A DNA stretch of 51,973 bases, taken from IMG/VR virus record IMGVR_UViG_3300024256_000012, positions 1 to 51,973 of that record; one strand, written 5' to 3'. Shown here in pieces: positions 1 through 51,973 of this stretch. A program made the translations under genes and the position numbers. The notes under the pieces were generated by a model. It was not told the origin of the DNA. It saw only the letters and a list, made by a program, of their open reading frames with translations, and did not search any database. How positions within the stretch are numbered: position 1 is the first letter of the stretch; every line of letters starts with the position of its first letter. The stretch comes from a virus.

Positions 1-161
1 AAAGGAAAGACCTGAATAAACATCCCCACCTCTGACTGCACTTGAATTGAGGTTGATAGATTGGTCATCGTCATCCAGAAGAAAGTATGTACCTGAAAAG
101 TTAGTATCAACATCACCGAGTTTTATGAGAGGTGTATAATCTCCAGGGATTTCTCCAATAA
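1..161. repeat. Terminal redundancy, left copy
   Basis: These 161 bases are repeated at 51813-51973 with a single difference (g at 127, a at 51939). The repeat lies inside the tail-fibre reading frame and joins its two halves in frame, so it is best read as overlap from assembling a circular or circularly permuted genome. The mismatch falls in the third position of a Leu codon and is silent. Confidence 0.9.
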
Positions 162-1644
162 CACCAATAACATCACCTTCTTGGTTATAGAAATGTGTTG
201 AAGCACCGTATCCGAGAGAAGTTTCATTATTAAAGGTTATCATCCTGTTTGATGTAGGTGCTTCCCAATCATCGCCATAGTACAAACCAACTGATGTAAC
301 CCCTTGGCTATCACCTGATTCACGTACAACGTGATTCCATTTCTGTGTTTGTGCAGAGCCAAGAAAATCGTAATGGGTAATGTACCAGCCATCATCAGTC
401 GATGCGAGATACATGTTGTAATCCTTCGGAGTGTTATCACGACCAACACCCCAAACGAGATTTCCTTCATGGTAGTATCTTAGAGCACGAGAGCCAAGTT
501 CAGTCACATCAAGTTCAAGATAATACTGGTTATCAATAATGGCATCCCAGTCACCAATCTTAACTACACCACTTTCCCATTGGATTCCAGCTTCATCTCC
601 ATCAAATCCAGTAACAAACTTACTGGGTTGAAACCAAGCAGAAGTTTCCCCACCCACCTTCATCTCAATACGTTCAGTTGAATCATTTACTATGATGTGA
701 GTGCCATTCTCAACGGCATTGAAATCACCGAGATAGAATATGGAATTGGCAAAGTCAAAGTTCAAGCCTCTGGCCTCACCAGCATACCAAGTTTTAATAT
801 TTTCATTATCGTCATCCACGACAATATTGGTGCCATTATTATTTGAATCCCAGTCACCGAATTGGTAAAGGCCATTCGCGGTGTCGACATAAGCACCAGC
901 CTGATTACCAAATGTAGCAAGCTGAGTAGTATGAGAAGCATTCATATATGTAGCACCACCAGCAATAAGACTAATCTCATTAGCATTTGGTGAGATGATA
1001 TGTGTATCCCCACCACCATCTAAAAATAATGATAATCCCTGCGGGATAACCAAACCAGCAGCGTTGAGAAGTTCATCAAATGCAGCCTGTACTGTGACTG
1101 CGGAAAGATAACTTGTAGCAGGGTTGAAAGTTATCTCGTCAGCGTCAACAGAACTAACATGAACCCAAGCACTACCATCATACACAAAAGCTTGAGAATG
1201 ACCTGGTTCAATAGTTATAGTTTTATCAGCGACAACATCGAAGTTTTCTGTAGACATGTCATTGCTAACAACATAAAACTTTTTACCAGCCGTTGTGTCA
1301 GTCGGTGCCCCAATTGTATTCGAGACTCCAGCAAACGTACAAGTGATAATCGTTCCAAGGTAAGCATCCACGATAGCCGTAGCACAGCCCGCAGTATCAC
1401 CCGCATCATCGATGGTGTAGGTGGTCATAGGAAGGGATGACAAGGTCAACCCCCAGTATGCTGGGCTTGAGCTTGGCGTGTGGCCTACTCCAGCCTGAAT
1501 ACAAGTATATAATTGACCAGCATAGTTTACAATATCACCAACCGCATACCATTGCGCACCAGTGTACGTTCCAATAGCAGAACCCGACTTGGCGCCAAGA
1601 GTCCTATTGTTATGAACAACTTGCTCAATAGAAAAATTTTCCAT
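1..1644 (-). CDS. Tail fibre or spike with LGDxD repeats (N-terminal part, continues past the left edge)
   Basis: The frame starts at the ATG at 1644 (MENFSIEQ), preceded by a GAGG ribosome site, and runs open to base 1. Through the terminal redundancy it continues in frame at 51812 and stops at 50730, giving about 908 residues. The first ~200 residues form a capsid- or tail-attachment-like head. From about residue 258 the protein has degenerate repeats of the pattern [LIV]GDxDxxxNGxxxxxDD, roughly 40 residues apart, typical of elongated beta-structured phage fibres. It is probably the receptor-binding or host-range protein, but no enzymatic domain is recognised. It lies directly downstream of a small virion protein (1665-2030). 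The virion role is inferred from repeat architecture and position. Confidence 0.75.
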   Translation of the reverse strand, partial: MENFSIEQVVHNNRTLGAKSGSAIGTYTGAQWYAVGDIVNYAGQLYTCIQAGVGHTPSSSPAYWGLTLSSLPMTTYTIDDAGDTAGCATAIVDAYLGTIITCTFAGVSNTIGAPTDTTAGKKFYVVSNDMSTENFDVVADKTITIEPGHSQAFVYDGSAWVHVSSVDADEITFNPATSYLSAVTVQAAFDELLNAAGLVIPQGLSLFLDGGGDTHIISPNANEISLIAGGATYMNASHTTQLATFGNQAGAYVDTANGLYQFGDWDSNNNGTNIVVDDDNENIKTWYAGEARGLNFDFANSIFYLGDFNAVENGTHIIVNDSTERIEMKVGGETSAWFQPSKFVTGFDGDEAGIQWESGVVKIGDWDAIIDNQYYLELDVTELGSRALRYYHEGNLVWGVGRDNTPKDYNMYLASTDDGWYITHYDFLGSAQTQKWNHVVRESGDSQGVTSVGLYYGDDWEAPTSNRMITFNNETSLGYGASTHFYNQEGDVIGVIGEIPGDYTPLIKLGDVDTNFSGTYFLLDDDDQSINLNSSAVRGGDVYSGLSF

Positions 1645-1664
1645 GATAAACTCCTCAACCTAGT

Positions 1665-2030
1665 TTATTGCTGAAGGACTCTTACAGCTTGCGCAGCGAC
1701 ACTTGTCAAAGGCTTAACATGTAAGTGTAATTGAACAGTGGGATTCCCAACTTGAATACCTTTAGGAATTTTGATAGCATAAACTTCTCCCCCACCACCA
1801 TTGAGAACCATATCATTGGAAGTATCAATAGCAGTCGCAGCCCCATCATCGATCAAAACATAAATGTCCAGATCAGGTCTGAGAGTTATAACAGTTGTGT
1901 CTAGGTCAATCGCTAGATCATCTTGAACACCCAAACTAATATCGAGAGCTGGTGTTGGCGACCAATCGCCACCGAAGGCACCAAGACTTACTGCATCTTG
2001 GGTTACAAAAACATGTTTTCTTAAACTCAT
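1665..2030 (-). CDS. Small putative virion protein (121 aa)
   Basis: A 121-residue protein starting MSLRKHVF, with a GGAG ribosome site and a candidate promoter just upstream. It is rich in Asp, Val, Gly and Thr with alternating hydrophobic residues, suggesting an all-beta fold, and has a Gly run near residue 78. It sits between late structural genes and immediately before the fibre, so a decoration or fibre-base role is plausible. I do not recognise the family. Confidence 0.6.
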   Translation of the reverse strand: MSLRKHVFVTQDAVSLGAFGGDWSPTPALDISLGVQDDLAIDLDTTVITLRPDLDIYVLIDDGAATAIDTSNDMVLNGGGGEVYAIKIPKGIQVGNPTVQLHLHVKPLTSVAAQAVRVLQQ

Positions 2031-2050
2031 TGTTGCTGTCTCCTCTTGTT

Positions 2051-2079
2051 AATTATTACAGCTTGTACCCTATTGTCAA
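2051..2079 (-). promoter_or_regulatory. Candidate sigma70-like promoter
   Basis: On the minus strand TTGACA (2079-2074) is followed after 17 bases by ATAATT (2056-2051), just upstream of the ribosome site of the 121-residue gene. The -35 is perfect and the spacing ideal. It could boost fibre-gene expression after the hairpin and gap upstream. Prediction from sequence only. Confidence 0.45.
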
Positions 2080-2106
2080 AGCTTTGCCTTCGGTGGCGTG
2101 CTAAAA

Positions 2107-2568
2107 CTATTTTGTGTTAATCTTTTCCTTGATCAATTTCCAGATGTAAGACTTTTTCTGAGTTTTGTTTAGCTCTTTATAGTCAGCTTGATCTTTGTCT
2201 GGAATTAAAACATCATTCTTATCAGCCCACTTCTCTAAGTCTTTCAACTTCCAATTATAATTGGGGTCATCTTCCTTAGTTTGTTTGGGCGTGATCGTAG
2301 GCTTGGCAACGAAGTTGGACATGCGATTTTGATACTCTTCTAACATCTCCTTGACTCCTTCTCCACCCTTCAGAATTTCCCAACGAGTCGGCATGTCGAG
2401 CAATAACTGATATGCTTGCTCTTCTGAGACTTTGATAAAACAAGTTTGGGGGTGATCGATGTCGCAATAATTTCCATCACCTCTGTACTTGACCTGCATA
2501 TCTTTTCGGCTATCACCGCCAACCCATTTCAATTCTACAATATGATTTTTCTTATCGGTCATTTTCAA
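2107..2568 (-). CDS. Conserved-looking phage protein with C-terminal HeH/LEM-like helix pair (153 aa)
   Basis: A 153-residue mixed-charge protein in the late operon. The N-terminal half looks alpha/beta. After a charged linker (about residues 95-105), the last 50 residues (WKLKDLEKWADKN ... SYIWKLIKEK) resemble the short helix-extended-helix modules seen near head and neck genes in other phages. That resemblance is weak and by eye. Position between a putative head protein (2675-3745) and a small virion protein suggests a structural or assembly role. The start is MKMTDKK or MTDKK; the two cannot be separated confidently. Confidence 0.55.
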   Translation of the reverse strand: MKMTDKKNHIVELKWVGGDSRKDMQVKYRGDGNYCDIDHPQTCFIKVSEEQAYQLLLDMPTRWEILKGGEGVKEMLEEYQNRMSNFVAKPTITPKQTKEDDPNYNWKLKDLEKWADKNDVLIPDKDQADYKELNKTQKKSYIWKLIKEKINTK

Positions 2569-2639
2569 TATCCTTCGCTATGATAAAGGCACCACGGCAG
2601 GGCTGGAAAGGAGAACCAAACCAACCCATACCATGTCAC

Positions 2640-2664
2640 CGAAGGAACCACGTGGTGTCCTTCG
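2640..2664. other. Strong hairpin without U-tract
   Basis: CGAAGGA and TCCTTCG flank ACCACGTGGT, giving a stem of about 12 bp with one bulged base and almost no loop. It lies in the gap after the stop of the 356-residue gene (2675). No T-run follows on the minus strand, so it is not a canonical intrinsic terminator. It could be an RNA-processing or stability element, or a protein-binding palindrome. Confidence 0.5.
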
Positions 2665-2674
2665 TCATCGGTTA

Positions 2675-3745
2675 TTAATCAGAAGCAGCAGACATTACAT
2701 AAGCTACAAAGATATCATCACCCTGTTCGGCTCCAGTTTCGAGCGCAATACAGAATCCATTTTCAGTAGCAGCACCAGTAACATCGGTCAGCAGAGCATT
2801 CGCAGTTCCACTTACCCATTCCAGAGCATCACCGACAGTCGCAGCAGCATTCAATCGAGCAATACCAATACGGACAGCGCCAACAAACTGGCCCCATTCA
2901 TCTCTCTTCGCTGTACCTAGAGCAGAAGCAGCTCCCAGATATACAGTGCCAAGAGTTTCTGGATCAGCAGCACCAGTTATAAGTCCGTCAATAGTCCACT
3001 TGGCCAAGTTTCCTTCAACCAGAGTAGTTCCAGACTTGATAGGAAAGCTGGCACCATAAGCAGGACCAACGCCATCTGAAATCAGATAACGAATGATATC
3101 ATCATACTGTACATAATCACCAACATCAGCATTCTCTGAATAGAATCGAACAGCTTCAATTTTATCCAAAGGAATAGCAGCCCCACCCGAAGAAACAAGG
3201 AAGGCACTCAAGGCAAATTGAGCCCATTGGTGAGCAGTCGCTACAGTCGCTGGAACATTCTGTTGTGTCGATACTTGACCACCATTATACTCAAGGGCAA
3301 TTTTCATATCTCCAGCAACATTATAATCACCAGCATTGGCAGTATGATTCCAGAAGCCAATATATTTGGTATCATTCCAATCCATCTGAGCTAAATGCCC
3401 AGCTGTTGGAATCGGCACCGACTCGTTTATGTACGCAAGCCGTACATATTGGCTGCCATCCGTAGCAGCCGTGTTAACGAGCTTCATACAGTTAGTGCCA
3501 ACCCTTTTACCAGCAGCAGCAGCAGCAACGATATCAAAGACACCACTATCGCTTTCAGTAATTCCATTCACGCTTTCACAATCGAAAACTTGAACCACAT
3601 AATTCAATCCCGCACCCAGCATGATACGTTCTAGCAGGGCAGCGAAGCTCTGTTCAGCGTCACTGGGATTATCGAGAGCAGGTACACCATAGGTGCGCAG
3701 TTGCTCGATACTTGGACCAGGTCTTGAAGCTTTAACAAGTTTCAT
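2675..3745 (-). CDS. Putative head decoration/virion protein downstream of capsid (356 aa)
   Basis: A 356-residue protein starting MKLVKASRPGPS. It follows the major capsid gene after an intrinsic terminator, so its level may be set separately. The C-terminal ~100 residues (GIARLNAAATVGDALEW, then Gly/Ala/Thr/Asp-rich strands ending in FVAYVMSAASD) resemble the small beta-rich decoration domains often encoded next to phage capsid genes. The central part (about 130-240) looks beta-rich. A capsid-decoration or head-fibre role is inferred. No catalytic motif is visible. Confidence 0.6.
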   Translation of the reverse strand: MKLVKASRPGPSIEQLRTYGVPALDNPSDAEQSFAALLERIMLGAGLNYVVQVFDCESVNGITESDSGVFDIVAAAAAGKRVGTNCMKLVNTAATDGSQYVRLAYINESVPIPTAGHLAQMDWNDTKYIGFWNHTANAGDYNVAGDMKIALEYNGGQVSTQQNVPATVATAHQWAQFALSAFLVSSGGAAIPLDKIEAVRFYSENADVGDYVQYDDIIRYLISDGVGPAYGASFPIKSGTTLVEGNLAKWTIDGLITGAADPETLGTVYLGAASALGTAKRDEWGQFVGAVRIGIARLNAAATVGDALEWVSGTANALLTDVTGAATENGFCIALETGAEQGDDIFVAYVMSAASD

Positions 3746-3792
3746 TTTTCTTACTCCTTTTTACATTTTCATTTATGTTTTATTATTAAAAC

Positions 3793-3831
3793 TAAAAACA
3801 AGCGCAGGGTGAGTTTTAAGTCACCCCACGC
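3793..3831 (-). terminator. Intrinsic terminator after the major capsid gene
   Basis: On the minus strand an 11-base stem (arms 3831-3821 and 3812-3802, GGGTGA core, two central mismatches) is followed by TTGTTTTTAG. It sits between the capsid stop (3844) and the next gene start (3745). The stem is imperfect, so it may be a partial terminator that lowers expression of downstream genes. Confidence 0.7.
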
Positions 3832-3843
3832 AATTAATAAAAC

Positions 3844-5388
3844 TCAACCAGAAGTTAAGTTGTAACCGATACCTACAGAAGCTTCATCAGACCCAGGAAC
3901 ATTAACACGTTCAAAGTCATTTCTGCGAGAGGCAACAGCGACATTTTGGAGAGACTCGATATCACGAGCAGTTTCCATCTTCATGCCACCAGCTTTGTCA
4001 CCAGTCCAGTGAGCTTTCGTATTGGCTAACAATATCTCAGTTTTGGTCATCGTGGTACCATCATAAACACCAGAGGCATTCAAGTCTTGACGAATAAACT
4101 CAGACACGACAACAGGAGCGCCATCAAACATAGCTAGTGTACCAGCCTTGGCTGTAAATCCTGGACCCCACTTGTCCATTGTTAAAACTTCAGTCAGGCC
4201 TAACATCTGAACATATCCAGAGATTCCAGTCAACCAAGCAAGGTCAGAAGGATTAACACCGAAGCGACCCATTGCTTTGCGAATAGCACGCAGGTTGGCA
4301 GTACTCAGAGTTGAGATATTTACAGCAGCTTCTCCAGCAGAGTTTCCTGAGAAGTAGCGCAGACCATAATAGGATTTGTTAACATCAGTTCCAGCAGTGA
4401 CATCTGAATCCATATGAGTCGAATCAATATCGCCATTCAGGATAGCAGTTTCAGCTGCATCGCTGATAGCTTGGATAAGCTCTTCACGGACTAGAGGAAA
4501 CATAGCAATTGCAGAGTCCTCAGTGATATCATCGGACCACAGCATGCGAAGAGCATGGGTGATCATACTGAAGGAAGCTTTGCCAGTAGGAGGTGTAGCA
4601 GTTCCTACCTTAGAAGGGCTATCAGTAGTTGGCTCACCTGTCAGATAAGCAGCTTGACGAGCACCACGCTTTGGAACGTCCATTGTACCAACGCCCATAG
4701 GCACTGTCAGGTTAGGAAACAACCCAGCAACTCTCAAGGCTAAACGAATGTCATCAATCAACTGATTTGATAATTGAGTCGGAACAAATTCAGCTCCAGT
4801 ACCAACGCCAGTCGTTGATAAAGCTTTCTGGTGTTCTGGCCAGTTATCAAGAGCACGTTTCAGATGTGGCTTCTCTGCTAGCTCGTAGCTGAAAAGCTTA
4901 TAAGAATCGATGCCAGTTACAGTGTTGTAATAAGAGGTGGGCTCACCCTTCATAGCTGAGTTTAAACTCTTAAACATAGCATACAGATACAGAGCGTCAT
5001 TCATATTGGCTACATCTTTTGCAACCTCATAAGACTCGCCATTGCGATGCCATCCTTTGGCACGTGTCCATTCGGTCTGAGACCGATACAGCGCACGTGT
5101 TACTGGATCAGAATAACCATGGAGCTGATAAATCTTGGGCTCTTTTAATACTACGTCAAAAACACTTCGTGTTTGCTCTTCCTGAGCAGCCCGAATTTCA
5201 GCCAGACCCACTTCAACATTTTCCAGCGCAGTCTTGTTAGAAGTTAGAACTTCTTCCAGATCAGTTTCGATCTTGACTTGTCGCTCTTGCATACCACCGA
5301 CAGAATCCTGCACGGCTTGTAGAGCTGTCTGACCTTCCTTGCTTATCGCAATGATTTGTTCAGCTTGCTCTTTGGTGATTTCACTCAT
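3844..5388 (-). CDS. Major capsid protein, HK97 fold, with N-terminal scaffold-like region
   Basis: This 514-residue protein builds the icosahedral head. Residues 1-75 are Glu/Gln-rich and heptad-like, resembling the delta or scaffold domain that is cleaved off during maturation in HK97-type phages. The rest matches the capsid family: GTGAEFVPTQ opening the folded core near residue 197, a central region resembling the E-loop and spine helix (DITEDSAIAMFPLVREELI), and a C-terminal DFERVNVPG segment. It lies directly downstream of the prohead protease and portal, the canonical order, and precedes a terminator. The start is MSEITKEQ with an upstream GGAAA. The family call is firm; the extent of the cleaved region is inferred. 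Confidence 0.93.
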   Translation of the reverse strand: MSEITKEQAEQIIAISKEGQTALQAVQDSVGGMQERQVKIETDLEEVLTSNKTALENVEVGLAEIRAAQEEQTRSVFDVVLKEPKIYQLHGYSDPVTRALYRSQTEWTRAKGWHRNGESYEVAKDVANMNDALYLYAMFKSLNSAMKGEPTSYYNTVTGIDSYKLFSYELAEKPHLKRALDNWPEHQKALSTTGVGTGAEFVPTQLSNQLIDDIRLALRVAGLFPNLTVPMGVGTMDVPKRGARQAAYLTGEPTTDSPSKVGTATPPTGKASFSMITHALRMLWSDDITEDSAIAMFPLVREELIQAISDAAETAILNGDIDSTHMDSDVTAGTDVNKSYYGLRYFSGNSAGEAAVNISTLSTANLRAIRKAMGRFGVNPSDLAWLTGISGYVQMLGLTEVLTMDKWGPGFTAKAGTLAMFDGAPVVVSEFIRQDLNASGVYDGTTMTKTEILLANTKAHWTGDKAGGMKMETARDIESLQNVAVASRRNDFERVNVPGSDEASVGIGYNLTSG

Positions 5389-5433
5389 GTGTAATTTCCT
5401 TTCTGAGTTTTATCAGGTTTGTTTTATCACCGA

Positions 5434-6273
5434 TCATGAATTGACAGAAGCGACAATTTGTTCACTGGTTTGCTTCATCAACTTCAATGTTTCCATTAAT
5501 TCATCAGCAGTCTCATAAGACATCACGACAACTGGTGCTTCTTCTTCTTCTTCTGGAGGAGGATTATCAACCTTGAGTTGATCTTCAAGGCTTATAACTC
5601 TCCCACGTAATTCTTTCAATGTATCTATAACATAAGGGTCAGAACCTATGTCTTTGGCATAGTCTAGATCGTCATCATCAAAAGCATAAAACCTTTCAAT
5701 CAGCTGATCCATTTCGCCCATAGACTCTTCCCCAAATTGTTCCTTGATAGCTCCACGCAATTCATTAAACTCTCTTTTGGCTAGAGAGGAAACGAGAGCA
5801 GGGATAACAACCCCACTAAACTCCATCAGCTCCCACTTGGTAAAGGTTACACCAGTCTGTCCCTTGATTGGCTTCTCTTTTGATATCTCTAGAGCTTTAA
5901 AACCTATCGAGCCAGCGTTCAAGAATCCTTTGCGATACTTCCCAGCCAGCATTGTAGCGAAGACATCAGAACCATCTTCATCAAAAAGGATAGGAGCATC
6001 AAAAGCTTTCTTTGTAATCTTCGCACCCTCCAGAAGAGTTTTGCCAATAGGCAACTTGCCTCTGAATAGATCGTATCCATGCTGGAATAAAACTATGGGG
6101 TTGGTTGCGTAGTTATCTAGAAACACTCCATCAGGGATAACCACCTCACCATATCGGTCAACCTTCTTCTCAGTCAATCGAAACATAATGGGGTCACCGA
6201 CTTCGCCAGCCTTCTCTATAACTTGGGACATACCAATCTTAGGTATCAGATCACCAGCTTTGTATTCATGCAT
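5434..6273 (-). CDS. Prohead maturation protease (HK97/U35-type)
   Basis: A 279-residue serine protease expected to trim the capsid scaffold region. Typical features are visible: D39-RYGEVV, a block leading to catalytic His65 in FQHGY, then NAGSIGF with Ser122 as the probable nucleophile, and KWELMEFSG with Glu148/Glu151, the usual end of the protease core. A Glu-rich stretch (EEEEEAP near residue 245) and a helical tail follow, which may be a scaffold-like extension. It sits between portal and capsid. The start has the phage's standard AAGGAGTTTTAAC leader. This is a reliable assignment. Confidence 0.92.
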   Translation of the reverse strand: MHEYKAGDLIPKIGMSQVIEKAGEVGDPIMFRLTEKKVDRYGEVVIPDGVFLDNYATNPIVLFQHGYDLFRGKLPIGKTLLEGAKITKKAFDAPILFDEDGSDVFATMLAGKYRKGFLNAGSIGFKALEISKEKPIKGQTGVTFTKWELMEFSGVVIPALVSSLAKREFNELRGAIKEQFGEESMGEMDQLIERFYAFDDDDLDYAKDIGSDPYVIDTLKELRGRVISLEDQLKVDNPPPEEEEEAPVVVMSYETADELMETLKLMKQTSEQIVASVNS

Positions 6274-6275
6274 TG

Positions 6276-8480
6276 TTAAAACTCCTTCTTTGCCCTGATA
6301 GGGATTTCAAAACAGCGTTCATTAACAGAGCTTGGAAAGTCTAGACTGTATCCATCGGCATAGCCGTGGTCACCCCAACTCTCCTTCCCATCTGCTTTAA
6401 TAGTTTTGCCTTCGAGAGCACTATGAGAATCACGCACAGCTCCATCTCTCTGAGTTGACCACATCTTCTTGTTAACCTTCTTCGACTTAACCATGACGTG
6501 AGATCGGCTCGCATTAGCAGCCCCCACCATTTCTGTCCTAGCTATTCGGACAGCTCTCATGGCAGCGTTGTTGGTATAATACTTTTGAATTTTATCAGCA
6601 AGCGTGGCGACAGTCCAGCCATCAGATAAGCCTTGGGCCACTAGAGCGTTCACCCTGAGCTGAGTCGTTTCGTTTACAACAGTAGCATACTCAGTAGCTC
6701 GTTGCGCAATAAACGCTTTTGAGATCGCATCTATGACATAGACTTCTCCCAACTCCTTAGACATACTGATGCCAGCTAGCCTTACAGCCTCAGCTATATG
6801 GGGCTGGCCACTCTTCTTAAACTCCTTCACCCAATAGGCGAAATTAAAACTTGCACCTTCGACTGAATATTTCAAATCGACTTTAAGCTCATCATCATAT
6901 ACAGGCTCATCGAGCTTCTTAAAACTCAGCCCAACATCCTTACAGAATCCCTCAAGGGTCAATAGTTTATTCGAGTTTACATTCGCCAGCACTTCCTTCT
7001 CCTGACGCTCAAATAGTTTGTTAAGAGTTTTCTCAAACTTCTTACCCTCCTTGATAGCTATCTGCATAATCACGCCATGCGCATTTGCCTTAGCAATCCT
7101 GAGCTTCATATCCTTGTCCTGCTGGCCGATAGCCTTTTGACTTCGCTCAAGCCAGCCATCCAGACCTTCCCACTTGTCCAGCCCTTCCTTCATTCGCTCT
7201 AGAGCTTTATCAGGATCATCACCACCGACATCCGAAGCGTCAGCCCCAGCGTCAGCTATTGGGACTACATTCAACGGCACATAGTAGCTATCCATGCCAG
7301 CTTCGGTTGATGGGTCATCACCTAAGACCTTTGTAATGAAGTCATTAGGAGTAACACCGCCCATACCAAATCCAGTTTTAAGTATCGTGGACAACTTCTC
7401 CTTATCAGCTTGAAGTTCCTTAACATCGCTCATATCGAAACGAAAGCGAATATCAGTTTGGCTTGAGATTCTAGGAAGCAGTTGTTCAGTGAATATTTGA
7501 TTCAACTTTTCTGTCCAGCTATTGATGGTAACAGTCCAGAAAGTTTTAATTTGAGTTTCAGCGTTTGATAAAACAGAAGCTTCTTTATATTGTCCCATTA
7601 AGATCGGAGGAACACCAAAGACTTCTCGCACCACATCCTTACTCCACTGGCGTTGTTCGAGATATTGCATGTCTGTATTCGATAAGCTTATTTGAGTCCA
7701 GTCCATCCCGTGAGACAGAAGCATAGGCCGACCAGTATTTGTTTTGCCGAAGTACTGCTCAGCGATATGTGTCTTGAGTCTCTTCCAAACCTTATCATCC
7801 ATCTTCTGATCAGTTTTAAAAACACCAGAAGGTCTTGCCCCAAGCTTAAACATAACTTGCTGAGCTTCCACAGAATCAATATCGACTATGATATCAGAAG
7901 CAGCAGCAGACAGAGGAGACAGCCCACGCACTGGATTAAGAGGGTTGAAAGTTTTAAGGAAGAACATATCATCAGCATCTATTCGGACTCGCTTGCCTGA
8001 AGCTATGAACTCATAGTATCCAACTTCAAAGTCGTTGATTGGAAACACTTCGATAAAACTGGGGCTGATAGGATACATTTGTTCGATGATCCCACCAGCC
8101 GTGTTCTTCAACAACCAAGGAGACTCTCCAGTTGAGAGTAGGTACACCAGAGCAGCTTCCCAGAAGTCGTATCTGGTTTGGAACTCATTATATGTTTTAA
8201 AGATTTGGAACTCAGGATTGTCTGAAACGTCTTGATACTCATCGCCAACTTTGCGCTCGATTATAACAGGCAACCCAGCGATAGCTAGAGCGATAACATT
8301 AATGGCCTTGTACACATAACTGACAGTTTGATAAGTCTCTTGATAATCTGTCGTATGCTCTGGTGGCTTAACACCCTGACCGCCAAAGCTTGTTTGCTGC
8401 TGATATCGAGCTAGGTCATCCACCTGTCTAATTAAAAGTGGCAGATTGTTAGCGTGACGAATGGCATCAAATAAATCCAT
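6276..8480 (-). CDS. Portal protein fused to a MuF-like minor head domain
   Basis: A 734-residue protein in which two normally separate head proteins are joined. Residues about 40-400 form a HK97-type portal, the dodecameric DNA gate: YKAINVIALAIAGLPV near the start, NPVRGLSPLSAA, and REVFGVPPILMG. The C-terminal part (about 480-734) matches the Mu gpF family, ending in ARTEMVGAANASRSH (near 646), KMWSTQRDGAVRDSH and a final cluster with His, Cys and Pro. A gap of only two bases separates it from the protease downstream. It overlaps the small membrane gene upstream by 14 bases. No frameshift is needed: the fusion is one open frame. Confidence 0.93.
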   Translation of the reverse strand: MDLFDAIRHANNLPLLIRQVDDLARYQQQTSFGGQGVKPPEHTTDYQETYQTVSYVYKAINVIALAIAGLPVIIERKVGDEYQDVSDNPEFQIFKTYNEFQTRYDFWEAALVYLLSTGESPWLLKNTAGGIIEQMYPISPSFIEVFPINDFEVGYYEFIASGKRVRIDADDMFFLKTFNPLNPVRGLSPLSAAASDIIVDIDSVEAQQVMFKLGARPSGVFKTDQKMDDKVWKRLKTHIAEQYFGKTNTGRPMLLSHGMDWTQISLSNTDMQYLEQRQWSKDVVREVFGVPPILMGQYKEASVLSNAETQIKTFWTVTINSWTEKLNQIFTEQLLPRISSQTDIRFRFDMSDVKELQADKEKLSTILKTGFGMGGVTPNDFITKVLGDDPSTEAGMDSYYVPLNVVPIADAGADASDVGGDDPDKALERMKEGLDKWEGLDGWLERSQKAIGQQDKDMKLRIAKANAHGVIMQIAIKEGKKFEKTLNKLFERQEKEVLANVNSNKLLTLEGFCKDVGLSFKKLDEPVYDDELKVDLKYSVEGASFNFAYWVKEFKKSGQPHIAEAVRLAGISMSKELGEVYVIDAISKAFIAQRATEYATVVNETTQLRVNALVAQGLSDGWTVATLADKIQKYYTNNAAMRAVRIARTEMVGAANASRSHVMVKSKKVNKKMWSTQRDGAVRDSHSALEGKTIKADGKESWGDHGYADGYSLDFPSSVNERCFEIPIRAKKEF

Positions 8481-8679
8481 AAAGATTCACCCCAATATAT
8501 AATAGGCTTAATAAGATAAATAATACAGGAAATGTATTGCCGTGAGTGATAAGAAGCTTTGTAGCAAATGGCAGTTTTGTAAATGTACCCTTGTCAACCT
8601 TCGTTGTTAGTGAGAAGTAGTACGACCCAAAGCCGAATGCTAAGTATATCATCACCCATAAAATAGATAGAAACTCCAT
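8467..8679 (-). CDS. Small two-helix membrane protein (70 aa)
   Basis: A 70-residue protein with two hydrophobic segments (about residues 4-24 and 50-69) separated by a short polar basic loop. It is placed between terminase and portal, overlaps the portal start, and has the phage's standard AAGGAGTTTTAA leader. The topology resembles holin-like or superinfection-exclusion proteins, but nothing here fixes the function. Confidence 0.6.
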   Translation of the reverse strand: MEFLSILWVMIYLAFGFGSYYFSLTTKVDKGTFTKLPFATKLLITHGNTFPVLFILLSLLYIGVNLYGFI

Positions 8680-8790
8680 GTTATTAAAACTCCTTCAGTG
8701 GTCCTTCTTTGTTTTGCTTTAAGATTTATTTGCTGCTATAAATATTGAACTTATGACGCTTTTGTTTCAAAAACTTAATTTCTGAACAGT

Positions 8791-10467
8791 TTATATTCCA
8801 TCAACTCTCGGCATTAACATATCCTCATAGAAATAACCGAACACTGTTTGTACATATGCGTCCGCATGGTCAGGGCTGTTGCCTCTATTGCGTGCCTTGT
8901 AGTCTCCTTTCGGCTCGATAAACCACACCTGTGGCTCTTTGAGTTTTAATTGAAAGAAGTATTTGCGATCTTTGAGTTCATTCTCTAGCTCACGGCACTT
9001 CTCTGTTAAGATTATCGGCCATTCATCTACAAGCTCTGATAAGGCTAGGCTGGTTCTATACCAAGCCTCAGATATGTTATTCATTATTGTTATCTCTTCA
9101 CGCTCATCTACTCCTTCAGATTTGTTCCCTGCCTTGAAGGGCATAACATTAATAAACTCGCAACCATCTGCTTCGCTGATAAAACTAGCAACGTGGCTTC
9201 CTTCACCTATCGCATCTGGGAATAAACTGATTGAGATGTCTGGTGGCTCTTGGTCCTTCTTCCCAAGCTCTTTGTAGAACTTCTTGTTTTGTTTATCAGC
9301 CCACCTCTTATCCTTCTGAAGCTTTGCTATGACCTTCGCTAGACTCGTTGTATGTTTAGCGTTCCACTGATCCATCTTCTCGATAATCATTATTGGTCGG
9401 GGCTCAATTTCCTTCTCATCGTCAGTCTCATAATTGTAGCGACTATCTCCAACCAAAGCTCTATACATAACATTGGTGTCAGAACCTTCTCCAGCGACAT
9501 CCCAGCCATATACGATCTTCTGTATGACTCCTATCTTGTATGACTCCTTTTTGTATCGCTTAAAGCTTAACTGTAGACCTTCATAATTGATAGCAGCTTC
9601 CTCATCTTGTAAAGGCCAGTCACCATCCAAACGAGCTTTAACAACTGGGTGGTTCCTTCCATACTTCTTGATAAGCTTCCTAGCACCCTCTGGAGTCACT
9701 AACTCGTTGAATGCTTTCGGGTTTGCTTTATACTCTGGGCTGTCGAATAAGTCCCAGCATGATATTGTTATTAAGTTCCCACCATGGTCCTGTTCCATTT
9801 GATAAACTTCGCTGCCCACTGTCGTTGTAGGATTGTATGTACATAGGAGTCTCGAACCTTCATCCAATAGACTTCCTTCAATAGCTCTAAAGATAGCTGG
9901 TGGGGTTGTTATAGCTTCGTCAATTATGAATAGAGTATGCTGCCCGTGGTGTCCTTGGAACGCTGTTGCCTCTTCTCCTTCGATCTTAGGATTCAGCCCA
10001 ATAGCGAACCACTCTGGATACTTCTCTGGGTCTGGCTGGAAGTCTACCATATTGATATGCGCAAAACCGAAACGATCAGCCACGTGTTTGTATAACTCTC
10101 TTATGCGAGTCCATAACATAAACTGAGTGGAGTTGAAATTCTTAGCCGTTGTTATAACTTTTGTCTTGGTGTTCTCTCCATCAGGTCGGTATATGTAGAG
10201 CCAATACCAGACTATAACAGCAATTGCGAAAGTCTTGCCGACACTATTACAACTCCTGACTAGAGTTATCTTGTTCAGCAAAACTGATACTATCATCTCA
10301 GCTTGCTTGTACCACCAGACCTTAGTAAACAAACCAAAAAACTTCTCTGGGTGTTTGAGATACTCTTCATGATCAATATTATGTTTTAACATCCCAGCGA
10401 TAGTACCAACCAATTGATTAGCAGTCTGGGGCAACTCTTCGTATCTGCTCTTGCGATGTCTAGCCAT
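8791..10467 (-). CDS. terL: Terminase large subunit
   Basis: The ATP-driven DNA-packaging motor and headful or cos nuclease, 558 residues. The ATPase has a deviant Walker A (LVRSCNSVGKT, about residues 69-79) and Walker B (TLFIIDEA, about 176-183). The RNase-H-like nuclease follows, with VYGWDVAGEG (about 315-324) carrying the first acidic residue and SPDHADAYVQ (about 532-541) the last. An upstream in-frame ATG at 10515 would overlap the zinc-ribbon gene by 46 bases. I prefer MARHRKSRYEE at 10467, which begins just after that gene's stop. Family assignment is secure. Confidence 0.93.
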   Translation of the reverse strand: MARHRKSRYEELPQTANQLVGTIAGMLKHNIDHEEYLKHPEKFFGLFTKVWWYKQAEMIVSVLLNKITLVRSCNSVGKTFAIAVIVWYWLYIYRPDGENTKTKVITTAKNFNSTQFMLWTRIRELYKHVADRFGFAHINMVDFQPDPEKYPEWFAIGLNPKIEGEEATAFQGHHGQHTLFIIDEAITTPPAIFRAIEGSLLDEGSRLLCTYNPTTTVGSEVYQMEQDHGGNLITISCWDLFDSPEYKANPKAFNELVTPEGARKLIKKYGRNHPVVKARLDGDWPLQDEEAAINYEGLQLSFKRYKKESYKIGVIQKIVYGWDVAGEGSDTNVMYRALVGDSRYNYETDDEKEIEPRPIMIIEKMDQWNAKHTTSLAKVIAKLQKDKRWADKQNKKFYKELGKKDQEPPDISISLFPDAIGEGSHVASFISEADGCEFINVMPFKAGNKSEGVDEREEITIMNNISEAWYRTSLALSELVDEWPIILTEKCRELENELKDRKYFFQLKLKEPQVWFIEPKGDYKARNRGNSPDHADAYVQTVFGYFYEDMLMPRVDGI

Positions 10468-10469
10468 GA

Positions 10470-10709
10470 TTACTTCTTCGGCCTTTCCAGCCATTGGAAT
10501 GCGCAGGTTGTACAAGTCCTTAACATAACATCTTGCTCAAGGTCAAAATAGTTTCCTAAGTTTAGTTGAATGCGATCACCTATGGGGTGGAATTGAGTTA
10601 ATACATAGTCAACAGCATACGATCTTTTACAGCTATCGCAAAGATGCGACTCTGGCGAAGCTCCACACCTCTTACATTTCGATTGTTTATTGTAGATTGG
10701 TAGTGGCAT
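10470..10709 (-). CDS. Small zinc-ribbon protein (79 aa)
   Basis: A 79-residue protein with three Cys pairs: CKRCG, CDSCK and CTTCA. The first two are spaced as in a zinc ribbon, and the third, near the C-terminus, could complete a second site. It lies between the two terminase genes, so it may assist DNA recognition or packaging. HNH packaging nucleases sit in this position in other phages, but no HNH catalytic histidines are present. Function unknown. Confidence 0.65.
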   Translation of the reverse strand: MPLPIYNKQSKCKRCGASPESHLCDSCKRSYAVDYVLTQFHPIGDRIQLNLGNYFDLEQDVMLRTCTTCAFQWLERPKK

Positions 10710-10710
10710 A

Positions 10711-11196
10711 TTAGGTCAGCAGCCTTTCATTTTCCATACTCGCTAGTGACTCAAACTCATAAATAATCTGGGCCATCAAAACTGGGTCGGTGATTAATCT
10801 GTTTAAGACTTCGACAATCTTCTGTAGTACGTCTATGTTTTGTATTATTTGTCGCTGGATTGCCTTGCCTTCTAGTCGGTCAGTCAGGTAGTCTCGTGCC
10901 TGTGGGTCTCCTTCCTTCGCTTGCTCAAAAGCTTTAAGGATAACAGCGTACATATTCACCTGTTGAGTCTTATCATCTCCCATCAAACTTACTTCTCGAA
11001 TGATAGCTTGTATGCTCTTCGGCTTGTCTGTTAATAGAGAGGAGTTGAGCTCAGTCACGCTACCATCTCTGTCCGTTATCCTGACGACAGTTTTGCCTTC
11101 CTTCTTGATCTTGACTATGGTGGACTGGTCGCTTTTATTTTTGGTGGTAGTTTTCTTGCGCTTCGGCACTACTTTTCGTGGGTCATTCCTATGCAT
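10711..11196 (-). CDS. terS: Probable terminase small subunit
   Basis: A 161-residue protein immediately upstream of the zinc-ribbon and large-terminase genes. The first ~35 residues are very basic (RKVVPKRKKTTTKNK) and could bind DNA. A predicted helical region (about residues 75-160) contains ARDYLTDRLEGKAIQ, a pattern I associate with phage small-terminase or DUF5681-like proteins. It would recognise the packaging site and hand DNA to the motor. Its start follows a 638-base non-coding region carrying the conserved three-box element. Assignment rests on position plus weak motif similarity. Confidence 0.7.
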   Translation of the reverse strand: MHRNDPRKVVPKRKKTTTKNKSDQSTIVKIKKEGKTVVRITDRDGSVTELNSSLLTDKPKSIQAIIREVSLMGDDKTQQVNMYAVILKAFEQAKEGDPQARDYLTDRLEGKAIQRQIIQNIDVLQKIVEVLNRLITDPVLMAQIIYEFESLASMENERLLT

Positions 11197-11378
11197 TTTT
11201 CATCCTTCGGCTTAAATGATAAAACACCATATCTCTCAATACAGTGTCTACTTATGTCAAGTAAACTACCTCCAAAACCATATCCACTCAAAGGATTATC
11301 TCACCTACAAAACCATAATAAAGCCTATCATATAAACTCATCAAAAACTTACTTTTCATCAACTTTCTCTTTTCCTTC

Positions 11379-11509
11379 CTTAAATAAAAAATTTCGCTCC
11401 AGTAAAAACATTTTGTGCATCAAAAGCTCCAAACTCAAGGTCTCACGGATACGAGTTGTTCAACAATATCGAGTCCACACGATTTTTTTTTTTTATCTGC
11501 ATAAGTCTA
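11379..11509 (-). promoter_or_regulatory. Conserved three-box intergenic element, copy A
   Basis: Three blocks shared with 31647-31776: a 20-base block at 11379-11398, AGCTCCAAACTC at 11425-11436, and CTGCATAAGTCTA at 11497-11509 (+ strand text). Box starts are 46 and 72 bases apart here, 46 and 71 in copy B. Here the arm that pairs perfectly in copy B is degraded to a T12 run (11483-11494), which may also be a sequencing-sensitive spot. Located in the leader of the terminase operon. Confidence 0.7.
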
Positions 11510-11739
11510 ATATTTTCAACCTCAGAGTGTAAGTAATCGCTGAGTGTAAGTCCTATTTTTCAAAAGAGTCGTTTCCATAAAACTCCTTTTTATCAGAATC
11601 CCAGCACCGAATATCGCTGAAACAGATGCTTATTTCACTGTTTTAAAAAGGCCAATATATTTTTATCACTCCCAATCGCTTACATCTATCAAATAAGCCG
11701 AAAACCATAAAAGCTCTAAAATTCGATTTTACGGCAAAA

Positions 11740-11771
11740 AAATAAAGCCCCATACTAGATGAGGCTTTATA
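11740..11771 (-). terminator. Intrinsic terminator after groES
   Basis: On the minus strand ATAAAGCC and GGCTTTAT form an 8-bp stem around a GC-containing loop, followed immediately by a run of seven T. It is 60-95 bases past the groES stop and closes the accessory operon before the terminase leader. Confidence 0.85.
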
Positions 11772-11834
11772 GATCGAACAGCCTAGAAACAGCTGCTATG
11801 GCTTTTATTTAGTGACTAGCGAGCTTGCCCTGCT

Positions 11835-12122
11835 CTATTCTCCACCCTCCTCTCCTTCGACTAACAAAACCTCATTCTCAGCCATCACCAAATAGGGTGT
11901 ACCTTGTACCACGCTACCACTATACATTCCATACCAGATAACATCGCCAATTACCAGCTCTTCATCTTGGCATTTCCTACCCAGAGCAACCACTGTTCCT
12001 CTTTTTGGCTTTCGACCTTCTTGGGCTGAGTCTGGTATAATGATACCACTCGCTGTTTTCGCTTCGGCTACATCAGGCAACACCAATACGTTATCACCCA
12101 ACGGCCTATACTTCATTGTCAT
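11835..12122 (-). CDS. groES: GroES-like co-chaperonin
   Basis: A 95-residue Cpn10 homologue that would cap the host GroEL ring. MKYRPLGDNVLV at the N-terminus, a mobile-loop region (EAKTASGIIIPDSAQE, about residues 20-35) including the hydrophobic III that contacts GroEL, KRGTVVALG, and a C-terminal LVMAENEVLLVEG match the family over full length. Some phages encode such proteins (T4 gp31 is a functional analogue) to fold an oversized or difficult capsid protein. It overlaps the upstream gene by 17 bases and ends the accessory operon. Translation may start at MTMKY or two codons later. Confidence 0.9.
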   Translation of the reverse strand: MTMKYRPLGDNVLVLPDVAEAKTASGIIIPDSAQEGRKPKRGTVVALGRKCQDEELVIGDVIWYGMYSGSVVQGTPYLVMAENEVLLVEGEEGGE

Positions 12123-12732
12123 CTTTCTTATCCTTTCTGTTGTAGTTTAGTTTTCTCAAAAATGTATATATCCATTCTGTATCCATCGGCTCCAGAATCA
12201 TAGCGTGAGCGATAGCCCACCGCCTGAGTCGGTCTTGGCTATAAAACATCATCATCTCTTCATCCTGAACACAGCACAGAATATCGAGCTTATTTGATTC
12301 CATCATCCACCCTGCGACCTTCGTCAGATTATGTTTAGGAAGAGATGTTTGCTGAAGCATCTCGTATGTCTTCATGTCACAGCATACGCCAACCAGCGTA
12401 TTATCAGACAACTCCAGTATCTCGTGCAGAGCTTCTAGGCTTAGAGCTTCAGTGGCTGTATCTTCCCCAAGCCACACACCATCGAACATTTCTTTGATAG
12501 TTTCTGAGGCATAAGGTGCTTTCTTAGCTCCTAGAACAGTGTTTAAAGGCTGTTCGATGTCTACACCCATACCCGTACCTGCCTCACCAAACACGTCACC
12601 ACCTTCACCGCTTTTAATAGCTCTATCAACTTTTTTGGTTAGCCCCATCCAAGCTGCAGCCGATGCCCAACCGCAGAATAGGATTATCAAGCAAGCCCAC
12701 AGTACGTTTTGAAGCGTAAAAATATCACTCAT
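12106..12732 (-). CDS. Membrane-anchored protein of unknown function (208 aa)
   Basis: A 208-residue protein with one N-terminal hydrophobic segment (about residues 9-29, WACLIILFCGWASAAAWMG), then a soluble Glu/Asp/Met-rich domain with a CC pair (110-111) and a charged tail. Topology suggests a single-pass anchor with the body in the cytoplasm or periplasm. It overlaps its neighbours on both sides (ATGA-type at 12725-12732). I do not recognise the family. Confidence 0.6.
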   Translation of the reverse strand: MSDIFTLQNVLWACLIILFCGWASAAAWMGLTKKVDRAIKSGEGGDVFGEAGTGMGVDIEQPLNTVLGAKKAPYASETIKEMFDGVWLGEDTATEALSLEALHEILELSDNTLVGVCCDMKTYEMLQQTSLPKHNLTKVAGWMMESNKLDILCCVQDEEMMMFYSQDRLRRWAIAHAMILEPMDTEWIYTFLRKLNYNRKDKKDDNEV

Positions 12733-13039
12733 GTTTCTTCTCTCCTTCTCCGAATTTGATTTCAGTTTGGTTATCTTTATCAGTATTCACCAGCACCCCA
12801 GATAGGATAGCCGACACCCAGAATGTAAGCTGACAGCCGTTACATACAACCCCAATCATCGGCACAGCTGACATTTCCTTCTCGCTGGCTGGTTTATATT
12901 CCACCACTTGATAGATTCGATCTTGAATTGAAAAGGCTTCACAGCCGCACATCGCACAGCAAGGCTTTTTGCCGATCTTCTCCCAGCGACTCCCCAGATG
13001 CTGTTTAATCAATTCAGAAGTCGCTTTATTCAGCAGCAT
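12725..13039 (-). CDS. Small zinc-finger-like protein (104 aa)
   Basis: A 104-residue protein with CCAMCGC (about residues 27-33) and VCNGC (about 69-73), spaced as a four-cysteine zinc-binding ribbon inserted in a short beta domain. It is part of a chain of overlapping small accessory genes. Probably binds zinc and possibly nucleic acid; no enzymatic signature is visible. Confidence 0.6.
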   Translation of the reverse strand: MLLNKATSELIKQHLGSRWEKIGKKPCCAMCGCEAFSIQDRIYQVVEYKPASEKEMSAVPMIGVVCNGCQLTFWVSAILSGVLVNTDKDNQTEIKFGEGEKKHE

Positions 13040-13535
13040 CTTTCCTCTCCTTCGCTTTCAGTTTTTGCTCCGCAACCAAGGCATCTTTCCTCTTCTTCTC
13101 TTTATTATGAGCGTGGCGATTCTTGATGAACTTTGGTATGATAATTTTCGGGTCATCTAGGTCACCAAGCCGAACAAAGTGGAGTATGCGATCAAGCAAC
13201 TCAAGATAGTTGTCAGCTTTCTCTAGAGCTTGAGCGTGCATCAATTCAGCAAACGGCAAATCCTTCTTCACCTGAGGCAGTCCTTCACGTTCACGTTTCT
13301 TGCTCCAAGTAGGAAAGCGAAACTCATATTCAGACTTTTGTAGCTTCTCGCATTCTGCATCGAGTCGCTTCAGAACTTTAGTCAATCGCACCACTTTCTC
13401 TTTTAAAGTTTCCTGTGGCTTGAGTTTCGCTAGAGTTGATTTGAAATCCTTCTTTGGTGCGCTCATTATCGGCTTAGAGCGTTTGGCTGCTCGTTTGAGC
13501 AGATCATCCTTTTGTCGTTTAGTCCAGTCAGTCAT
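13026..13535 (-). CDS. Lysine-rich helical protein (169 aa)
   Basis: A 169-residue, highly charged protein: basic ends (KRQKDDLLKRAAKRSK at the start, a Lys/Arg/Glu-rich tail HNKEKKRKDALVAEQKLK) and a central coiled-coil-like segment (about residues 36-65). Composition suggests nucleic-acid binding or assembly through coiled coils. Overlaps its neighbours by 8 and 14 bases. Function unknown. Confidence 0.55.
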   Translation of the reverse strand: MTDWTKRQKDDLLKRAAKRSKPIMSAPKKDFKSTLAKLKPQETLKEKVVRLTKVLKRLDAECEKLQKSEYEFRFPTWSKKREREGLPQVKKDLPFAELMHAQALEKADNYLELLDRILHFVRLGDLDDPKIIIPKFIKNRHAHNKEKKRKDALVAEQKLKAKERKDAAE

Positions 13536-13872
13536 TTCTTGTCACCTTTTGATTAAACATTATGCCATCCGCAGGAATGAAATTGGAACCATCCTTGAGG
13601 ATTAACTTTTTCACTTTACAGTTCGAGCTAACAAAGACTCGAATTTGCTGTCCAGAGTATTCAGCAGACACCACCCGACTTCCCAACGCACATCGCTGCT
13701 GGTGAGAATTGAACAGGTGGCACTCGCTACAGATATGAACAGAAGCATCTTTGACCTTAGTATCATTCACGTGCCTTCTCCCATGCGTCATTTCGTAGAA
13801 GTCATACAAGTCTTGAAGCTTGAATGAATCTTCTTCCATAGGTATCCATTGGTGCCTACAATTAACATTCAT
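13528..13872 (-). CDS. Cys/His-rich small protein, possible zinc finger (114 aa)
   Basis: Starts at MNVNCRHQW (13872), whose ATG overlaps the TGA of the membrane gene upstream. The longer frame to 14094 would lie almost wholly over that gene and is rejected. NCRHQW near the start and HICSECHLF followed by HQQRC could supply metal ligands, as in HNH or zinc-finger folds. A basic, beta-like C-terminus follows. No complete HNH catalytic pattern can be shown. Confidence 0.55.
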   Translation of the reverse strand: MNVNCRHQWIPMEEDSFKLQDLYDFYEMTHGRRHVNDTKVKDASVHICSECHLFNSHQQRCALGSRVVSAEYSGQQIRVFVSSNCKVKKLILKDGSNFIPADGIMFNQKVTRND

Positions 13873-14102
13873 AGCCCAACTATCACGTGAAGTGTATTCG
13901 GCTCGAAAGTTATGGCGCCATAATACATCCAGCCCCATACAGCCCAGAATAAAATAAACAATCCAATCAGGACCACTCCAAGATACTCTTCCAGCATCCC
14001 CCATCCAGTAACAGAAGCGATAAACAAACTGACCAAGCCCACAGCCACAAGAGCTGTTGAGCAAATCATAATCATAGTTAACAACGTTGACCAAAATAAC
14101 AT
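13869..14102 (-). CDS. Small membrane protein, two to three helices (77 aa)
   Basis: A 77-residue hydrophobic protein with segments at about residues 5-30 and 38-60 and a polar end. AAGGAATTTCAAA precedes the ATG. First gene after an intrinsic terminator (14125-14187), so it starts or restarts a transcription unit. Could be a holin-like or envelope-interacting protein; location in the early/accessory block argues against a main lysis role. Confidence 0.6.
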   Translation of the reverse strand: MLFWSTLLTMIMICSTALVAVGLVSLFIASVTGWGMLEEYLGVVLIGLFILFWAVWGWMYYGAITFEPNTLHVIVGL

Positions 14103-14124
14103 TTTGAAATTCCTTATAATAATA

Positions 14125-14187
14125 AATTAATAAAACAATCCACTGGGGTCATCATCGGCTGCGTAATGGACAGAGGACAACCCCAGT
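14125..14187 (-). terminator. Intrinsic terminator between accessory genes
   Basis: Arms at 14187-14176 and 14153-14142 pair over 12 bp (two G-U wobbles) around a 22-base loop, with TTGTTTTATT downstream on the minus strand. It lies in the 113-base gap between the 90-residue gene (14216-14488) and the membrane gene starting at 14102. Confidence 0.7.
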
Positions 14188-14215
14188 TGTGCAGGACTTT
14201 TTGTTTATTTACATA

Positions 14216-14488
14216 CTAACCCTCCTTTGCTATATTCAATAAATGCTTTTCAAATTCTCGTTTCGCTGTCCTGATTGTAACACTCAGATTGAACAGCGCA
14301 TCGTGTTGCGCCTGATCGAAGGGTAGCAAGACAGATTTGGCTTTATGTTTCGGCCAAACTTCGAGCCCATCCGACTTAGGGAAAGCGAGTTTGTAATGAT
14401 ACTTCGTTTCTCCTCTGAATATTACTTTGGCTACAGCATAGGTGACAGGATCAACATAGATGCAAATTGTACCTTTGATCCACTTCAT
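14216..14488 (-). CDS. Hypothetical protein (90 aa)
   Basis: A 90-residue protein beginning MKWIKGTICIYVD, with a beta-like first half and a helical second half (FDQAQHDALFNL onwards). Its ATG overlaps the stop of the 58-residue gene upstream (ATGA) and it is the last gene before a terminator. No recognised family. Confidence 0.55.
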   Translation of the reverse strand: MKWIKGTICIYVDPVTYAVAKVIFRGETKYHYKLAFPKSDGLEVWPKHKAKSVLLPFDQAQHDALFNLSVTIRTAKREFEKHLLNIAKEG

Positions 14489-14661
14489 TTTCTTCCACCA
14501 ATAACGATTTTGTCATAAGCAGTTTTGGTAATTTCTGTTACAGTCCATCCATCCTTTTCGAGCTGCGCTTTGACTCTCTCAGCGTCAGCAGGAAGCGCAC
14601 AGGCCTTGTCTGTCTTCAATTTGCCTGCAGCTTCGATCTTCCAATACACTTTCATGTCCAT
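14485..14661 (-). CDS. Small hypothetical protein (58 aa)
   Basis: A 58-codon frame starting MDMKVYWKIEAAG and ending VIGGRK. It lies one base after the upstream stop and overlaps the next start (ATGA), with GGAGAAG upstream. The sequence looks like a genuine beta-alpha-beta mini-domain (a helix at ADAERVKAQLEKDG). Coupled translation and tight packing support it as real. Confidence 0.65.
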   Translation of the reverse strand: MDMKVYWKIEAAGKLKTDKACALPADAERVKAQLEKDGWTVTEITKTAYDKIVIGGRK

Positions 14662-14662
14662 G

Positions 14663-14902
14663 TCATTCTTCTCCTTCTATTAATTGTACCCAACTAGATA
14701 TTGGATAGACTTTTGCCCCAATCTCTTTGGCGTGTTTGTTAGCTTTCGATTTATTTGTATATACAGGAAGCACACCACGCATGCCATCTCGATAGGCTAA
14801 GGAGACTGTGGGCAAAATCGGCTCACCTGACTCCTCTTCATAATCGAGAGCTGGCAAGACCATCTCGTCAATTAAAACTCCGACAATGTATAGCTTTTTC
14901 AT
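14663..14902 (-). CDS. Hypothetical protein (79 aa)
   Basis: Start taken at MKKLYIVGVL (14902), whose ATG overlaps the upstream TGA; a longer frame to 14989 would overlap that gene by 91 bases. The 79 residues alternate beta strands and one helix (TNKSKANKHAKEIG). The family is not recognised. It belongs to a chain of small genes joined by stop-start overlaps. Confidence 0.6.
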   Translation of the reverse strand: MKKLYIVGVLIDEMVLPALDYEEESGEPILPTVSLAYRDGMRGVLPVYTNKSKANKHAKEIGAKVYPISSWVQLIEGEE

Positions 14903-15180
14903 CTGTGATCTGGGTGCTTGAAAGTGAACTGTTGCCCAGTTGAAGATTTCTTTGGCAACTGACTCCCACGATGCGGGTGAAAAGTACAATGTCTGACTTC
15001 AAGTCCTAGAATCCCAGCAGCACGTTCCTTTTGAGATTCCCAGCTATTGCCTCCAACTCCGATATCATTGGCCCAGAATGGCAGACCATGCCAACGGCTG
15101 ATGAAGAATATCCTTTGGTTGGGCACTCCTTCTCCGTGGGCCTTTTTGACTGTGTAATAAATGTCTACTTTATTTTTCAT
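14899..15180 (-). CDS. Hypothetical protein (93 aa)
   Basis: Start taken at MKNKVDIYYTV (15180), with AGAGGTGG just upstream and an ATGA overlap with the preceding 48-residue gene. Contains RWHGLPFWANDIG and a Cys/His-containing tail (VRHCTFHPHRG). Not recognised; small size and context suggest an early accessory function. Confidence 0.6.
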   Translation of the reverse strand: MKNKVDIYYTVKKAHGEGVPNQRIFFISRWHGLPFWANDIGVGGNSWESQKERAAGILGLEVRHCTFHPHRGSQLPKKSSTGQQFTFKHPDHR

Positions 15181-15323
15181 TTTGCCACCTCTGGGAAGAA
15201 GTATAATACAAACCAAAGGGCAAACATGGCGAGAAAACCACCACCACCATAAATTATCAATATGGCAAAAACTGGATCATTGAAACTCTCCAGACCTAGC
15301 CAATCCAATATTTTCTTTTTCAT
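15177..15323 (-). CDS. Small membrane protein (48 aa)
   Basis: A 48-residue frame, MKKKILDWLGLES..., with a hydrophobic core (about residues 18-43) containing a run of four Gly and aromatic residues. Start and stop overlap those of its neighbours by four bases each, a strong sign of translational coupling. Probably a single-pass inner-membrane peptide. Confidence 0.65.
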   Translation of the reverse strand: MKKKILDWLGLESFNDPVFAILIIYGGGGFLAMFALWFVLYFFPEVAK

Positions 15324-15661
15324 ACCAAGTGTTCCTTTCCTGTGGCATTTTTCCTAGCCTTATCATAAAATCTGAGCATCTTCAAATCTCTAGGTGATCT
15401 CAGATAACTTCGGTTCATACAATATTCGAGATTGTGGTTGCCTCCAGTTTGCCACTTTCTCCCAATGGTGTTTATTTCGTAGCTCGAATCATACTCTTCA
15501 TAGAAAGCTTCAACAGCCCAACGGACAGCCTGATCAATACTGGCGTGTCCTTCTATCTCGTAATGCTCCCAGCCGATCTTAGCCATCATCATAACATCGT
15601 TCTCACCACGGCCAACATAGTTGATCGAGATGCTAGCAATCTTCGGCTTTTTCTTAGTCAT
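15320..15661 (-). CDS. Hypothetical protein (113 aa)
   Basis: Start taken at MTKKKPKIASIS (15661), overlapping the stop of the 176-residue gene by eight bases. Predicted beta strands, then a helix (SIDQAVRWAVEAFYEEY), then a basic, aromatic C-terminus. A small alpha/beta protein with no recognised motif. Confidence 0.6.
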   Translation of the reverse strand: MTKKKPKIASISINYVGRGENDVMMMAKIGWEHYEIEGHASIDQAVRWAVEAFYEEYDSSYEINTIGRKWQTGGNHNLEYCMNRSYLRSPRDLKMLRFYDKARKNATGKEHLV

Positions 15662-16184
15662 GATATGGACTCCTTGTATATTCTTCAAACGACTCGACAG
15701 CATTAGGTGCGACCTGAACTATGGTCTTGTACATCCTCCACGGCAAGTCCGAAAGCTTCACCATTGCTTCGAGCTTCTTTGCTAGAGTGTCGAAAGCTTC
15801 TTTGCCTCCCATCCCCATCCTAGCGAAAGTGAATGCTGGAAGGAATGTCTTGGAATCTACATGATTCATATCTTCGTTGAATACAGCCAAATCTAGCTGT
15901 TCAGGCAATTGCTGGTAGTCGGTATTGCCCCATTGCCTTTCAAACGCTTTAACAACCTGATTTAGCTCGTTAATCCAATATAAATCGTGCCAGTCATCCC
16001 ACGGCCCATCAACTATGTTGGGGTGCGATGCGTGAGCGACTCTAGAAGGATGATTAATAAACCTTCGCATGACAGGATTCATCCCACTCCACATATACCA
16101 AGTTCCTGATGGGCTAGGCTTAAACAAATGGAGTCCATAAGAATGGGCCACCTTGTTAAACTCTCTCAAGGTCATCTCAGCCAT
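15654..16184 (-). CDS. Hypothetical Trp/Met-rich protein (176 aa)
   Basis: A 176-residue protein, unusually rich in Trp, Met and His in its first half (TWYMWSGMNP, WDDWHDLYW), with a predicted helical second half. No signal peptide or known catalytic motif. Overlaps both neighbours by eight bases. Its function is unknown. Confidence 0.55.
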   Translation of the reverse strand: MAEMTLREFNKVAHSYGLHLFKPSPSGTWYMWSGMNPVMRRFINHPSRVAHASHPNIVDGPWDDWHDLYWINELNQVVKAFERQWGNTDYQQLPEQLDLAVFNEDMNHVDSKTFLPAFTFARMGMGGKEAFDTLAKKLEAMVKLSDLPWRMYKTIVQVAPNAVESFEEYTRSPYHD

Positions 16185-16419
16185 ATCTCACCACCCTGCG
16201 AAAAAGAGGCAGACGACAAACTGGTTCATTAACAATTCGCTTTCGGCTGTTCTTCTCGTTGCCGTGTCTGATACCCTTCCTTGCTCCAGTAGCTCGAAGC
16301 GTTAACAACGAGACTTCCTTGCGCTGGACTTCGTTATAGTGTTCAGGTACATCATCTCCAATAACATAATTCTGCCTGACGTGTCTGCGCCAAACTTCCC
16401 TCTGCTCTGGGGTGCTCAT
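16177..16419 (-). CDS. Basic hypothetical protein (80 aa)
   Basis: Start chosen at MSTPEQREVW (16419) because GGAGG sits seven bases upstream; a GTG at 16431 overlaps that ribosome site. The C-terminal half is strongly basic (RKGIRHGNEKNSRKR). Could bind nucleic acid or ribosomes; not recognised. Confidence 0.55.
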   Translation of the reverse strand: MSTPEQREVWRRHVRQNYVIGDDVPEHYNEVQRKEVSLLTLRATGARKGIRHGNEKNSRKRIVNEPVCRLPLFRRVVRYG

Positions 16420-16541
16420 CTTTTCCTCCACCCTCTCTTAACAACTCGCTTTTGGTACTTGCTTTGCTCTGGTTTCGTGCCATCTCTTTTGGTGGCTGCC
16501 TTCTTCTCTTTTGCTGTTTGTCGCTTTGCTCGTTTTGGCAT
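16416..16541 (-). CDS. Very basic 41-residue peptide
   Basis: Frame MPKRAKRQTAKEKK... with about 40% Lys+Arg, ending GWRKR. GAGGAGAG precedes the ATG, which shares its A with the upstream TAA (TAATG). Its TGA overlaps the next ATG. The linkage supports a real gene. Likely binds nucleic acid. Confidence 0.55.
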   Translation of the reverse strand: MPKRAKRQTAKEKKAATKRDGTKPEQSKYQKRVVKRGWRKR

Positions 16542-16741
16542 TAGTCTCTCCTCAGAAATGACTTGATGATTTTATTCGTTCTATTTGTTTGAGTAGTCGG
16601 GTCACACTTCCCAATATCCCCAGACCAGCAGATCAAGCCGTGCTGGTTTTCGATTGACCACCTGCCTCTGATATCGAGCTCAAGTGTATAAGGTTCTCTG
16701 GACAATATCTCGCTGAAAAGTATCTCGATGAAATAAGTCAT
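16541..16741 (-). CDS. Hypothetical protein (66 aa)
   Basis: Start taken at MTYFIEILFSE (16741), one base after the stop of the J-domain gene; the longer frame to 16906 overlaps that gene. A short helix, beta strands (YTLELDIRGRWSIENQ) and a basic tail are visible. No family recognised. Confidence 0.5.
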   Translation of the reverse strand: MTYFIEILFSEILSREPYTLELDIRGRWSIENQHGLICWSGDIGKCDPTTQTNRTNKIIKSFLRRD

Positions 16742-16742
16742 G

Positions 16743-17270
16743 TCATGCTCCGATCTTCTTAGTTTGAGTATTGTCCTCTTTTTCGACCTCTTCAGACCCA
16801 TAGATGCCACGAAGAGCATTGAGGCTGTAATAACCCTTCTGCTTGCGTTGCCCAAGGTTGCTGGCCCAATACCAGCTTCGTTTGGTTTTGCTAAATCGCA
16901 TCCCAAGACCTTTCAGAAATTCCTTGTAATCATAGGTAGCATCTCCAGAGAGCCAGACCCAGACACCGATAATTTCTATGGTGACTCCTTCGAGCTTAAC
17001 GAGCTTAGCAATCAGGTCAGCCAAATCGCTTTCCACAGCAGGATTATATTTGTATGTATAATCCTTATTTGTCTTGGCATCTCTCCAAGTATGGCCATCG
17101 AAACTCTTCAGCCGATCTTGGTACACCTGATTGAGAAGCTTCATCGATTCAGTATCACCACCGACATCAGGATGGAACTGAAAACAGAACTCCTTGAACT
17201 TGGCCTTGAGGTCATAGATTGTAGCAGTCGCATTAAACGCTTTCGTGAAATTAGCTTTGGTTGCTTTCAT
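16743..17270 (-). CDS. J-domain (DnaJ-like) protein
   Basis: A 175-residue protein starting MKATKANFTK at 17270. Residues about 17-55 form a short J-domain: a helix (DLKAKFKEFCFQF), the diagnostic HPD at 33-35 followed by VGGD, and a second helix with LLNQVYQ. This motif activates Hsp70/DnaK ATPase. The C-terminal part (about 105-160: GVWVWLSGDATY, KGLGMRFSKTKRSWYW) is a module often attached to phage J-domain proteins. A frame upstream to 17471 overlaps the previous gene and is not used. It may recruit host DnaK for phage needs, alongside the phage GroES. Confidence 0.85.
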   Translation of the reverse strand: MKATKANFTKAFNATATIYDLKAKFKEFCFQFHPDVGGDTESMKLLNQVYQDRLKSFDGHTWRDAKTNKDYTYKYNPAVESDLADLIAKLVKLEGVTIEIIGVWVWLSGDATYDYKEFLKGLGMRFSKTKRSWYWASNLGQRKQKGYYSLNALRGIYGSEEVEKEDNTQTKKIGA

Positions 17271-17280
17271 AGTTACTGTC

Positions 17281-17871
17281 TCAGGCCGACTCCGAAGGGT
17301 CAGAATCAGGACCATAAAAACCTTCATCGGGCATCTCGTTGGTACCATCGTCCAGCTGGGCTTTAATGCCTCTGTTACGAAGCTTGTTAAGGACTTTATA
17401 TATGTGATTGTATTCGACACAGATGACAGGGTGAATCTCTTCTGTCTGAGGTGGGAGAAGATTACAGCCATCCCAGTCAGCTAAGTTGCCGTGTTCTCGC
17501 TTGAGCTTCGATGGATGAATAATGAGCCGATAATATCTTGGCTCGTGACTTAATTGAAAGGCCTCAAATCCAGTCTCGTGATCTTCGTTCTCCATTGAAT
17601 CAATATCGTCAGCGCACTCAATCCCGAAACGCTCAGCGACCATATTGAAACAGTTCTCCTGATCTTCGGACTCGCCAGCACCGCTCCACTCGCCACCATC
17701 AAAAGCAGCAGCCATCTCGTATCCATAGCTGATATGCCTTGATAACCGATTAAATGCCCTGTTAGCAGCCCTCAAAACTTTTGCTTGGGCTAGTGCCTCA
17801 GCTTCACCATTCCATACCTTCTCTAGCCACTCTGGCCAATTGCCAATCTCTGGTACGTTGTAAGTTGTCAT
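17281..17871 (-). CDS. Hypothetical acidic protein (196 aa; alternative start 17946)
   Basis: Start taken at MTTYNVPEIG (17871), preceded by AGGAGTACAAG and by the recurrent CTAGAACCTTA box. The frame is also open to an ATG at 17946 (221 residues), which sits in a 20-base context almost identical to the start of the J-domain gene, so both starts are possible. The protein has an N-terminal helical part (AEALAQAKVLRAANRAFNR), an acidic centre and a C-terminal beta/helix domain. No recognised family. Confidence 0.6.
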   Translation of the reverse strand: MTTYNVPEIGNWPEWLEKVWNGEAEALAQAKVLRAANRAFNRLSRHISYGYEMAAAFDGGEWSGAGESEDQENCFNMVAERFGIECADDIDSMENEDHETGFEAFQLSHEPRYYRLIIHPSKLKREHGNLADWDGCNLLPPQTEEIHPVICVEYNHIYKVLNKLRNRGIKAQLDDGTNEMPDEGFYGPDSDPSESA

Positions 17872-17875
17872 CTTG

Positions 17876-17897
17876 TACTCCTCTGTTAAGGTTCTAG
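17876..17897 (-). promoter_or_regulatory. Start-associated leader box 1
   Basis: CTAGAACCTTA, then seven bases, then GGAGTA, ending five bases before the ATG at 17871. One of five copies in 17.8-20.4 kb. Confidence 0.65.
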
Positions 17898-17956
17898 CTC
17901 GTTTGCCAAATGCTGGCTTGTCTAATGGATATTGTGTTCTGTTCATAGCTACTGTC

Positions 17957-18247
17957 TCAGGCCAACTCCAAAAAAGAATAGAGTGGATGAGGGTGAGTTA
18001 TTCGATTGGTACAATAGACATCGCACTCACCTTCGATTGAGATAGCTCGAAGGACTTTGGCACAGGTCGCATCGCTAGGATTATCCATCAGCATCTCGTC
18101 AGAATCATGGGCATAAATTTCCAGCTCATTCTCTAGGACTCCAGCATGCTCTTTCATAAACTCGAAAGCTGCCTTGACTGAATTAAAATCTCGATCATTG
18201 ACTGTACCGATTTTGTTAGCCGATCTTAAAGTTGTTTTCATTTTCAT
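17957..18247 (-). CDS. Hypothetical protein (96 aa)
   Basis: A 96-residue protein MKMKTTLRSANK..., alpha/beta, with a helix (FNSVKAAFEFMKEHAG), an acidic centre and two Cys near residues 75-79. Preceded by AAGGAGTATG and a leader box. Not recognised. Confidence 0.55.
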   Translation of the reverse strand: MKMKTTLRSANKIGTVNDRDFNSVKAAFEFMKEHAGVLENELEIYAHDSDEMLMDNPSDATCAKVLRAISIEGECDVYCTNRITHPHPLYSFLELA

Positions 18248-18269
18248 ACTCCTTCTGTTGAGGTTCTAG
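18247..18269 (-). promoter_or_regulatory. Start-associated leader box 2
   Basis: CTAGAACCTCA then AGAAGGAGTA directly before the ATG at 18247. One base of the CTAGAACCTTA consensus differs (T to C). Confidence 0.6.
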
Positions 18270-19090
18270 TTGATTGGTTCTATTATTGCGACAACTGTCT
18301 TGTCGTTGTCGTAAAAAGATATTGATTTGAATTCTTTGCAGAAAGCTCTAGCTGAAACCATTCGAGCTTTCCTCACGCTCTTGGCCATATCAAAAGACAA
18401 CTCCTCTTCGTCATACTCGTATCTGATCAGATAATCATAAGCCTTGGTGAAGCTAGAGAAGCGCAATATGCGTTTCGTATCTTTGGGAGATGTTAATTGG
18501 TAGTGGCTTCTGAAAGTTTCTCTCTTGGGGTTCTTTGTATAATCTCTCACCTTGACTTCTCTATTCACCACAACCTTGCTAGCAGTCCGAATCTCGCTGT
18601 GCTTGATTAGTCTCTTTGCGGACTTTTTAACAATCGCATAAAAGACAATCTGCTTTCTCCAAGAGTAGCACTTCTCAGCAGCGACAGGTTTGCCATCGCT
18701 AACTGTATCGATGACTTTGCCTTTATGAAGGACTATAAAGTGACCAGTCACGAGAAATACGATTGTCTCATCATACAAGTCGCTACCCTTATCAGCATTC
18801 TGAATAAACCAATCGGCCAATCTCATCTTGCCACGATTGCCATAAGCCTTGCGGGCATCTCGTTTCCATTCGCAGGTGTAGTTATGATACTCTAACATAA
18901 ATTTGACGTCACCAGCATACATCGAAGTCGGGGTCAATAATCCCTTCACATTCTTCTTGCGGCAATATGCACCTTTCTCAAGGGCAATCTGATTAAGTTC
19001 TTCAACAGCGATTCCAGTCACAGAAGATACGACAGTCAGCCCGCACCAAGTTTGCTGGTTTAAGCTGACGTTGTTCATTCCAATAGCCAT
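18266..19090 (-). CDS. Possible papain-like/C39-like cysteine protease (274 aa)
   Basis: A 274-residue protein whose first ~130 residues show the order of a papain-fold peptidase: Asn-rich lead, QQTWCG with candidate nucleophile Cys16 and oxyanion Gln12/13, then GHFIVL with candidate His117, and VIDT with candidate Asp128, in beta strands of the expected spacing. Residues 130-274 are a basic region without recognised features. There is no signal peptide. It sits in the early accessory block rather than the lysis or head clusters, so an intracellular target (host protein or polyprotein) is more likely than cell wall. The assignment is inferred from motif geometry only. A non-enzymatic protein remains possible. 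Confidence 0.5.
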   Translation of the reverse strand: MAIGMNNVSLNQQTWCGLTVVSSVTGIAVEELNQIALEKGAYCRKKNVKGLLTPTSMYAGDVKFMLEYHNYTCEWKRDARKAYGNRGKMRLADWFIQNADKGSDLYDETIVFLVTGHFIVLHKGKVIDTVSDGKPVAAEKCYSWRKQIVFYAIVKKSAKRLIKHSEIRTASKVVVNREVKVRDYTKNPKRETFRSHYQLTSPKDTKRILRFSSFTKAYDYLIRYEYDEEELSFDMAKSVRKARMVSARAFCKEFKSISFYDNDKTVVAIIEPIN

Positions 19091-19092
19091 AA

Positions 19093-19647
19093 TCAGCTCA
19101 TTCCTGCTTCGAGCTTTGTTAAGTATCTTTTGCGGGCTGCTTCGTTTGCGAGTCTCGCTGCCCTAGTTTCTCTTGCGCTCATCTCGTATAGAAAAAGGCT
19201 AGTTGTTACTTTGGCTGCCTTGCTAGAATCTAAAAAGCTTCTGACCTCAAAGCATCTGCCTCCTCTGGGTGATAACCCTCCCTGCCTGCCGATGATAGCG
19301 AAGATATGCTTGTTGAGATAGCCGTTGGTGCTTTCTATCGTATCGAGACTGAGCGAAACGCTGCCGTGCTCGTTGACGCTGATTCGGACTTCTTCGAGCT
19401 TAACGATTTTGCCGCTGTAGCTATAATAGCCTTTGGCCGTTTTGACGATCTGCCCGATGACTTTCTTTTGAGCTCTCGTGATAAAGCTTTCTGGCTTGTC
19501 GCTCGTTAAAATCTCGATGGCTCTCTTGTAGGTATTAATCCTGCGAGTTGCCGCTGGGCTCGTTGAATATTTCTTCGAGAAGCTTATTTGCTCCTTGTAG
19601 AATTTTATCGAGTCTCTTTTGCGCTGGGCGTCTGTTCTAGTTTTCAT
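19093..19647 (-). CDS. Hypothetical basic protein (184 aa)
   Basis: A 184-residue basic protein: helical N-terminus (RKRDSIKFYKEQISFSKKY), a beta-rich middle (about residues 70-135) with GLSPRGGRCFEV, and an Arg/Ala-rich helical tail. AAAAGGAATACG and a leader box precede the start. The next start, at 19090, lies one base past its TGA (19093-19095). Possibly nucleic-acid binding; not recognised. Confidence 0.55.
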   Translation of the reverse strand: MKTRTDAQRKRDSIKFYKEQISFSKKYSTSPAATRRINTYKRAIEILTSDKPESFITRAQKKVIGQIVKTAKGYYSYSGKIVKLEEVRISVNEHGSVSLSLDTIESTNGYLNKHIFAIIGRQGGLSPRGGRCFEVRSFLDSSKAAKVTTSLFLYEMSARETRAARLANEAARKRYLTKLEAGMS

Positions 19648-19654
19648 TTTTTCG

Positions 19655-19675
19655 TATTCCTTTTTTAAGGTTCTA
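19655..19675 (-). promoter_or_regulatory. Start-associated leader box 3
   Basis: AGAACCTTA followed by AAAAAGGAATA, seven bases before the ATG at 19647. A second partial AGAACCTTA lies just upstream (plus-strand ggttctaaggttct). Confidence 0.6.
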
Positions 19676-19684
19676 AGGTTCTGA

Positions 19685-20206
19685 CTATTTTACTACGTTA
19701 AAATAATCTGCGTAAATATTTTCTTCTCTCGTATAGGTTAGCTGGTCTGGATGGTTCGCTGCTATCCTTCTTAAATTATCGGCTGGGTTGCGGCCTGGAA
19801 ATTTATAGTTGTAAAATCTTCTTAGGTCGGTAATGATACCGCTGGCTGCTGCTCCTAATTCGGGGTGGCGAGAATAGCTAATATGGTCGGTGATAATTTT
19901 CTTAATCGTTTCGAGTAGTTTCTGATCGTAGTAAATTGTCCTGCCTGAAAATTCGGTTATCGAATATTGGCTGGGCTGGGCTGGACGAAAATAAGAAAAA
20001 GCTTCTTCTAATTTTCTTCGGCTTTCCCTTTCCTTTTTCGCTAGCTCGTTTCTGTACGCTGGAGAAGTTTTAAAAAGTCGCTGGTGTTCGGCTTCTGCTT
20101 TTTCTTCTTCTTCTCTTCGGTAGTATCTTTTGATATTCTCTTTTTTGTCGGCTGCAATCTTTTCGTCTAATTCGGCTAATAAACTTTTTCTTTTTGCTGC
20201 GTCCAT
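19685..20206 (-). CDS. Coiled-coil protein (173 aa)
   Basis: A 173-residue protein. Residues about 1-75 are almost entirely charged and helical (KRKSLLAELDEKIAADKKEN, then a Glu/Arg/Lys stretch), likely a coiled coil. The rest is an alpha-helical domain with Tyr, Pro and Asn. Leader box upstream. No family recognised; possibly an assembly or host-interaction factor. Confidence 0.55.
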   Translation of the reverse strand: MDAAKRKSLLAELDEKIAADKKENIKRYYRREEEEKAEAEHQRLFKTSPAYRNELAKKERESRRKLEEAFSYFRPAQPSQYSITEFSGRTIYYDQKLLETIKKIITDHISYSRHPELGAAASGIITDLRRFYNYKFPGRNPADNLRRIAANHPDQLTYTREENIYADYFNVVK

Positions 20207-20210
20207 GATA

Positions 20211-20232
20211 AATTCCTTTTCTAAGGTTCTAG
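20211..20232 (-). promoter_or_regulatory. Start-associated leader box 4
   Basis: CTAGAACCTTA then AAAAGGAATT, four bases before the ATG at 20206. The box is intact. Confidence 0.6.
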
Positions 20233-20234
20233 GG

Positions 20235-20339
20235 TTAGTTGGCGATTATTTGAATTATCGAAGCGACTATAATGTTGGTCGCTACTGTTATTGCTAGAAA
20301 TTTCTCGAATTTCGCTAGTCTGTTTGCTAATGGATTCAT
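20235..20339 (-). CDS. Small membrane peptide (34 aa; alternative start 20396)
   Basis: MNPLANRLAKFEK followed by a 17-residue hydrophobic stretch ending IIAN. AAGGAGTAC and a leader box precede the ATG at 20339. The frame is open to an ATG at 20396 (53 residues). Predicted single-pass membrane peptide. Support comes from the shared leader box and ribosome site. Confidence 0.5.
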   Translation of the reverse strand: MNPLANRLAKFEKFLAITVATNIIVASIIQIIAN

Positions 20340-20343
20340 TCTG

Positions 20344-20365
20344 TACTCCTTTGGTAAGGTTCTAG
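20344..20365 (-). promoter_or_regulatory. Start-associated leader box 5
   Basis: CTAGAACCTTA then AAAGGAGTAC, four bases before the ATG at 20339. Best match to the consensus together with box 1. Confidence 0.6.
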
Positions 20366-20399
20366 TGTTTTGGTCGGTATTTTTAGTTGGCTTCATTTT

Positions 20400-20420
20400 C
20401 TTATCGCCTTCGGCGATAAG
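20400..20420. other. Perfect 9-bp hairpin
   Basis: CTTATCGCC and GGCGATAAG flank a 3-base loop. No T-run follows on the minus strand (AAAATGAAG), so it is not a standard terminator for the nuclease gene upstream (stop at 20466). It may act as an RNA stability element or a protein-binding palindrome. Confidence 0.6.
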
Positions 20421-20465
20421 ATATGGATAAATAGCAAACTTCCTATACTGAAACCCAATATTTTT

Positions 20466-20936
20466 TTACTTTTTGGCAAGTTTTATTTTTCGCTCTAAGT
20501 CCTTTATTTGCTGAAGGTTAGAAGGGAAAAGGTGGTGAGGTGGTGGAAACTTTTTTATTGAAAATTCGCTTTTTAAGGTATTAATATATATACAATCTAT
20601 GAGGCGATGTGGCACCCACGCTATGTCGTTTGTGGGTCGAATAAGGATAACAACGCAGGTGTTCCAGCTACCTTTCTGCATCGCTGTTAGCTTCGCTTTT
20701 TGTATCGGTGTTAAGTCCTTGAGGAGATTGACTGGCGTTGTATCTCGCTTTGGTAGGTCGATTGCTTTGGCTTCAATTCCCCACGGGTGGCCCTCTATTG
20801 CCCCGATGATATCAGGTCGGCCATTCGTGTAGATGTTACTATGGAATTTGAAAAACTCGCACTCAACAAAATCGTATATGAGTGGGAAGTCGTTAAAAAG
20901 TTTTACAAGCCGACTACTGAATTGCGTTTCCTTCAT
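20466..20936 (-). CDS. PD-(D/E)XK nuclease, VRR-NUC-like
   Basis: A 156-residue protein with the core of a PD-(D/E)XK nuclease: NGRPDIIG with Pro41-Asp42, a short turn, then GIEAKA with Glu55 and Lys57, followed by TPIQKAKLTAMQKG, the helix that carries a conserved Gln in VRR-NUC and related enzymes. Such small phage nucleases often resolve branched DNA or process replication intermediates. It overlaps the upstream gene by 23 bases. The fold call is strong; the substrate (junction versus host DNA) is not determined by the sequence. Confidence 0.8.
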   Translation of the reverse strand: MKETQFSSRLVKLFNDFPLIYDFVECEFFKFHSNIYTNGRPDIIGAIEGHPWGIEAKAIDLPKRDTTPVNLLKDLTPIQKAKLTAMQKGSWNTCVVILIRPTNDIAWVPHRLIDCIYINTLKSEFSIKKFPPPHHLFPSNLQQIKDLERKIKLAKK

Positions 20937-21204
20937 ATGGGACTCCTATCTTGGCAATGATTCCAAGTTCAATTCGATCTAGCTCAAGTACAAAATGATC
21001 AGTTGACATCTTCTCCATCGCAGCCCGCATCATGTAATGTACCGATGATACTCTGGCTTGGGACTTCTCATCCAGATCACTAATGTCTGGATTGTTAAAA
21101 TTCAGCTTTCTCATCTTCTTCGTTTCTGGCGACTCGATAATGAGGACATCATATGGTCCATCGTTCTCCAGCCGACAATTACACTTGTAATATTTTGGTG
21201 CCAT
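20914..21204 (-). CDS. Hypothetical protein (96 aa)
   Basis: A 96-residue protein MAPKYYKCNCRLE... with a CNC motif, a beta strand (YDVLIIESPE), an acidic helix and ELGIIAKIG near the end. Paired with the nuclease through a 23-base overlap, it may act with it. GGAGAAGG precedes the start. Not recognised. Confidence 0.55.
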   Translation of the reverse strand: MAPKYYKCNCRLENDGPYDVLIIESPETKKMRKLNFNNPDISDLDEKSQARVSSVHYMMRAAMEKMSTDHFVLELDRIELGIIAKIGVPYEGNAIQ

Positions 21205-21222
21205 CCTTCTCTCCTAGAAATG

Positions 21223-21255
21223 AAAAAGGGCACAGCCATTACAGCTATGCCCTTT
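21223..21255 (-). terminator. Strong intrinsic terminator after the H1-like gene
   Basis: AAAGGGCATAGC and GGCTGTGCCCTTT pair around a short loop, followed by TTTTTC on the minus strand. It lies 17 bases past the H1-like gene stop (21272). Confidence 0.9.
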
Positions 21256-21271
21256 GGGGGTTGGTCAAACT

Positions 21272-21697
21272 CTAGTCAGCGATGAATCTGTAAACAGAAT
21301 CGCCAGCCTTGTTCTTGGAGCGGTCAACTTTGCCAGCGTCAATTCGGTTGATAACACTGATGGTAGTTCCCACTGTAGAATCGGAGTAATTTTTCTGACC
21401 TACTTCAGCATCCAGCTTTTCCCGAATCTGAGCCAGAGTGGCTCCATTCTTGCGAGCAATCAATTGGCGGATGATATCACGAACACCCTTGTTCTGAGCG
21501 TGCATGGGTTTGCCAGTGATAGTCTTTGGACCATTAACAACTTTTTTGGCCTTGGCCTTGGCTGGAGCTTTCTTGGTTGCCTTTGCTTTCGCTGGGGCTG
21601 CCTTTTTAGCTACTACCTTTTTGGGGGCTGCGGCTTTGGTTGTAACTTTTTTTGCTGCGGCTGGTTTGCTGACTTTTTTGATAACTTTCTTTGCCAT
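21272..21697 (-). CDS. Histone H1-like Lys/Ala/Pro-rich protein with C-terminal globular domain
   Basis: A 141-residue protein in two parts. Residues 1-60 are a low-complexity Lys/Ala/Pro tail of the AKKAP type seen in H1-like DNA-compacting proteins. Residues about 62-141 look like a compact helical, probably winged-helix, domain (KGVRDIIRQLIARKNGATLAQIREKL ... VGTTISVINRID), a pattern used for sequence-tolerant DNA binding. It has its own terminator and a candidate promoter, hence a monocistronic unit, consistent with high expression. It may compact replicating phage DNA or silence the host chromosome. The DNA-binding role is inferred from composition. Confidence 0.7.
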   Translation of the reverse strand: MAKKVIKKVSKPAAAKKVTTKAAAPKKVVAKKAAPAKAKATKKAPAKAKAKKVVNGPKTITGKPMHAQNKGVRDIIRQLIARKNGATLAQIREKLDAEVGQKNYSDSTVGTTISVINRIDAGKVDRSKNKAGDSVYRFIAD

Positions 21698-21750
21698 GGT
21701 GAATCTCCTTCGGCTTTTGAGCCTTTTGTGTACGTTTGTATATGGTTTAT

Positions 21751-21780
21751 TTATCGAAAATTATTTTGGGTCGTTGTCAA
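21751..21780 (-). promoter_or_regulatory. Candidate promoter of the H1-like gene
   Basis: TTGACA at 21780-21775 is followed after 19 bases by GATAAA, upstream of the H1-like gene. The -10 and spacing are suboptimal. The 249-base gap (21698-21946) otherwise shows no gene or terminator. Confidence 0.35.
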
Positions 21781-21946
21781 AGAGCAGTTGTCTCTCGCAC
21801 CTCATCGGCACCACAGAATATAGTAGAAGAGATACAGAAGAACCTACAAAATACTAAAAATATCTCACTTTCACCCAGCCTAAGTTCACTATTCATAATT
21901 GTCTATGCCTCTAAACTTTTCGGTTGTTGGTGTGCTAAAAACATCG

Positions 21947-24900
21947 TTATTCAGCAACCTTTCCCTTCTTCAGTACCTTCAACTTGCTTATATCAATCTT
22001 GTTAAATCCAGGCACCTTCCTTCCCTGAAAGACTATCACCGACCCAACACCCGACTCTTCAAATATGAGCTTCTTGAACTTCCCAAATTTGTATCTATTA
22101 ATTCCAGCGAGTATCTGCCCTGTATCATCCTCCATCTGCATGATAAGAAACTCGTGTAAATCAGGTCGCTTGATCTTGGTCAAATCCTTCTGTGCGGTGA
22201 TACCAGCCTCAAATACATCTCGCAAATTCAGTCGGGTTATCTTCGCCAATATGATTACTTCTTCGGTGCGCTCTGTTACATCTTTGATTAGAGTCCACTT
22301 GCCCTCATATTTGTCGTACCAGTCTTGGAATCCTTCACCAATAGGATACAAGTCAGCCCACGGCAATAGGTCGGTGATAATGTCCATCCCCTTTGGGTTG
22401 CCAATCTCTTTGAACGTATCAATTATGGCTCCAGTAATCCCATCAAACAAGTCGGTCTGATTGATGTCACCCTTCGCTATTAATCCCTCAGGCAACTTAC
22501 CTAGCAAATGCAGGCTCTCTAACCCTCTTTTACCAAGAGCTTTCCTGAAGTCCTTGCTATTGCTCCATGGGCGTGTTGCGACAATTTTATCGGCTGCTTT
22601 CTCGCCAATTCCTTTCACGTTCTGAAAGCCACCATATATGATACCTTCTTTGAGGGTAAAATTCTGTTCGGACTTCTCCAAATCCAACGGCTCGAACTTC
22701 CCACCACGATCAACCCACTCTCGCAATAGCTTCTTGATAATGTCATCATCGTTCTCCTTGCGAATAGTGGAGATGTAAAACTCAGCTGGGTAGTGGGTTT
22801 TGAGATAGGCTGTCCAGTATGATAAAAGCCCATAGGAAACTGAGTGAGATTTATTGAATGCCCAAGAGCCGAATGTACAGACGTTCTCCCAAATGATTTG
22901 AGCTATCTCTTTGGTGACTCCATTCTTCCCAGCACCCTCAATGAACTTGCTTTCGTATGTCCGAAAATATTCAACACCCAAGCTCTTGCTCATAATTTTT
23001 CTCAGAGCAGTAGCATCCTCCCAGTTCATCCCACCTAGCTCTTTTACAATCGTGAGAACTTGCTCTTGATAGACTACAATTCCATAAGTCTCTCCAGCTA
23101 GAGTTTCGAGCATCGGGTGAATATATTGAACCTTCTTTTTTGTCGGTATGTCAAAGCCCATCTCGTGAGCTCTGTAATTGATATAACGAGTCGTGCCACC
23201 ACAGTGTAGTGACCCAGGTCGTGCCAGTGCGCTTATCTCTGCTATGTTAGTAAATTTGTCAGGCTGTACTTGTTTGTTGACCATCCTAACAGCGTCACCT
23301 TCAAATTGGAAAATTCCCCAGAGCTTATTTGTGCGAAAGGTCTCAAATGTTTTCGTATCTTCCAGAGGCAAATTATACAGCCAATCATAATCCTTCTCGA
23401 TCAGCAAAAGGATATTCTCTAGAATGGTAAGTTGCTTCAGTCCAAGCAGGTCAATCTTCAGCAAGCCGACTGCTTCAGAATCCTTCTTGTCCATACTGAT
23501 GATTCGTTCTCCTTTCGTGCCCCTAACAAGCCCACCTAGCTTGTCTATGGGCTGATCTGATACTACGAGCCCAGCGGCATGAATCCCGTGCTGTTTGATC
23601 TGTCCTTCGATCTTGGCTGCTTCCTTGAATAAAGGATATTGTTTCACAATCGCTTTGCTTCTCTCGAACTGGTCAAAGGTATCAGTCAAACAAAAGCTGG
23701 CACGAGCATCAGCTGAACTCCTTTCGACTATCAAATTGACAAGCTCTTGAGCTTCCCTGAATGGTAGGTCGTATGCCCTTCTTGTATCCCACAAAGCTAC
23801 CTTCGGTTTGAAGTATCCAATCGTGCCTAGCTGGCTTGTATACTCCTCCCCATATTTGTCAATCAAATACTCGATAACCATATGACGCTTTTCATCTGGG
23901 AAGTCTAGATCAATATCAGGTGGATCATTTCGAGTGATGTCAATAAATCTCTCGAAAATTAAGCCGTGAGGAATTGGATCAACTTCAGTTATCCTGAGGA
24001 CATAAGCGACTATGGAACCAGCTACACTTCCACGAGCTGGCCCAAGCAACATCCTCTTCTTAGCCCACACGCAAAGGTCTTGGATGACTAGGAAGTAGTC
24101 AATGTAATTTTTCTCGTTGATGAGCTTGACTTCCTTCGCAAGTCGTTTCTCGTACACTGGCCAGTCCTTGAGCTTTTTTAACCCTCTGAACTTTACTCCA
24201 GTGGTGATCTGATACAGGAAAAATTCCTCTTTGTTTTTCCATAGAGCATTCTTCTCCAGTGGGAAAGTTTTCTGCCCTGATATAACTCGCTTATCTGAAC
24301 ACTTGTCGTCAATCTCAAGGGTGTTCTCGAAAGGAGAGTGATCAGGGTAAACAAGGGCAGACCTTTCCTCAGCTTCAGCTCCATCGAAGAGATACAATTC
24401 AGGCATCAGTTTTAATCGGTTGGGGTCATCGAAGTTTGACTTGGTTCCTATGCATACAATCAAGTCCTCTGCTGTATGATCGTGGGGGCTGGGGAAGTGC
24501 GAGTCAGAAGTTGAGACTGGCTTGATATTATATTCATCTGCAAGCTCAAGTATCTGAGTCACCTCCCCAGCAAACTTTTCGATTGGGCTGACTTCTATAT
24601 AAAAGTCATCTTTGAATGCCTTCTTAAAACTCTTCAGATATTTGTCCCTGTATTGAGTTTTGCTAAGGTTATTAATTAAGACTCCAGCACCCATACATCC
24701 CGACAAAACGATCAACCCTTCGTTATGAGCCAGCAGAGTTTTGAAGTCGATTCTTGGCTTGTAATAGAATCCCTCAAAATTGCTAAAGGTTATCAGCTTG
24801 TGTAGGTTCTCTTGCCCAGTCTCATTCTTAGCCATAACTGTTATATGATAACGATGCCTGTCATGCCTATCCATAGCATCATCGACAATATAAAACTCAC

Positions 24901-25102
24901 AGCCGTAAATTATCTTGGTGCCGTTGTTTCGCTTCTTCGCTTCTCGCCAGAATGGAACATGAGCCCAGATATTGCCATGGTCAGTTATAGCTAGCGACTT
25001 GTGCCCAATCTCCTCTAGCCTATCAAGGTATTGAGCTGGCAATCCATACCCATCTAGGAAACTGTACCCAGTATGAGTATGGAGGTGTATGAAATCTAAC
25101 AT
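21947..25102 (-). CDS. dnaE: DNA polymerase III alpha subunit (DnaE type)
   Basis: A 1051-residue replicative polymerase of bacterial family C. It begins with a PHP domain (HLHTHTGYS at residues 6-14; ITDHGN near 39-44), whose metal-binding residues look intact and could give proofreading or pyrophosphatase activity. The palm has the catalytic PDIDLDFPDE (about residues 394-403). KIDLLGLKQLTIL, VYQEQVL and FNKSHSVSYGLLSYW mark the fingers. A C-terminal region ends in an OB-like section. It is slightly shorter than cellular DnaE (about 1160). It overlaps the methyltransferase-like gene by seven bases, at the 3' end of the replication operon. Very secure. Confidence 0.96.
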   Translation of the reverse strand: MLDFIHLHTHTGYSFLDGYGLPAQYLDRLEEIGHKSLAITDHGNIWAHVPFWREAKKRNNGTKIIYGCEFYIVDDAMDRHDRHRYHITVMAKNETGQENLHKLITFSNFEGFYYKPRIDFKTLLAHNEGLIVLSGCMGAGVLINNLSKTQYRDKYLKSFKKAFKDDFYIEVSPIEKFAGEVTQILELADEYNIKPVSTSDSHFPSPHDHTAEDLIVCIGTKSNFDDPNRLKLMPELYLFDGAEAEERSALVYPDHSPFENTLEIDDKCSDKRVISGQKTFPLEKNALWKNKEEFFLYQITTGVKFRGLKKLKDWPVYEKRLAKEVKLINEKNYIDYFLVIQDLCVWAKKRMLLGPARGSVAGSIVAYVLRITEVDPIPHGLIFERFIDITRNDPPDIDLDFPDEKRHMVIEYLIDKYGEEYTSQLGTIGYFKPKVALWDTRRAYDLPFREAQELVNLIVERSSADARASFCLTDTFDQFERSKAIVKQYPLFKEAAKIEGQIKQHGIHAAGLVVSDQPIDKLGGLVRGTKGERIISMDKKDSEAVGLLKIDLLGLKQLTILENILLLIEKDYDWLYNLPLEDTKTFETFRTNKLWGIFQFEGDAVRMVNKQVQPDKFTNIAEISALARPGSLHCGGTTRYINYRAHEMGFDIPTKKKVQYIHPMLETLAGETYGIVVYQEQVLTIVKELGGMNWEDATALRKIMSKSLGVEYFRTYESKFIEGAGKNGVTKEIAQIIWENVCTFGSWAFNKSHSVSYGLLSYWTAYLKTHYPAEFYISTIRKENDDDIIKKLLREWVDRGGKFEPLDLEKSEQNFTLKEGIIYGGFQNVKGIGEKAADKIVATRPWSNSKDFRKALGKRGLESLHLLGKLPEGLIAKGDINQTDLFDGITGAIIDTFKEIGNPKGMDIITDLLPWADLYPIGEGFQDWYDKYEGKWTLIKDVTERTEEVIILAKITRLNLRDVFEAGITAQKDLTKIKRPDLHEFLIMQMEDDTGQILAGINRYKFGKFKKLIFEESGVGSVIVFQGRKVPGFNKIDISKLKVLKKGKVAE

Positions 25103-25647
25103 ATGGGGTTGTTCCTTTTTACCAGCTGAATTAAAACTGCGAGATTGCGCTCAGCGACTCCGATAATGATGCTGATGTTTACCTTTAAGCCCCCAGTGTC
25201 ATGCTTCTTGTAATAATCATTCTCAAGTAGATTCTTAAAAGTGGTTTCAGTAAATGTATGTTTGTGGTCTAAATCTTGGTGCGCCATATTCGATTTGTAG
25301 TATGGAACTGTTATGTTAATAACTCCATCAGATTTTAAAACTCTAGACATATCAGCGATAAGTGGAATCACATTTTGGATATGCTCTAGGAAATGGTGGC
25401 AATTGATAACGTCTACAGAGTTGGCCTTGAAAGGAATAGGATTTGATTCAGCATCCCATGATGGCCAATCTAACACCCTGTTATTTTCTAAGACCTTCAT
25501 CATGCCAGCTCCCAGATTTAAGATAACAGCGTCATCACCGACATCCCACTCAGGCTTATAATAAACAGAATTGATATCACGATCCATCCCGACTTTGAAA
25601 AACTCTCGAAGAGTTTTGGGGAAAGCCCCAAAATATTTCTTTGTCAT
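25096..25647 (-). CDS. SAM-dependent methyltransferase-like protein (183 aa)
   Basis: A 183-residue Rossmann-type protein of the Methyltransf_11 kind: VILNLGAG (about 41-48) as motif I, NSVDVINCHHFLEHIQN as the motif IV region, and SRVLKSDGVINITVPYYK as the post-motif strand. The order is right for a class I methyltransferase, though shortened at the C-terminus. It is coupled to thyX (four-base overlap) and dnaE, so the substrate could be a nucleotide, DNA or a small molecule. No target-recognition domain is seen, so a restriction-type DNA methylase is unlikely. Confidence 0.75.
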   Translation of the reverse strand: MTKKYFGAFPKTLREFFKVGMDRDINSVYYKPEWDVGDDAVILNLGAGMMKVLENNRVLDWPSWDAESNPIPFKANSVDVINCHHFLEHIQNVIPLIADMSRVLKSDGVINITVPYYKSNMAHQDLDHKHTFTETTFKNLLENDYYKKHDTGGLKVNISIIIGVAERNLAVLIQLVKRNNPIC

Positions 25648-26462
25648 TTCTTATCTCCATCGGTGCTAAAGTGTTCAGACTTAAAGACTCGATCACCAGC
25701 CCACTCGAACTCGCATTGCTCTTCTGTCTCCTCAAATCCTTGGAACATACACTTGTGAGTTTTCTCGCAACTGATCTTTATGTACGGCTCCATCCAAGGC
25801 CATAGAATTAAAACTTCACTTGCCATTCGCTGCATTACTTCGACCATCTCCCACTGGAACATCGGGCAAGCTCGATAAGCGAAAGTGTCCAAGAAAACTT
25901 TGATTGGATATTCAGCCACAATATAAGTCTCTATGCCAACAGGAACAGCAAACCTTGCGTCTTGGTATGGGATGCCCAGTTCGCACAGCTTCTCGTATGT
26001 TTTACGAGCTTGAAACACAAGGTTATTAAAAATCTGATGAGCATCCCTATCGTTCCAGATTGTTTTAGGTTCTCGAACATTAAACTTGGCACCCATAAAA
26101 GTGTAGCGAGAAGATTGCTGGTGGAAGGCTGCTTTGCGAGTCCTTACCATCTGGTGAGTAAAAGCCCGACTGACTCCGCTTATCTCGAAGGTGAACACGC
26201 CAGCTTCCAATCCTGTCTGGAGTCCTCCTTTGAATAACTCTTCGCCAACCTCTGGTGGAATGTCTTCATTAATATCTCCACCCACAGTAGCTCCAACCAT
26301 CTTTGATAAAGCTCTTTTGAATCTCTTCTCATCTGGGTAGTCGATAAGCTTGACTTGGATACCATCGGTGCCAGCGTGAACTTCTCCTTTGTTTAAAGGA
26401 CTGATCGCATTCATGCCGTGCTCGTGAGAATTGAACGCAGTTTTCTTATTCTTGTTAAGCAT
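25644..26462 (-). CDS. thyX: Flavin-dependent thymidylate synthase (ThyX), divergent motif
   Basis: A 272-residue enzyme expected to make dTMP from dUMP with methylenetetrahydrofolate, FAD and NADPH. GVSRAFTHQMVRTRKAA is followed by FHQQSSRY: the ThyX signature RHRxxSxxxxSxRY is present as RTR...QQSSRY (about residues 107-120), with Thr for the His and Ala for the first Ser but the key Ser and final RY kept. DARFAVPVGIETYIV and a conserved R-x-C-P block (FAYRACPMFQWEMVEVM) complete the fold. A Cys/Glu-rich C-terminal tail extends past the usual end. It sits among other nucleotide-metabolism genes. Family secure; altered chemistry possible. Confidence 0.88.
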   Translation of the reverse strand: MLNKNKKTAFNSHEHGMNAISPLNKGEVHAGTDGIQVKLIDYPDEKRFKRALSKMVGATVGGDINEDIPPEVGEELFKGGLQTGLEAGVFTFEISGVSRAFTHQMVRTRKAAFHQQSSRYTFMGAKFNVREPKTIWNDRDAHQIFNNLVFQARKTYEKLCELGIPYQDARFAVPVGIETYIVAEYPIKVFLDTFAYRACPMFQWEMVEVMQRMASEVLILWPWMEPYIKISCEKTHKCMFQGFEETEEQCEFEWAGDRVFKSEHFSTDGDKK

Positions 26463-26805
26463 CTTGGCTTTCCTTTTCCATCTTCTCGATATTGAGAATT
26501 GTTAGTATTGAATAGTTTGCTAGGTCGATCAAGTTTTGTTTTACGTTCTCCAAATCCCTTTCTCTGGACTTGGGAGTTTTGCCTAGCATGAAATGATTAA
26601 GCTGGCGCACGTGACCTGATTTGAATAATCCTTTAACACGCAACCACTTCCTTTTGATATCATAATAGCTTCCAACCAGATCATCTTCCAAAAAGGAATT
26701 ACCATACTGGACATTCTTAACTGTAAAGACTCGAAGCATCTGCTGAGTTATCTCTTCAAATCTATTTTGTATTTCAATTTGGCTCATTCTATTCTCCATT
26801 GTCAT
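26455..26805 (-). CDS. DUF1599 / nucleotide-modification-associated protein
   Basis: A 116-residue helical protein (or 110 if started at MSQIEIQNR, 26787, which has GGAG upstream). KNVQYGNSF, then DIKRKWLRVKGLF, and a closing DLANYSILTILN helix match DUF1599, named nucleotide modification associated domain 1 in published comparative work. It overlaps thyX by eight bases and the MazG-like fusion by four. The molecular activity is not established; association with thymidylate or modified-nucleotide metabolism is from family context. Confidence 0.75.
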   Translation of the reverse strand: MTMENRMSQIEIQNRFEEITQQMLRVFTVKNVQYGNSFLEDDLVGSYYDIKRKWLRVKGLFKSGHVRQLNHFMLGKTPKSRERDLENVKQNLIDLANYSILTILNIEKMEKESQDA

Positions 26806-27719
26806 CTTATTTCATCCAGAGTTTTAATTCTGATTACATTCTTGCCCATATCACCTTGGTTGTAATCAGTGTCGATCAGATAACACTTTTTGCCAGCTTT
26901 GCTAATGTCATTAGCATAGTGTAGCATATCTTCAACCATAAACTCGATATTGGGGAACTGGCTTATGGCATCTTGATTTTTCTTCTCGCTGAAGATGATA
27001 GCGTCACGGCCATCCTCCCACAGATCATTTTCCCTCAACCAAAATAAAGTATCTGAAAAAATTCGGCTGTATTCTTTTACTGGCCTTGAGGTCAAATACA
27101 CTATCGAATATCCTGCGCTGTGCATGCTTTTGATAAAACTCCACGCACCTGAGCATAGCTCCATTGTACGCTTCTTGCCAGTCTCTCGATACTCGTGTTT
27201 GAGTTTCCTGATTGCTTTCCTTCCTAAGACTTTTTCATATGCTCTGAAGATGTCGTCTGTAAATGTTATCGGCTCCACCTGAGTCTCTTCGTGAATAAAC
27301 TTCATAAAGGAGTAAGGATAGTCAGCCAGCACCCCATCCAGATCACAAGCAATAATCTTTTCCCTATCTCGAAGCTTGAGAAGTTTTTCCTGAACCCAGC
27401 GTTGTTCCACCACAGCACTTTTATCAGCAAAAGCTTCCATAAACTCATCTGGTGCCCAGCCCCAGACCTGCCCTATGACGAGCCAGTATTTGAATATGTC
27501 AATCCACTCTTCTCGAATATTAGAAATGGTGAGCTGCTCCTTACTAGGCCGATGCGCTTTGTAGTTGATTTCTCGAAGCAACTCACCCAATTCTGCCATC
27601 AATTGTAAAACATATTCCTTAGTATATTTCTGTTTGGAATCTGTGTCATAAATCTCATCTGATATATTTGTCTGGAAGTCGGCTTGCCTATCCCAGATTT
27701 GCTGTAGTCTATCGCTCAT
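26802..27719 (-). CDS. MazG-like/dUTPase domain fused to HAD 5'-nucleotidase
   Basis: A 305-residue bifunctional protein. Residues 1-110 resemble all-alpha NTP pyrophosphatases of the dimeric-dUTPase/MazG superfamily, with helix pairs carrying ELGELLRE (43-50) and REEWIDIFKY (69-78), the usual acidic metal ligands. Residues about 120-305 are a HAD hydrolase: CDLDGVLADY with nucleophile Asp126 and Asp128, a STR-like YLTSRP motif near 219, and a final VEDMLHYANDI block, as in 5'(3')-deoxyribonucleotidases. Together it could convert dUTP to dUMP and trim deoxynucleotide pools. Start and stop overlap with both neighbours by four bases. Domain calls are firm; exact substrates are inferred. Confidence 0.82.
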   Translation of the reverse strand: MSDRLQQIWDRQADFQTNISDEIYDTDSKQKYTKEYVLQLMAELGELLREINYKAHRPSKEQLTISNIREEWIDIFKYWLVIGQVWGWAPDEFMEAFADKSAVVEQRWVQEKLLKLRDREKIIACDLDGVLADYPYSFMKFIHEETQVEPITFTDDIFRAYEKVLGRKAIRKLKHEYRETGKKRTMELCSGAWSFIKSMHSAGYSIVYLTSRPVKEYSRIFSDTLFWLRENDLWEDGRDAIIFSEKKNQDAISQFPNIEFMVEDMLHYANDISKAGKKCYLIDTDYNQGDMGKNVIRIKTLDEIR

Positions 27720-28651
27720 AGTTTTAATCCTTTCAATCTGCTCATTTCTTGCCAGCTCTGATCGAGTTTGTAACCCTTCTCCCAGTTAGCATATCGACCT
27801 ACCATATACATGCCGCTGTCTCTTAATAACTGTTTGGTGTTATCTAGATCAAGAAGAGTTTTATCAACTGGAAAAACTTTTCCTGGTGTTAGTTTTATTC
27901 CTTGGCTACCAAAGGCAGCAGGATTCATATATTCTCTCGTCATTAGACTACCAGCCAAAGTTGTCCTGTAATGCCCGACTTCTTTGTCATAGTTATAGAT
28001 AATGATCATATTGTTTTTACCAAGAGGAGAATCCAGCAAGCTCTGTCTTATGTAGATCGGCTTTGACCTGAAAGCTTCATATGGCATATTCCTTATCACC
28101 TCAGGAACTATAATTGGCCCACCATAGTCGGCTCGTGTTATAAGTTTTAAGAAGCTGGGCAGAGGCAGTGTGTTAATAATAGTTTTGGCATATATAGTCC
28201 CTTTGTCTGTATCAACTCGCTTGGCGTTGCTGCCCATATTCTGAATATAGATTTTGGTCACTCTTCTATCATAGTCGAAATGCCCAGCTGAAGCTAGCAT
28301 ATGATCAATGTTAAGTTTATAGCCAAATGCCATCTTCTCGTCAATCGAAACTCCAGCGACTTGCTCCCCATAAACCTTCTCTGAATACTGCTCTGTAAAA
28401 TCTTCATCCTGCCGTGGGCCATCGATCATCCACGCCACACTGATAGTCTCGTCAGTCACCAAAGGGTGGAGATGTCGGTGGACATAGAAGGCAGCCGTTG
28501 AGCTATACATTTTGCGGGTGGTACTAAACGAATTTGCCTCCACGTGCCCTATCCTATCGGCTGGAATTTTCATCACGTGTTTTAAGTAGGAGTGAGCCAA
28601 TAATCCCGATGGCCCAGCCCCAATAATTAAGTAATCACAAGTCAATTGCAT
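27716..28651 (-). CDS. FAD-dependent oxidoreductase-like protein (311 aa)
   Basis: A 311-residue protein with a classic dinucleotide-binding start (DYLIIGAGPSGLLA, GxGxxG at 11-16), a mid segment with IINTLPLPSF, and a C-terminal DSGMYMVGRYANWEKGY block that resembles the second FAD contact of the UDP-galactopyranose mutase and amine-oxidase superfamily. It is shorter than most of these. It lies between primase-helicase and the MazG-like fusion and overlaps the latter. Redox modification of a nucleotide, sugar or DNA base is possible. There is no direct evidence for a substrate. Confidence 0.7.
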   Translation of the reverse strand: MQLTCDYLIIGAGPSGLLAHSYLKHVMKIPADRIGHVEANSFSTTRKMYSSTAAFYVHRHLHPLVTDETISVAWMIDGPRQDEDFTEQYSEKVYGEQVAGVSIDEKMAFGYKLNIDHMLASAGHFDYDRRVTKIYIQNMGSNAKRVDTDKGTIYAKTIINTLPLPSFLKLITRADYGGPIIVPEVIRNMPYEAFRSKPIYIRQSLLDSPLGKNNMIIIYNYDKEVGHYRTTLAGSLMTREYMNPAAFGSQGIKLTPGKVFPVDKTLLDLDNTKQLLRDSGMYMVGRYANWEKGYKLDQSWQEMSRLKGLKL

Positions 28652-28671
28652 TTCCTTTTTCCTTTTTCTTT

Positions 28672-31602
28672 TTAGTCAAACATTTCTTGTTCAGTTTCGG
28701 GGTCAACTTGGAAAGCCGAATCATCCACGACAATCTGGCCATTTTTTCTCATATTGAGATACGTTATGAATGCCTCAGTTTTAACATAGAAGGAAGTACC
28801 AACTGTCTTCAAGGCATTATTGTTTCTTAAAACTCGCAGCACATTCTTAACAGCAGACCTTTCCCAGCCTGTTATGTCCACGAGCGAAGATAGATTCAAA
28901 CGATCATCCTCAAGGAGAAGAGGCACGAAGTCATTCTTGATAACCGCATCCACCGCAGATCGGTCTTTCAGTTTTGTTTTACTTAGCTCAACCTCAGACC
29001 ACTCTCCATATCTCATAGAGCTTTTGTTGTAAATCTTTTCCAGCCAGTTATAGAAGAAGTCAACGTGGCCAGTTTTAACAAGGAGGGTTTTGCCGTGGGT
29101 GTTGGTGCTGAAAAACATACCAGCTACAGCAGAAGCACCTCTCATTAGTTTTAATCTTTGATCAGAAGGTTCAACAATTGGTATGCCGTGATAATACTTA
29201 TCACCCATCTGCCTAGCATATTGTAAAACTTTCTTAATTGCTCCAGCCGTAAATTTCACCTCATCAGTTTTACGAGACCAGACCCACATAACAAGATCGT
29301 GACATAAGGCCTGAGTATATTTGAGCACCCTTTCCTCTTTTACTTTCACCCTGTTATAGACTTCTTTGTTCACCTCTTCGCTATGGGCTGTCAGGACAAA
29401 ATCGAATCGCCTGATGTCCTCTAGATTGCCGATCAAATCCCTGACCGCAATACAGCCATAAGGATATTGCATCATGTTCCTACTCGTGTGGCCAATCTTG
29501 CGTGGGTTACCAATCCAAACCTTTCGAGTTTGCGCCATAGTTTTCTCAGTCCTAATCTTAGTCAACTCAGCTATCCCTGATGACCTTACTCCAGAGAACA
29601 AAGCTATGTCTTCAACGCTCATTCCTGATATCTCGTCAATGATTAAAGCTCTGCGGTTATTAAGTGGGATTTTGCCCCAGTTGATATGCCATCGCTTCGC
29701 TGTCTGGCTTAGTCCTCCGATGAGCCCAGCAATGCTAGAGCTTTCACCAGTTACAAATTCTGCAACCCCATAGTGTTTAATCATCGCTTTGGCTAGCTCA
29801 GTTTTGCCACAGCCAGAATCTCCAATGATTAAACTCTCCATCCAACCACGCTCAACCTTCCCTTGAAACTTAACATTCAACGGACTGTGGAGAGTTATAT
29901 CAAATGTCATAGCGATGTCCATCCGATCATAGATGCCACTTATATGTTCGATGTCCTCATGCCTTTCGAGATAAGCCTTCATCATTTCTTCAGCACTACC
30001 ATCGCACTGGAAAATTTCCAAACGCTTTTCCATCTCCTCATTCATATCGAATTGGTCGATTGAATCAACAGTTTCTATGGCATCGAAAAAGAGCTGGGTG
30101 CTCTGCTGTGTTTTCGGGTTAGGAAGGGCAAGCCCTCTTAAAACATAGACTTGGTTGGCCTGTACTCCTAGCCCAGCGTGATACGCTACATTCTGAACAT
30201 ATTCATAATTCGCATCGGTGGTGAAGTCTATCTCTGGGATGAGTCTTAACTCTTCTATGTTTATATATGTTTTTGTATCTATCCTAAATCTGTCGCACCT
30301 ATTCGGGATGCCCAGCTGCTTCTTGATATTCCTAAACAAAGCATCATCTCGAATGTCGATAAGATTTAACAAACTGCCTCTGTCAACCTCCTCCTTCAAA
30401 AATATATCTTTATTGTTATCAGTCACCTGATAGAAGGGACAAAATGGGCATAGGTTCTCGCCACCCTTGGCATCGCATTTACAATTAACTTTATTTGGAA
30501 TTTCATAGGGTGGATAATCCTTGCCTGATACTAGAGCTTTGACTTCAATATTCATCAACGCATTCTTCGCATGGCTGGCGTCAGCAAGAGTGACCTTTTT
30601 ATATTCCTTGTTTCTCTCCTTCTTCCCATACTCCATTGTATCATAATATTCTTTGGCTGCTGTTAAAACTTCTCTGAAGTCCTCTATTGTTTTACCATAT
30701 GTTATTATAAAGTCTGTGAAGTCATCTCCTCCTTTCGGCTCTTCAATAAACTTCCCCAGCTCTGCTATGAATACAATCTCAGCTATCCCTACCAATTGCT
30801 TGGCGACTCGAATTGCTCCAGCTTCTCCAGCCTTATCTACATCATACAATATATAGACTTTTTTGTCCTTGAAATATTTATGAGGCCAGCCCTTGTTAAA
30901 ACTTCCAGCCCCACTCGTAACAGTCACGGCCTTCAGCCCCATCTGGTCGGCCAACATCGCATCCATCTCTCCTTCGACAATCAATATTTTCTTCGACTCT
31001 AGATTGTGAAGAGGAAACAAGCGCATGCGCCCATATTGGTATTCTGAATCATCGGTGTAATTGATTAATTTGAACTTGGGATTCTTCATCAGGAAAGCAT
31101 ATTGGCGTACATTCCTGCACTTGCCTTCGCTGTCGAATATTGGTATGGTGATTCTGTTCCTAAAATATCCAAGCTTGTGCTTCTTGATAGTCGCTAGAGT
31201 GATGCCACGCATCTCCTCCAGCTTGGATATTATCATCTTGTTATCGAGCAAAGCCTTGTGCCAACTTTCCCATATAGAATTGTCAACTGTTCCCTCAAGA
31301 GAATAGTCATCAGCATTAAGCTTTATATCAAGATGTTTACAGAGCCATTGAATGCGTTCTCGTTTCGTTTCCAGCCCCAGCTTTTTCTCAAGGAATGTAT
31401 AGACGTTTCCAGACCCGCATCCCGCATAACAATTGTATTGCCCTGTTTGAGAATTAAAACCAAAACTGGGGTCAGTATCTTCGTGTAAAGGACAATGTCC
31501 AGAAAACTGTCCATCTCCCAACGGCTTAATCTTTTCTACAAAATCTTCATAGAATCTCAGGTAGTCAATCTTCAATTCTATCTGTTCAATAATACTAGGC
31601 AT
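28672..31602 (-). CDS. Primase fused to an MCM-like AAA+ replicative helicase
   Basis: A 976-residue replication protein. The N-terminus is DnaG-type primase: a CHC2-like zinc finger (CPLHEDTDPSF, CYAGCGSGN, about residues 38-65) and a Toprim domain (ILIVEGEMDA near 208 and YDVDKAG near 249). A Cys-rich knuckle (NCKCDAKGG, CPFC, about 375-395) resembles the MCM N-terminal zinc site. The AAA+ motor has Walker A GDSGCGKTEL (about 592-601), Walker B ALIIDEIS (about 651-658) and a sensor-1-like IGNPRK (about 697), in the order and spacing of MCM rather than DnaB. A winged-helix (SAVKNVLRVLRNN) ends the protein. It leads the replication operon, directly after the three-box element. Only a weak ribosome site is visible. 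Confidence 0.85.
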   Translation of the reverse strand: MPSIIEQIELKIDYLRFYEDFVEKIKPLGDGQFSGHCPLHEDTDPSFGFNSQTGQYNCYAGCGSGNVYTFLEKKLGLETKRERIQWLCKHLDIKLNADDYSLEGTVDNSIWESWHKALLDNKMIISKLEEMRGITLATIKKHKLGYFRNRITIPIFDSEGKCRNVRQYAFLMKNPKFKLINYTDDSEYQYGRMRLFPLHNLESKKILIVEGEMDAMLADQMGLKAVTVTSGAGSFNKGWPHKYFKDKKVYILYDVDKAGEAGAIRVAKQLVGIAEIVFIAELGKFIEEPKGGDDFTDFIITYGKTIEDFREVLTAAKEYYDTMEYGKKERNKEYKKVTLADASHAKNALMNIEVKALVSGKDYPPYEIPNKVNCKCDAKGGENLCPFCPFYQVTDNNKDIFLKEEVDRGSLLNLIDIRDDALFRNIKKQLGIPNRCDRFRIDTKTYINIEELRLIPEIDFTTDANYEYVQNVAYHAGLGVQANQVYVLRGLALPNPKTQQSTQLFFDAIETVDSIDQFDMNEEMEKRLEIFQCDGSAEEMMKAYLERHEDIEHISGIYDRMDIAMTFDITLHSPLNVKFQGKVERGWMESLIIGDSGCGKTELAKAMIKHYGVAEFVTGESSSIAGLIGGLSQTAKRWHINWGKIPLNNRRALIIDEISGMSVEDIALFSGVRSSGIAELTKIRTEKTMAQTRKVWIGNPRKIGHTSRNMMQYPYGCIAVRDLIGNLEDIRRFDFVLTAHSEEVNKEVYNRVKVKEERVLKYTQALCHDLVMWVWSRKTDEVKFTAGAIKKVLQYARQMGDKYYHGIPIVEPSDQRLKLMRGASAVAGMFFSTNTHGKTLLVKTGHVDFFYNWLEKIYNKSSMRYGEWSEVELSKTKLKDRSAVDAVIKNDFVPLLLEDDRLNLSSLVDITGWERSAVKNVLRVLRNNNALKTVGTSFYVKTEAFITYLNMRKNGQIVVDDSAFQVDPETEQEMFD

Positions 31603-31646
31603 ATAACAACTCTATTTCAATTTGAATAATAATTACAAATAAAACT

Positions 31647-31776
31647 CTTAAATAAAAAATTTCGCTATGCCACAACTGCACTTTCTCTCGTGAGCTCCAA
31701 ACTCGAAAACTACGAATGCACGAAGCTTTCTCTATACTACCCTGAGCGAAATTTTTTATTTCGCTGCATAAGTCTA
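31647..31776 (-). promoter_or_regulatory. Conserved three-box intergenic element, copy B
   Basis: Shares a 20-base block (31647-31666), AGCTCCAAACTC (31693-31704) and CTGCATAAGTCTA (31764-31776) with copy A. Here a perfect 17-base inverted repeat (31650-31666 with 31745-31761) encloses the middle box. The far arm can alternatively fold on itself (AGCGAAAT/ATTTCGCT, 31745-31765). Two mutually exclusive hairpins and a U-rich 3' arm suggest an RNA switch or attenuator in the leader; a replication origin or protein-binding site is the alternative. Confidence 0.7.
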
Positions 31777-31970
31777 TTAAAAACAAGGATTGGACAGTTT
31801 TAGAATCGATGATAAAACTCTTTTTTAAAATCTTACTTTTAAAAAGTTTTAAGATCGGCACGGGATTCCTACTAAATTTCATGTGTAGAAATTTTAGCAG
31901 ATTTTTATTTTTAAGTTTATCACTAATTTCCAGCATCAGCCTGATCACCCTATATTAACTATAATTTAAT

Positions 31971-32006
31971 AACAAAAGGAAGGGCAAACGATGTGCTCAC
32001 CCTTCC
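31971..32006 (-). terminator. Intrinsic terminator before the replication operon
   Basis: On the minus strand GGAAGGG and CCCTTCC pair, with further pairs inside, followed by TTTTGTTATT. It lies 23 bases past the stop of the ssDNA-binding-like gene (32029). Confidence 0.85.
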
Positions 32007-32028
32007 CTAGTCCTCCAGTTAATATAGA

Positions 32029-32961
32029 CTATTCAAATGGGCCTTCTTGATCATCGGCTGGCCCAAAGTTCTCATCACGGCCTTCATCGAAGTTGGTTTG
32101 CCATTTGGCACTCGCCAGCATCTTGTAAAGTCCCATGACCTTCTCTCGAATGTCATCTTCAATCGAGCCACTAGGCTGAACCTTAAACACGTGGAAAGTT
32201 CCTTTGTCATTCTTCTCCTTCTGGGTAGTAAGTTCATAAATGTTCTCGAACAAATTACCACTCCCAAAAGTAGCCATAGACGTGAGCTGCTTTCCTGCCT
32301 TGTAACCAGTTTTAAGAAAGCTGATAGCAACCATCTCGTTTCCTTCGGCTCCATCAGGCAATTCATAATACTCTCCATCATCTCCAATAACACCGATAAT
32401 AAGCGATGGGAAAGTCAGGATTGCTGAGCATTCTGGTGGGGTTGATTCTTCACCCCATTGCGAGTATTGACAACGAGCGCAACTGCCGTGATACTTCGCA
32501 CCCTGATCAGGTTGCTTGAAGTTCGAGCTAGCGCATCTCACTCCAGTCTCTCCAGAGTCTCTTTCAGGCCAGAAAATTCTGCGCTTGTTTAGGACCAGAG
32601 GAATGAAGAGAACTCCTTGCCCATAATCGAATTTGGTAACACTGTTAACAATCTCTCCAGCAATAGCAATTCCCTCATCGACTTCTGGTGATAAGGGCTG
32701 CATCAGTTTCGCATATGGAATGATAAGGTCATCTTGATCAACCTCTTCAAGTCCAAGCTTCCCTCCGCCACCTAGAGGCATCTGGGCAACTGCGGCTGGG
32801 CTAGTAGGTGCCAAAGCTGTTTCATTAGCTTCTTGGGGCTGTTCCGCAACTTCTTCGGCTATAACTTCCACAACCTCTTCTTCGACTGGAGCTGGTGGGG
32901 TTGCCTTCGGCTTTGCGACCTTTTTGATTGCTGTTTTCTTTTGAGCGACTTTCTTTGCCAT
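32029..32961 (-). CDS. Putative ssDNA-binding protein with acidic tail (310 aa)
   Basis: Start taken at MAKKVAQKK (32961), with GAAAGGAAC upstream; a TTG six codons earlier is less likely. The first ~75 residues are a Lys/Ala/Pro then Glu/Val-rich tail similar in style to the H1-like protein. The body (about 75-290) looks beta-rich with a Cys cluster (CARCQYSQW ... ECSAILTFPSLI) that may bind zinc. The protein ends in an acidic tip, DDQEGPFE, resembling the C-terminal tail by which SSB proteins recruit partners. It is last before the terminator preceding the primase-helicase. The function is inferred from architecture. Confidence 0.55.
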   Translation of the reverse strand: MAKKVAQKKTAIKKVAKPKATPPAPVEEEVVEVIAEEVAEQPQEANETALAPTSPAAVAQMPLGGGGKLGLEEVDQDDLIIPYAKLMQPLSPEVDEGIAIAGEIVNSVTKFDYGQGVLFIPLVLNKRRIFWPERDSGETGVRCASSNFKQPDQGAKYHGSCARCQYSQWGEESTPPECSAILTFPSLIIGVIGDDGEYYELPDGAEGNEMVAISFLKTGYKAGKQLTSMATFGSGNLFENIYELTTQKEKNDKGTFHVFKVQPSGSIEDDIREKVMGLYKMLASAKWQTNFDEGRDENFGPADDQEGPFE

Positions 32962-33001
32962 GTTTTGTTCCTTTCTCAATTAAGAGTTTGGCTGTTGAAT
33001 A

Positions 33002-33448
33002 TTAAGATCGCAGCTTTGCGAGTCTTTCAGATTTGTATTTTGAGTCTATCCTTTGAGCAAGATCAGTGTATGGATTCATCGACATTCCTGCGGGCAACTT
33101 CCCTGTCCTGAGGAAAAATTCCTTCACGGCAGGAGTACCAAAACGATGCTGGAGAAATTCTGGGGAGTCGCTTTTGAATACGAAGTCAAAAAACTTATCC
33201 CAGTCATCAACCTTCCACCCTTCCTTCTCAGTCATTGTTAAGCTACCAAAATCAGTACCAACTTTTTGAAGCTCGTTATTCTCCATAAGAGTTTTAATTT
33301 TGGCTATCAAAGCACCTTGCTTGGCGTTGATCTTTTTCTTTTGCTCTTCGAGAAGTTCTATGTCAACTCGATTGTTGAAAAACTCCTCTGCCAATTTACC
33401 AATAGTGGCAACGGCTGTTTCTTCGGCTTTTGTTAACTCTTCAGTCAT
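33002..33448 (-). CDS. Coiled-coil early protein (148 aa)
   Basis: Start taken at MTEELTKAEE (33448), with AAAAGGAGAAC upstream. Residues about 10-65 form a long Glu/Lys helix, probably a coiled coil, followed by a short beta/helix domain (WKVDDWDKFFDFVFKSD). The layout is reminiscent of Gam-like or Gp157-like host-nuclease modulators, but similarity is not strong enough to assign. Neighbours are DNA-transaction proteins. Confidence 0.55.
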   Translation of the reverse strand: MTEELTKAEETAVATIGKLAEEFFNNRVDIELLEEQKKKINAKQGALIAKIKTLMENNELQKVGTDFGSLTMTEKEGWKVDDWDKFFDFVFKSDSPEFLQHRFGTPAVKEFFLRTGKLPAGMSMNPYTDLAQRIDSKYKSERLAKLRS

Positions 33449-33464
33449 GCTCTGTTCTCCTTTT

Positions 33465-33773
33465 TCATTTAACATTTCCTTCACGATATTTGCTTTGGTG
33501 ATAATCCCATATCAGCAAATTAACGCAACCAAGCTTCTTCATAATTATCGCTGTACAATAACTCGCTATGACGCTATTGCCCGCAATCAAAAGATAGTCG
33601 GTTGGCTTCATATTCTCCACGGCCATCTCGATGTCTCGCTTCAAGCCATCATCCCTGAAGATATTTGTTTTGCCTTCGGTGATATAAACAATCTCTCCAT
33701 CACCCTCCAAAAACCTAACAGAATCAGATAACTCAACTCTGTTAAAGTTTGTTACAAAGATGCTCCTATTCAT
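33465..33773 (-). CDS. Hypothetical protein (102 aa)
   Basis: A 102-residue alpha/beta protein. EIVYITEGKTNIF, then a helix, then KPTDYLLIAGNSVIAS, a strand-turn-helix reminiscent of a nucleotide-binding fold but without a diagnostic motif. Overlaps the next gene upstream by eight bases. Conserved-looking small early protein of unknown role. Confidence 0.55.
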   Translation of the reverse strand: MNRSIFVTNFNRVELSDSVRFLEGDGEIVYITEGKTNIFRDDGLKRDIEMAVENMKPTDYLLIAGNSVIASYCTAIIMKKLGCVNLLIWDYHQSKYREGNVK

Positions 33774-33996
33774 TTGCCTTCACCTCATATAACTCTATGG
33801 CATCTTTAATAACTGTTAAAACTTTCGGGTCAGAAAATATAATGCGCAGAACTTGCTTCAATAATCTGCCTTTGGTTTTATCAATAACATTCATAAAGAG
33901 CTTTGAGCCATTCTTTTCATAAGTGGTAACAAGCTCCACCTTGTACCATTTATTTTGGGCTGATATAACTCTAGCTGGCCTCACCTTACTTGACAT
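33766..33996 (-). CDS. Hypothetical protein (76 aa)
   Basis: A 76-residue protein, basic N-terminus with beta strands (WYKVELVTTYEKNG) and a helical C-terminus. Overlaps the SNF2-type helicase gene by 11 bases. Might act with the helicase; nothing specific is recognised. Confidence 0.5.
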   Translation of the reverse strand: MSSKVRPARVISAQNKWYKVELVTTYEKNGSKLFMNVIDKTKGRLLKQVLRIIFSDPKVLTVIKDAIELYEVKANE

Positions 33997-35692
33997 TGCT
34001 GTACTCCTCTTTAAAACTCGTCATCAGAGCGTTGATGCCTTTCTTGCCTTCGATAACACCAGCGATAATTTCATCAATAGTTTTCTTTGCTACTAAGATA
34101 TATTCATTCATGGGATTCTTTTGCCCTGATCTGTTAAACCTTTCGACACTCTGAGCATAATCCTCAAAACTGTAATTCATACTGTATCTGTAACTATAAC
34201 TAGCCACAGAGAGATTTAAACCCATCCCAGCAGACTTGGGGTGAGCTATGAACGCTTGAGCATCTCCTTCGATGAATTCACTCAGCGCAATCTCTCTGTT
34301 CGGCTTAGACACTCCACCATAAAACTGCACACACTTGACTCCAGCCTTCTCCAGAGCTTCGGTTATTATGCGAATATCTTCATGGTATACTGCCCACACT
34401 ATAAACTTTGCATTTGGCGGCAAATCCTTTATAGACTCGATGAGGAGTTTTAATTTTGGATTTGGTGTAAAATAAGTTTTGTTTGTACCTTCTGTATTCT
34501 GAATAAAGCCAGATGTGATTTGAGATAGCCGAAGGAGTTTTGTCAATACAATCGAAGCGTCATAAGCTTCTTCATCAATAAGGGTTACCATGTCGGCAGC
34601 CATCTCGTTGTAAGCTCGTTTCTGTTCCTTTGTTAGTTCTAACTCTAGCCACTGGGAAGCAAATGGTGGAAGGTCTTGGGTGTCCTTCTTCTTCCAGCTA
34701 ACAGAATAGACCGACTTGATTTGCTCTAGCCTATTTGCCGTTGCTGGCTTTGGGTTCCACTCGTATTCATTCCAATGGGACTTCTGAAAATATAACTCTC
34801 GAAAGGCATAGAAGGATTCACCCAGCATTCTAGGGTCAAGGAACTTCCACTGAGGGAAAAGCTCCAGCCAAGTGTTAGGAGTCGGGGTGCCAGTAAGGAT
34901 AGATTTGAACTCAGCTACTGTACTGAGTTTTAACATAGCTTTGGTTTGCTTGCTAGTTGGGTTTTTAATCCTTGAGGATTCATCAGCGATTATAAAGTCT
35001 GGATTCAGTTTTAATAACTGAGGCAAGAGTCGCCATGTTTTCTCATAGTTGATTATATAAATTCCATCCATGTCGGCCTGTAAAACTTTCCTAGCATAAT
35101 CGACTGACCGACCTAAAACATTTATGGTAAGTGGGTTGCCCTCTCCTAAGAATAGCCGAATGTCATTTGCCCAGACACGTTCCATAATTGATAATGGGCA
35201 AACAATTAAAACTCTTTTAACATCAGCATTCCAAATCCTATCCCATATCAATCCTATTTGTACTGCAGTTTTACCAGACCCAGGTTCACTAAAGTCTGCA
35301 GAGAGATTTGTTTGGCTCCAAAATGTAAAACTCTGGAGCTGGTGAGTCCAGAAGGGAAGTGCTAACAGATCACGATAATCCTCATCAGGATTGAGCAGAG
35401 CTTCATCCCGAAGTTTTAACAAATCGACATAGCCCTGTCGAAGCTCATCAAGTCCTTCTTTGGTCCCAGCCTCAATCTCCACCTCAGGGAAGACAGCCAC
35501 CACTTCATTAAACACGAGTTTTAATAATGGGAATGTCCAGTGTTTAGTTTTCTTGCTAAAATAGCTGCCTGTAATCGAGACAGCCCTTGTTCGATCTTCA
35601 TAAGGACACCATAGGCAGAGCTTGCCACCCTCTGCCCATAGTGTTGGTTTTGTTAACTTGTTATAATGTCTTAGCAACGATCTTGGCCTCAT
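33986..35692 (-). CDS. SNF2/SWI2-type helicase-like ATPase
   Basis: A 568-residue (from MRPRSLLRHY at 35692) superfamily 2 ATPase. SEPGSGKT is Walker A (about residues 134-141), IADESSRIKN the DEAD-like box (about 233-242), LTGTPTPN motif III (about 265-272), and QSVERFNRSGQ motif VI (about 514-524), all in SNF2 order. Such phage proteins translocate on double-stranded DNA and may remodel protein-DNA complexes, assist recombination or replication initiation. In-frame ATGs at 35707 and 35773 are alternatives; all overlap the gene upstream. Family secure, start uncertain. Confidence 0.88.
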   Translation of the reverse strand: MRPRSLLRHYNKLTKPTLWAEGGKLCLWCPYEDRTRAVSITGSYFSKKTKHWTFPLLKLVFNEVVAVFPEVEIEAGTKEGLDELRQGYVDLLKLRDEALLNPDEDYRDLLALPFWTHQLQSFTFWSQTNLSADFSEPGSGKTAVQIGLIWDRIWNADVKRVLIVCPLSIMERVWANDIRLFLGEGNPLTINVLGRSVDYARKVLQADMDGIYIINYEKTWRLLPQLLKLNPDFIIADESSRIKNPTSKQTKAMLKLSTVAEFKSILTGTPTPNTWLELFPQWKFLDPRMLGESFYAFRELYFQKSHWNEYEWNPKPATANRLEQIKSVYSVSWKKKDTQDLPPFASQWLELELTKEQKRAYNEMAADMVTLIDEEAYDASIVLTKLLRLSQITSGFIQNTEGTNKTYFTPNPKLKLLIESIKDLPPNAKFIVWAVYHEDIRIITEALEKAGVKCVQFYGGVSKPNREIALSEFIEGDAQAFIAHPKSAGMGLNLSVASYSYRYSMNYSFEDYAQSVERFNRSGQKNPMNEYILVAKKTIDEIIAGVIEGKKGINALMTSFKEEYSNVK

Positions 35693-36065
35693 CAGAGATG
35701 TACTCATCGACACTCTTGCCAAACTTGATAAGCCAGTTAATTGTATCAGGCCTAGTATGAGCAAAGGCTTCAATCAATCTAATCATGTGGTCATCGAAGT
35801 AATCTTTGAGGTCAATATTCTTCGTGCCTTCTTCGGTCTCTGTTTCCTCTTCCTCTTCATCAGTAGGAAACCATACACCCCATCCAAGGGAAATTGCTTC
35901 AGCATCTACTTTATCAAAGTCGCTCCAGTCGCTTGAAGCGAAGTCTTGTAGAAACTTTTCAGCGTAGTCAATAAGGTAGTCCAAACCCTCCTTGCTAATC
36001 TTGACATCAGCATCGGTGAATAAAGCTTTTAATTGGCGTTGATTGATAATGCGATTTTGTGGCAT
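35661..36065 (-). CDS. Small acidic protein with histone-fold-like N-terminus (134 aa)
   Basis: A 134-residue protein opening the early operon just after a terminator. Residues about 10-60 (ALFTDADVKISKEGLDYLID, helix, then a loop and KVDAEAISLG) follow the helix-loop-helix-loop pattern of a histone fold, including a possible paired-strand loop. The centre is an acidic run (about residues 69-80). The C-terminal helix-rich part has HTRPDTINWLIKFG. The histone-fold idea is by-eye only, and an ordinary helical early regulator is equally possible. AAAGGAAC precedes the start. Confidence 0.45.
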   Translation of the reverse strand: MPQNRIINQRQLKALFTDADVKISKEGLDYLIDYAEKFLQDFASSDWSDFDKVDAEAISLGWGVWFPTDEEEEETETEEGTKNIDLKDYFDDHMIRLIEAFAHTRPDTINWLIKFGKSVDEYISDEAKIVAKTL

Positions 36066-36094
36066 GTTCCTTTTTCCTTTTTCGTTTGTGATGA

Positions 36095-36123
36095 TAAAAA
36101 AGCCCCAGCAATATGCTGAAGCT
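36095..36123 (-). terminator. Intrinsic terminator ending the structural operon
   Basis: On the minus strand a 10-bp stem, AGCTTCAGCA with TGCTGGGGCT (two G-U), and a three-base loop, followed by TTTTTTA. It lies downstream of the tail-tip gene (stop 36259) and 30 bases before the early gene at 36065. A 14-codon frame with a good ribosome site (AAAGGAG, ATG near 36168) ends just before the stem. Confidence 0.85.
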
Positions 36124-36258
36124 TAAAACTCAATCATCGTATTTGATAAACTTGTAACCCAACCCATGGCCCAACTCCTTTGTCTTTTATAAAGCTCTAT
36201 ATTTTAATCTGTGGAGTTGTTAGAATTAAAACTATTTTTCTTCACCTCAGTTTTATTT

Positions 36259-38991
36259 TTAATCAACTTCGATAGCATCAATGGTAATTTCAGATCGTTT
36301 AAAATCATAACTCAAATTAATGACTGCCCACTTCTTCGAGTTCATAACTGACTCTGTATACATGCCTTCGATTATAGGATGACGAATATTGATGACATCC
36401 CACTTCTGTAAATGTATAGCGTTGAAGAAAGTTTTGAACTTTGCACGCCAGTGTTTCTTATGAAGTCTATCGAGTAAATGATCAAGGTGAATAGTAGCAG
36501 TTGTTAAATCTCTCGTGTATGGATTCTTGTATGTCTTTGCTATAACTTCAGAGTGGATTGTAACATCTGAATCATTAACATCTTTCTGGAGTCCGAAAGC
36601 TCCATTGTCAACATACTCGACAGTAACATCTGTGACCAGAGTTTCCTTCTGCCCGACCATGCTAAATGAGTTTTGTATGATTGGATTCTCTAGATAACTC
36701 AAATCCCACAATGGATAATCTGAGGTGTCAGTTCCAGCAGCAGTATCAGTATCTGTCTGAAAGCCTATAAAGCGACCAACTTGGCGGCTTGTAGTTGACC
36801 AATCTAAAGAGGTGCCAGCAACAACAGTAACAGTAAACTTTCCTGTGGTGGAAGAGTAGGTGCAAGTTGACCCACCGATTATAACTGATAGGTTGGTTTG
36901 GATCATACTCGCTAGGGCTGATGCTGTATATGTTCCAGCTGTCAAAGTTGTTGATATGGAGCCTGGGCCTGGATGTGTAAAATATAGTTTATCATTCACG
37001 CTAGCTTCAATAACAAAAACTGTATTGGGATTGTAGTCAAATATATCTCTATTGCTGGGCTTGGTATCTCCAGAAGCAGAGAAGCCAACAGGCCCACCAA
37101 ACACCAGCATCCTAGTCAGCCCAGTAGCATCAATATCTGTTAGAGATTTAACAGTTGTTAAGAGTTTTGTCATTGGAGTGAACCATGGCTCTGGACTCCC
37201 ATGAATAGCTAGCGACAATATGGACGTTGATAAATCATTTGAGGCAATATTAAAACTATCCCTCAAGAGGTCAGTATCATCCGAAGGACCAACGCCAGCT
37301 TCGTTGCCCATCCCTAGCTCATCCCTGAATAAACTCTCGACAACGCCAGCAGCATTCTCGATAAGGGTGCCAGAGCCGTTGGAATCAATATGGGCTTCAG
37401 AGTATCCATCCACGACATCTCTATCATCTATCCATGTGTCATATTCTCTTCCTTTGATAGATGAATATAATGGCATATATTCATAGCTAGAAAATACACC
37501 TTTCTTCCATACTTCATAAATGGTCGCAACAGTTTCAGTAGCACCTGCTGATATGTCTCGATAGTGCGCAATAGTTATGCTTTGTTGCATGGCAGCATCA
37601 CCGCCAGCACCGACATTAGCAATGAAGATAGTTTTAATTCCAGCATTAGCATGAGCATTAAGTTCATTGCCATCTACAAGCAGGTGAAGTTGCCCAGCAG
37701 CTAGGCCAGCACCCCTTGTTAAACTAAACTTAATATACAACCCAACAGTGCCGATAGTTCTGTCATTTGTGTAGGTCGCATCGAAGTCTAAATCAACTCT
37801 AGCTTGAACAAGGGCTGACCAACCTGCACCGATAGTACTCACAGCAGGAGTAGCAGCGTCAGAGTCAACAGCATAAGTATCGTTTGTCCAAGTCGCAGCA
37901 CCGACATCTGCGTTGTTAGAAGTAGTCCCATCACCAAGTAAAATATCTCTGTAAGATCGGTTACTGTTAGCTTGATAACTAAACGTAGCACCATCAGTAT
38001 TATTATTTGTCATAGCTACTGGCGTGGATGTATTCTCGACAAATCTTCCAAGCGTTGAATCCCACGCCCAAACTAAGTCTGTAGTATTCAGAGTTGTTAA
38101 AACTTCGTGACCTGCCATCATCCACTTTTCCTGATTGGCTGAGTTCACCCCAAGCAGAATCATAGGCACCATATTATTATCTTTGTCACAAGTCATTGCG
38201 TCAGTCGTGCCAGTCGCAGCTCCATATAAGTTTCGGTGGTCGCCATAAATGATCGGCTTAATTTGTCCCAGAGCTTCGTCAGGAAGAGTAGCACCATCAG
38301 CCCCATCACTTCCCTCAAGGAGAGTACCAATTTGTTTATCGAGAAGTTGATTGGAGTCGGTTACATTAAACTGCATTGACTTATAGTTTAATGAAGGAGT
38401 GTCTTTGACAAGTCCTGAATAGAGTTGTAAACGCTCTGACAAGTTAATTGTAAGACCATCGTCAAAGTATTCAAATATATTAACTTCCATAAGAGCCATG
38501 TCTGGGTAAGTCGCTAGAACATCTGAAAATAATTCATTGTTCATAACTCCAAAACCTAAGTCTTGAGTTGGTGAGAATCCACCCAGCTCTTTGGCATATT
38601 GTTTTACTTTCGGTGGAAGAGATAAAATGCCCTGATAAGGTCGGTCAATCTCCCAGACTTGTCCAGACCCATTAACAAAAGTCGCACTGGCGCAATTCAC
38701 CCTTGTAGGTGAAGCGATAGCAGTTATGGGATATACACCAGCATTTGCTCCGCCAGTTATAGTTAAAACATCACCGATTAAAACTTGAGTTGTATCCATA
38801 GTAGCAGACTCGAAGCGTGTTGGCTTCGCTACATCGGTGTCTCCATCAGCTTCAGCATCAATGCGAACATCGAAGGAACTATTGGCTGAGAAGTTTTGTC
38901 CAATGCCTGCTATCTCAATTCCCATCCGTGGAAAATATCCTTTGAGATTGCTTTGTTTTAAAATGTGGGCATCTATTGAGGGCAAAGACAT
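36259..38991 (-). CDS. Large tail-tip/baseplate hub-type protein (910 aa)
   Basis: A 910-residue protein following the tape measure and a small distal tail protein, the position of tail-tip or hub proteins in siphophages. It is Asp/Thr/Gly/Ser-rich and mostly beta. Residues about 657-752 form a module, with AGTYTASALASMIQTNL and STTGKFTVTV, that recurs in the connector protein at 46431-47375. The C-terminal part (DLTTATIHLDHLLDRLHKKHW onwards) is more helical. No peptidase or lysozyme motif is seen. Ends before the operon terminator. Confidence 0.7.
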   Translation of the reverse strand: MSLPSIDAHILKQSNLKGYFPRMGIEIAGIGQNFSANSSFDVRIDAEADGDTDVAKPTRFESATMDTTQVLIGDVLTITGGANAGVYPITAIASPTRVNCASATFVNGSGQVWEIDRPYQGILSLPPKVKQYAKELGGFSPTQDLGFGVMNNELFSDVLATYPDMALMEVNIFEYFDDGLTINLSERLQLYSGLVKDTPSLNYKSMQFNVTDSNQLLDKQIGTLLEGSDGADGATLPDEALGQIKPIIYGDHRNLYGAATGTTDAMTCDKDNNMVPMILLGVNSANQEKWMMAGHEVLTTLNTTDLVWAWDSTLGRFVENTSTPVAMTNNNTDGATFSYQANSNRSYRDILLGDGTTSNNADVGAATWTNDTYAVDSDAATPAVSTIGAGWSALVQARVDLDFDATYTNDRTIGTVGLYIKFSLTRGAGLAAGQLHLLVDGNELNAHANAGIKTIFIANVGAGGDAAMQQSITIAHYRDISAGATETVATIYEVWKKGVFSSYEYMPLYSSIKGREYDTWIDDRDVVDGYSEAHIDSNGSGTLIENAAGVVESLFRDELGMGNEAGVGPSDDTDLLRDSFNIASNDLSTSILSLAIHGSPEPWFTPMTKLLTTVKSLTDIDATGLTRMLVFGGPVGFSASGDTKPSNRDIFDYNPNTVFVIEASVNDKLYFTHPGPGSISTTLTAGTYTASALASMIQTNLSVIIGGSTCTYSSTTGKFTVTVVAGTSLDWSTTSRQVGRFIGFQTDTDTAAGTDTSDYPLWDLSYLENPIIQNSFSMVGQKETLVTDVTVEYVDNGAFGLQKDVNDSDVTIHSEVIAKTYKNPYTRDLTTATIHLDHLLDRLHKKHWRAKFKTFFNAIHLQKWDVINIRHPIIEGMYTESVMNSKKWAVINLSYDFKRSEITIDAIEVD

Positions 38992-39371
38992 TAGGTCAAT
39001 TCCTTTCGCAATACGAATTTAAGATTGTACAAAACTCCTTTTGATAAAGGAAAGTCCAGAACATCGGACCACAATCTGACAGATACAGCGACAGCATCCT
39101 CATCAGTAAAAGTGAATGCAAATTCTTTATAATTTACAGGAGTGTTAGCAAACCATGCAAGCAACTCATCTCGCTTCGCTGCAGTTATCCTATTCACCAC
39201 GATATTGTAAAACTGTTCGACATCTCCAAGCGTAGTAATTTTGACCTGACCACCGCCAGCTTTCCCGACTAGCTGTTGAGGCTTAATCGGTTCACTAGAG
39301 GGCAAGAAGCGACCTTTGGAAAAGGTATACACGTTTGAATTCTTATCTGTAAAAAATGGAAGTGCCATCAA
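38991..39371 (-). CDS. Small tail protein, possibly distal tail (126 aa)
   Basis: A 126-residue (125 from MALPFFTD at 39368) beta-rich protein immediately downstream of the tape measure, the place of Dit-like or minor tail proteins. VGKAGGGQVKITTLGD and YNLKFVLRKELT are strand-like segments. It shares one base with the hub gene start (39371 and 38991 are both boundary bases). Position is the main evidence. Confidence 0.6.
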   Translation of the reverse strand: MMALPFFTDKNSNVYTFSKGRFLPSSEPIKPQQLVGKAGGGQVKITTLGDVEQFYNIVVNRITAAKRDELLAWFANTPVNYKEFAFTFTDEDAVAVSVRLWSDVLDFPLSKGVLYNLKFVLRKELT

Positions 39372-39380
39372 TCATTCTCC

Positions 39381-41627
39381 TTATTGATTCCCAATCTGAA
39401 TATGTCCAGCCTGAACCAGCTCCATAAAACCTTCTGAAAACTCTTCTTTGTTTTCTACAATCATTCGATAAACTGATTCACCATCAGTAGCATAAATGTT
39501 AATTATCATTTGTCCGCCAGAAGCTCCACCCCCACCACTAGCGATTTGATTGAGTCTTAAAATCTCATCACCAAATTGATCACTAGCATCCTTTGTGCTG
39601 ACTATTTCACCAGGTGTTAACAACGCTGGAACAGTATCGCTTTCTGGCGCAACTCCTCCAAATGCATAAGGCTTAACACCGCCACCAAATTGATAAGGCT
39701 GGGCAGCTATCGTAGCAATCTGAGCAGCCCCAGTAGCCAAAGCGATAGCACCAGCAGCGATACCTAGAGGCACGAAAGGTTTTGTTTGTAAAGCCGATAT
39801 CACCATGAGAGCAGCTTCACCGATAGCAGCAGCGAGTCGAATGCCTTTTAATTCCTTGGCAGCTTTCTTCTCAGCAAGCAGGGCATCATCTTTCAAGTTT
39901 TGTATTTCAGCAGCTTTCTCCTCTTCGCTTTTTGTCGAATCTAAAACTGCAGCAATGTCGGCATCTAGCTCTTTTTTGATTTGAGCTTTGCGAAGATTCA
40001 GGAGAGAGTTATACAACCCACCAACCATCGCAACTACTCTTTGCGTGCCTGATATAATGTCTCTATTTTTCTTTGCCCATTGCTCGATCATATTATCAAC
40101 TTGCAACTCTTCCCACTCGAACATAGGTTCAAATGCATCAATATAACTCTGAGCGATTCTTTGATTGGATTCAGTGATAGCAGTTTCGATCTCACCCTGC
40201 TTTTCAATAACGGCAACTCCAGTCGCTTCGGCAGCTTCCTGCGAAGCTTCTCCAGCAGCAGCTTGCTCTTCTCGAAGTTTATCAACCGATGCTTTTGTAA
40301 AACCTAGCAAGGCTTGTAAAGCTACCTGCATAGATGTTTGCCTTTGCTCAATGTAAGCATCCCAATCTTTGTTCATAGTTTCGAGTTCAGATTTGCTAGC
40401 CCCTGATAAAAGTCTAAAGAAGAAACCACTGTCTTTGACCATCTCATTTATCATCTTTGAAAACTTGCCTCTGATCTGGCCTACCCAGCTATCAACTATG
40501 ATGCCGACAAGCCCCATAATGAGTTCCCAATTTGCAGCGAACTCCTGTGCGATATTGGCCCAACCAACCTCCCCTATGCCACCCAGCACTTCATTAGCCT
40601 TATCGACCAAAGGAGTTAGTTTTTCAATAAGAAAATCACCAAGCTCGATTAAACCAATCTGGACATTAGCTTTGAATTTGTCAATCTTTGTATTCCACTC
40701 TTTATTAAGTTTGTCAAAAGCTTTGGTTGAAGCTCCAGCCCTCTTGCCCATCTCTTCGATAGCATCAGCGAGTCGGTCTGTATTATTGGCCATTGTTAAA
40801 ACTGCTTTCAAACTTCTCACATTAGGAATAAACTGAGTCACTAGCTCTGGGTCCATCCCAGCAAATTGTTCCATAGTTGATACGAGATCAAGCGCACCAT
40901 CGTCAAATCTTTTAATCTCGATTCCATGAGCCTTCATCGCAGCCGCAGCATCGTCTGTAGGTTTTATGAAATCCTTTAACATAGCATTGATCGCAGTAGT
41001 CGCTTCAGCAGTATTAATACCATTGGCAGTCACGACAGCTAGAGCAGCACTAACATCCTCAAGAGCTATGTTAACAGACTTGGCCATCGGCAACATCATA
41101 CCCATCGAAGCAGACAATTCAGTCATCGTTGTTTTACCAAGCTTAACAGTAGTGAATAGAATGTCGGAAACGTCCGCAGCTTTATCAGCAGAGAAGCCAT
41201 AAGCATTCAAGGCAGTAGTGAGCAAATCAGCAGCACTCGCAGCCGTAGTAACACCACCCACCGCTAGCTTCGCAGCTTCGTTTAAAACCATAGCCGAAGA
41301 AGCAGCATCATTGAACCCAGCCGACACGATATCATAACGAGCTTTTGTCAAACTCTTTAGAGCTAGACCAGTCTGGGAATGAATGTTTTTTAATTCCTTC
41401 CCCATCCTCTTCATCGAGTCATCGGTGACATCATCCATCAAGGTTGATATTTCAGCGAGTCCTTTGGAGAAGTCTCCAGCGAGTTTTACACTGATGCCTC
41501 CAATAGCGATACCAGCGACAGCTCCCATCTTGAGAAACTTTTTGCCAACATCCGCTACACCTTTGCCAAATCCTCTTAACTTGCCTGAAGCTTTATCATT
41601 CAGGAACATATCGACTTTGAGTGGCAT
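39381..41627 (-). CDS. Tape measure protein
   Basis: A 748-residue protein that sets tail length and helps DNA entry. The N-terminal ~300 residues match the PhageMin_Tail family: repeated Lys/Gly/Ala start (GFGKGVADVGKKFLKMG), LAGDFSKGLAEISTLMDDVTD, KSLTKARYDIVSAGF, LTTALNAYGFSADKAADVS, and ALEDVSAALAVVTANGI. The centre is long helical, with a Glu/Ala/Lys coiled coil (about 560-620), and a hydrophobic, Ala-rich segment (about 620-665) may cross the membrane. It follows the frameshifted tail chaperone directly, the standard order. Secure. Confidence 0.93.
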   Translation of the reverse strand: MPLKVDMFLNDKASGKLRGFGKGVADVGKKFLKMGAVAGIAIGGISVKLAGDFSKGLAEISTLMDDVTDDSMKRMGKELKNIHSQTGLALKSLTKARYDIVSAGFNDAASSAMVLNEAAKLAVGGVTTAASAADLLTTALNAYGFSADKAADVSDILFTTVKLGKTTMTELSASMGMMLPMAKSVNIALEDVSAALAVVTANGINTAEATTAINAMLKDFIKPTDDAAAAMKAHGIEIKRFDDGALDLVSTMEQFAGMDPELVTQFIPNVRSLKAVLTMANNTDRLADAIEEMGKRAGASTKAFDKLNKEWNTKIDKFKANVQIGLIELGDFLIEKLTPLVDKANEVLGGIGEVGWANIAQEFAANWELIMGLVGIIVDSWVGQIRGKFSKMINEMVKDSGFFFRLLSGASKSELETMNKDWDAYIEQRQTSMQVALQALLGFTKASVDKLREEQAAAGEASQEAAEATGVAVIEKQGEIETAITESNQRIAQSYIDAFEPMFEWEELQVDNMIEQWAKKNRDIISGTQRVVAMVGGLYNSLLNLRKAQIKKELDADIAAVLDSTKSEEEKAAEIQNLKDDALLAEKKAAKELKGIRLAAAIGEAALMVISALQTKPFVPLGIAAGAIALATGAAQIATIAAQPYQFGGGVKPYAFGGVAPESDTVPALLTPGEIVSTKDASDQFGDEILRLNQIASGGGGASGGQMIINIYATDGESVYRMIVENKEEFSEGFMELVQAGHIQIGNQ

Positions 41628-41637
41628 GATCTTATCC

Positions 41638-42485
41638 TTAACTTGTTATGGCACCAAGCTTATGCTGGTGTATGATTTGAAGGCTTGATAAAAGTGAATC
41701 GAAGTCGTCAATTGTTAACTCTGTGGGGCCAAAATATTCTAAGACAAATGGCATAGCTTCCATCGTTGGATAATAAGCTTGCATCTGCTTCTTATCTTTA
41801 ACAAAAGTATATTTCTGTAGTGGACTCAAACTCACAATCCTTTCATATAACTCGAATGCTAAATGATTGGCTTTGTTAAGAGCTGGAGGATCATGTCTAA
41901 CATTTCCATCAACATCGCTCCAGCTTGGAATCACTTCACATTCCTTGCCATCAGTTTTATCACATCTTGGCGAACTTACTTTTTTGCCCTTCGATCTTTT
42001 ACTATGCCGAGCACGACAACCAAAACAGTGACCATATGATTGTCCCCAGAGACTTAAAGCCCTGACATAGTTCAGGAGTTTTTTGAGTCTGGCTCCTCTT
42101 GGTTATCTTCATCGAGTACAGACGCAGGTTGCTCACTGTCTACTTCTCCTGAAATCTTTTTCTTAAACTCAATGATGCCTTCGAGCGAAGGAAAAACAAC
42201 TTTGTCAACAAACTCAAATATCGCTTTTTCAGGAAGAGAATCAACTGATAAAACTTTATCAAACGCAATAGGATTGTCTTGCTGATCCACGACATTCTCC
42301 CAATCATAAATCATCGACTTCATAATTTGCGCAGCTAACACAAATGGGTCTTCAATCATCCCATTAATTACATGGGCCATGACGAGTCGTTGGCGATTTA
42401 CAAAAGGCAGATCGTGATAGAGGAGAGCCCAGTCATCGTGCTCGAATCTATTTTGTATTTTGACGTTTGTTACTTTGAGTGGCAT
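41638..42485 (-). CDS. Tail assembly chaperone GT, -1 frameshift product (282 aa)
   Basis: Ribosomes slipping -1 at A-AAA-AAC (42084-42078) leave the 137-residue G frame just before its TGA and enter an open frame to 41638, giving 282 residues. The T part contains CFGC ... RC ... EC, four Cys that could bind zinc, then joins seamlessly (EVIPSWSDVDG) to the 98-codon frame that ends the region. In lambda-like phages G and GT escort the tape measure during tail assembly; the order G, GT, tape measure is conserved here. Without the slip, the T frame between 42071 and 41934 has no start codon of its own. Confidence 0.85.
42072..42485 (-). CDS. Tail assembly chaperone G (137 aa)
   Basis: The unshifted product, starting MPLKVTNVKIQ (42485) with an AGGAACC ribosome site; an upstream in-frame ATG at 42545 overlaps the previous gene more. 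Predicted mostly helical (FVNRQRLVMAHVINGMIEDPF), with an acidic Asp/Glu/Gln-rich tail ending SKNS at the slip site. Together with GT it should bind the tape measure. Confidence 0.8.
   Translation of the reverse strand: MPLKVTNVKIQNRFEHDDWALLYHDLPFVNRQRLVMAHVINGMIEDPFVLAAQIMKSMIYDWENVVDQQDNPIAFDKVLSVDSLPEKAIFEFVDKVVFPSLEGIIEFKKKISGEVDSEQPASVLDEDNQEEPDSKNS
42078..42084 (-). promoter_or_regulatory. Programmed -1 ribosomal frameshift site
   Basis: Minus-strand heptamer A AAA AAC in the G frame, two codons before the G stop. CCTGA and TCAGG immediately downstream can form a five-base-pair hairpin that might stimulate slippage, although it starts closer than usual. Confidence 0.8.
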
Positions 42486-42723
42486 GTTTGGTTCCTGCTT
42501 TCTTCGGTTTGGTTTTCTTAGCCTTTGAAGTTGCCTTCGGTGCAACCTTCTCTGGCTTTTTATTTATGACTTTCCCATCCCTAGATTTCACTGGCGTTTC
42601 GGGTGGAATAGTTTTAATAATTTCGAGCTCAGCATCTGTTGAATATCTCCAGCCATCATGCCAAGTTAAATGTTTGAACCTAAAACCTTTTGGAGCATAT
42701 GTTTTAACAAATCCTGTTTTCAT
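42448..42723 (-). CDS. Basic virion-region protein (91 aa)
   Basis: Start taken at MKTGFVKTYAP (42723), one base past the tail-tube stop, with AGGAGTAT upstream. An N-terminal beta-like domain (GFRFKHLTWHDGWRY) and a Lys/Pro/Ala/Thr-rich tail (KKPEKVAPKATSKAKK). In this position, between tube and chaperones, it may be a minor tail or assembly protein. Not recognised. Confidence 0.55.
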   Translation of the reverse strand: MKTGFVKTYAPKGFRFKHLTWHDGWRYSTDAELEIIKTIPPETPVKSRDGKVINKKPEKVAPKATSKAKKTKPKKAGTKHATQSNKRQNTK

Positions 42724-42724
42724 T

Positions 42725-44188
42725 TTAATACTCCTGATTCTGATCAAGTAATAAGTTGAATGGGTTCTGGTTAGTTGTCGTGATTACGATCTCACTTTTG
42801 GGAGTCGTATTCAGCGTTGGGAAACTCGCTGGTTGACCTGCTGGAACAAAACATTTGAAGTCAATCGTTTGAGTTATAACTCCAGCACTCGCTACAGGCA
42901 TCCCGACTTTTGTTAACTTAAAACTATTCAACCACAGAGTTAAGTTGCGAGCAGCAGCAGATAAAAGCGAACCACTAAAACTAATCTCAGCCATCAACAT
43001 CGTCTCATTATCACGGGCATCGATAAAAGTGTCAGCATCATATCTTGGAAGGGTAAATGAACCACCGATCTCACGCATGCCTCCACGAGCTGGCTCAACT
43101 CGATACAGTCCAGCGATAGCATCTTGATCATCAGTTTGGAGATTATTATTCAAGGTCAACTCGAAGCCAGACACCGCTCGATTATCTGCTGATGTTAAAG
43201 CTGTCCCAGTGCTATAAGCGTCCACCCGAATATAATCAATATCACTGTAAACAATTCGCTCATTCTCTTCAAATAATTCTGAGGAGTTATCCCAATCCCA
43301 ACTAGAGCTAGCTGTATTGGTTGAAGAAGCTCTATCAAGGTCGAATGGAGCCATGTCAAAACTAAAGTTTACACCAGTCCCAGCTTGGGCAGACATACTC
43401 ATTGAATTGATCATAACCGATCTGAACACCCACGGCTTGCTTTGATTCTTTTCGATACCTAAAGTGCCACGATGAACGAGCTGATCACCACTAGCATAAA
43501 TACCACCAGTTGGGAAGGAGGAGTACACCACATCCCAATCATTCTGAGATATTTCATTTATACATTCAAATGTATGGGTAAATTCTAGCGCACCAAGCTC
43601 AGCTGTATCTAGAGCGACAGGTGTAACATCCCAGTTAGGAGTTATGTTTGCTATTGACCCAGTACCACCTGGGATGTCCGTTATCCTTCGGACTTGTCCT
43701 TGCCTAGCGTTGTTGGTCATACGAATAAATTTTCCAACACTAGCACTAGTGAATACGACAGCCCCATCAACGAAGTTAGAGGCAGTTTGCCCAGTGGCTG
43801 GATTAGCAACTGTTAGAGCCGTTGCTGAGTCATATGTTGGGCTATCTGTGGCCAAAGGTTTTTCAAAGCCTAGAGCACATGCTAGCAGAGCGTCAAGGCC
43901 ATCATAGAAAGCATTCACCTCAAGAGAACCATTGGGCAAAATTCCTACCAAATCACTACCAGCGGCACCAGCCTGACCAATAAGCGTTTCGTCACTCTCG
44001 AAGTTATGCGTGTCAATCAATCCTTCAGATACAAAAGGAACTCTATCAGAGCCACCCAGTGCAACTTCTTCTCCATCCGCTAGCGTTGGAGTTGTAGGAT
44101 ATAATGTTGCTGCTAATCCTGTTCCTGATATCCCAGCACCTTCGACTCTAAAACCTGCGACACCTTTTATTCCTAATCCTGTTCCCAT
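42725..44188 (-). CDS. Major tail tube protein paralogue 1 (487 aa)
   Basis: A 487-residue beta-rich protein starting MGTGLGIKG and with a standard AAGGAGTTTTAAC leader. It shares with the next gene the N-terminal TGLGIKG, NRAxSxFxxTxNNNL in the middle, and PVRxGxREx...PRYxxDTFxxxRDNETxLxAE near the end. Position before the G/GT chaperones and tape measure is that of the tail tube. It is longer than its paralogue by about 130 residues, through inserted beta-rich segments. Confidence 0.72.
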   Translation of the reverse strand: MGTGLGIKGVAGFRVEGAGISGTGLAATLYPTTPTLADGEEVALGGSDRVPFVSEGLIDTHNFESDETLIGQAGAAGSDLVGILPNGSLEVNAFYDGLDALLACALGFEKPLATDSPTYDSATALTVANPATGQTASNFVDGAVVFTSASVGKFIRMTNNARQGQVRRITDIPGGTGSIANITPNWDVTPVALDTAELGALEFTHTFECINEISQNDWDVVYSSFPTGGIYASGDQLVHRGTLGIEKNQSKPWVFRSVMINSMSMSAQAGTGVNFSFDMAPFDLDRASSTNTASSSWDWDNSSELFEENERIVYSDIDYIRVDAYSTGTALTSADNRAVSGFELTLNNNLQTDDQDAIAGLYRVEPARGGMREIGGSFTLPRYDADTFIDARDNETMLMAEISFSGSLLSAAARNLTLWLNSFKLTKVGMPVASAGVITQTIDFKCFVPAGQPASFPTLNTTPKSEIVITTTNQNPFNLLLDQNQEY

Positions 44189-44215
44189 GTTAAAACTCCT
44201 TATTGATAAAACTCT

Positions 44216-45298
44216 TTAGAATATCGCAGCTGTTCTCTCGTTGCTAAGTTCAATCCATAACTCGCCAGCGTCACTAGAAACGCCATCTTGGAAAAACATA
44301 AAGCCGTGATCATTATACATAAAAGCTTTCACAGTTATAGTTTGTCCGATAGCTTCTTGCCCAGCAACTGGTTCGCTTGCTGTTAAAACTTTACAGTTGG
44401 GAATATATATCCAGATGGTATTTGTTCCATCAGTTATAGTAAACTCAGCCTGAAGTTTTGTTTCGTTATCTCTCCAATTGAGAAATGTATCATCCTCATA
44501 TCGTGGTACAGTTAACTCCAGCATGACTTCCCTGAAGCCGTTGCGAACTGGCTTAATTGGAATCAAAGGATCAGAGTGAACTTGACCACCAGCGTAGTTT
44601 AAATCACCAGGTGTAGCTTGCTGGGATTCTGTCAAGTTATTGTTAACTGTAATCGAGAACTGGCTGATGGCTCTATTGTCCGTTGTAGCGTGTAGAGCGT
44701 TGACCTGATCTGCGATCTTGAAAGTTATATCAGAGAAGTTAGCCAAAGAAGGAATATCATCATCAAGGGCTTGAAGCTCTGTGGGTGTATTTTCTGATCC
44801 TGTTATAACTTGAGTCAGTGATTGAGTCTCGAAAGCTAAACTGAGATTTTCACCAGCAGCACTTGAGATTGTAAACTGATTTATGAATGCGCATTCGCAC
44901 TCCCAAGTTGACGTTGTACTTTTGCCTTTGTCAACGGCTAATGTTAAGAAAACATTCAGCTCATCTTGGAAAGTTATTTCATTATTAGTCTCGCCAGCGT
45001 TCCACGTCACAGTACCCATAGCAGCAGCAATCAGAAGATCACTTCCAATAAAATCTCCACCAGCACCCTTCTCAGTATAAGGGAAAGGAGTTTCAATTGG
45101 CCCAACTACAGGCTCGAAAACAATCTGGCTGTCTCGCTTTCCAGCACCACCATAAAGATACTCGTGATCAATATGTGCTATCTCTTTGTGCAAATCTTCG
45201 CTGTTAAATAAAACTTTGTCTGTGGCATTTACAGCAGTCTGTTCATTGGTTTGCTTAGCAGCACCCAATATACCTTTTATGCCTAGTCCTGTTGCCAT
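44216..45298 (-). CDS. Major tail tube protein paralogue 2 (360 aa)
   Basis: A 360-residue protein, MATGLGIKG..., almost identical to its neighbour over the leader and first nine codons and sharing the middle and late motifs described there. Either could form the tube, with the other as a tube-decorating or tail-tip-proximal form. It follows the tail terminator gene by 13 bases. Paralogy is visible; role by position. Confidence 0.75.
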   Translation of the reverse strand: MATGLGIKGILGAAKQTNEQTAVNATDKVLFNSEDLHKEIAHIDHEYLYGGAGKRDSQIVFEPVVGPIETPFPYTEKGAGGDFIGSDLLIAAAMGTVTWNAGETNNEITFQDELNVFLTLAVDKGKSTTSTWECECAFINQFTISSAAGENLSLAFETQSLTQVITGSENTPTELQALDDDIPSLANFSDITFKIADQVNALHATTDNRAISQFSITVNNNLTESQQATPGDLNYAGGQVHSDPLIPIKPVRNGFREVMLELTVPRYEDDTFLNWRDNETKLQAEFTITDGTNTIWIYIPNCKVLTASEPVAGQEAIGQTITVKAFMYNDHGFMFFQDGVSSDAGELWIELSNERTAAIF

Positions 45299-45310
45299 GT
45301 TAAAACTCCT

Positions 45311-45838
45311 TTACACACTTGGGTTGGTTGCTCTTGGGTTGAACCTATACTTGATTGAAAACTCCATAACTAAAATTCCATAGCCGTGGGATTCACTCCA
45401 CTGTATACTTGAGGTCATCCCTCTCAATATGGTGGCTTCAGCATATCCACCTTTTCTTAAATCTCCACCACACATCGCTAGAGTTATATCACCATACAAA
45501 TCGTCCAGCGCATCTTCCATACTTCCCACTTTGTCCATAGTGTCTTTTCGTTTCTCTTTTATGACACCGACTATAAACAAAGTCATACCATTTGTCAAGT
45601 CCATTTCCGAAGTTCCTGAAACATACTCCTCAGCAGTCAAAGGATAGAAGTTTGTTGGGGCATCTCCTAAAAGAAAACAAGCAGGCAGATCGTGATCACG
45701 CAACTCGTTGATATCAGTAAACTCTCTGCTGATAAGCTTCAGGGTGTTAATATAATTTCCACTACCATCGATCAGGGGCAAGGTGGTCCCATAAATGTAC
45801 TCTTTGATCTTGGCTCGTTTGTTAACTAAATTGCCCAT
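45311..45838 (-). CDS. Tail terminator-like protein (175 aa)
   Basis: A 175-residue alpha/beta protein placed between the connector/neck genes and the tail tube, the location of the ring that ends tail-tube growth. MTLFIVGVIKEKRKDTMDKVGSMEDALDDLYGDI and GILVMEFSIKYRF recall the gpU or tail-completion type. One base is shared with the neighbouring stop/start. Inferred mainly from order. Confidence 0.65.
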   Translation of the reverse strand: MGNLVNKRAKIKEYIYGTTLPLIDGSGNYINTLKLISREFTDINELRDHDLPACFLLGDAPTNFYPLTAEEYVSGTSEMDLTNGMTLFIVGVIKEKRKDTMDKVGSMEDALDDLYGDITLAMCGGDLRKGGYAEATILRGMTSSIQWSESHGYGILVMEFSIKYRFNPRATNPSV

Positions 45839-46431
45839 TATATTTTTGCCTTTTTGAAAGTTTGTTCAACCGACTCTCTAAATATTTTTAGCACAGTTGC
45901 TTTCGAGTCCTTCACTGCTGGCTTCAGGAAAGGTCGTTTGGGGATTTTGATAGAAGCTTTTGTGCCTCTCCCAAATAGATTGCTAGCATTAATCGTGCCA
46001 CCCTCTTCCTGTATCCTAGCGTATGGAGTATTGCTTCCAATGATTCCTTTAATCCTACCAGCCCCAACATGTATCTCTCTGATGGATTCAGTTTTGCCTT
46101 CTCCAAAATCCTTCGAGCTGGATTTGACTCCTCCACTCACTAGAGCTTTAACAGAGCTTGGGAGATTAACTTGGCTGAATCTGAAGTTGCCTAGCACAGA
46201 GCCGATAAGCCTATTTGATCGGCTTGTTAATTTGTTCGGCAGGGCTGGAAGGGTTATTGCCTCCACAGTGCTCGAAGTCGGCCTGAAATAATCCATAGCC
46301 GAAGTGATAGCAACTTCCTGTAAAGCTAGGGCAACAGCATCTTTAAGAACATGCTTGTGTAGCTTAGCAGCAAACTTTTTAATCTGAGATTGCTTCGCTG
46401 CGAAATTGGTATTGACTTTAAAATCACCCAT
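45838..46431 (-). CDS. HK97 gp10-like head-tail/tail completion protein (197 aa)
   Basis: A 197-residue protein with PYARIQEEGG (about residues 133-142) and RPFLKPAVKD near the end, the usual landmarks of the HK97 gp10-like/tail-completion family. The N-terminus is helical and basic. Tail completion proteins cap or join the tail to the head connector. It lies between the connector and tail terminator, the expected place. Confidence 0.75.
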   Translation of the reverse strand: MGDFKVNTNFAAKQSQIKKFAAKLHKHVLKDAVALALQEVAITSAMDYFRPTSSTVEAITLPALPNKLTSRSNRLIGSVLGNFRFSQVNLPSSVKALVSGGVKSSSKDFGEGKTESIREIHVGAGRIKGIIGSNTPYARIQEEGGTINASNLFGRGTKASIKIPKRPFLKPAVKDSKATVLKIFRESVEQTFKKAKI

Positions 46432-47375
46432 CAGGTTAGTGGCCTTTCATACTTCTCTAAAATAGCTCTAACAGCTGGATGAAATTCACCAGTAAGATAT
46501 TCAGTCACCCCAATCGAGCTAACAGCACCGCCAGTGGACTTTCGCTTAACATCTAAACGTCTGCCACCTAAGTCACTATCATTATAAATTCGAGCCACAA
46601 CCATATTACACGCCAGCTGTAAATCTTCTGGGATTCCTAAAACTCCGAAGTCAGATTCAAGCTCACTAGCGAAGGCAGTGTCATCCTCATTAAAGCCGAT
46701 CAAAGAAGCAGCAGACCTATAAGCATATGTTCCACTATCGAATACAAATTGGACCGAAGTGCTATCAGTCTCAACTTTGAACTTCCCAGTTCTGGAGTTA
46801 TAGGTCACTGTAAAAGTAGCACCACCAATTAGGTCCATCTGAGTTTTAATTTCAGTTGCTAATTCATTTGCTGTATAACTCCCAGCATCAAGCTGAGCAT
46901 TTATTTCTGAACTGACTCCATCTTCATTAAAGTCAATTCGATCATTAACATCCTCTTCAACTATGAACTCGTCATAGCCAGCTCGATAAGTTAATTTGAC
47001 ATTCAAAGTTCCTTTAGCAAATGTTTGCCCGAAGGTAGCGACTGGAGACAAAACAATCATATATGAATCATTGTCAATAAGATAATCAGCAGCAGGTTTT
47101 AAAGTATCTGATCCAAACTCTCTGCTGTTATCGTCATACATCGAAGTTATGCTGATAACTGGATACTGAACTGGATAATAATTCCTGCTCCCAGTCCCAT
47201 CCTGATATTCAACTTTTGTTCTGGCTCGAAGTTTGCGCTTGACAAAAGTCTCGATATGCCCAGAAGCTTTGCTGATCATGCGTTTGAGTTTATCATCGTT
47301 ATCAGTGTCAGTACTATCCTTGTTGATATAGTCCTTAAAACTCTCAATTGTTGTCAAATCAAATCGACTCATCAT
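46431..47375 (-). CDS. Head-tail connector protein with an inserted AGxYTA module (314 aa)
   Basis: A 314-residue protein. Residues 1-130 resemble the gp6-like head-tail adaptor: FDLTTIESFKDYI, then a helical core (ISKASGHIETFVKRKL) and a YPVQYPVISITSMYD loop. Residues about 137-235 form a separate module, AGSYTANELATEIKTQ and NSRTGKFKVET, recurring in the tail-tip protein (36259-38991). The helical core resumes to close the fold (PEDLQLACNMVVARIYND). Translation may begin at MSRFDL (47372). Stop and start are coupled to its neighbours. Confidence 0.75.
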   Translation of the reverse strand: MMSRFDLTTIESFKDYINKDSTDTDNDDKLKRMISKASGHIETFVKRKLRARTKVEYQDGTGSRNYYPVQYPVISITSMYDDNSREFGSDTLKPAADYLIDNDSYMIVLSPVATFGQTFAKGTLNVKLTYRAGYDEFIVEEDVNDRIDFNEDGVSSEINAQLDAGSYTANELATEIKTQMDLIGGATFTVTYNSRTGKFKVETDSTSVQFVFDSGTYAYRSAASLIGFNEDDTAFASELESDFGVLGIPEDLQLACNMVVARIYNDSDLGGRRLDVKRKSTGGAVSSIGVTEYLTGEFHPAVRAILEKYERPLT

Positions 47376-47851
47376 TCACCTCTGTGGACATTTAAGTTAA
47401 TGTCTTGGAGTTCAATTAAAATCATTTCGCCAGCTTTAAGTTTTGGATACACCATCTTGTAAAATCTCTCGAAAGCTTTTGTGCTGTTTTTGATATAACC
47501 TTCACCCACATTATTATTATTGGCATCGTCACCGACTAGCACGCAAGCTTCGGTATCATCGGCATCATTCCCAATATGCATATAAACATAATCATAGTTT
47601 GGCACGTCCAGTATCTCGATATGAAATTCAAACCATTCAAATCTATTCCGATACTTCTTTGTCAATGGTGTAACTTCTTCTCTAATTCCTAGCGTATACA
47701 TAGCACGTGGAATGCGAGTCTCACCAGCCACTTTTACATCACGAGCTTCATCCTCAAGGGCATAACAAAACCATCTCCCATTCCAGAAGAGGAGGTCAAG
47801 CGTGCTCTCACCATTATCATTGTAGCTCAATATGTCAATTTTATTTAACAT
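47372..47851 (-). CDS. DUF5675-like protein, possible cell-wall enzyme (159 aa)
   Basis: Start taken at MLNKIDILSY (47851), directly after the stop of the membrane gene; a frame back to 47914 lies inside that gene. Visible family features are LEDEAR, an IPRAMYTLG element, and YMHIGNDADDTEACVLVG ... NSTKAFERFY, as in DUF5675. This family is often found near lysis genes and may be related to L,D-transpeptidase-like folds, so it could be the endolysin here. The canonical GCxxVG Cys is present as EACVLVG. Enzymatic role unproved. Confidence 0.65.
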   Translation of the reverse strand: MLNKIDILSYNDNGESTLDLLFWNGRWFCYALEDEARDVKVAGETRIPRAMYTLGIREEVTPLTKKYRNRFEWFEFHIEILDVPNYDYVYMHIGNDADDTEACVLVGDDANNNNVGEGYIKNSTKAFERFYKMVYPKLKAGEMILIELQDINLNVHRGE

Positions 47852-47853
47852 TT

Positions 47854-48408
47854 TCAATTCGCCAGCGCCATAATTAACATGCCAAGGATAACTCCTCCAC
47901 CACCGACCTTCCACAATAAATCTGGATCAACCCCAGTGGTGATCGTATCAGGTGGTGGGAAGTCTAAAATGAACGTGTCTATGACAGCGTGTCTCCTTAT
48001 GTTTATTGGAGGTGGAATAAACTTTTCATGAAGCGCAATCCCAATCTGATATTCGATCTGGGAAAGGCTATCAACACCGCTAAAATTTAAGCTAACATCA
48101 GAGCTCATTTCAGGCAATATAATTTCACCATGGCTCGTATCGGTTATGGCTTCCAAAAAAGCTTCCACCCAATTGGTATCATTCACAGAATGTCTCGTTG
48201 TATCTCGATATGTCTGTCCAAACTCTTTTACAAACTTGTCGTAATCATACCTAACAAAGCCGATACGAGCTTGTTCAGCAATGGTGGCACTATCTGGTGC
48301 TGAGATATTCGCACGAGCTAGAACAGGTGGTTTCGGCCATAATAGCCAGCAAATCACCCCAGATGCCAGCAAAAGGAGGAAGATCAGTATGAGAATAACA
48401 CGATTCAT
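47854..48408 (-). CDS. Membrane protein with N- and C-terminal anchors (184 aa)
   Basis: Start taken at MNRVILILIF (48408), just after the holin-like gene stop. A strong hydrophobic helix (about residues 3-25), a long polar, Asp/Thr/Ser-rich region, and a second helix (LLWKVGGGGVILGMLIMALAN) at the C-terminus. With both ends membrane-anchored it resembles unimolecular spanin-type topology, although a lipobox is absent. It lies between holin-like and DUF5675 genes. Confidence 0.6.
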   Translation of the reverse strand: MNRVILILIFLLLLASGVICWLLWPKPPVLARANISAPDSATIAEQARIGFVRYDYDKFVKEFGQTYRDTTRHSVNDTNWVEAFLEAITDTSHGEIILPEMSSDVSLNFSGVDSLSQIEYQIGIALHEKFIPPPINIRRHAVIDTFILDFPPPDTITTGVDPDLLWKVGGGGVILGMLIMALAN

Positions 48409-48409
48409 T

Positions 48410-48586
48410 CTAATTCTCTTTGAACTTCGAGACTCCATCAACTCCAGATTGGCCACCCAGATAAGTCAGCGAGATAAGGCCGACAGCAGAAATTGCCGCT
48501 GTAGCCTTCTCAACATCATCTATGAAATAGGCTAGAGCGAATATCATGACAACGGCTAAGACCGCAAATGTTAATTTTTTACTCAT
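48410..48586 (-). CDS. Holin-like protein (58 aa)
   Basis: MSKKLTFAVLAVVM..., with a first hydrophobic helix (about 5-21), a short charged loop (DDVEKAT), a second helix (about 28-43) and a polar, charged tail. Size and two-helix layout fit class II holins. Its ATG overlaps the stop of the upstream gene and GGAATT precedes it. Confidence 0.65.
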   Translation of the reverse strand: MSKKLTFAVLAVVMIFALAYFIDDVEKATAAISAVGLISLTYLGGQSGVDGVSKFKEN

Positions 48587-48876
48587 GGAATTATAATTCC
48601 TTGTTTAGTCGCCATTTGTTTCAATATCGAGTTATTTTGCCCAACTGTTTTCTGGACAGCTTTGAATTCTGCCTTGTAATTAAGATCGTGAAACACCACA
48701 GTATCTTTCAAGGTCTCAACATCATCTCTAATCTCCACTATGCTCTGCGCATTATCATTTGAGTTTGACAAAGCCGTTGTTGCTGTATAATCGACTCCGA
48801 AAACAAATCTGCCGAATCCAGCCAAAACAACTATAATCGCCAGCACACTTCCAATTAACACTATTTTCTGTTTCAC
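48583..48876 (-). CDS. Single-pass membrane protein with coiled-coil ectodomain (97 aa)
   Basis: N-terminal hydrophobic segment (about residues 4-27) followed by an Asn/Asp-rich linker and a heptad-like helix (VEIRDDVETLKDT ... VQKTVGQNNSILKQ). This is the layout of inner-membrane spanins or XhlA-type lysis proteins. It overlaps both neighbours by four bases inside the lysis cluster. Role inferred. Confidence 0.6.
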   Translation of the reverse strand: MKQKIVLIGSVLAIIVVLAGFGRFVFGVDYTATTALSNSNDNAQSIVEIRDDVETLKDTVVFHDLNYKAEFKAVQKTVGQNNSILKQMATKQGIIIP

Positions 48877-49259
48877 GCCAACATCCCTTTCATCATTTCA
48901 ACTATTCCAAAATACATTATTGCCCACCTCAATAACTGCCCAATCACAGCTCCACCCAAATCCCAAACGAAAGCATCTTGAAAACTAAACTTGTCAGACA
49001 AGATCATGTTCCTGATTATATAGTTTTCTATCTTGAACCAGAGATGTGTCTGTGGCTCTCTCAAATACTGCCATCTTGGATCATCGTACCAATACACGCA
49101 TCCATCTTTAATCTCCCAAGCGATGCCTATAAAATAAGTCCAGCCAAAGCCCAAAAATATTCCACCCAAAATAGAACCACAGAAATGGAACTTGTTATGG
49201 AAATTGAAAATGAGTTTATCCAAATCATTATTAAAGAATTTGGGCCTTGGCTTAGACAT
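48873..49259 (-). CDS. Multi-pass membrane protein (128 aa)
   Basis: A 128-residue protein with hydrophobic segments at about residues 27-46 and 98-115 and aromatic-rich loops. FIGIAWEIKDG and DAFVWDLGGAVIGQ, acidic residues within membrane-facing segments, recall VanZ-like or phage holin-associated proteins. The N-terminus is basic (cytoplasmic). First gene of the coupled lysis-like cluster. Confidence 0.6.
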   Translation of the reverse strand: MSKPRPKFFNNDLDKLIFNFHNKFHFCGSILGGIFLGFGWTYFIGIAWEIKDGCVYWYDDPRWQYLREPQTHLWFKIENYIIRNMILSDKFSFQDAFVWDLGGAVIGQLLRWAIMYFGIVEMMKGMLA

Positions 49260-49272
49260 TTGTCATAACTCC

Positions 49273-49713
49273 TTATTTGACCGCTTCAAGTTTTGGTTCA
49301 GGCTTTGGTTTATCTTCATAGCCTTTTGCGCCACCTTCGTCAACGATCACGCCAGCCAAGTCCTCTAGAAACTCAGCAGAACTTTCTGGGAAAGCTTCGT
49401 CAAAAGTTTTAGCTGGGATAGCTTCGACTTTGTACTCAGTGATATCATCCATAGCATCTTTCAAATCTTCTTCAAAGGCTTTGAAATTATCAGTCGCAGG
49501 TTTCACTTCCCACTTCCCAGTTTTAGGATTCTGCTCGCCATACTCTTTGCGCTTCTCTTCAACCGTTTCATAATACTCTTTCAGGTCATCCCACAAAGGT
49601 CGGATTGCCTTCTTGATCATACGGCTGAATTTTGTTTTAACTTTTGCTCTGCGAAGTTCTGCGAGTGAACTTTCTCTCATCAATAAACTTCTCAGCGTCA
49701 TCTTAACTTTCAT
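49273..49713 (-). CDS. Helical virion-region protein (146 aa)
   Basis: A 146-residue, charged, largely helical protein: basic start (RRAKVKTKFSRMIKKAIR), Glu/Asp/Lys-rich middle, and a Pro/Glu/Lys tail. GGAACC precedes the start. Between two small structural-looking proteins and the lysis cluster. The role is unknown. Confidence 0.55.
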   Translation of the reverse strand: MKVKMTLRSLLMRESSLAELRRAKVKTKFSRMIKKAIRPLWDDLKEYYETVEEKRKEYGEQNPKTGKWEVKPATDNFKAFEEDLKDAMDDITEYKVEAIPAKTFDEAFPESSAEFLEDLAGVIVDEGGAKGYEDKPKPEPKLEAVK

Positions 49714-49757
49714 GTTGTGGTTCCTTTCGGTTTCTTCGGTTTGTGTTACTTGTCTTT

Positions 49758-50258
49758 TTAATTACTATGCAGAACGCACATTGCTAATCCTGCTCCAACT
49801 GTTGCTTCCAAGACATGACCTATTTCTTGGAAATGCTTGTCACTAGAGAATGGTGAACTTGGTGCTGCTTCTTGGTGAGCATAGCCGATAGTCCCACCAT
49901 CAGCAGCCACCTGACTTCTTACAAAGTATCCAAGCACCGCTGCCTCTTCAATATAAACATATGCACGGCCATTCCCGACCACCCAGCACTCTTCTCCATC
50001 AGCAACCTGATTGCCATCATCATCGCCATAAACAATTCCTATCTGGTCAGCTTCATCATCAGGACATAACTCAAAAGCAAAATCAATGGTAGCATGGTGG
50101 TGAGCTATCGTCCCCTTGATTGAGGTGGCACCAGTTTTGTTTATCATCTTGGTTGCCACCCCACCATCAGGAGTTAAAAACAAAGCATTGTTTATGTTGA
50201 TTCCTTTCTCGCTATTGACGCCAGCAAGAATAGGATCACCGACATTTTTTGTAGCCAT
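49758..50258 (-). CDS. Putative virion decoration-type protein (166 aa)
   Basis: A 166-residue Gly/Ala/Asp-rich beta protein starting MATKNVGDPILA, which resembles the start of its neighbour (MAIGNTGDPLQA). GNGRAYVYIEEAAV and a Gly-rich C-terminal half are strand-like. Leader is AGGAGTTTTATC. Likely a fibre-associated or decoration protein. Confidence 0.55.
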   Translation of the reverse strand: MATKNVGDPILAGVNSEKGININNALFLTPDGGVATKMINKTGATSIKGTIAHHHATIDFAFELCPDDEADQIGIVYGDDDGNQVADGEECWVVGNGRAYVYIEEAAVLGYFVRSQVAADGGTIGYAHQEAAPSSPFSSDKHFQEIGHVLEATVGAGLAMCVLHSN

Positions 50259-50277
50259 GATAAAACTCCCCTATGAA

Positions 50278-50718
50278 TTAATCAAGTTTTGTCAAAAGGA
50301 TAGGCCAGAGAAGATTCCAAACCTCAGTTTGATATCCATCGAGACGTGTTTGCATTTCTTTACTACACGAGCCATGCACTTCAATCTCTTGAGCAACACA
50401 TTGGATCAATTGATCCTTCTCAATAGGCAAAGCTTTGCGAAGTTCATTCACTTCCTTAGTTGCTTTCAGAAAGTCCTTTCTGACTTGGCCATCGGTTTGG
50501 TACTCGATGGAGAGTTTTATCAATCGGATGATATATGCTGCGCAATCATCCCCATCAACCATAGCGATAGTATCAAACAGAGCTTCTTGAGTTGGATTAG
50601 AGCCAGCTCCATTTTCCTTGAAGGATGCACTGTCACCCTGTAGGTCCTCATAGGCAACTGCATCGCCAGTTCTAAAAACATTTGCTTGAAGTGGGTCACC
50701 AGTATTGCCAATTGCCAT
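50278..50718 (-). CDS. Fibre-adjacent protein (146 aa)
   Basis: A 146-residue protein directly downstream of the tail-fibre stop. The first 45 residues are polar and Gly/Ala-rich; the rest is helical (KLSIEYQTDGQVRKDFLKATKEVNELRKAL), perhaps a coiled coil. Possibly a fibre chaperone or attachment protein. Starts with the phage's standard AAGGAGTTTTATC leader. Confidence 0.55.
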   Translation of the reverse strand: MAIGNTGDPLQANVFRTGDAVAYEDLQGDSASFKENGAGSNPTQEALFDTIAMVDGDDCAAYIIRLIKLSIEYQTDGQVRKDFLKATKEVNELRKALPIEKDQLIQCVAQEIEVHGSCSKEMQTRLDGYQTEVWNLLWPILLTKLD

Positions 50719-50729
50719 GATAAAACTCC

Positions 50730-51973
50730 TTAGCTGTTAGAGCTTCTGGAAAGCTCAACCCACTCTGTGCCGTTGTGTAAAAACTCGATTCTGTCATCAA
50801 CGTGGTCCATAACGAAATCAGCACCACCAGCACAGATGAATGCCCCTGCTCCAGTTCCATCCTTAACAGTGATTTGATTTGAAGCCCCTGAAGCATTTGG
50901 GGATAAGATCAATCTCGCTCCATTCGTTCCACCACCACAAGTAACAAGGTCATCAGCTCCAGCACCTGGCCCACCAACAGGGATAACTTTCAACCAACTT
51001 TTTTCAGTAGTCACGTGACCAGAAGCATTCAATGTCGATACACCTGATTCATGTATTAAAAGTCTTTCCACAGTAAAGGTACACCCAAAGATTCCAGCCT
51101 GACCATTTCCATCGTCAATCTTGAGGAAAGAACCATTGCGAAGTTCATCCCAATCTCCAAGGTGGTAAATTTCATTACCCCAGTCAATATCCAGACCAAT
51201 CGGTGAAGTGCCTTCCCTTGTTTGAACGAGCTCATTATTATTATCAATGATCAAGTTCTTTTCGTTGAAGGCTCCATCCCAGTCGCCCACTTCGGTAAAT
51301 TGATTGGCATTATCAATCCTGAATCCTTGTTCAGTTGTTTGAATAGTCCTATTGAAGTCATCCAAGATAAATTGCGTTCCATTAACAACATAATCAATGT
51401 CTCCAATTACCATGCCATAGTTCGGAGTAGCTTCCATTAGCAATCCACCGCCTTGGCCAAACAGGGTCAAGCCATTGGTGTCGGATAAGTACATCTCAAC
51501 AGTACCAAACTTAAATGAATGAGTCCCTTGGGCAACATCTACTGTGAACAAAGCCCCATTCCCATACCAATCATCGATATCACCAAGCTTAATAGTTTCC
51601 CCTTGTGTTAAAACTTCAAGGAAGCGACCATCAGTGTTGCCAATCCAAGTTGCATTTGTATTATCTTCAACTCTTAGCAGGTTCCCGTTGTATAATGCTT
51701 CAGGGTCACCTAAGCTGAATTCCAGACCACCAAAATCTAATTTCAGACCAATAGTATCTGAACCAAACCCACCGTCATAAAATGCGAACATGTTAGCTGC
51801 AACATCTAGTTCAAAGGAAAGACCTGAATAAACATCCCCACCTCTGACTGCACTTGAATTGAGGTTGATAGATTGGTCATCGTCATCCAGAAGAAAGTAT
51901 GTACCTGAAAAGTTAGTATCAACATCACCGAGTTTTATAAGAGGTGTATAATCTCCAGGGATTTCTCCAATAA
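50730..51973 (-). CDS. Tail fibre or spike with LGDxD repeats (C-terminal part, continues from the left edge)
   Basis: The second half of the 908-residue fibre that begins at 1644 and crosses the circular join. From the window end the frame is open through the redundancy (51973-51813) and stops at 50730. Repeat units here include LGDPEALYNG, LGDIDDWYGNG, IGDIDYVVNG, VGDWDGAFN and LGDWDELRNG. The last ~100 residues (GGPGAGADDLVTCGGG, then a GTGAGAFICAGG segment and a terminal NGTEWVELSR) look like a distinct tip domain, probably the receptor-binding end. An internal Met at 51791 is not the start. Confidence 0.75.
   Translation of the reverse strand, partial: IGEIPGDYTPLIKLGDVDTNFSGTYFLLDDDDQSINLNSSAVRGGDVYSGLSFELDVAANMFAFYDGGFGSDTIGLKLDFGGLEFSLGDPEALYNGNLLRVEDNTNATWIGNTDGRFLEVLTQGETIKLGDIDDWYGNGALFTVDVAQGTHSFKFGTVEMYLSDTNGLTLFGQGGGLLMEATPNYGMVIGDIDYVVNGTQFILDDFNRTIQTTEQGFRIDNANQFTEVGDWDGAFNEKNLIIDNNNELVQTREGTSPIGLDIDWGNEIYHLGDWDELRNGSFLKIDDGNGQAGIFGCTFTVERLLIHESGVSTLNASGHVTTEKSWLKVIPVGGPGAGADDLVTCGGGTNGARLILSPNASGASNQITVKDGTGAGAFICAGGADFVMDHVDDRIEFLHNGTEWVELSRSSNS
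51813..51973. repeat. Terminal redundancy, right copy
   Basis: Same 161 bases as 1-161, one silent mismatch (51939 versus 127). Coordinates 51813-51973 should be removed when closing the circle, leaving 51812 bases. Confidence 0.9.

Follow-up and report, generated by a model that had tools for sequence, protein, structure and literature searches.

Two noncoding gaps at the heads of operons

The stretch of DNA analyzed here (the window) is an IMG/VR virus record of 51,973 bases, which, given its 161-base terminal repeat (1-161 and 51813-51973, 99% identity), probably represents a complete circular genome. The genes are all on the minus strand, so that the element described below has to be read, functionally, as the reverse complement. 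It is present twice, each time in a long gap between genes: copy 1 within 638 noncoding bases that separate the ORFs at 10711-11196 and 11835-12122; copy 2 within 426 noncoding bases between the primase-helicase gene (28672-31602) and the gene at 32029-32979. In the sense of the genes, both gaps open with a terminator-like hairpin that ends the upstream operon (11742-11770 for copy 1 and 31976-32008 for copy 2, both on the minus strand), contain one copy of the element, and close with the first gene of the next operon. The placement proposed in the initial annotation, namely, after a terminator and before the first gene of an operon, is borne out: copy 2 is followed by the primase-helicase gene (minus strand), and copy 1 by a 161-aa ORF (10711-11196, minus strand), which occupies the position of a small terminase subunit and has no family match, and then by the gene for the terminase large subunit (8791-10515, minus strand), recognized by tblastn to annotated terminases.

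The ORF at 11835-12122 (minus strand), the last in the replication operon, encodes a GroES-like co-chaperonin (PHROG match, E 2e-16); a polymerase of the DNA polymerase III alpha type is encoded at 21947-25102 (minus strand), and a ThyX-type thymidylate synthase at 25644-26462. The element is identical, in both copies, in contigs from a second sample. Over 17.4 kb, the sole difference between a second-sample contig and the window is a 12-base in-frame deletion (39703-39714), which falls within a gene with a PhageMin_Tail domain.

Three boxes and a long-range stem

The two copies share three boxes of 20, 12, and 13 nt, in the same order and orientation. Box 1 (CTTAAATAAAAAATTTCGCT) is found exactly at 11379 and 31647, box 2 (AGCTCCAAACTC) at 11425 and 31693, and box 3 (CTGCATAAGTCTA) at 11497 and 31764, with starts 46 and 72 bases apart in copy 1 and 46 and 71 bases apart in copy 2; the initial annotation had placed all of them correctly and was right, too, that the intervening sequence has diverged, the spacers being essentially unrelated. 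In gene sense, the layout becomes box 3 (TAGACTTATGCAG; 11497-11509 and 31764-31776 in copies 1 and 2, respectively), 60 or 59 bases, box 2 (GAGTTTGGAGCT; 11425-11436 and 31693-31704), 26 bases, box 1 (AGCGAAATTTTTTATTTAAG; 11379-11398 and 31647-31666), and the gene. The exact 12-mer of box 2 is found in only these two places in the record, and box 3 has only two exact occurrences. When up to 3 mismatches are allowed, box 1 occurs 3 times in the window against an expectation of 0.00, and the third match (31745-31764, minus strand) represents its inverted partner.

Read in gene sense, the element has an A-rich arm, adjoining box 3, that pairs with the U-rich box 1 located about 100 nt farther downstream. 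In copy 2, the 5' arm (AAATAAAAAATTTCGCT; 31745-31761, minus strand) is a perfect 17-bp complement of box 1, of which bases 31650-31666 are paired, with an outer span of 112 nt. In copy 1, the 5' arm (AGATAAAAAA; 11489-11498, minus strand) is an A-run that forms with box 1 (paired at 11382-11391) a 10-bp A/U stem, including one G-U pair, with an outer span of 117 nt. At spans of 100-130, the window holds a single stem of at least 12 bp, that of copy 2, and the longest stem in local shuffles was 11 bp. The 5' arm of copy 2 makes up, in addition, one side of a local hairpin, GCGAAAT-AAAAA-ATTTCGC (31746-31764). The folding energy is unusual for copy 2 (z of -3.4) and ordinary for copy 1 (+0.15), and the stem of copy 1 disappears once 60 nt of downstream sequence join the fold; flanking sequence alters the balance between alternative folds, and in copy 1 it does so completely. 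Pairing between box 2 and box 1 was considered as well and is not preferred in folding.

Equivalent stems in related phages

The initial annotation held that its reading would fail if relatives had no copies at homologous positions; such copies do exist. In a relative that we denote R (UViG_3300024256_000018), the primase-helicase, terminase, and portal are 64%, 57%, and 51% identical, respectively, to those of the window phage. Comparison of the two leaders of R with each other uncovers an equivalent pair, one upstream of the primase and the other upstream of the terminase operon, with the arms GAAATAAAGAAAA/TTTTCTTTATTTC and TAGAAATAAAGAA/TTCTTTATTTCTA, respectively, 13 bp each, at positions orthologous to those in the window; a scan of the whole of R for perfect stems of at least 10 bp with spans of 100-130 on the gene strand returned exactly those two leaders. 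A third lineage, L33 (UViG_3300032738_000324, terminase 38% identical), contains the arms ATAAATAAAAAA/TTTTTTATTTAT, again with a span of 117, in a 421-base gap upstream of the terminase, and this is the sole stem of at least 11 bp at such a span in 15 kb. The folding energy is unusual for the primase and terminase copies of R (z of -5.1 and -2.7, respectively) and not unusual for L33 (-1.3). The make-up of A-tract, stem, and U-tract is terminator-like, most clearly so in L33 and in the R primase copy.

Across the five stems, the core AAAUAAA/UUUAUUU is almost invariant and, outside the core, differences compensate. Between copy 2 and the R primase copy, for example, both sides differ at +1, +4, +5, +7, and +9, with the pairing kept. 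Two-sided changes affect 8 of the 19 pairs, compared to at most 5 with slid partners, a count of 8 being reached by 5 of 500 shuffles, and 78.9% of the cells are paired, compared to 49-57%; these values were obtained with the arms aligned manually at the core and a dummy linker between them, from five sequences and three lineages, which is few. A MAFFT alignment moved the 3' arms by one column. A stem of conserved span, with two-sided changes at homologous positions in three phage lineages, upholds that part of the earlier interpretation that envisaged a structured RNA leader or a multi-site regulatory element.

The copies within one phage are more alike than the orthologues, both in the window, through the boxes, and in R, where the two copies have in common AAGAGATATTG, GAAATAAAGAA, and TTTTCTTTATTTCT. 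Boxes 1-3 are not conserved beyond this phage species, and R lacks them. Judging from these comparisons, what is kept across the lineages is the paired arms around the core AAAUAAA/UUUAUUU together with an initiation-like region, not the boxes. In the primase copies, the motif AGGGTAGTAT follows the 5' arm at a near-equal distance (31720-31740 in the window and about 15339-15348 in R (L012)), and it is absent from the terminase copies of both phages.

No equivalent stem was found in the stretches examined of L030 and L031, which belong to a more distant group (terminase 43%), or of the phages Wollypog, BSTP12, MW202657, and vir525, so that the distribution of the element appears narrow or patchy. 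Pattern scans of IMG/VR recovered this phage again, along with R and a contig that is near-identical, and, beyond these, only a coding stretch in two contigs, which we take as chance; DNA searches of annotated phages gave only chance-level matches, and the genome collection contained neither relatives nor the exact box pair.

Candidate promoters in the leaders

When the five leaders were scanned with sigma-70 weights, starts being predicted solely by consensus matching, the best site fell directly upstream of the 5' arm in both the R primase leader (TTGAAA-16-TACACT) and the L33 leader (TTAACA-17-TATGAT, with a TG before it). In both window copies, the corresponding place is taken by the TAGACT of box 3 (11504-11509 and 31771-31776). 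Copy 1 also has a weak -35-like CTTACA (11528-11533), spaced 18 from TAGACT, and copy 2 has no recognizable -35; for copy 2 and the R terminase copy, the -10 assignment is weak, and in L33, the predicted start falls within the 5' arm. Box 3, accordingly placed with the best sites of the relatives, looks like a promoter -10 element with the initial transcribed region, and transcription would probably start near the first base of the 5' arm. A promoter for a phage-type RNA polymerase was rejected, there being no such polymerase among the large proteins of this phage.

An ATG is present at the start of each 5' arm; leader peptides and ribosome sites are not conserved among the leaders. In copy 1, an 18-codon ORF (METTLLKNRTYTQRLLTL; 11522-11578, minus strand), preceded by a ribosome site (AAGGAGTTTTATG) of the type that this phage uses, ends just upstream of box 3. 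It is a possible leader peptide, which would require a start farther upstream than the proposed one.

A candidate leader RNA and competing explanations

On balance, we consider it somewhat probable that each copy is a promoter with a structured 5' leader RNA, and that the two co-regulate two transcription units. In this scenario, transcription on the minus strand would begin immediately after the -10-like portion of box 3, the leader RNA would start at or near the A-rich 5' arm and, after another 100 nt or so, the U-rich 3' arm (box 1) would pair back, closing a domain of 110-117 nt before the first gene, in competition with alternative folds such as the local hairpin of copy 2. Because both main transcription units would be headed by one leader type, they could be controlled together, and the greater likeness of copies within a phage than between orthologues suggests a phage factor common to both operons. 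Given that the U-rich arm lies just before the first gene, the likeliest mode of action would be on transcription past the leader, rather than on RNA stability or translation, via conditional termination or antitermination: the U-rich strand would serve as the switch between terminator-like and antiterminator folds, to which either RNA polymerase or a phage factor recognizing the invariant boxes would respond. Among the observations that count against a leader RNA are the short, weak stem of copy 1, with its ordinary folding energy and its sensitivity to downstream sequence, the weak -10 assignments, the predicted start inside the 5' arm of L33, and the sequence invariance of the core, which is what DNA sites would show.

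That invariance is, accordingly, the starting point for the alternative of a DNA operator pair, in which a phage repressor or activator would bind the two arms as inverted sites, the first covering the start and the second lying about 100 bp downstream, so that both promoters would be co-regulated, perhaps through DNA looping of the kind that GalR brings about at the gal operon. The 5' arm of copy 2 is itself palindromic (GCGAAAT-N5-ATTTCGC), and in copy 1, box 1 is retained even though only an A-run is left of its partner, as might be expected of such sites. The R arms, however, are not palindromes and yet are mutually complementary over 13-18 nt, GGGT/ACCC included, and the outer spans of 112 and 117 differ between the copies by about half a helical turn, so that we regard an operator pair as a real if minor possibility. 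The likeness to gal consists in a pair of sites in the region of the start site, inverted relative to each other and separated by about 100 bp; the difference is that each gal-type site is a palindrome to which a dimer binds, and here a palindrome is seen only in the 5' arm of copy 2, whereas the sites of R keep just the mutual complementarity. Protection or processing of the mRNA, by a 5'-terminal stem blocking 5'-end-dependent decay or by an RNase III site, would fit a start at the base of the stem and a helix of 13-18 bp, but a stability stem needs no sequence-invariant boxes 1-3 and the helix of copy 1 is short for RNase III; this we judge improbable.

Still less can be said for a small trans-acting RNA made from each copy and ending at the U-rich box 1: the promoter-like start does lie 110-117 nt from a U-rich end, but the copies stand directly before operons, in the relatives too, which indicates action in cis, and the interior is unconserved between copies of one genome, making this explanation highly improbable. 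The same low standing is given to a replication origin or another non-transcriptional DNA element. The origin, which the initial annotation had entertained, draws on the A/T-richness of the regions, on their being the largest noncoding gaps, and on the location of one copy beside the primase gene; against it stand two equivalent copies 20 kb apart, each after a terminator and before an operon, and a cumulative GC skew that, admittedly a weak test, does not turn at either of them. The conservation is not accounted for by coding, given that the proteins of the 117-aa ORF across copy 2 and the 114-aa ORF across the R primase copy are dissimilar (best blastp E 0.74) and that the matching frame is interrupted by stops in copy 1 and in the R terminase copy. 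A mobile element was rejected because the elements occupy orthologous places and have diverged interiors.

Relationship to known leader RNAs and significance

Consistent with the earlier statement that no matching family was known, Rfam gave no family at the gathering score, the sub-threshold matches being chance-level only. Functionally, the nearest analogue of the leader RNA that we propose would be the put system of phage HK022. The put RNA binds to RNA polymerase, needing no protein factor, and thereby suppresses terminators that lie downstream. HK022 has two such leader RNAs, putL and putR, of about 70 nt and with two stem-loops each, downstream of two early promoters (PMC9378689). The likeness lies in two similar leaders per phage genome, one per operon and near the promoter, as is the case also in R, and the difference in the architecture, a single long A-rich/U-rich stem closing a domain of 110-117 nt here, in place of two adjacent stem-loops. 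Since the agreement is in number and placement but not in architecture, we do not classify the element as put, and antitermination in these phages is only conjectural.

Phage lambda, with nutL and nutR, likewise has two near-identical sites in two operon leaders, each a boxA followed by a boxB hairpin; nut specificity varies among related phages, whereas the copies within one phage agree. Number, placement in operon leaders, and similarity within a phage are all matched here, but no boxA/boxB arrangement was recognized in the leaders by eye (Rfam being blank as well), and no N-like protein was identified in this phage. Attenuators with alternative hairpins share with the present leaders a U-rich strand, competing partners, and a position before the first gene; here, however, no leader peptide of the kind used by such attenuators, translated from a short ORF with its stop or codons overlapping the hairpin, appears to be conserved, there is no known ligand, and one leader type precedes two different operons. 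It is conceivable, though we hold it to be quite unlikely, that these leaders represent a new class of RNA for phage antitermination or conditional termination, structurally unrelated to put and nut, by which this group of uncultured phages switches on its replication and packaging operons via the long-range A-rich/U-rich stem.

The element is best called an undescribed structured leader found in a small set of uncultured phages. As a phage operon leader, it is of an ordinary kind; what is unusual about it is the matched pair with a conserved long-range fold. As far as can be judged from the comparison of genomes, the gene sets for DNA copying and DNA packaging probably have in common, through this element, a previously undescribed means of control by RNA. 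Being specific and short, it is suited to reporter testing. Few phage leader RNAs are known that come in matched pairs before separate operons, put and nut of the lambdoid phages serving as the models. If a group of uncultured tailed phages has an unrelated design, this would suggest that paired leaders recur as a means of coordinating phage gene expression.

What the first reader, a model, noticed from the sequence alone, without database searches (positions are those of the whole stretch)
28672..31602. Primase joined to an MCM-like rather than DnaB-like helicase
The AAA+ part has Walker A GDSGCGKTEL, Walker B ALIIDEIS, a sensor-like GNPR, a preceding Cys knuckle and a terminal winged helix, the order seen in archaeal/eukaryotic MCM. 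The N-terminus is bacterial DnaG-like. Established precedent: a Bacillus cereus prophage element encodes an MCM with a primase-like domain. Here it occurs with a DnaE polymerase and no DnaB, so it is probably the replicative helicase of a self-contained bacterial-virus replisome.
Basis: partly seen in the sequence, partly recalled or inferred. Interest (0 to 1): 0.62.

Follow-up and report, generated by a model that had tools for sequence, protein, structure and literature searches.

The report
Phage primase fused to MCM helicase
This tailed-phage gene joins a bacterial-type primase to the ring helicase that archaea and eukaryotes (not bacteria) use to copy DNA; it belongs to a sizeable, so far poorly named phage family in which that helicase appears to stand in for the bacterial one, DnaB.

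Summary
ORF 28672-31602 (-), 976 aa, has a DnaG-type primase (Zn ribbon, RNA-polymerase core, TOPRIM; aa 1-330) followed by an MCM module (N-tier OB/Zn domain 334-511, AAA+ 520-873, inferred C-terminal winged helix). A confident AlphaFold model of aa 334-976 (pLDDT 92.8) matches only MCM among its 50 best PDB hits (Z 30.3 to archaeal MCM), and a family profile recovers only MCMs from PDB sequences. Key motor residues are invariant across 80 relatives.

It is not unique: 47 phage GenBank records carry full-length relatives and more than 100 IMG/VR contigs encode relatives, labelled 'DNA primase/helicase' or 'unknown function'. DnaB is absent from the window and all 38 related records, but present in 10 of 10 phages with MCM-free DnaG-type primases. 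The same MCM module also occurs behind an archaeo-eukaryotic primase (BcMCM-like layout) and alone, so the primase half is exchangeable.

Best reading: the phage's fork helicase-primase. Since MCM tracks 3'-5' on the leading strand, the primase should prime the excluded strand, like Pol alpha-primase on CMG and unlike T7 gp4 (inference). The 'self-contained DnaE replisome' is not supported: the nearest relative uses PolA. New variant of a known kind.

The parts
28672..31602 (-). 976-aa TOPRIM primase-MCM helicase fusion
31312..31602 (-). DnaG-type zinc ribbon (aa 1-97), C37 H40 C58 C62
   Evidence: Pfam PF01807 1.9e-10; model aa 1-101 vs 1d0q Z 13.7
30613..31296 (-). DnaG RNA-polymerase core with TOPRIM (aa 103-330); acidic residues E210, E212, D254, D256, D294
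   Evidence: AF2 pLDDT 92.1; Foldseek/VIA to DnaG 2au3, 5guj, 4edg, T7 gp4, Twinkle; conservation
30070..30603 (-). MCM N-tier OB/Zn domain (aa 334-511) without the N-terminal helical subdomain A
   Evidence: model residues 1-177 align to archaeal MCM from residue 104 on; secondary structure; subdomain limits from own knowledge
30295..30477 (-). Cys residues of the N-tier (C376, C385, C388, C436)
   Evidence: conserved 74, 70, 75 and 65 of 80; zinc binding inferred
28984..30045 (-). MCM AAA+ motor (aa 520-873)
29794..29823 (-). Walker A GDSGCGKTEL (594-603)
   Evidence: K600 80/80
29674..29727 (-). helix-2-insert beta hairpin (aa 626-643; strands 629-634 and 637-642)
   Evidence: secondary structure; W638, W642, G643 conserved
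29626..29649 (-). Walker B ALIIDEIS (652-659)
   Evidence: E657 80/80
29536..29574 (-). pre-sensor-1 beta hairpin (aa 677-689), K682 near the tip
   Evidence: K/R682 in 80/80
29500..29511 (-). sensor 1 GNPR (698-701)
   Evidence: N699 80/80
29398..29421 (-). arginine-finger region EDIRRFDF (728-735), equivalent to MCM SRFD
   Evidence: E728, D729, R732 80/80
28675..28962 (-). probable C-terminal winged helix (aa 881-976)
   Evidence: helices and beta hairpin in the model; few structural matches reach it: inferred
21947..25102 (-). DnaE-type DNA polymerase III alpha, the probable polymerase partner
33986..35773 (-). SNF2-like SF2 helicase; same side of the primase-MCM gene in Wollypog and Krampusvirus phages
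25644..26462 (-). ThyX thymidylate synthase of the same replication/nucleotide cluster

Best explanation
The protein is the phage's own fork helicase and primase in one chain. Shown: aa 1-330 is a complete DnaG-type primase core (Zn ribbon, RNA-polymerase subdomain, TOPRIM) with the catalytic acids in place; aa 334-873 is an MCM N-tier plus AAA+ motor; DnaB is missing from the records of these phages. Inferred: six chains form an MCM ring that encircles the leading-strand template and moves 3'-5' with the N-tier ahead; the primases hang on the N-tier at the place of the lost MCM subdomain A, beside the exit of the excluded lagging strand, and lay RNA primers there; DnaE (here) or PolA (most relatives) extends them. 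The module thus replaces the DnaB + DnaG pair, with opposite helicase polarity.
For: MCM identity: Pfam above cut-off; the family profile hits only MCMs in PDB sequences, best 2.4e-12; AF2 model pLDDT 92.8 with all 50 top PDB matches MCM, VIA Z 30.3 over 457 residues including the N-tier. Primase identity: Foldseek 8e-18 to DnaG 2au3, Z 20.3. Active residues conserved in 72-80 sequences. Functional replacement: DnaB_C in 0 of 38 related records and 0 in the window against 10 of 10 control phages with MCM-free DnaG-type primase (Fisher p 1.2e-10, records not independent). Conserved replication cluster with polymerase, SNF2, RecA, RecB, ThyX in cultured phages. Exactly one replicative polymerase type, DnaE or PolA, in 36 of 38 records, never both. 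Architecture precedent: BcMCM (AEP-MCM), measured 3'-5' helicase with primase/polymerase activity (PMC4538821). Geometry precedent: Pol alpha-primase on the CMG leading edge above the lagging-strand exit (PMC10501992).
Against: No biochemistry exists here; polarity, hexamer formation and the strand primed are inferred. About half of the family has Gly at the first TOPRIM glutamate (E210; 31 of 72), though E212 stays, so primase activity may vary (this protein keeps both). Records may be fragments, so absence of DnaB is not proof per genome, and the controls were not matched for size or host. MCM modules without any recognisable primase exist (L078, L081).
Confidence: 0.8

Rival explanations
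1. The MCM half is an initiator, loader or recombination/restart helicase that opens the phage origin, and host DnaB is recruited for fork progression.
For: DnaB is always available in the host; no DnaB loader can be excluded among unknown ORFs; BcMCM has been suggested to act in special situations such as re-initiation (PMC4538821).
Against: Phages with ordinary DnaG-type primases carry DnaB in 10 of 10 cases while the 39 records with this MCM module carry none, as expected if the MCM itself is the fork helicase. Host DnaB at the fork would leave the primase tethered to the wrong ring.
Confidence: 0.13
2. The primase half is degenerate or has another TOPRIM activity (nuclease or regulatory), and priming is done by the host DnaG or RNA polymerase.
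For: Gly at the first TOPRIM glutamate in 31 of 72 relatives; stand-alone MCM relatives without recognisable primase.
Against: In the window protein all DnaG residues are present; D254 and D294 72/72, E212 71/72, Zn ligands kept; the whole DnaG core fold, not only the TOPRIM, is kept.
Confidence: 0.12
3. The motor belongs to another AAA+ clade with a helix-2 insert (Mg-chelatase/MoxR/McrB-like) and only resembles MCM.
For: One very divergent relative (L093) scores Mg_chelatase above MCM in Pfam; the Pfam match of the window covers only 113 of 224 positions.
Against: Profile and fold searches return MCM only among the listed best hits, and the fold match includes the N-tier OB domain that those clades lack; EDxRRFD arginine finger and both hairpins present.
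Confidence: 0.02

Closest known systems
BcMCM of a Bacillus cereus prophage (McGeoch and Bell 2005; Samuels 2009; Sanchez-Berrondo 2012) and AEP-MCM proteins such as the one of Bacillus phage vB_BboS-125
   Same: One chain, primase at the N-terminus, MCM N-tier plus AAA+ behind it, in a bacterial mobile element; the MCM halves of L088-L092 and L095 are homologous to this one (26-30% identity).
   Different: Their primase is archaeo-eukaryotic (PriS/PriL-like), here it is the unrelated bacterial DnaG/TOPRIM type. BcMCM's own sequence was not held, so it was compared by published description only.
T7 gp4 / Twinkle (TOPRIM primase-SF4 helicase)
   Same: TOPRIM primase fused N-terminally to a replicative ring helicase; the primase half matches T7 gp4 and Twinkle folds (Z 18).
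   Different: Motor is MCM-type AAA+ rather than RecA-fold SF4; expected opposite polarity and therefore the opposite strand inside the ring (inferred).
Archaeal MCM and eukaryotic MCM2-7
   Same: N-tier OB/Zn domain, helix-2 insert, pre-sensor-1 hairpin, arginine finger, probable winged helix.
   Different: Only about 15% identity; archaeal plasmid MCMs on a long separate branch in the tree; N-terminal subdomain A replaced by a primase.
Krampusvirus and Wollypogvirus 'DNA primase/helicase' (Microbacterium cluster EF, Arthrobacter phage Wollypog); PHROG 18685
   Same: Full-length homologues, about 30-32% identity, in a similar replication cluster.
   Different: Nothing essential; in the sources consulted they are annotated without mention of MCM (PHROG: unknown function).
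SCCmec Cch/Cch2 helicases
   Same: Cch is an MCM-like helicase of a bacterial mobile element, and Cch2 was measured as a 3'-to-5' helicase (PMC7581432).
   Different: No fused TOPRIM primase (from the paper); not compared by sequence here.

Membership tests
MCM helicase (AAA+) | Walker A, Walker B, sensor 1 Asn, arginine finger in an SRF-like motif | tested here: met
   K600, E657, N699, R732 80/80; Pfam MCM above cut-off
MCM helicase (AAA+) | helix-2 insert and pre-sensor-1 beta hairpin | tested here: met
   two hairpins at aa 629-642 and 677-689 in the model, inside the stretch aligned with MCM (model 1-540)
MCM helicase (AAA+) | N-tier OB fold with zinc-binding insertion | tested here: met
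   model residues 1-177 lie in the part aligned with MCM N-tiers; Cys 376/385/388/436 conserved; metal binding itself not tested
MCM helicase (AAA+) | N-terminal helical subdomain A | tested here: not met
   alignment to archaeal MCM starts at its residue 104; a primase takes the place. A peripheral subdomain, not the defining core (own knowledge)
MCM helicase (AAA+) | C-terminal winged helix | tested here: inconclusive
   helix and beta-hairpin pattern at aa 881-976; matched by few chains
MCM helicase (AAA+) | hexameric ring, 3'-5' ssDNA translocation | not testable with these tools
   needs biochemistry
DnaG/TOPRIM primase | zinc ribbon, RNA-polymerase core and TOPRIM with catalytic acids | tested here: met
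   (NCBIfam dnaG 4.2e-23, below its equivalog cut-off)
DnaG/TOPRIM primase | C-terminal DnaB-binding domain of cellular DnaG | tested here: not met
   the primase core runs directly into the MCM N-tier at about aa 334
BcMCM-type AEP-MCM | archaeo-eukaryotic primase domain (PF01896) at the N-terminus | tested here: not met
   absent from the window protein, present in L088, L089, L091, L092 and L095
T7 gp4 / SF4 primase-helicase | RecA-fold DnaB_C helicase domain | tested here: not met
   no PF03796 in the window; motor is MCM

The most novel reading that the evidence does not exclude
A widespread lineage of tailed bacteriophages replicates with a bacterial TOPRIM primase carried on the front of a 3'-5' MCM ring, so that it primes the excluded strand: a covalent, minimal counterpart of Pol alpha-primase on CMG, assembled from a bacterial primase. 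Within this lineage the primase half was exchanged (TOPRIM, none, or archaeo-eukaryotic) on one MCM chassis, and AEP-MCM proteins of BcMCM type would descend from inside it.
Probability: 0.4. Interest if true: 0.72.

Novelty: new variant of a known kind. Interest (0 to 1): 0.52.

Why it matters
The well-studied TOPRIM primases work with 5'-3' SF4/DnaB helicases that carry the lagging strand through the ring (own knowledge). Here the same primase type is welded to a motor of the other superfamily and, expectedly, the other polarity. That makes a basic question testable in one small protein: must primase and helicase track the same strand? The family also suggests a function for PHROG 18685 and for dozens of 'DNA primase' entries in cultured phages of laboratory hosts, and indicates that MCM is a regular DnaB substitute in bacterial viruses rather than a rare prophage curiosity.

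Tried and rejected
DnaB/SF4 motor: not found. Other AAA+ clades: only MCM among the best hits by profile and fold; absence of others from those lists is not a proof. DnaE as obligatory partner: rejected, DnaE in 8 and PolA in 28 of 38 records, at least two changes on the tree. Self-contained replisome: no clamp, loader, SSB or ligase recognised in the ORFs scanned, which does not prove absence. BcMCM record NC_004820 is not held; a search of 399 class-Bacilli genomes found only the known member (only three candidates per genome scored). Recent transfer from archaea: archaeal plasmid MCMs sit on a very long branch; nothing supports it. Literature: no paper found in the held library describes a TOPRIM-MCM fusion, but Kazlauskas 2016 (10.1093/nar/gkw322) and Samuels 2009 are not held, so priority of description cannot be settled. 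Nucleotide-level match of the window's replication region to known phages: none. No tRNA genes in the window, so no host hint from them.

Full report
Observation. Pfam assigns, above curated cut-offs, a DnaG zinc ribbon (aa 4-97), TOPRIM (205-273) and MCM (557-666). PHROGs give phrog_18685, 'unknown function', for aa 328-867 at 7e-72 and DNA primase families for the N-half. The window is an IMG/VR virus record with tailed-phage structural genes such as portal, major head protein, tail tube and minor tail proteins.

What the motor is. An alignment of 73 relatives of aa 334-976 gave an AlphaFold2 model with mean pLDDT 92.8 and pTM 0.89. Its 50 best Foldseek matches in the PDB are all archaeal or eukaryotic MCM (best E 1.8e-24). 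VIA-align gives Z 30.3 (rmsd 5.8, 457 residues) to archaeal MCM 6mii, with model residues 1-540 matched to MCM residues 104-607. A profile of the family against PDB sequences returns 61 matches; the 60 listed are all MCM (best 2.4e-12). The model shows the helix-2 insert hairpin (aa 629-642) and the pre-sensor-1 hairpin (677-689) with a Lys or Arg at 682 in all 80 sequences; Walker A Lys, Walker B Glu, sensor-1 Asn, arginine-finger Arg and a sensor-2-region Lys are invariant. The stated refutation (SF3, DnaB or another AAA+ clade) therefore did not occur.

What the primase is. A model of aa 1-345 (pLDDT 92.1) matches the Aquifex DnaG zinc plus RNA-polymerase domains (E 8e-18, Z 20.3), other DnaG cores, T7 gp4 and Twinkle. 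D254 and D294 are conserved in 72 of 72, E212 in 71, D256 in 69; the first TOPRIM glutamate (E210 here) is Gly in 31 of 72 relatives. The core runs directly into the MCM N-tier, without the DnaB-binding tail of cellular DnaG and without MCM subdomain A (domain limits of the reference proteins from own knowledge).

Family and spread. In 50,697 phage records, 47 carry a place covering at least 80% of the protein; those listed are Microbacterium Krampusvirus, Arthrobacter phage Wollypog and a Manatee Spring virus (28-32% identity). B. subtilis phage BSP7 and a Paenibacillus larvae plasmid (a matching protein occurs in P. larvae phage API480) have the same domain order. A pattern scan of IMG/VR gave 118 related stretches, 80 kept as loci; bacterial genomes gave 9 loci. 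The gene sits with SNF2 helicase, RecB, RecA, ThyX and polymerase genes in the actinophages, much as in the window for SNF2, ThyX and polymerase. The Microbacterium genome paper names it only 'DNA Primase' (PMC7302621).

Interchangeable primases. Proteins of Paenibacillus, Brevibacillus and Lachnospiraceae contigs and Bacillus phage vB_BboS-125 have the homologous MCM half behind an archaeo-eukaryotic primase. L078 and L081 encode the MCM half alone, with no DnaG zinc ribbon or PriS domain detected in the record. In a maximum-likelihood tree of 38 MCM modules the AEP fusions form one clade (100/100), joined with the stand-alone ones (95/98); TOPRIM fusions form one side of a branch in 0 of 200 bootstrap trees when archaeal MCMs are included. 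With so distant an outgroup the root, and so the direction of exchange, is uncertain.

Replacement of DnaB. DnaB_C is absent from the window and from 38 related records, including complete cultured genomes; 10 of 10 phages chosen because they carry an MCM-free DnaG-type primase have it. Fisher's exact p is 1.2e-10, a rough figure because records are related, some are fragments, and controls were unmatched. Of the 38, 28 encode PolA and 8 DnaE, never both.

Mechanism. Shown: domain composition, residue conservation, absence of DnaB, cluster context. From the literature: BcMCM is a 3'-5' helicase with primase/polymerase activity (PMC4538821); T7 gp4 encircles the lagging strand (PMC12593628); Pol alpha-primase sits on the leading edge of CMG above the exit of lagging-strand ssDNA, between MCM zinc fingers (PMC10501992). 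Inferred: this ring encircles the leading strand, N-tier forward, and carries up to six primases on the N-tier beside the excluded strand. A TOPRIM primase would then prime the strand outside the ring, unlike in T7 and E. coli.

Known or new. MCM helicases in bacterial mobile elements, and their fusion to AEP primases, are known (PMC5862659). A TOPRIM-MCM fusion was not found in the held library, but the most relevant survey (Kazlauskas 2016) is not held. I therefore rate it a new variant of a known kind, widespread rather than unique.

Noticed in passing
L078:9977-11845, L081:3886-5718: Phage contigs with the MCM half alone (610-622 aa) and no recognisable DnaG zinc ribbon or PriS domain in the record; L078's record encodes PolA. 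Who primes is unknown.
   Followed up: partly
window 28672-31602, aa 210: The first TOPRIM glutamate (E here) is Gly in 31 of 72 relatives (GGExK-like instead of EGExD) while the second Glu is kept: a possible shift of the catalytic residue in half the family.
   Followed up: partly
window 21947-25102 against L003: DNA polymerase exchange: DnaE in the window, PolA in the nearest relative although the primase-MCM proteins are 64% identical.
   Followed up: partly
window 26802-27719: One ORF joins a dUTPase_2/MazG-like domain to an NT5C/HAD nucleotidase-like domain.
   Followed up: no
window 27716-28651: Protein with an N-terminal FAD-binding-like GxGxxG motif directly downstream of the fusion; genes annotated oxidoreductase lie just downstream in Wollypog and Krampusvirus too. 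Role in the cluster unknown.
   Followed up: no
L005:19980-22826: The Manatee Spring homologue is annotated 'DNA directed DNA polymerase' in GenBank (UOF80042.1), which the domains do not support.
   Followed up: yes
window 36259-38991: 910-aa ORF without any Pfam or PHROG match at the thresholds used.
   Followed up: no
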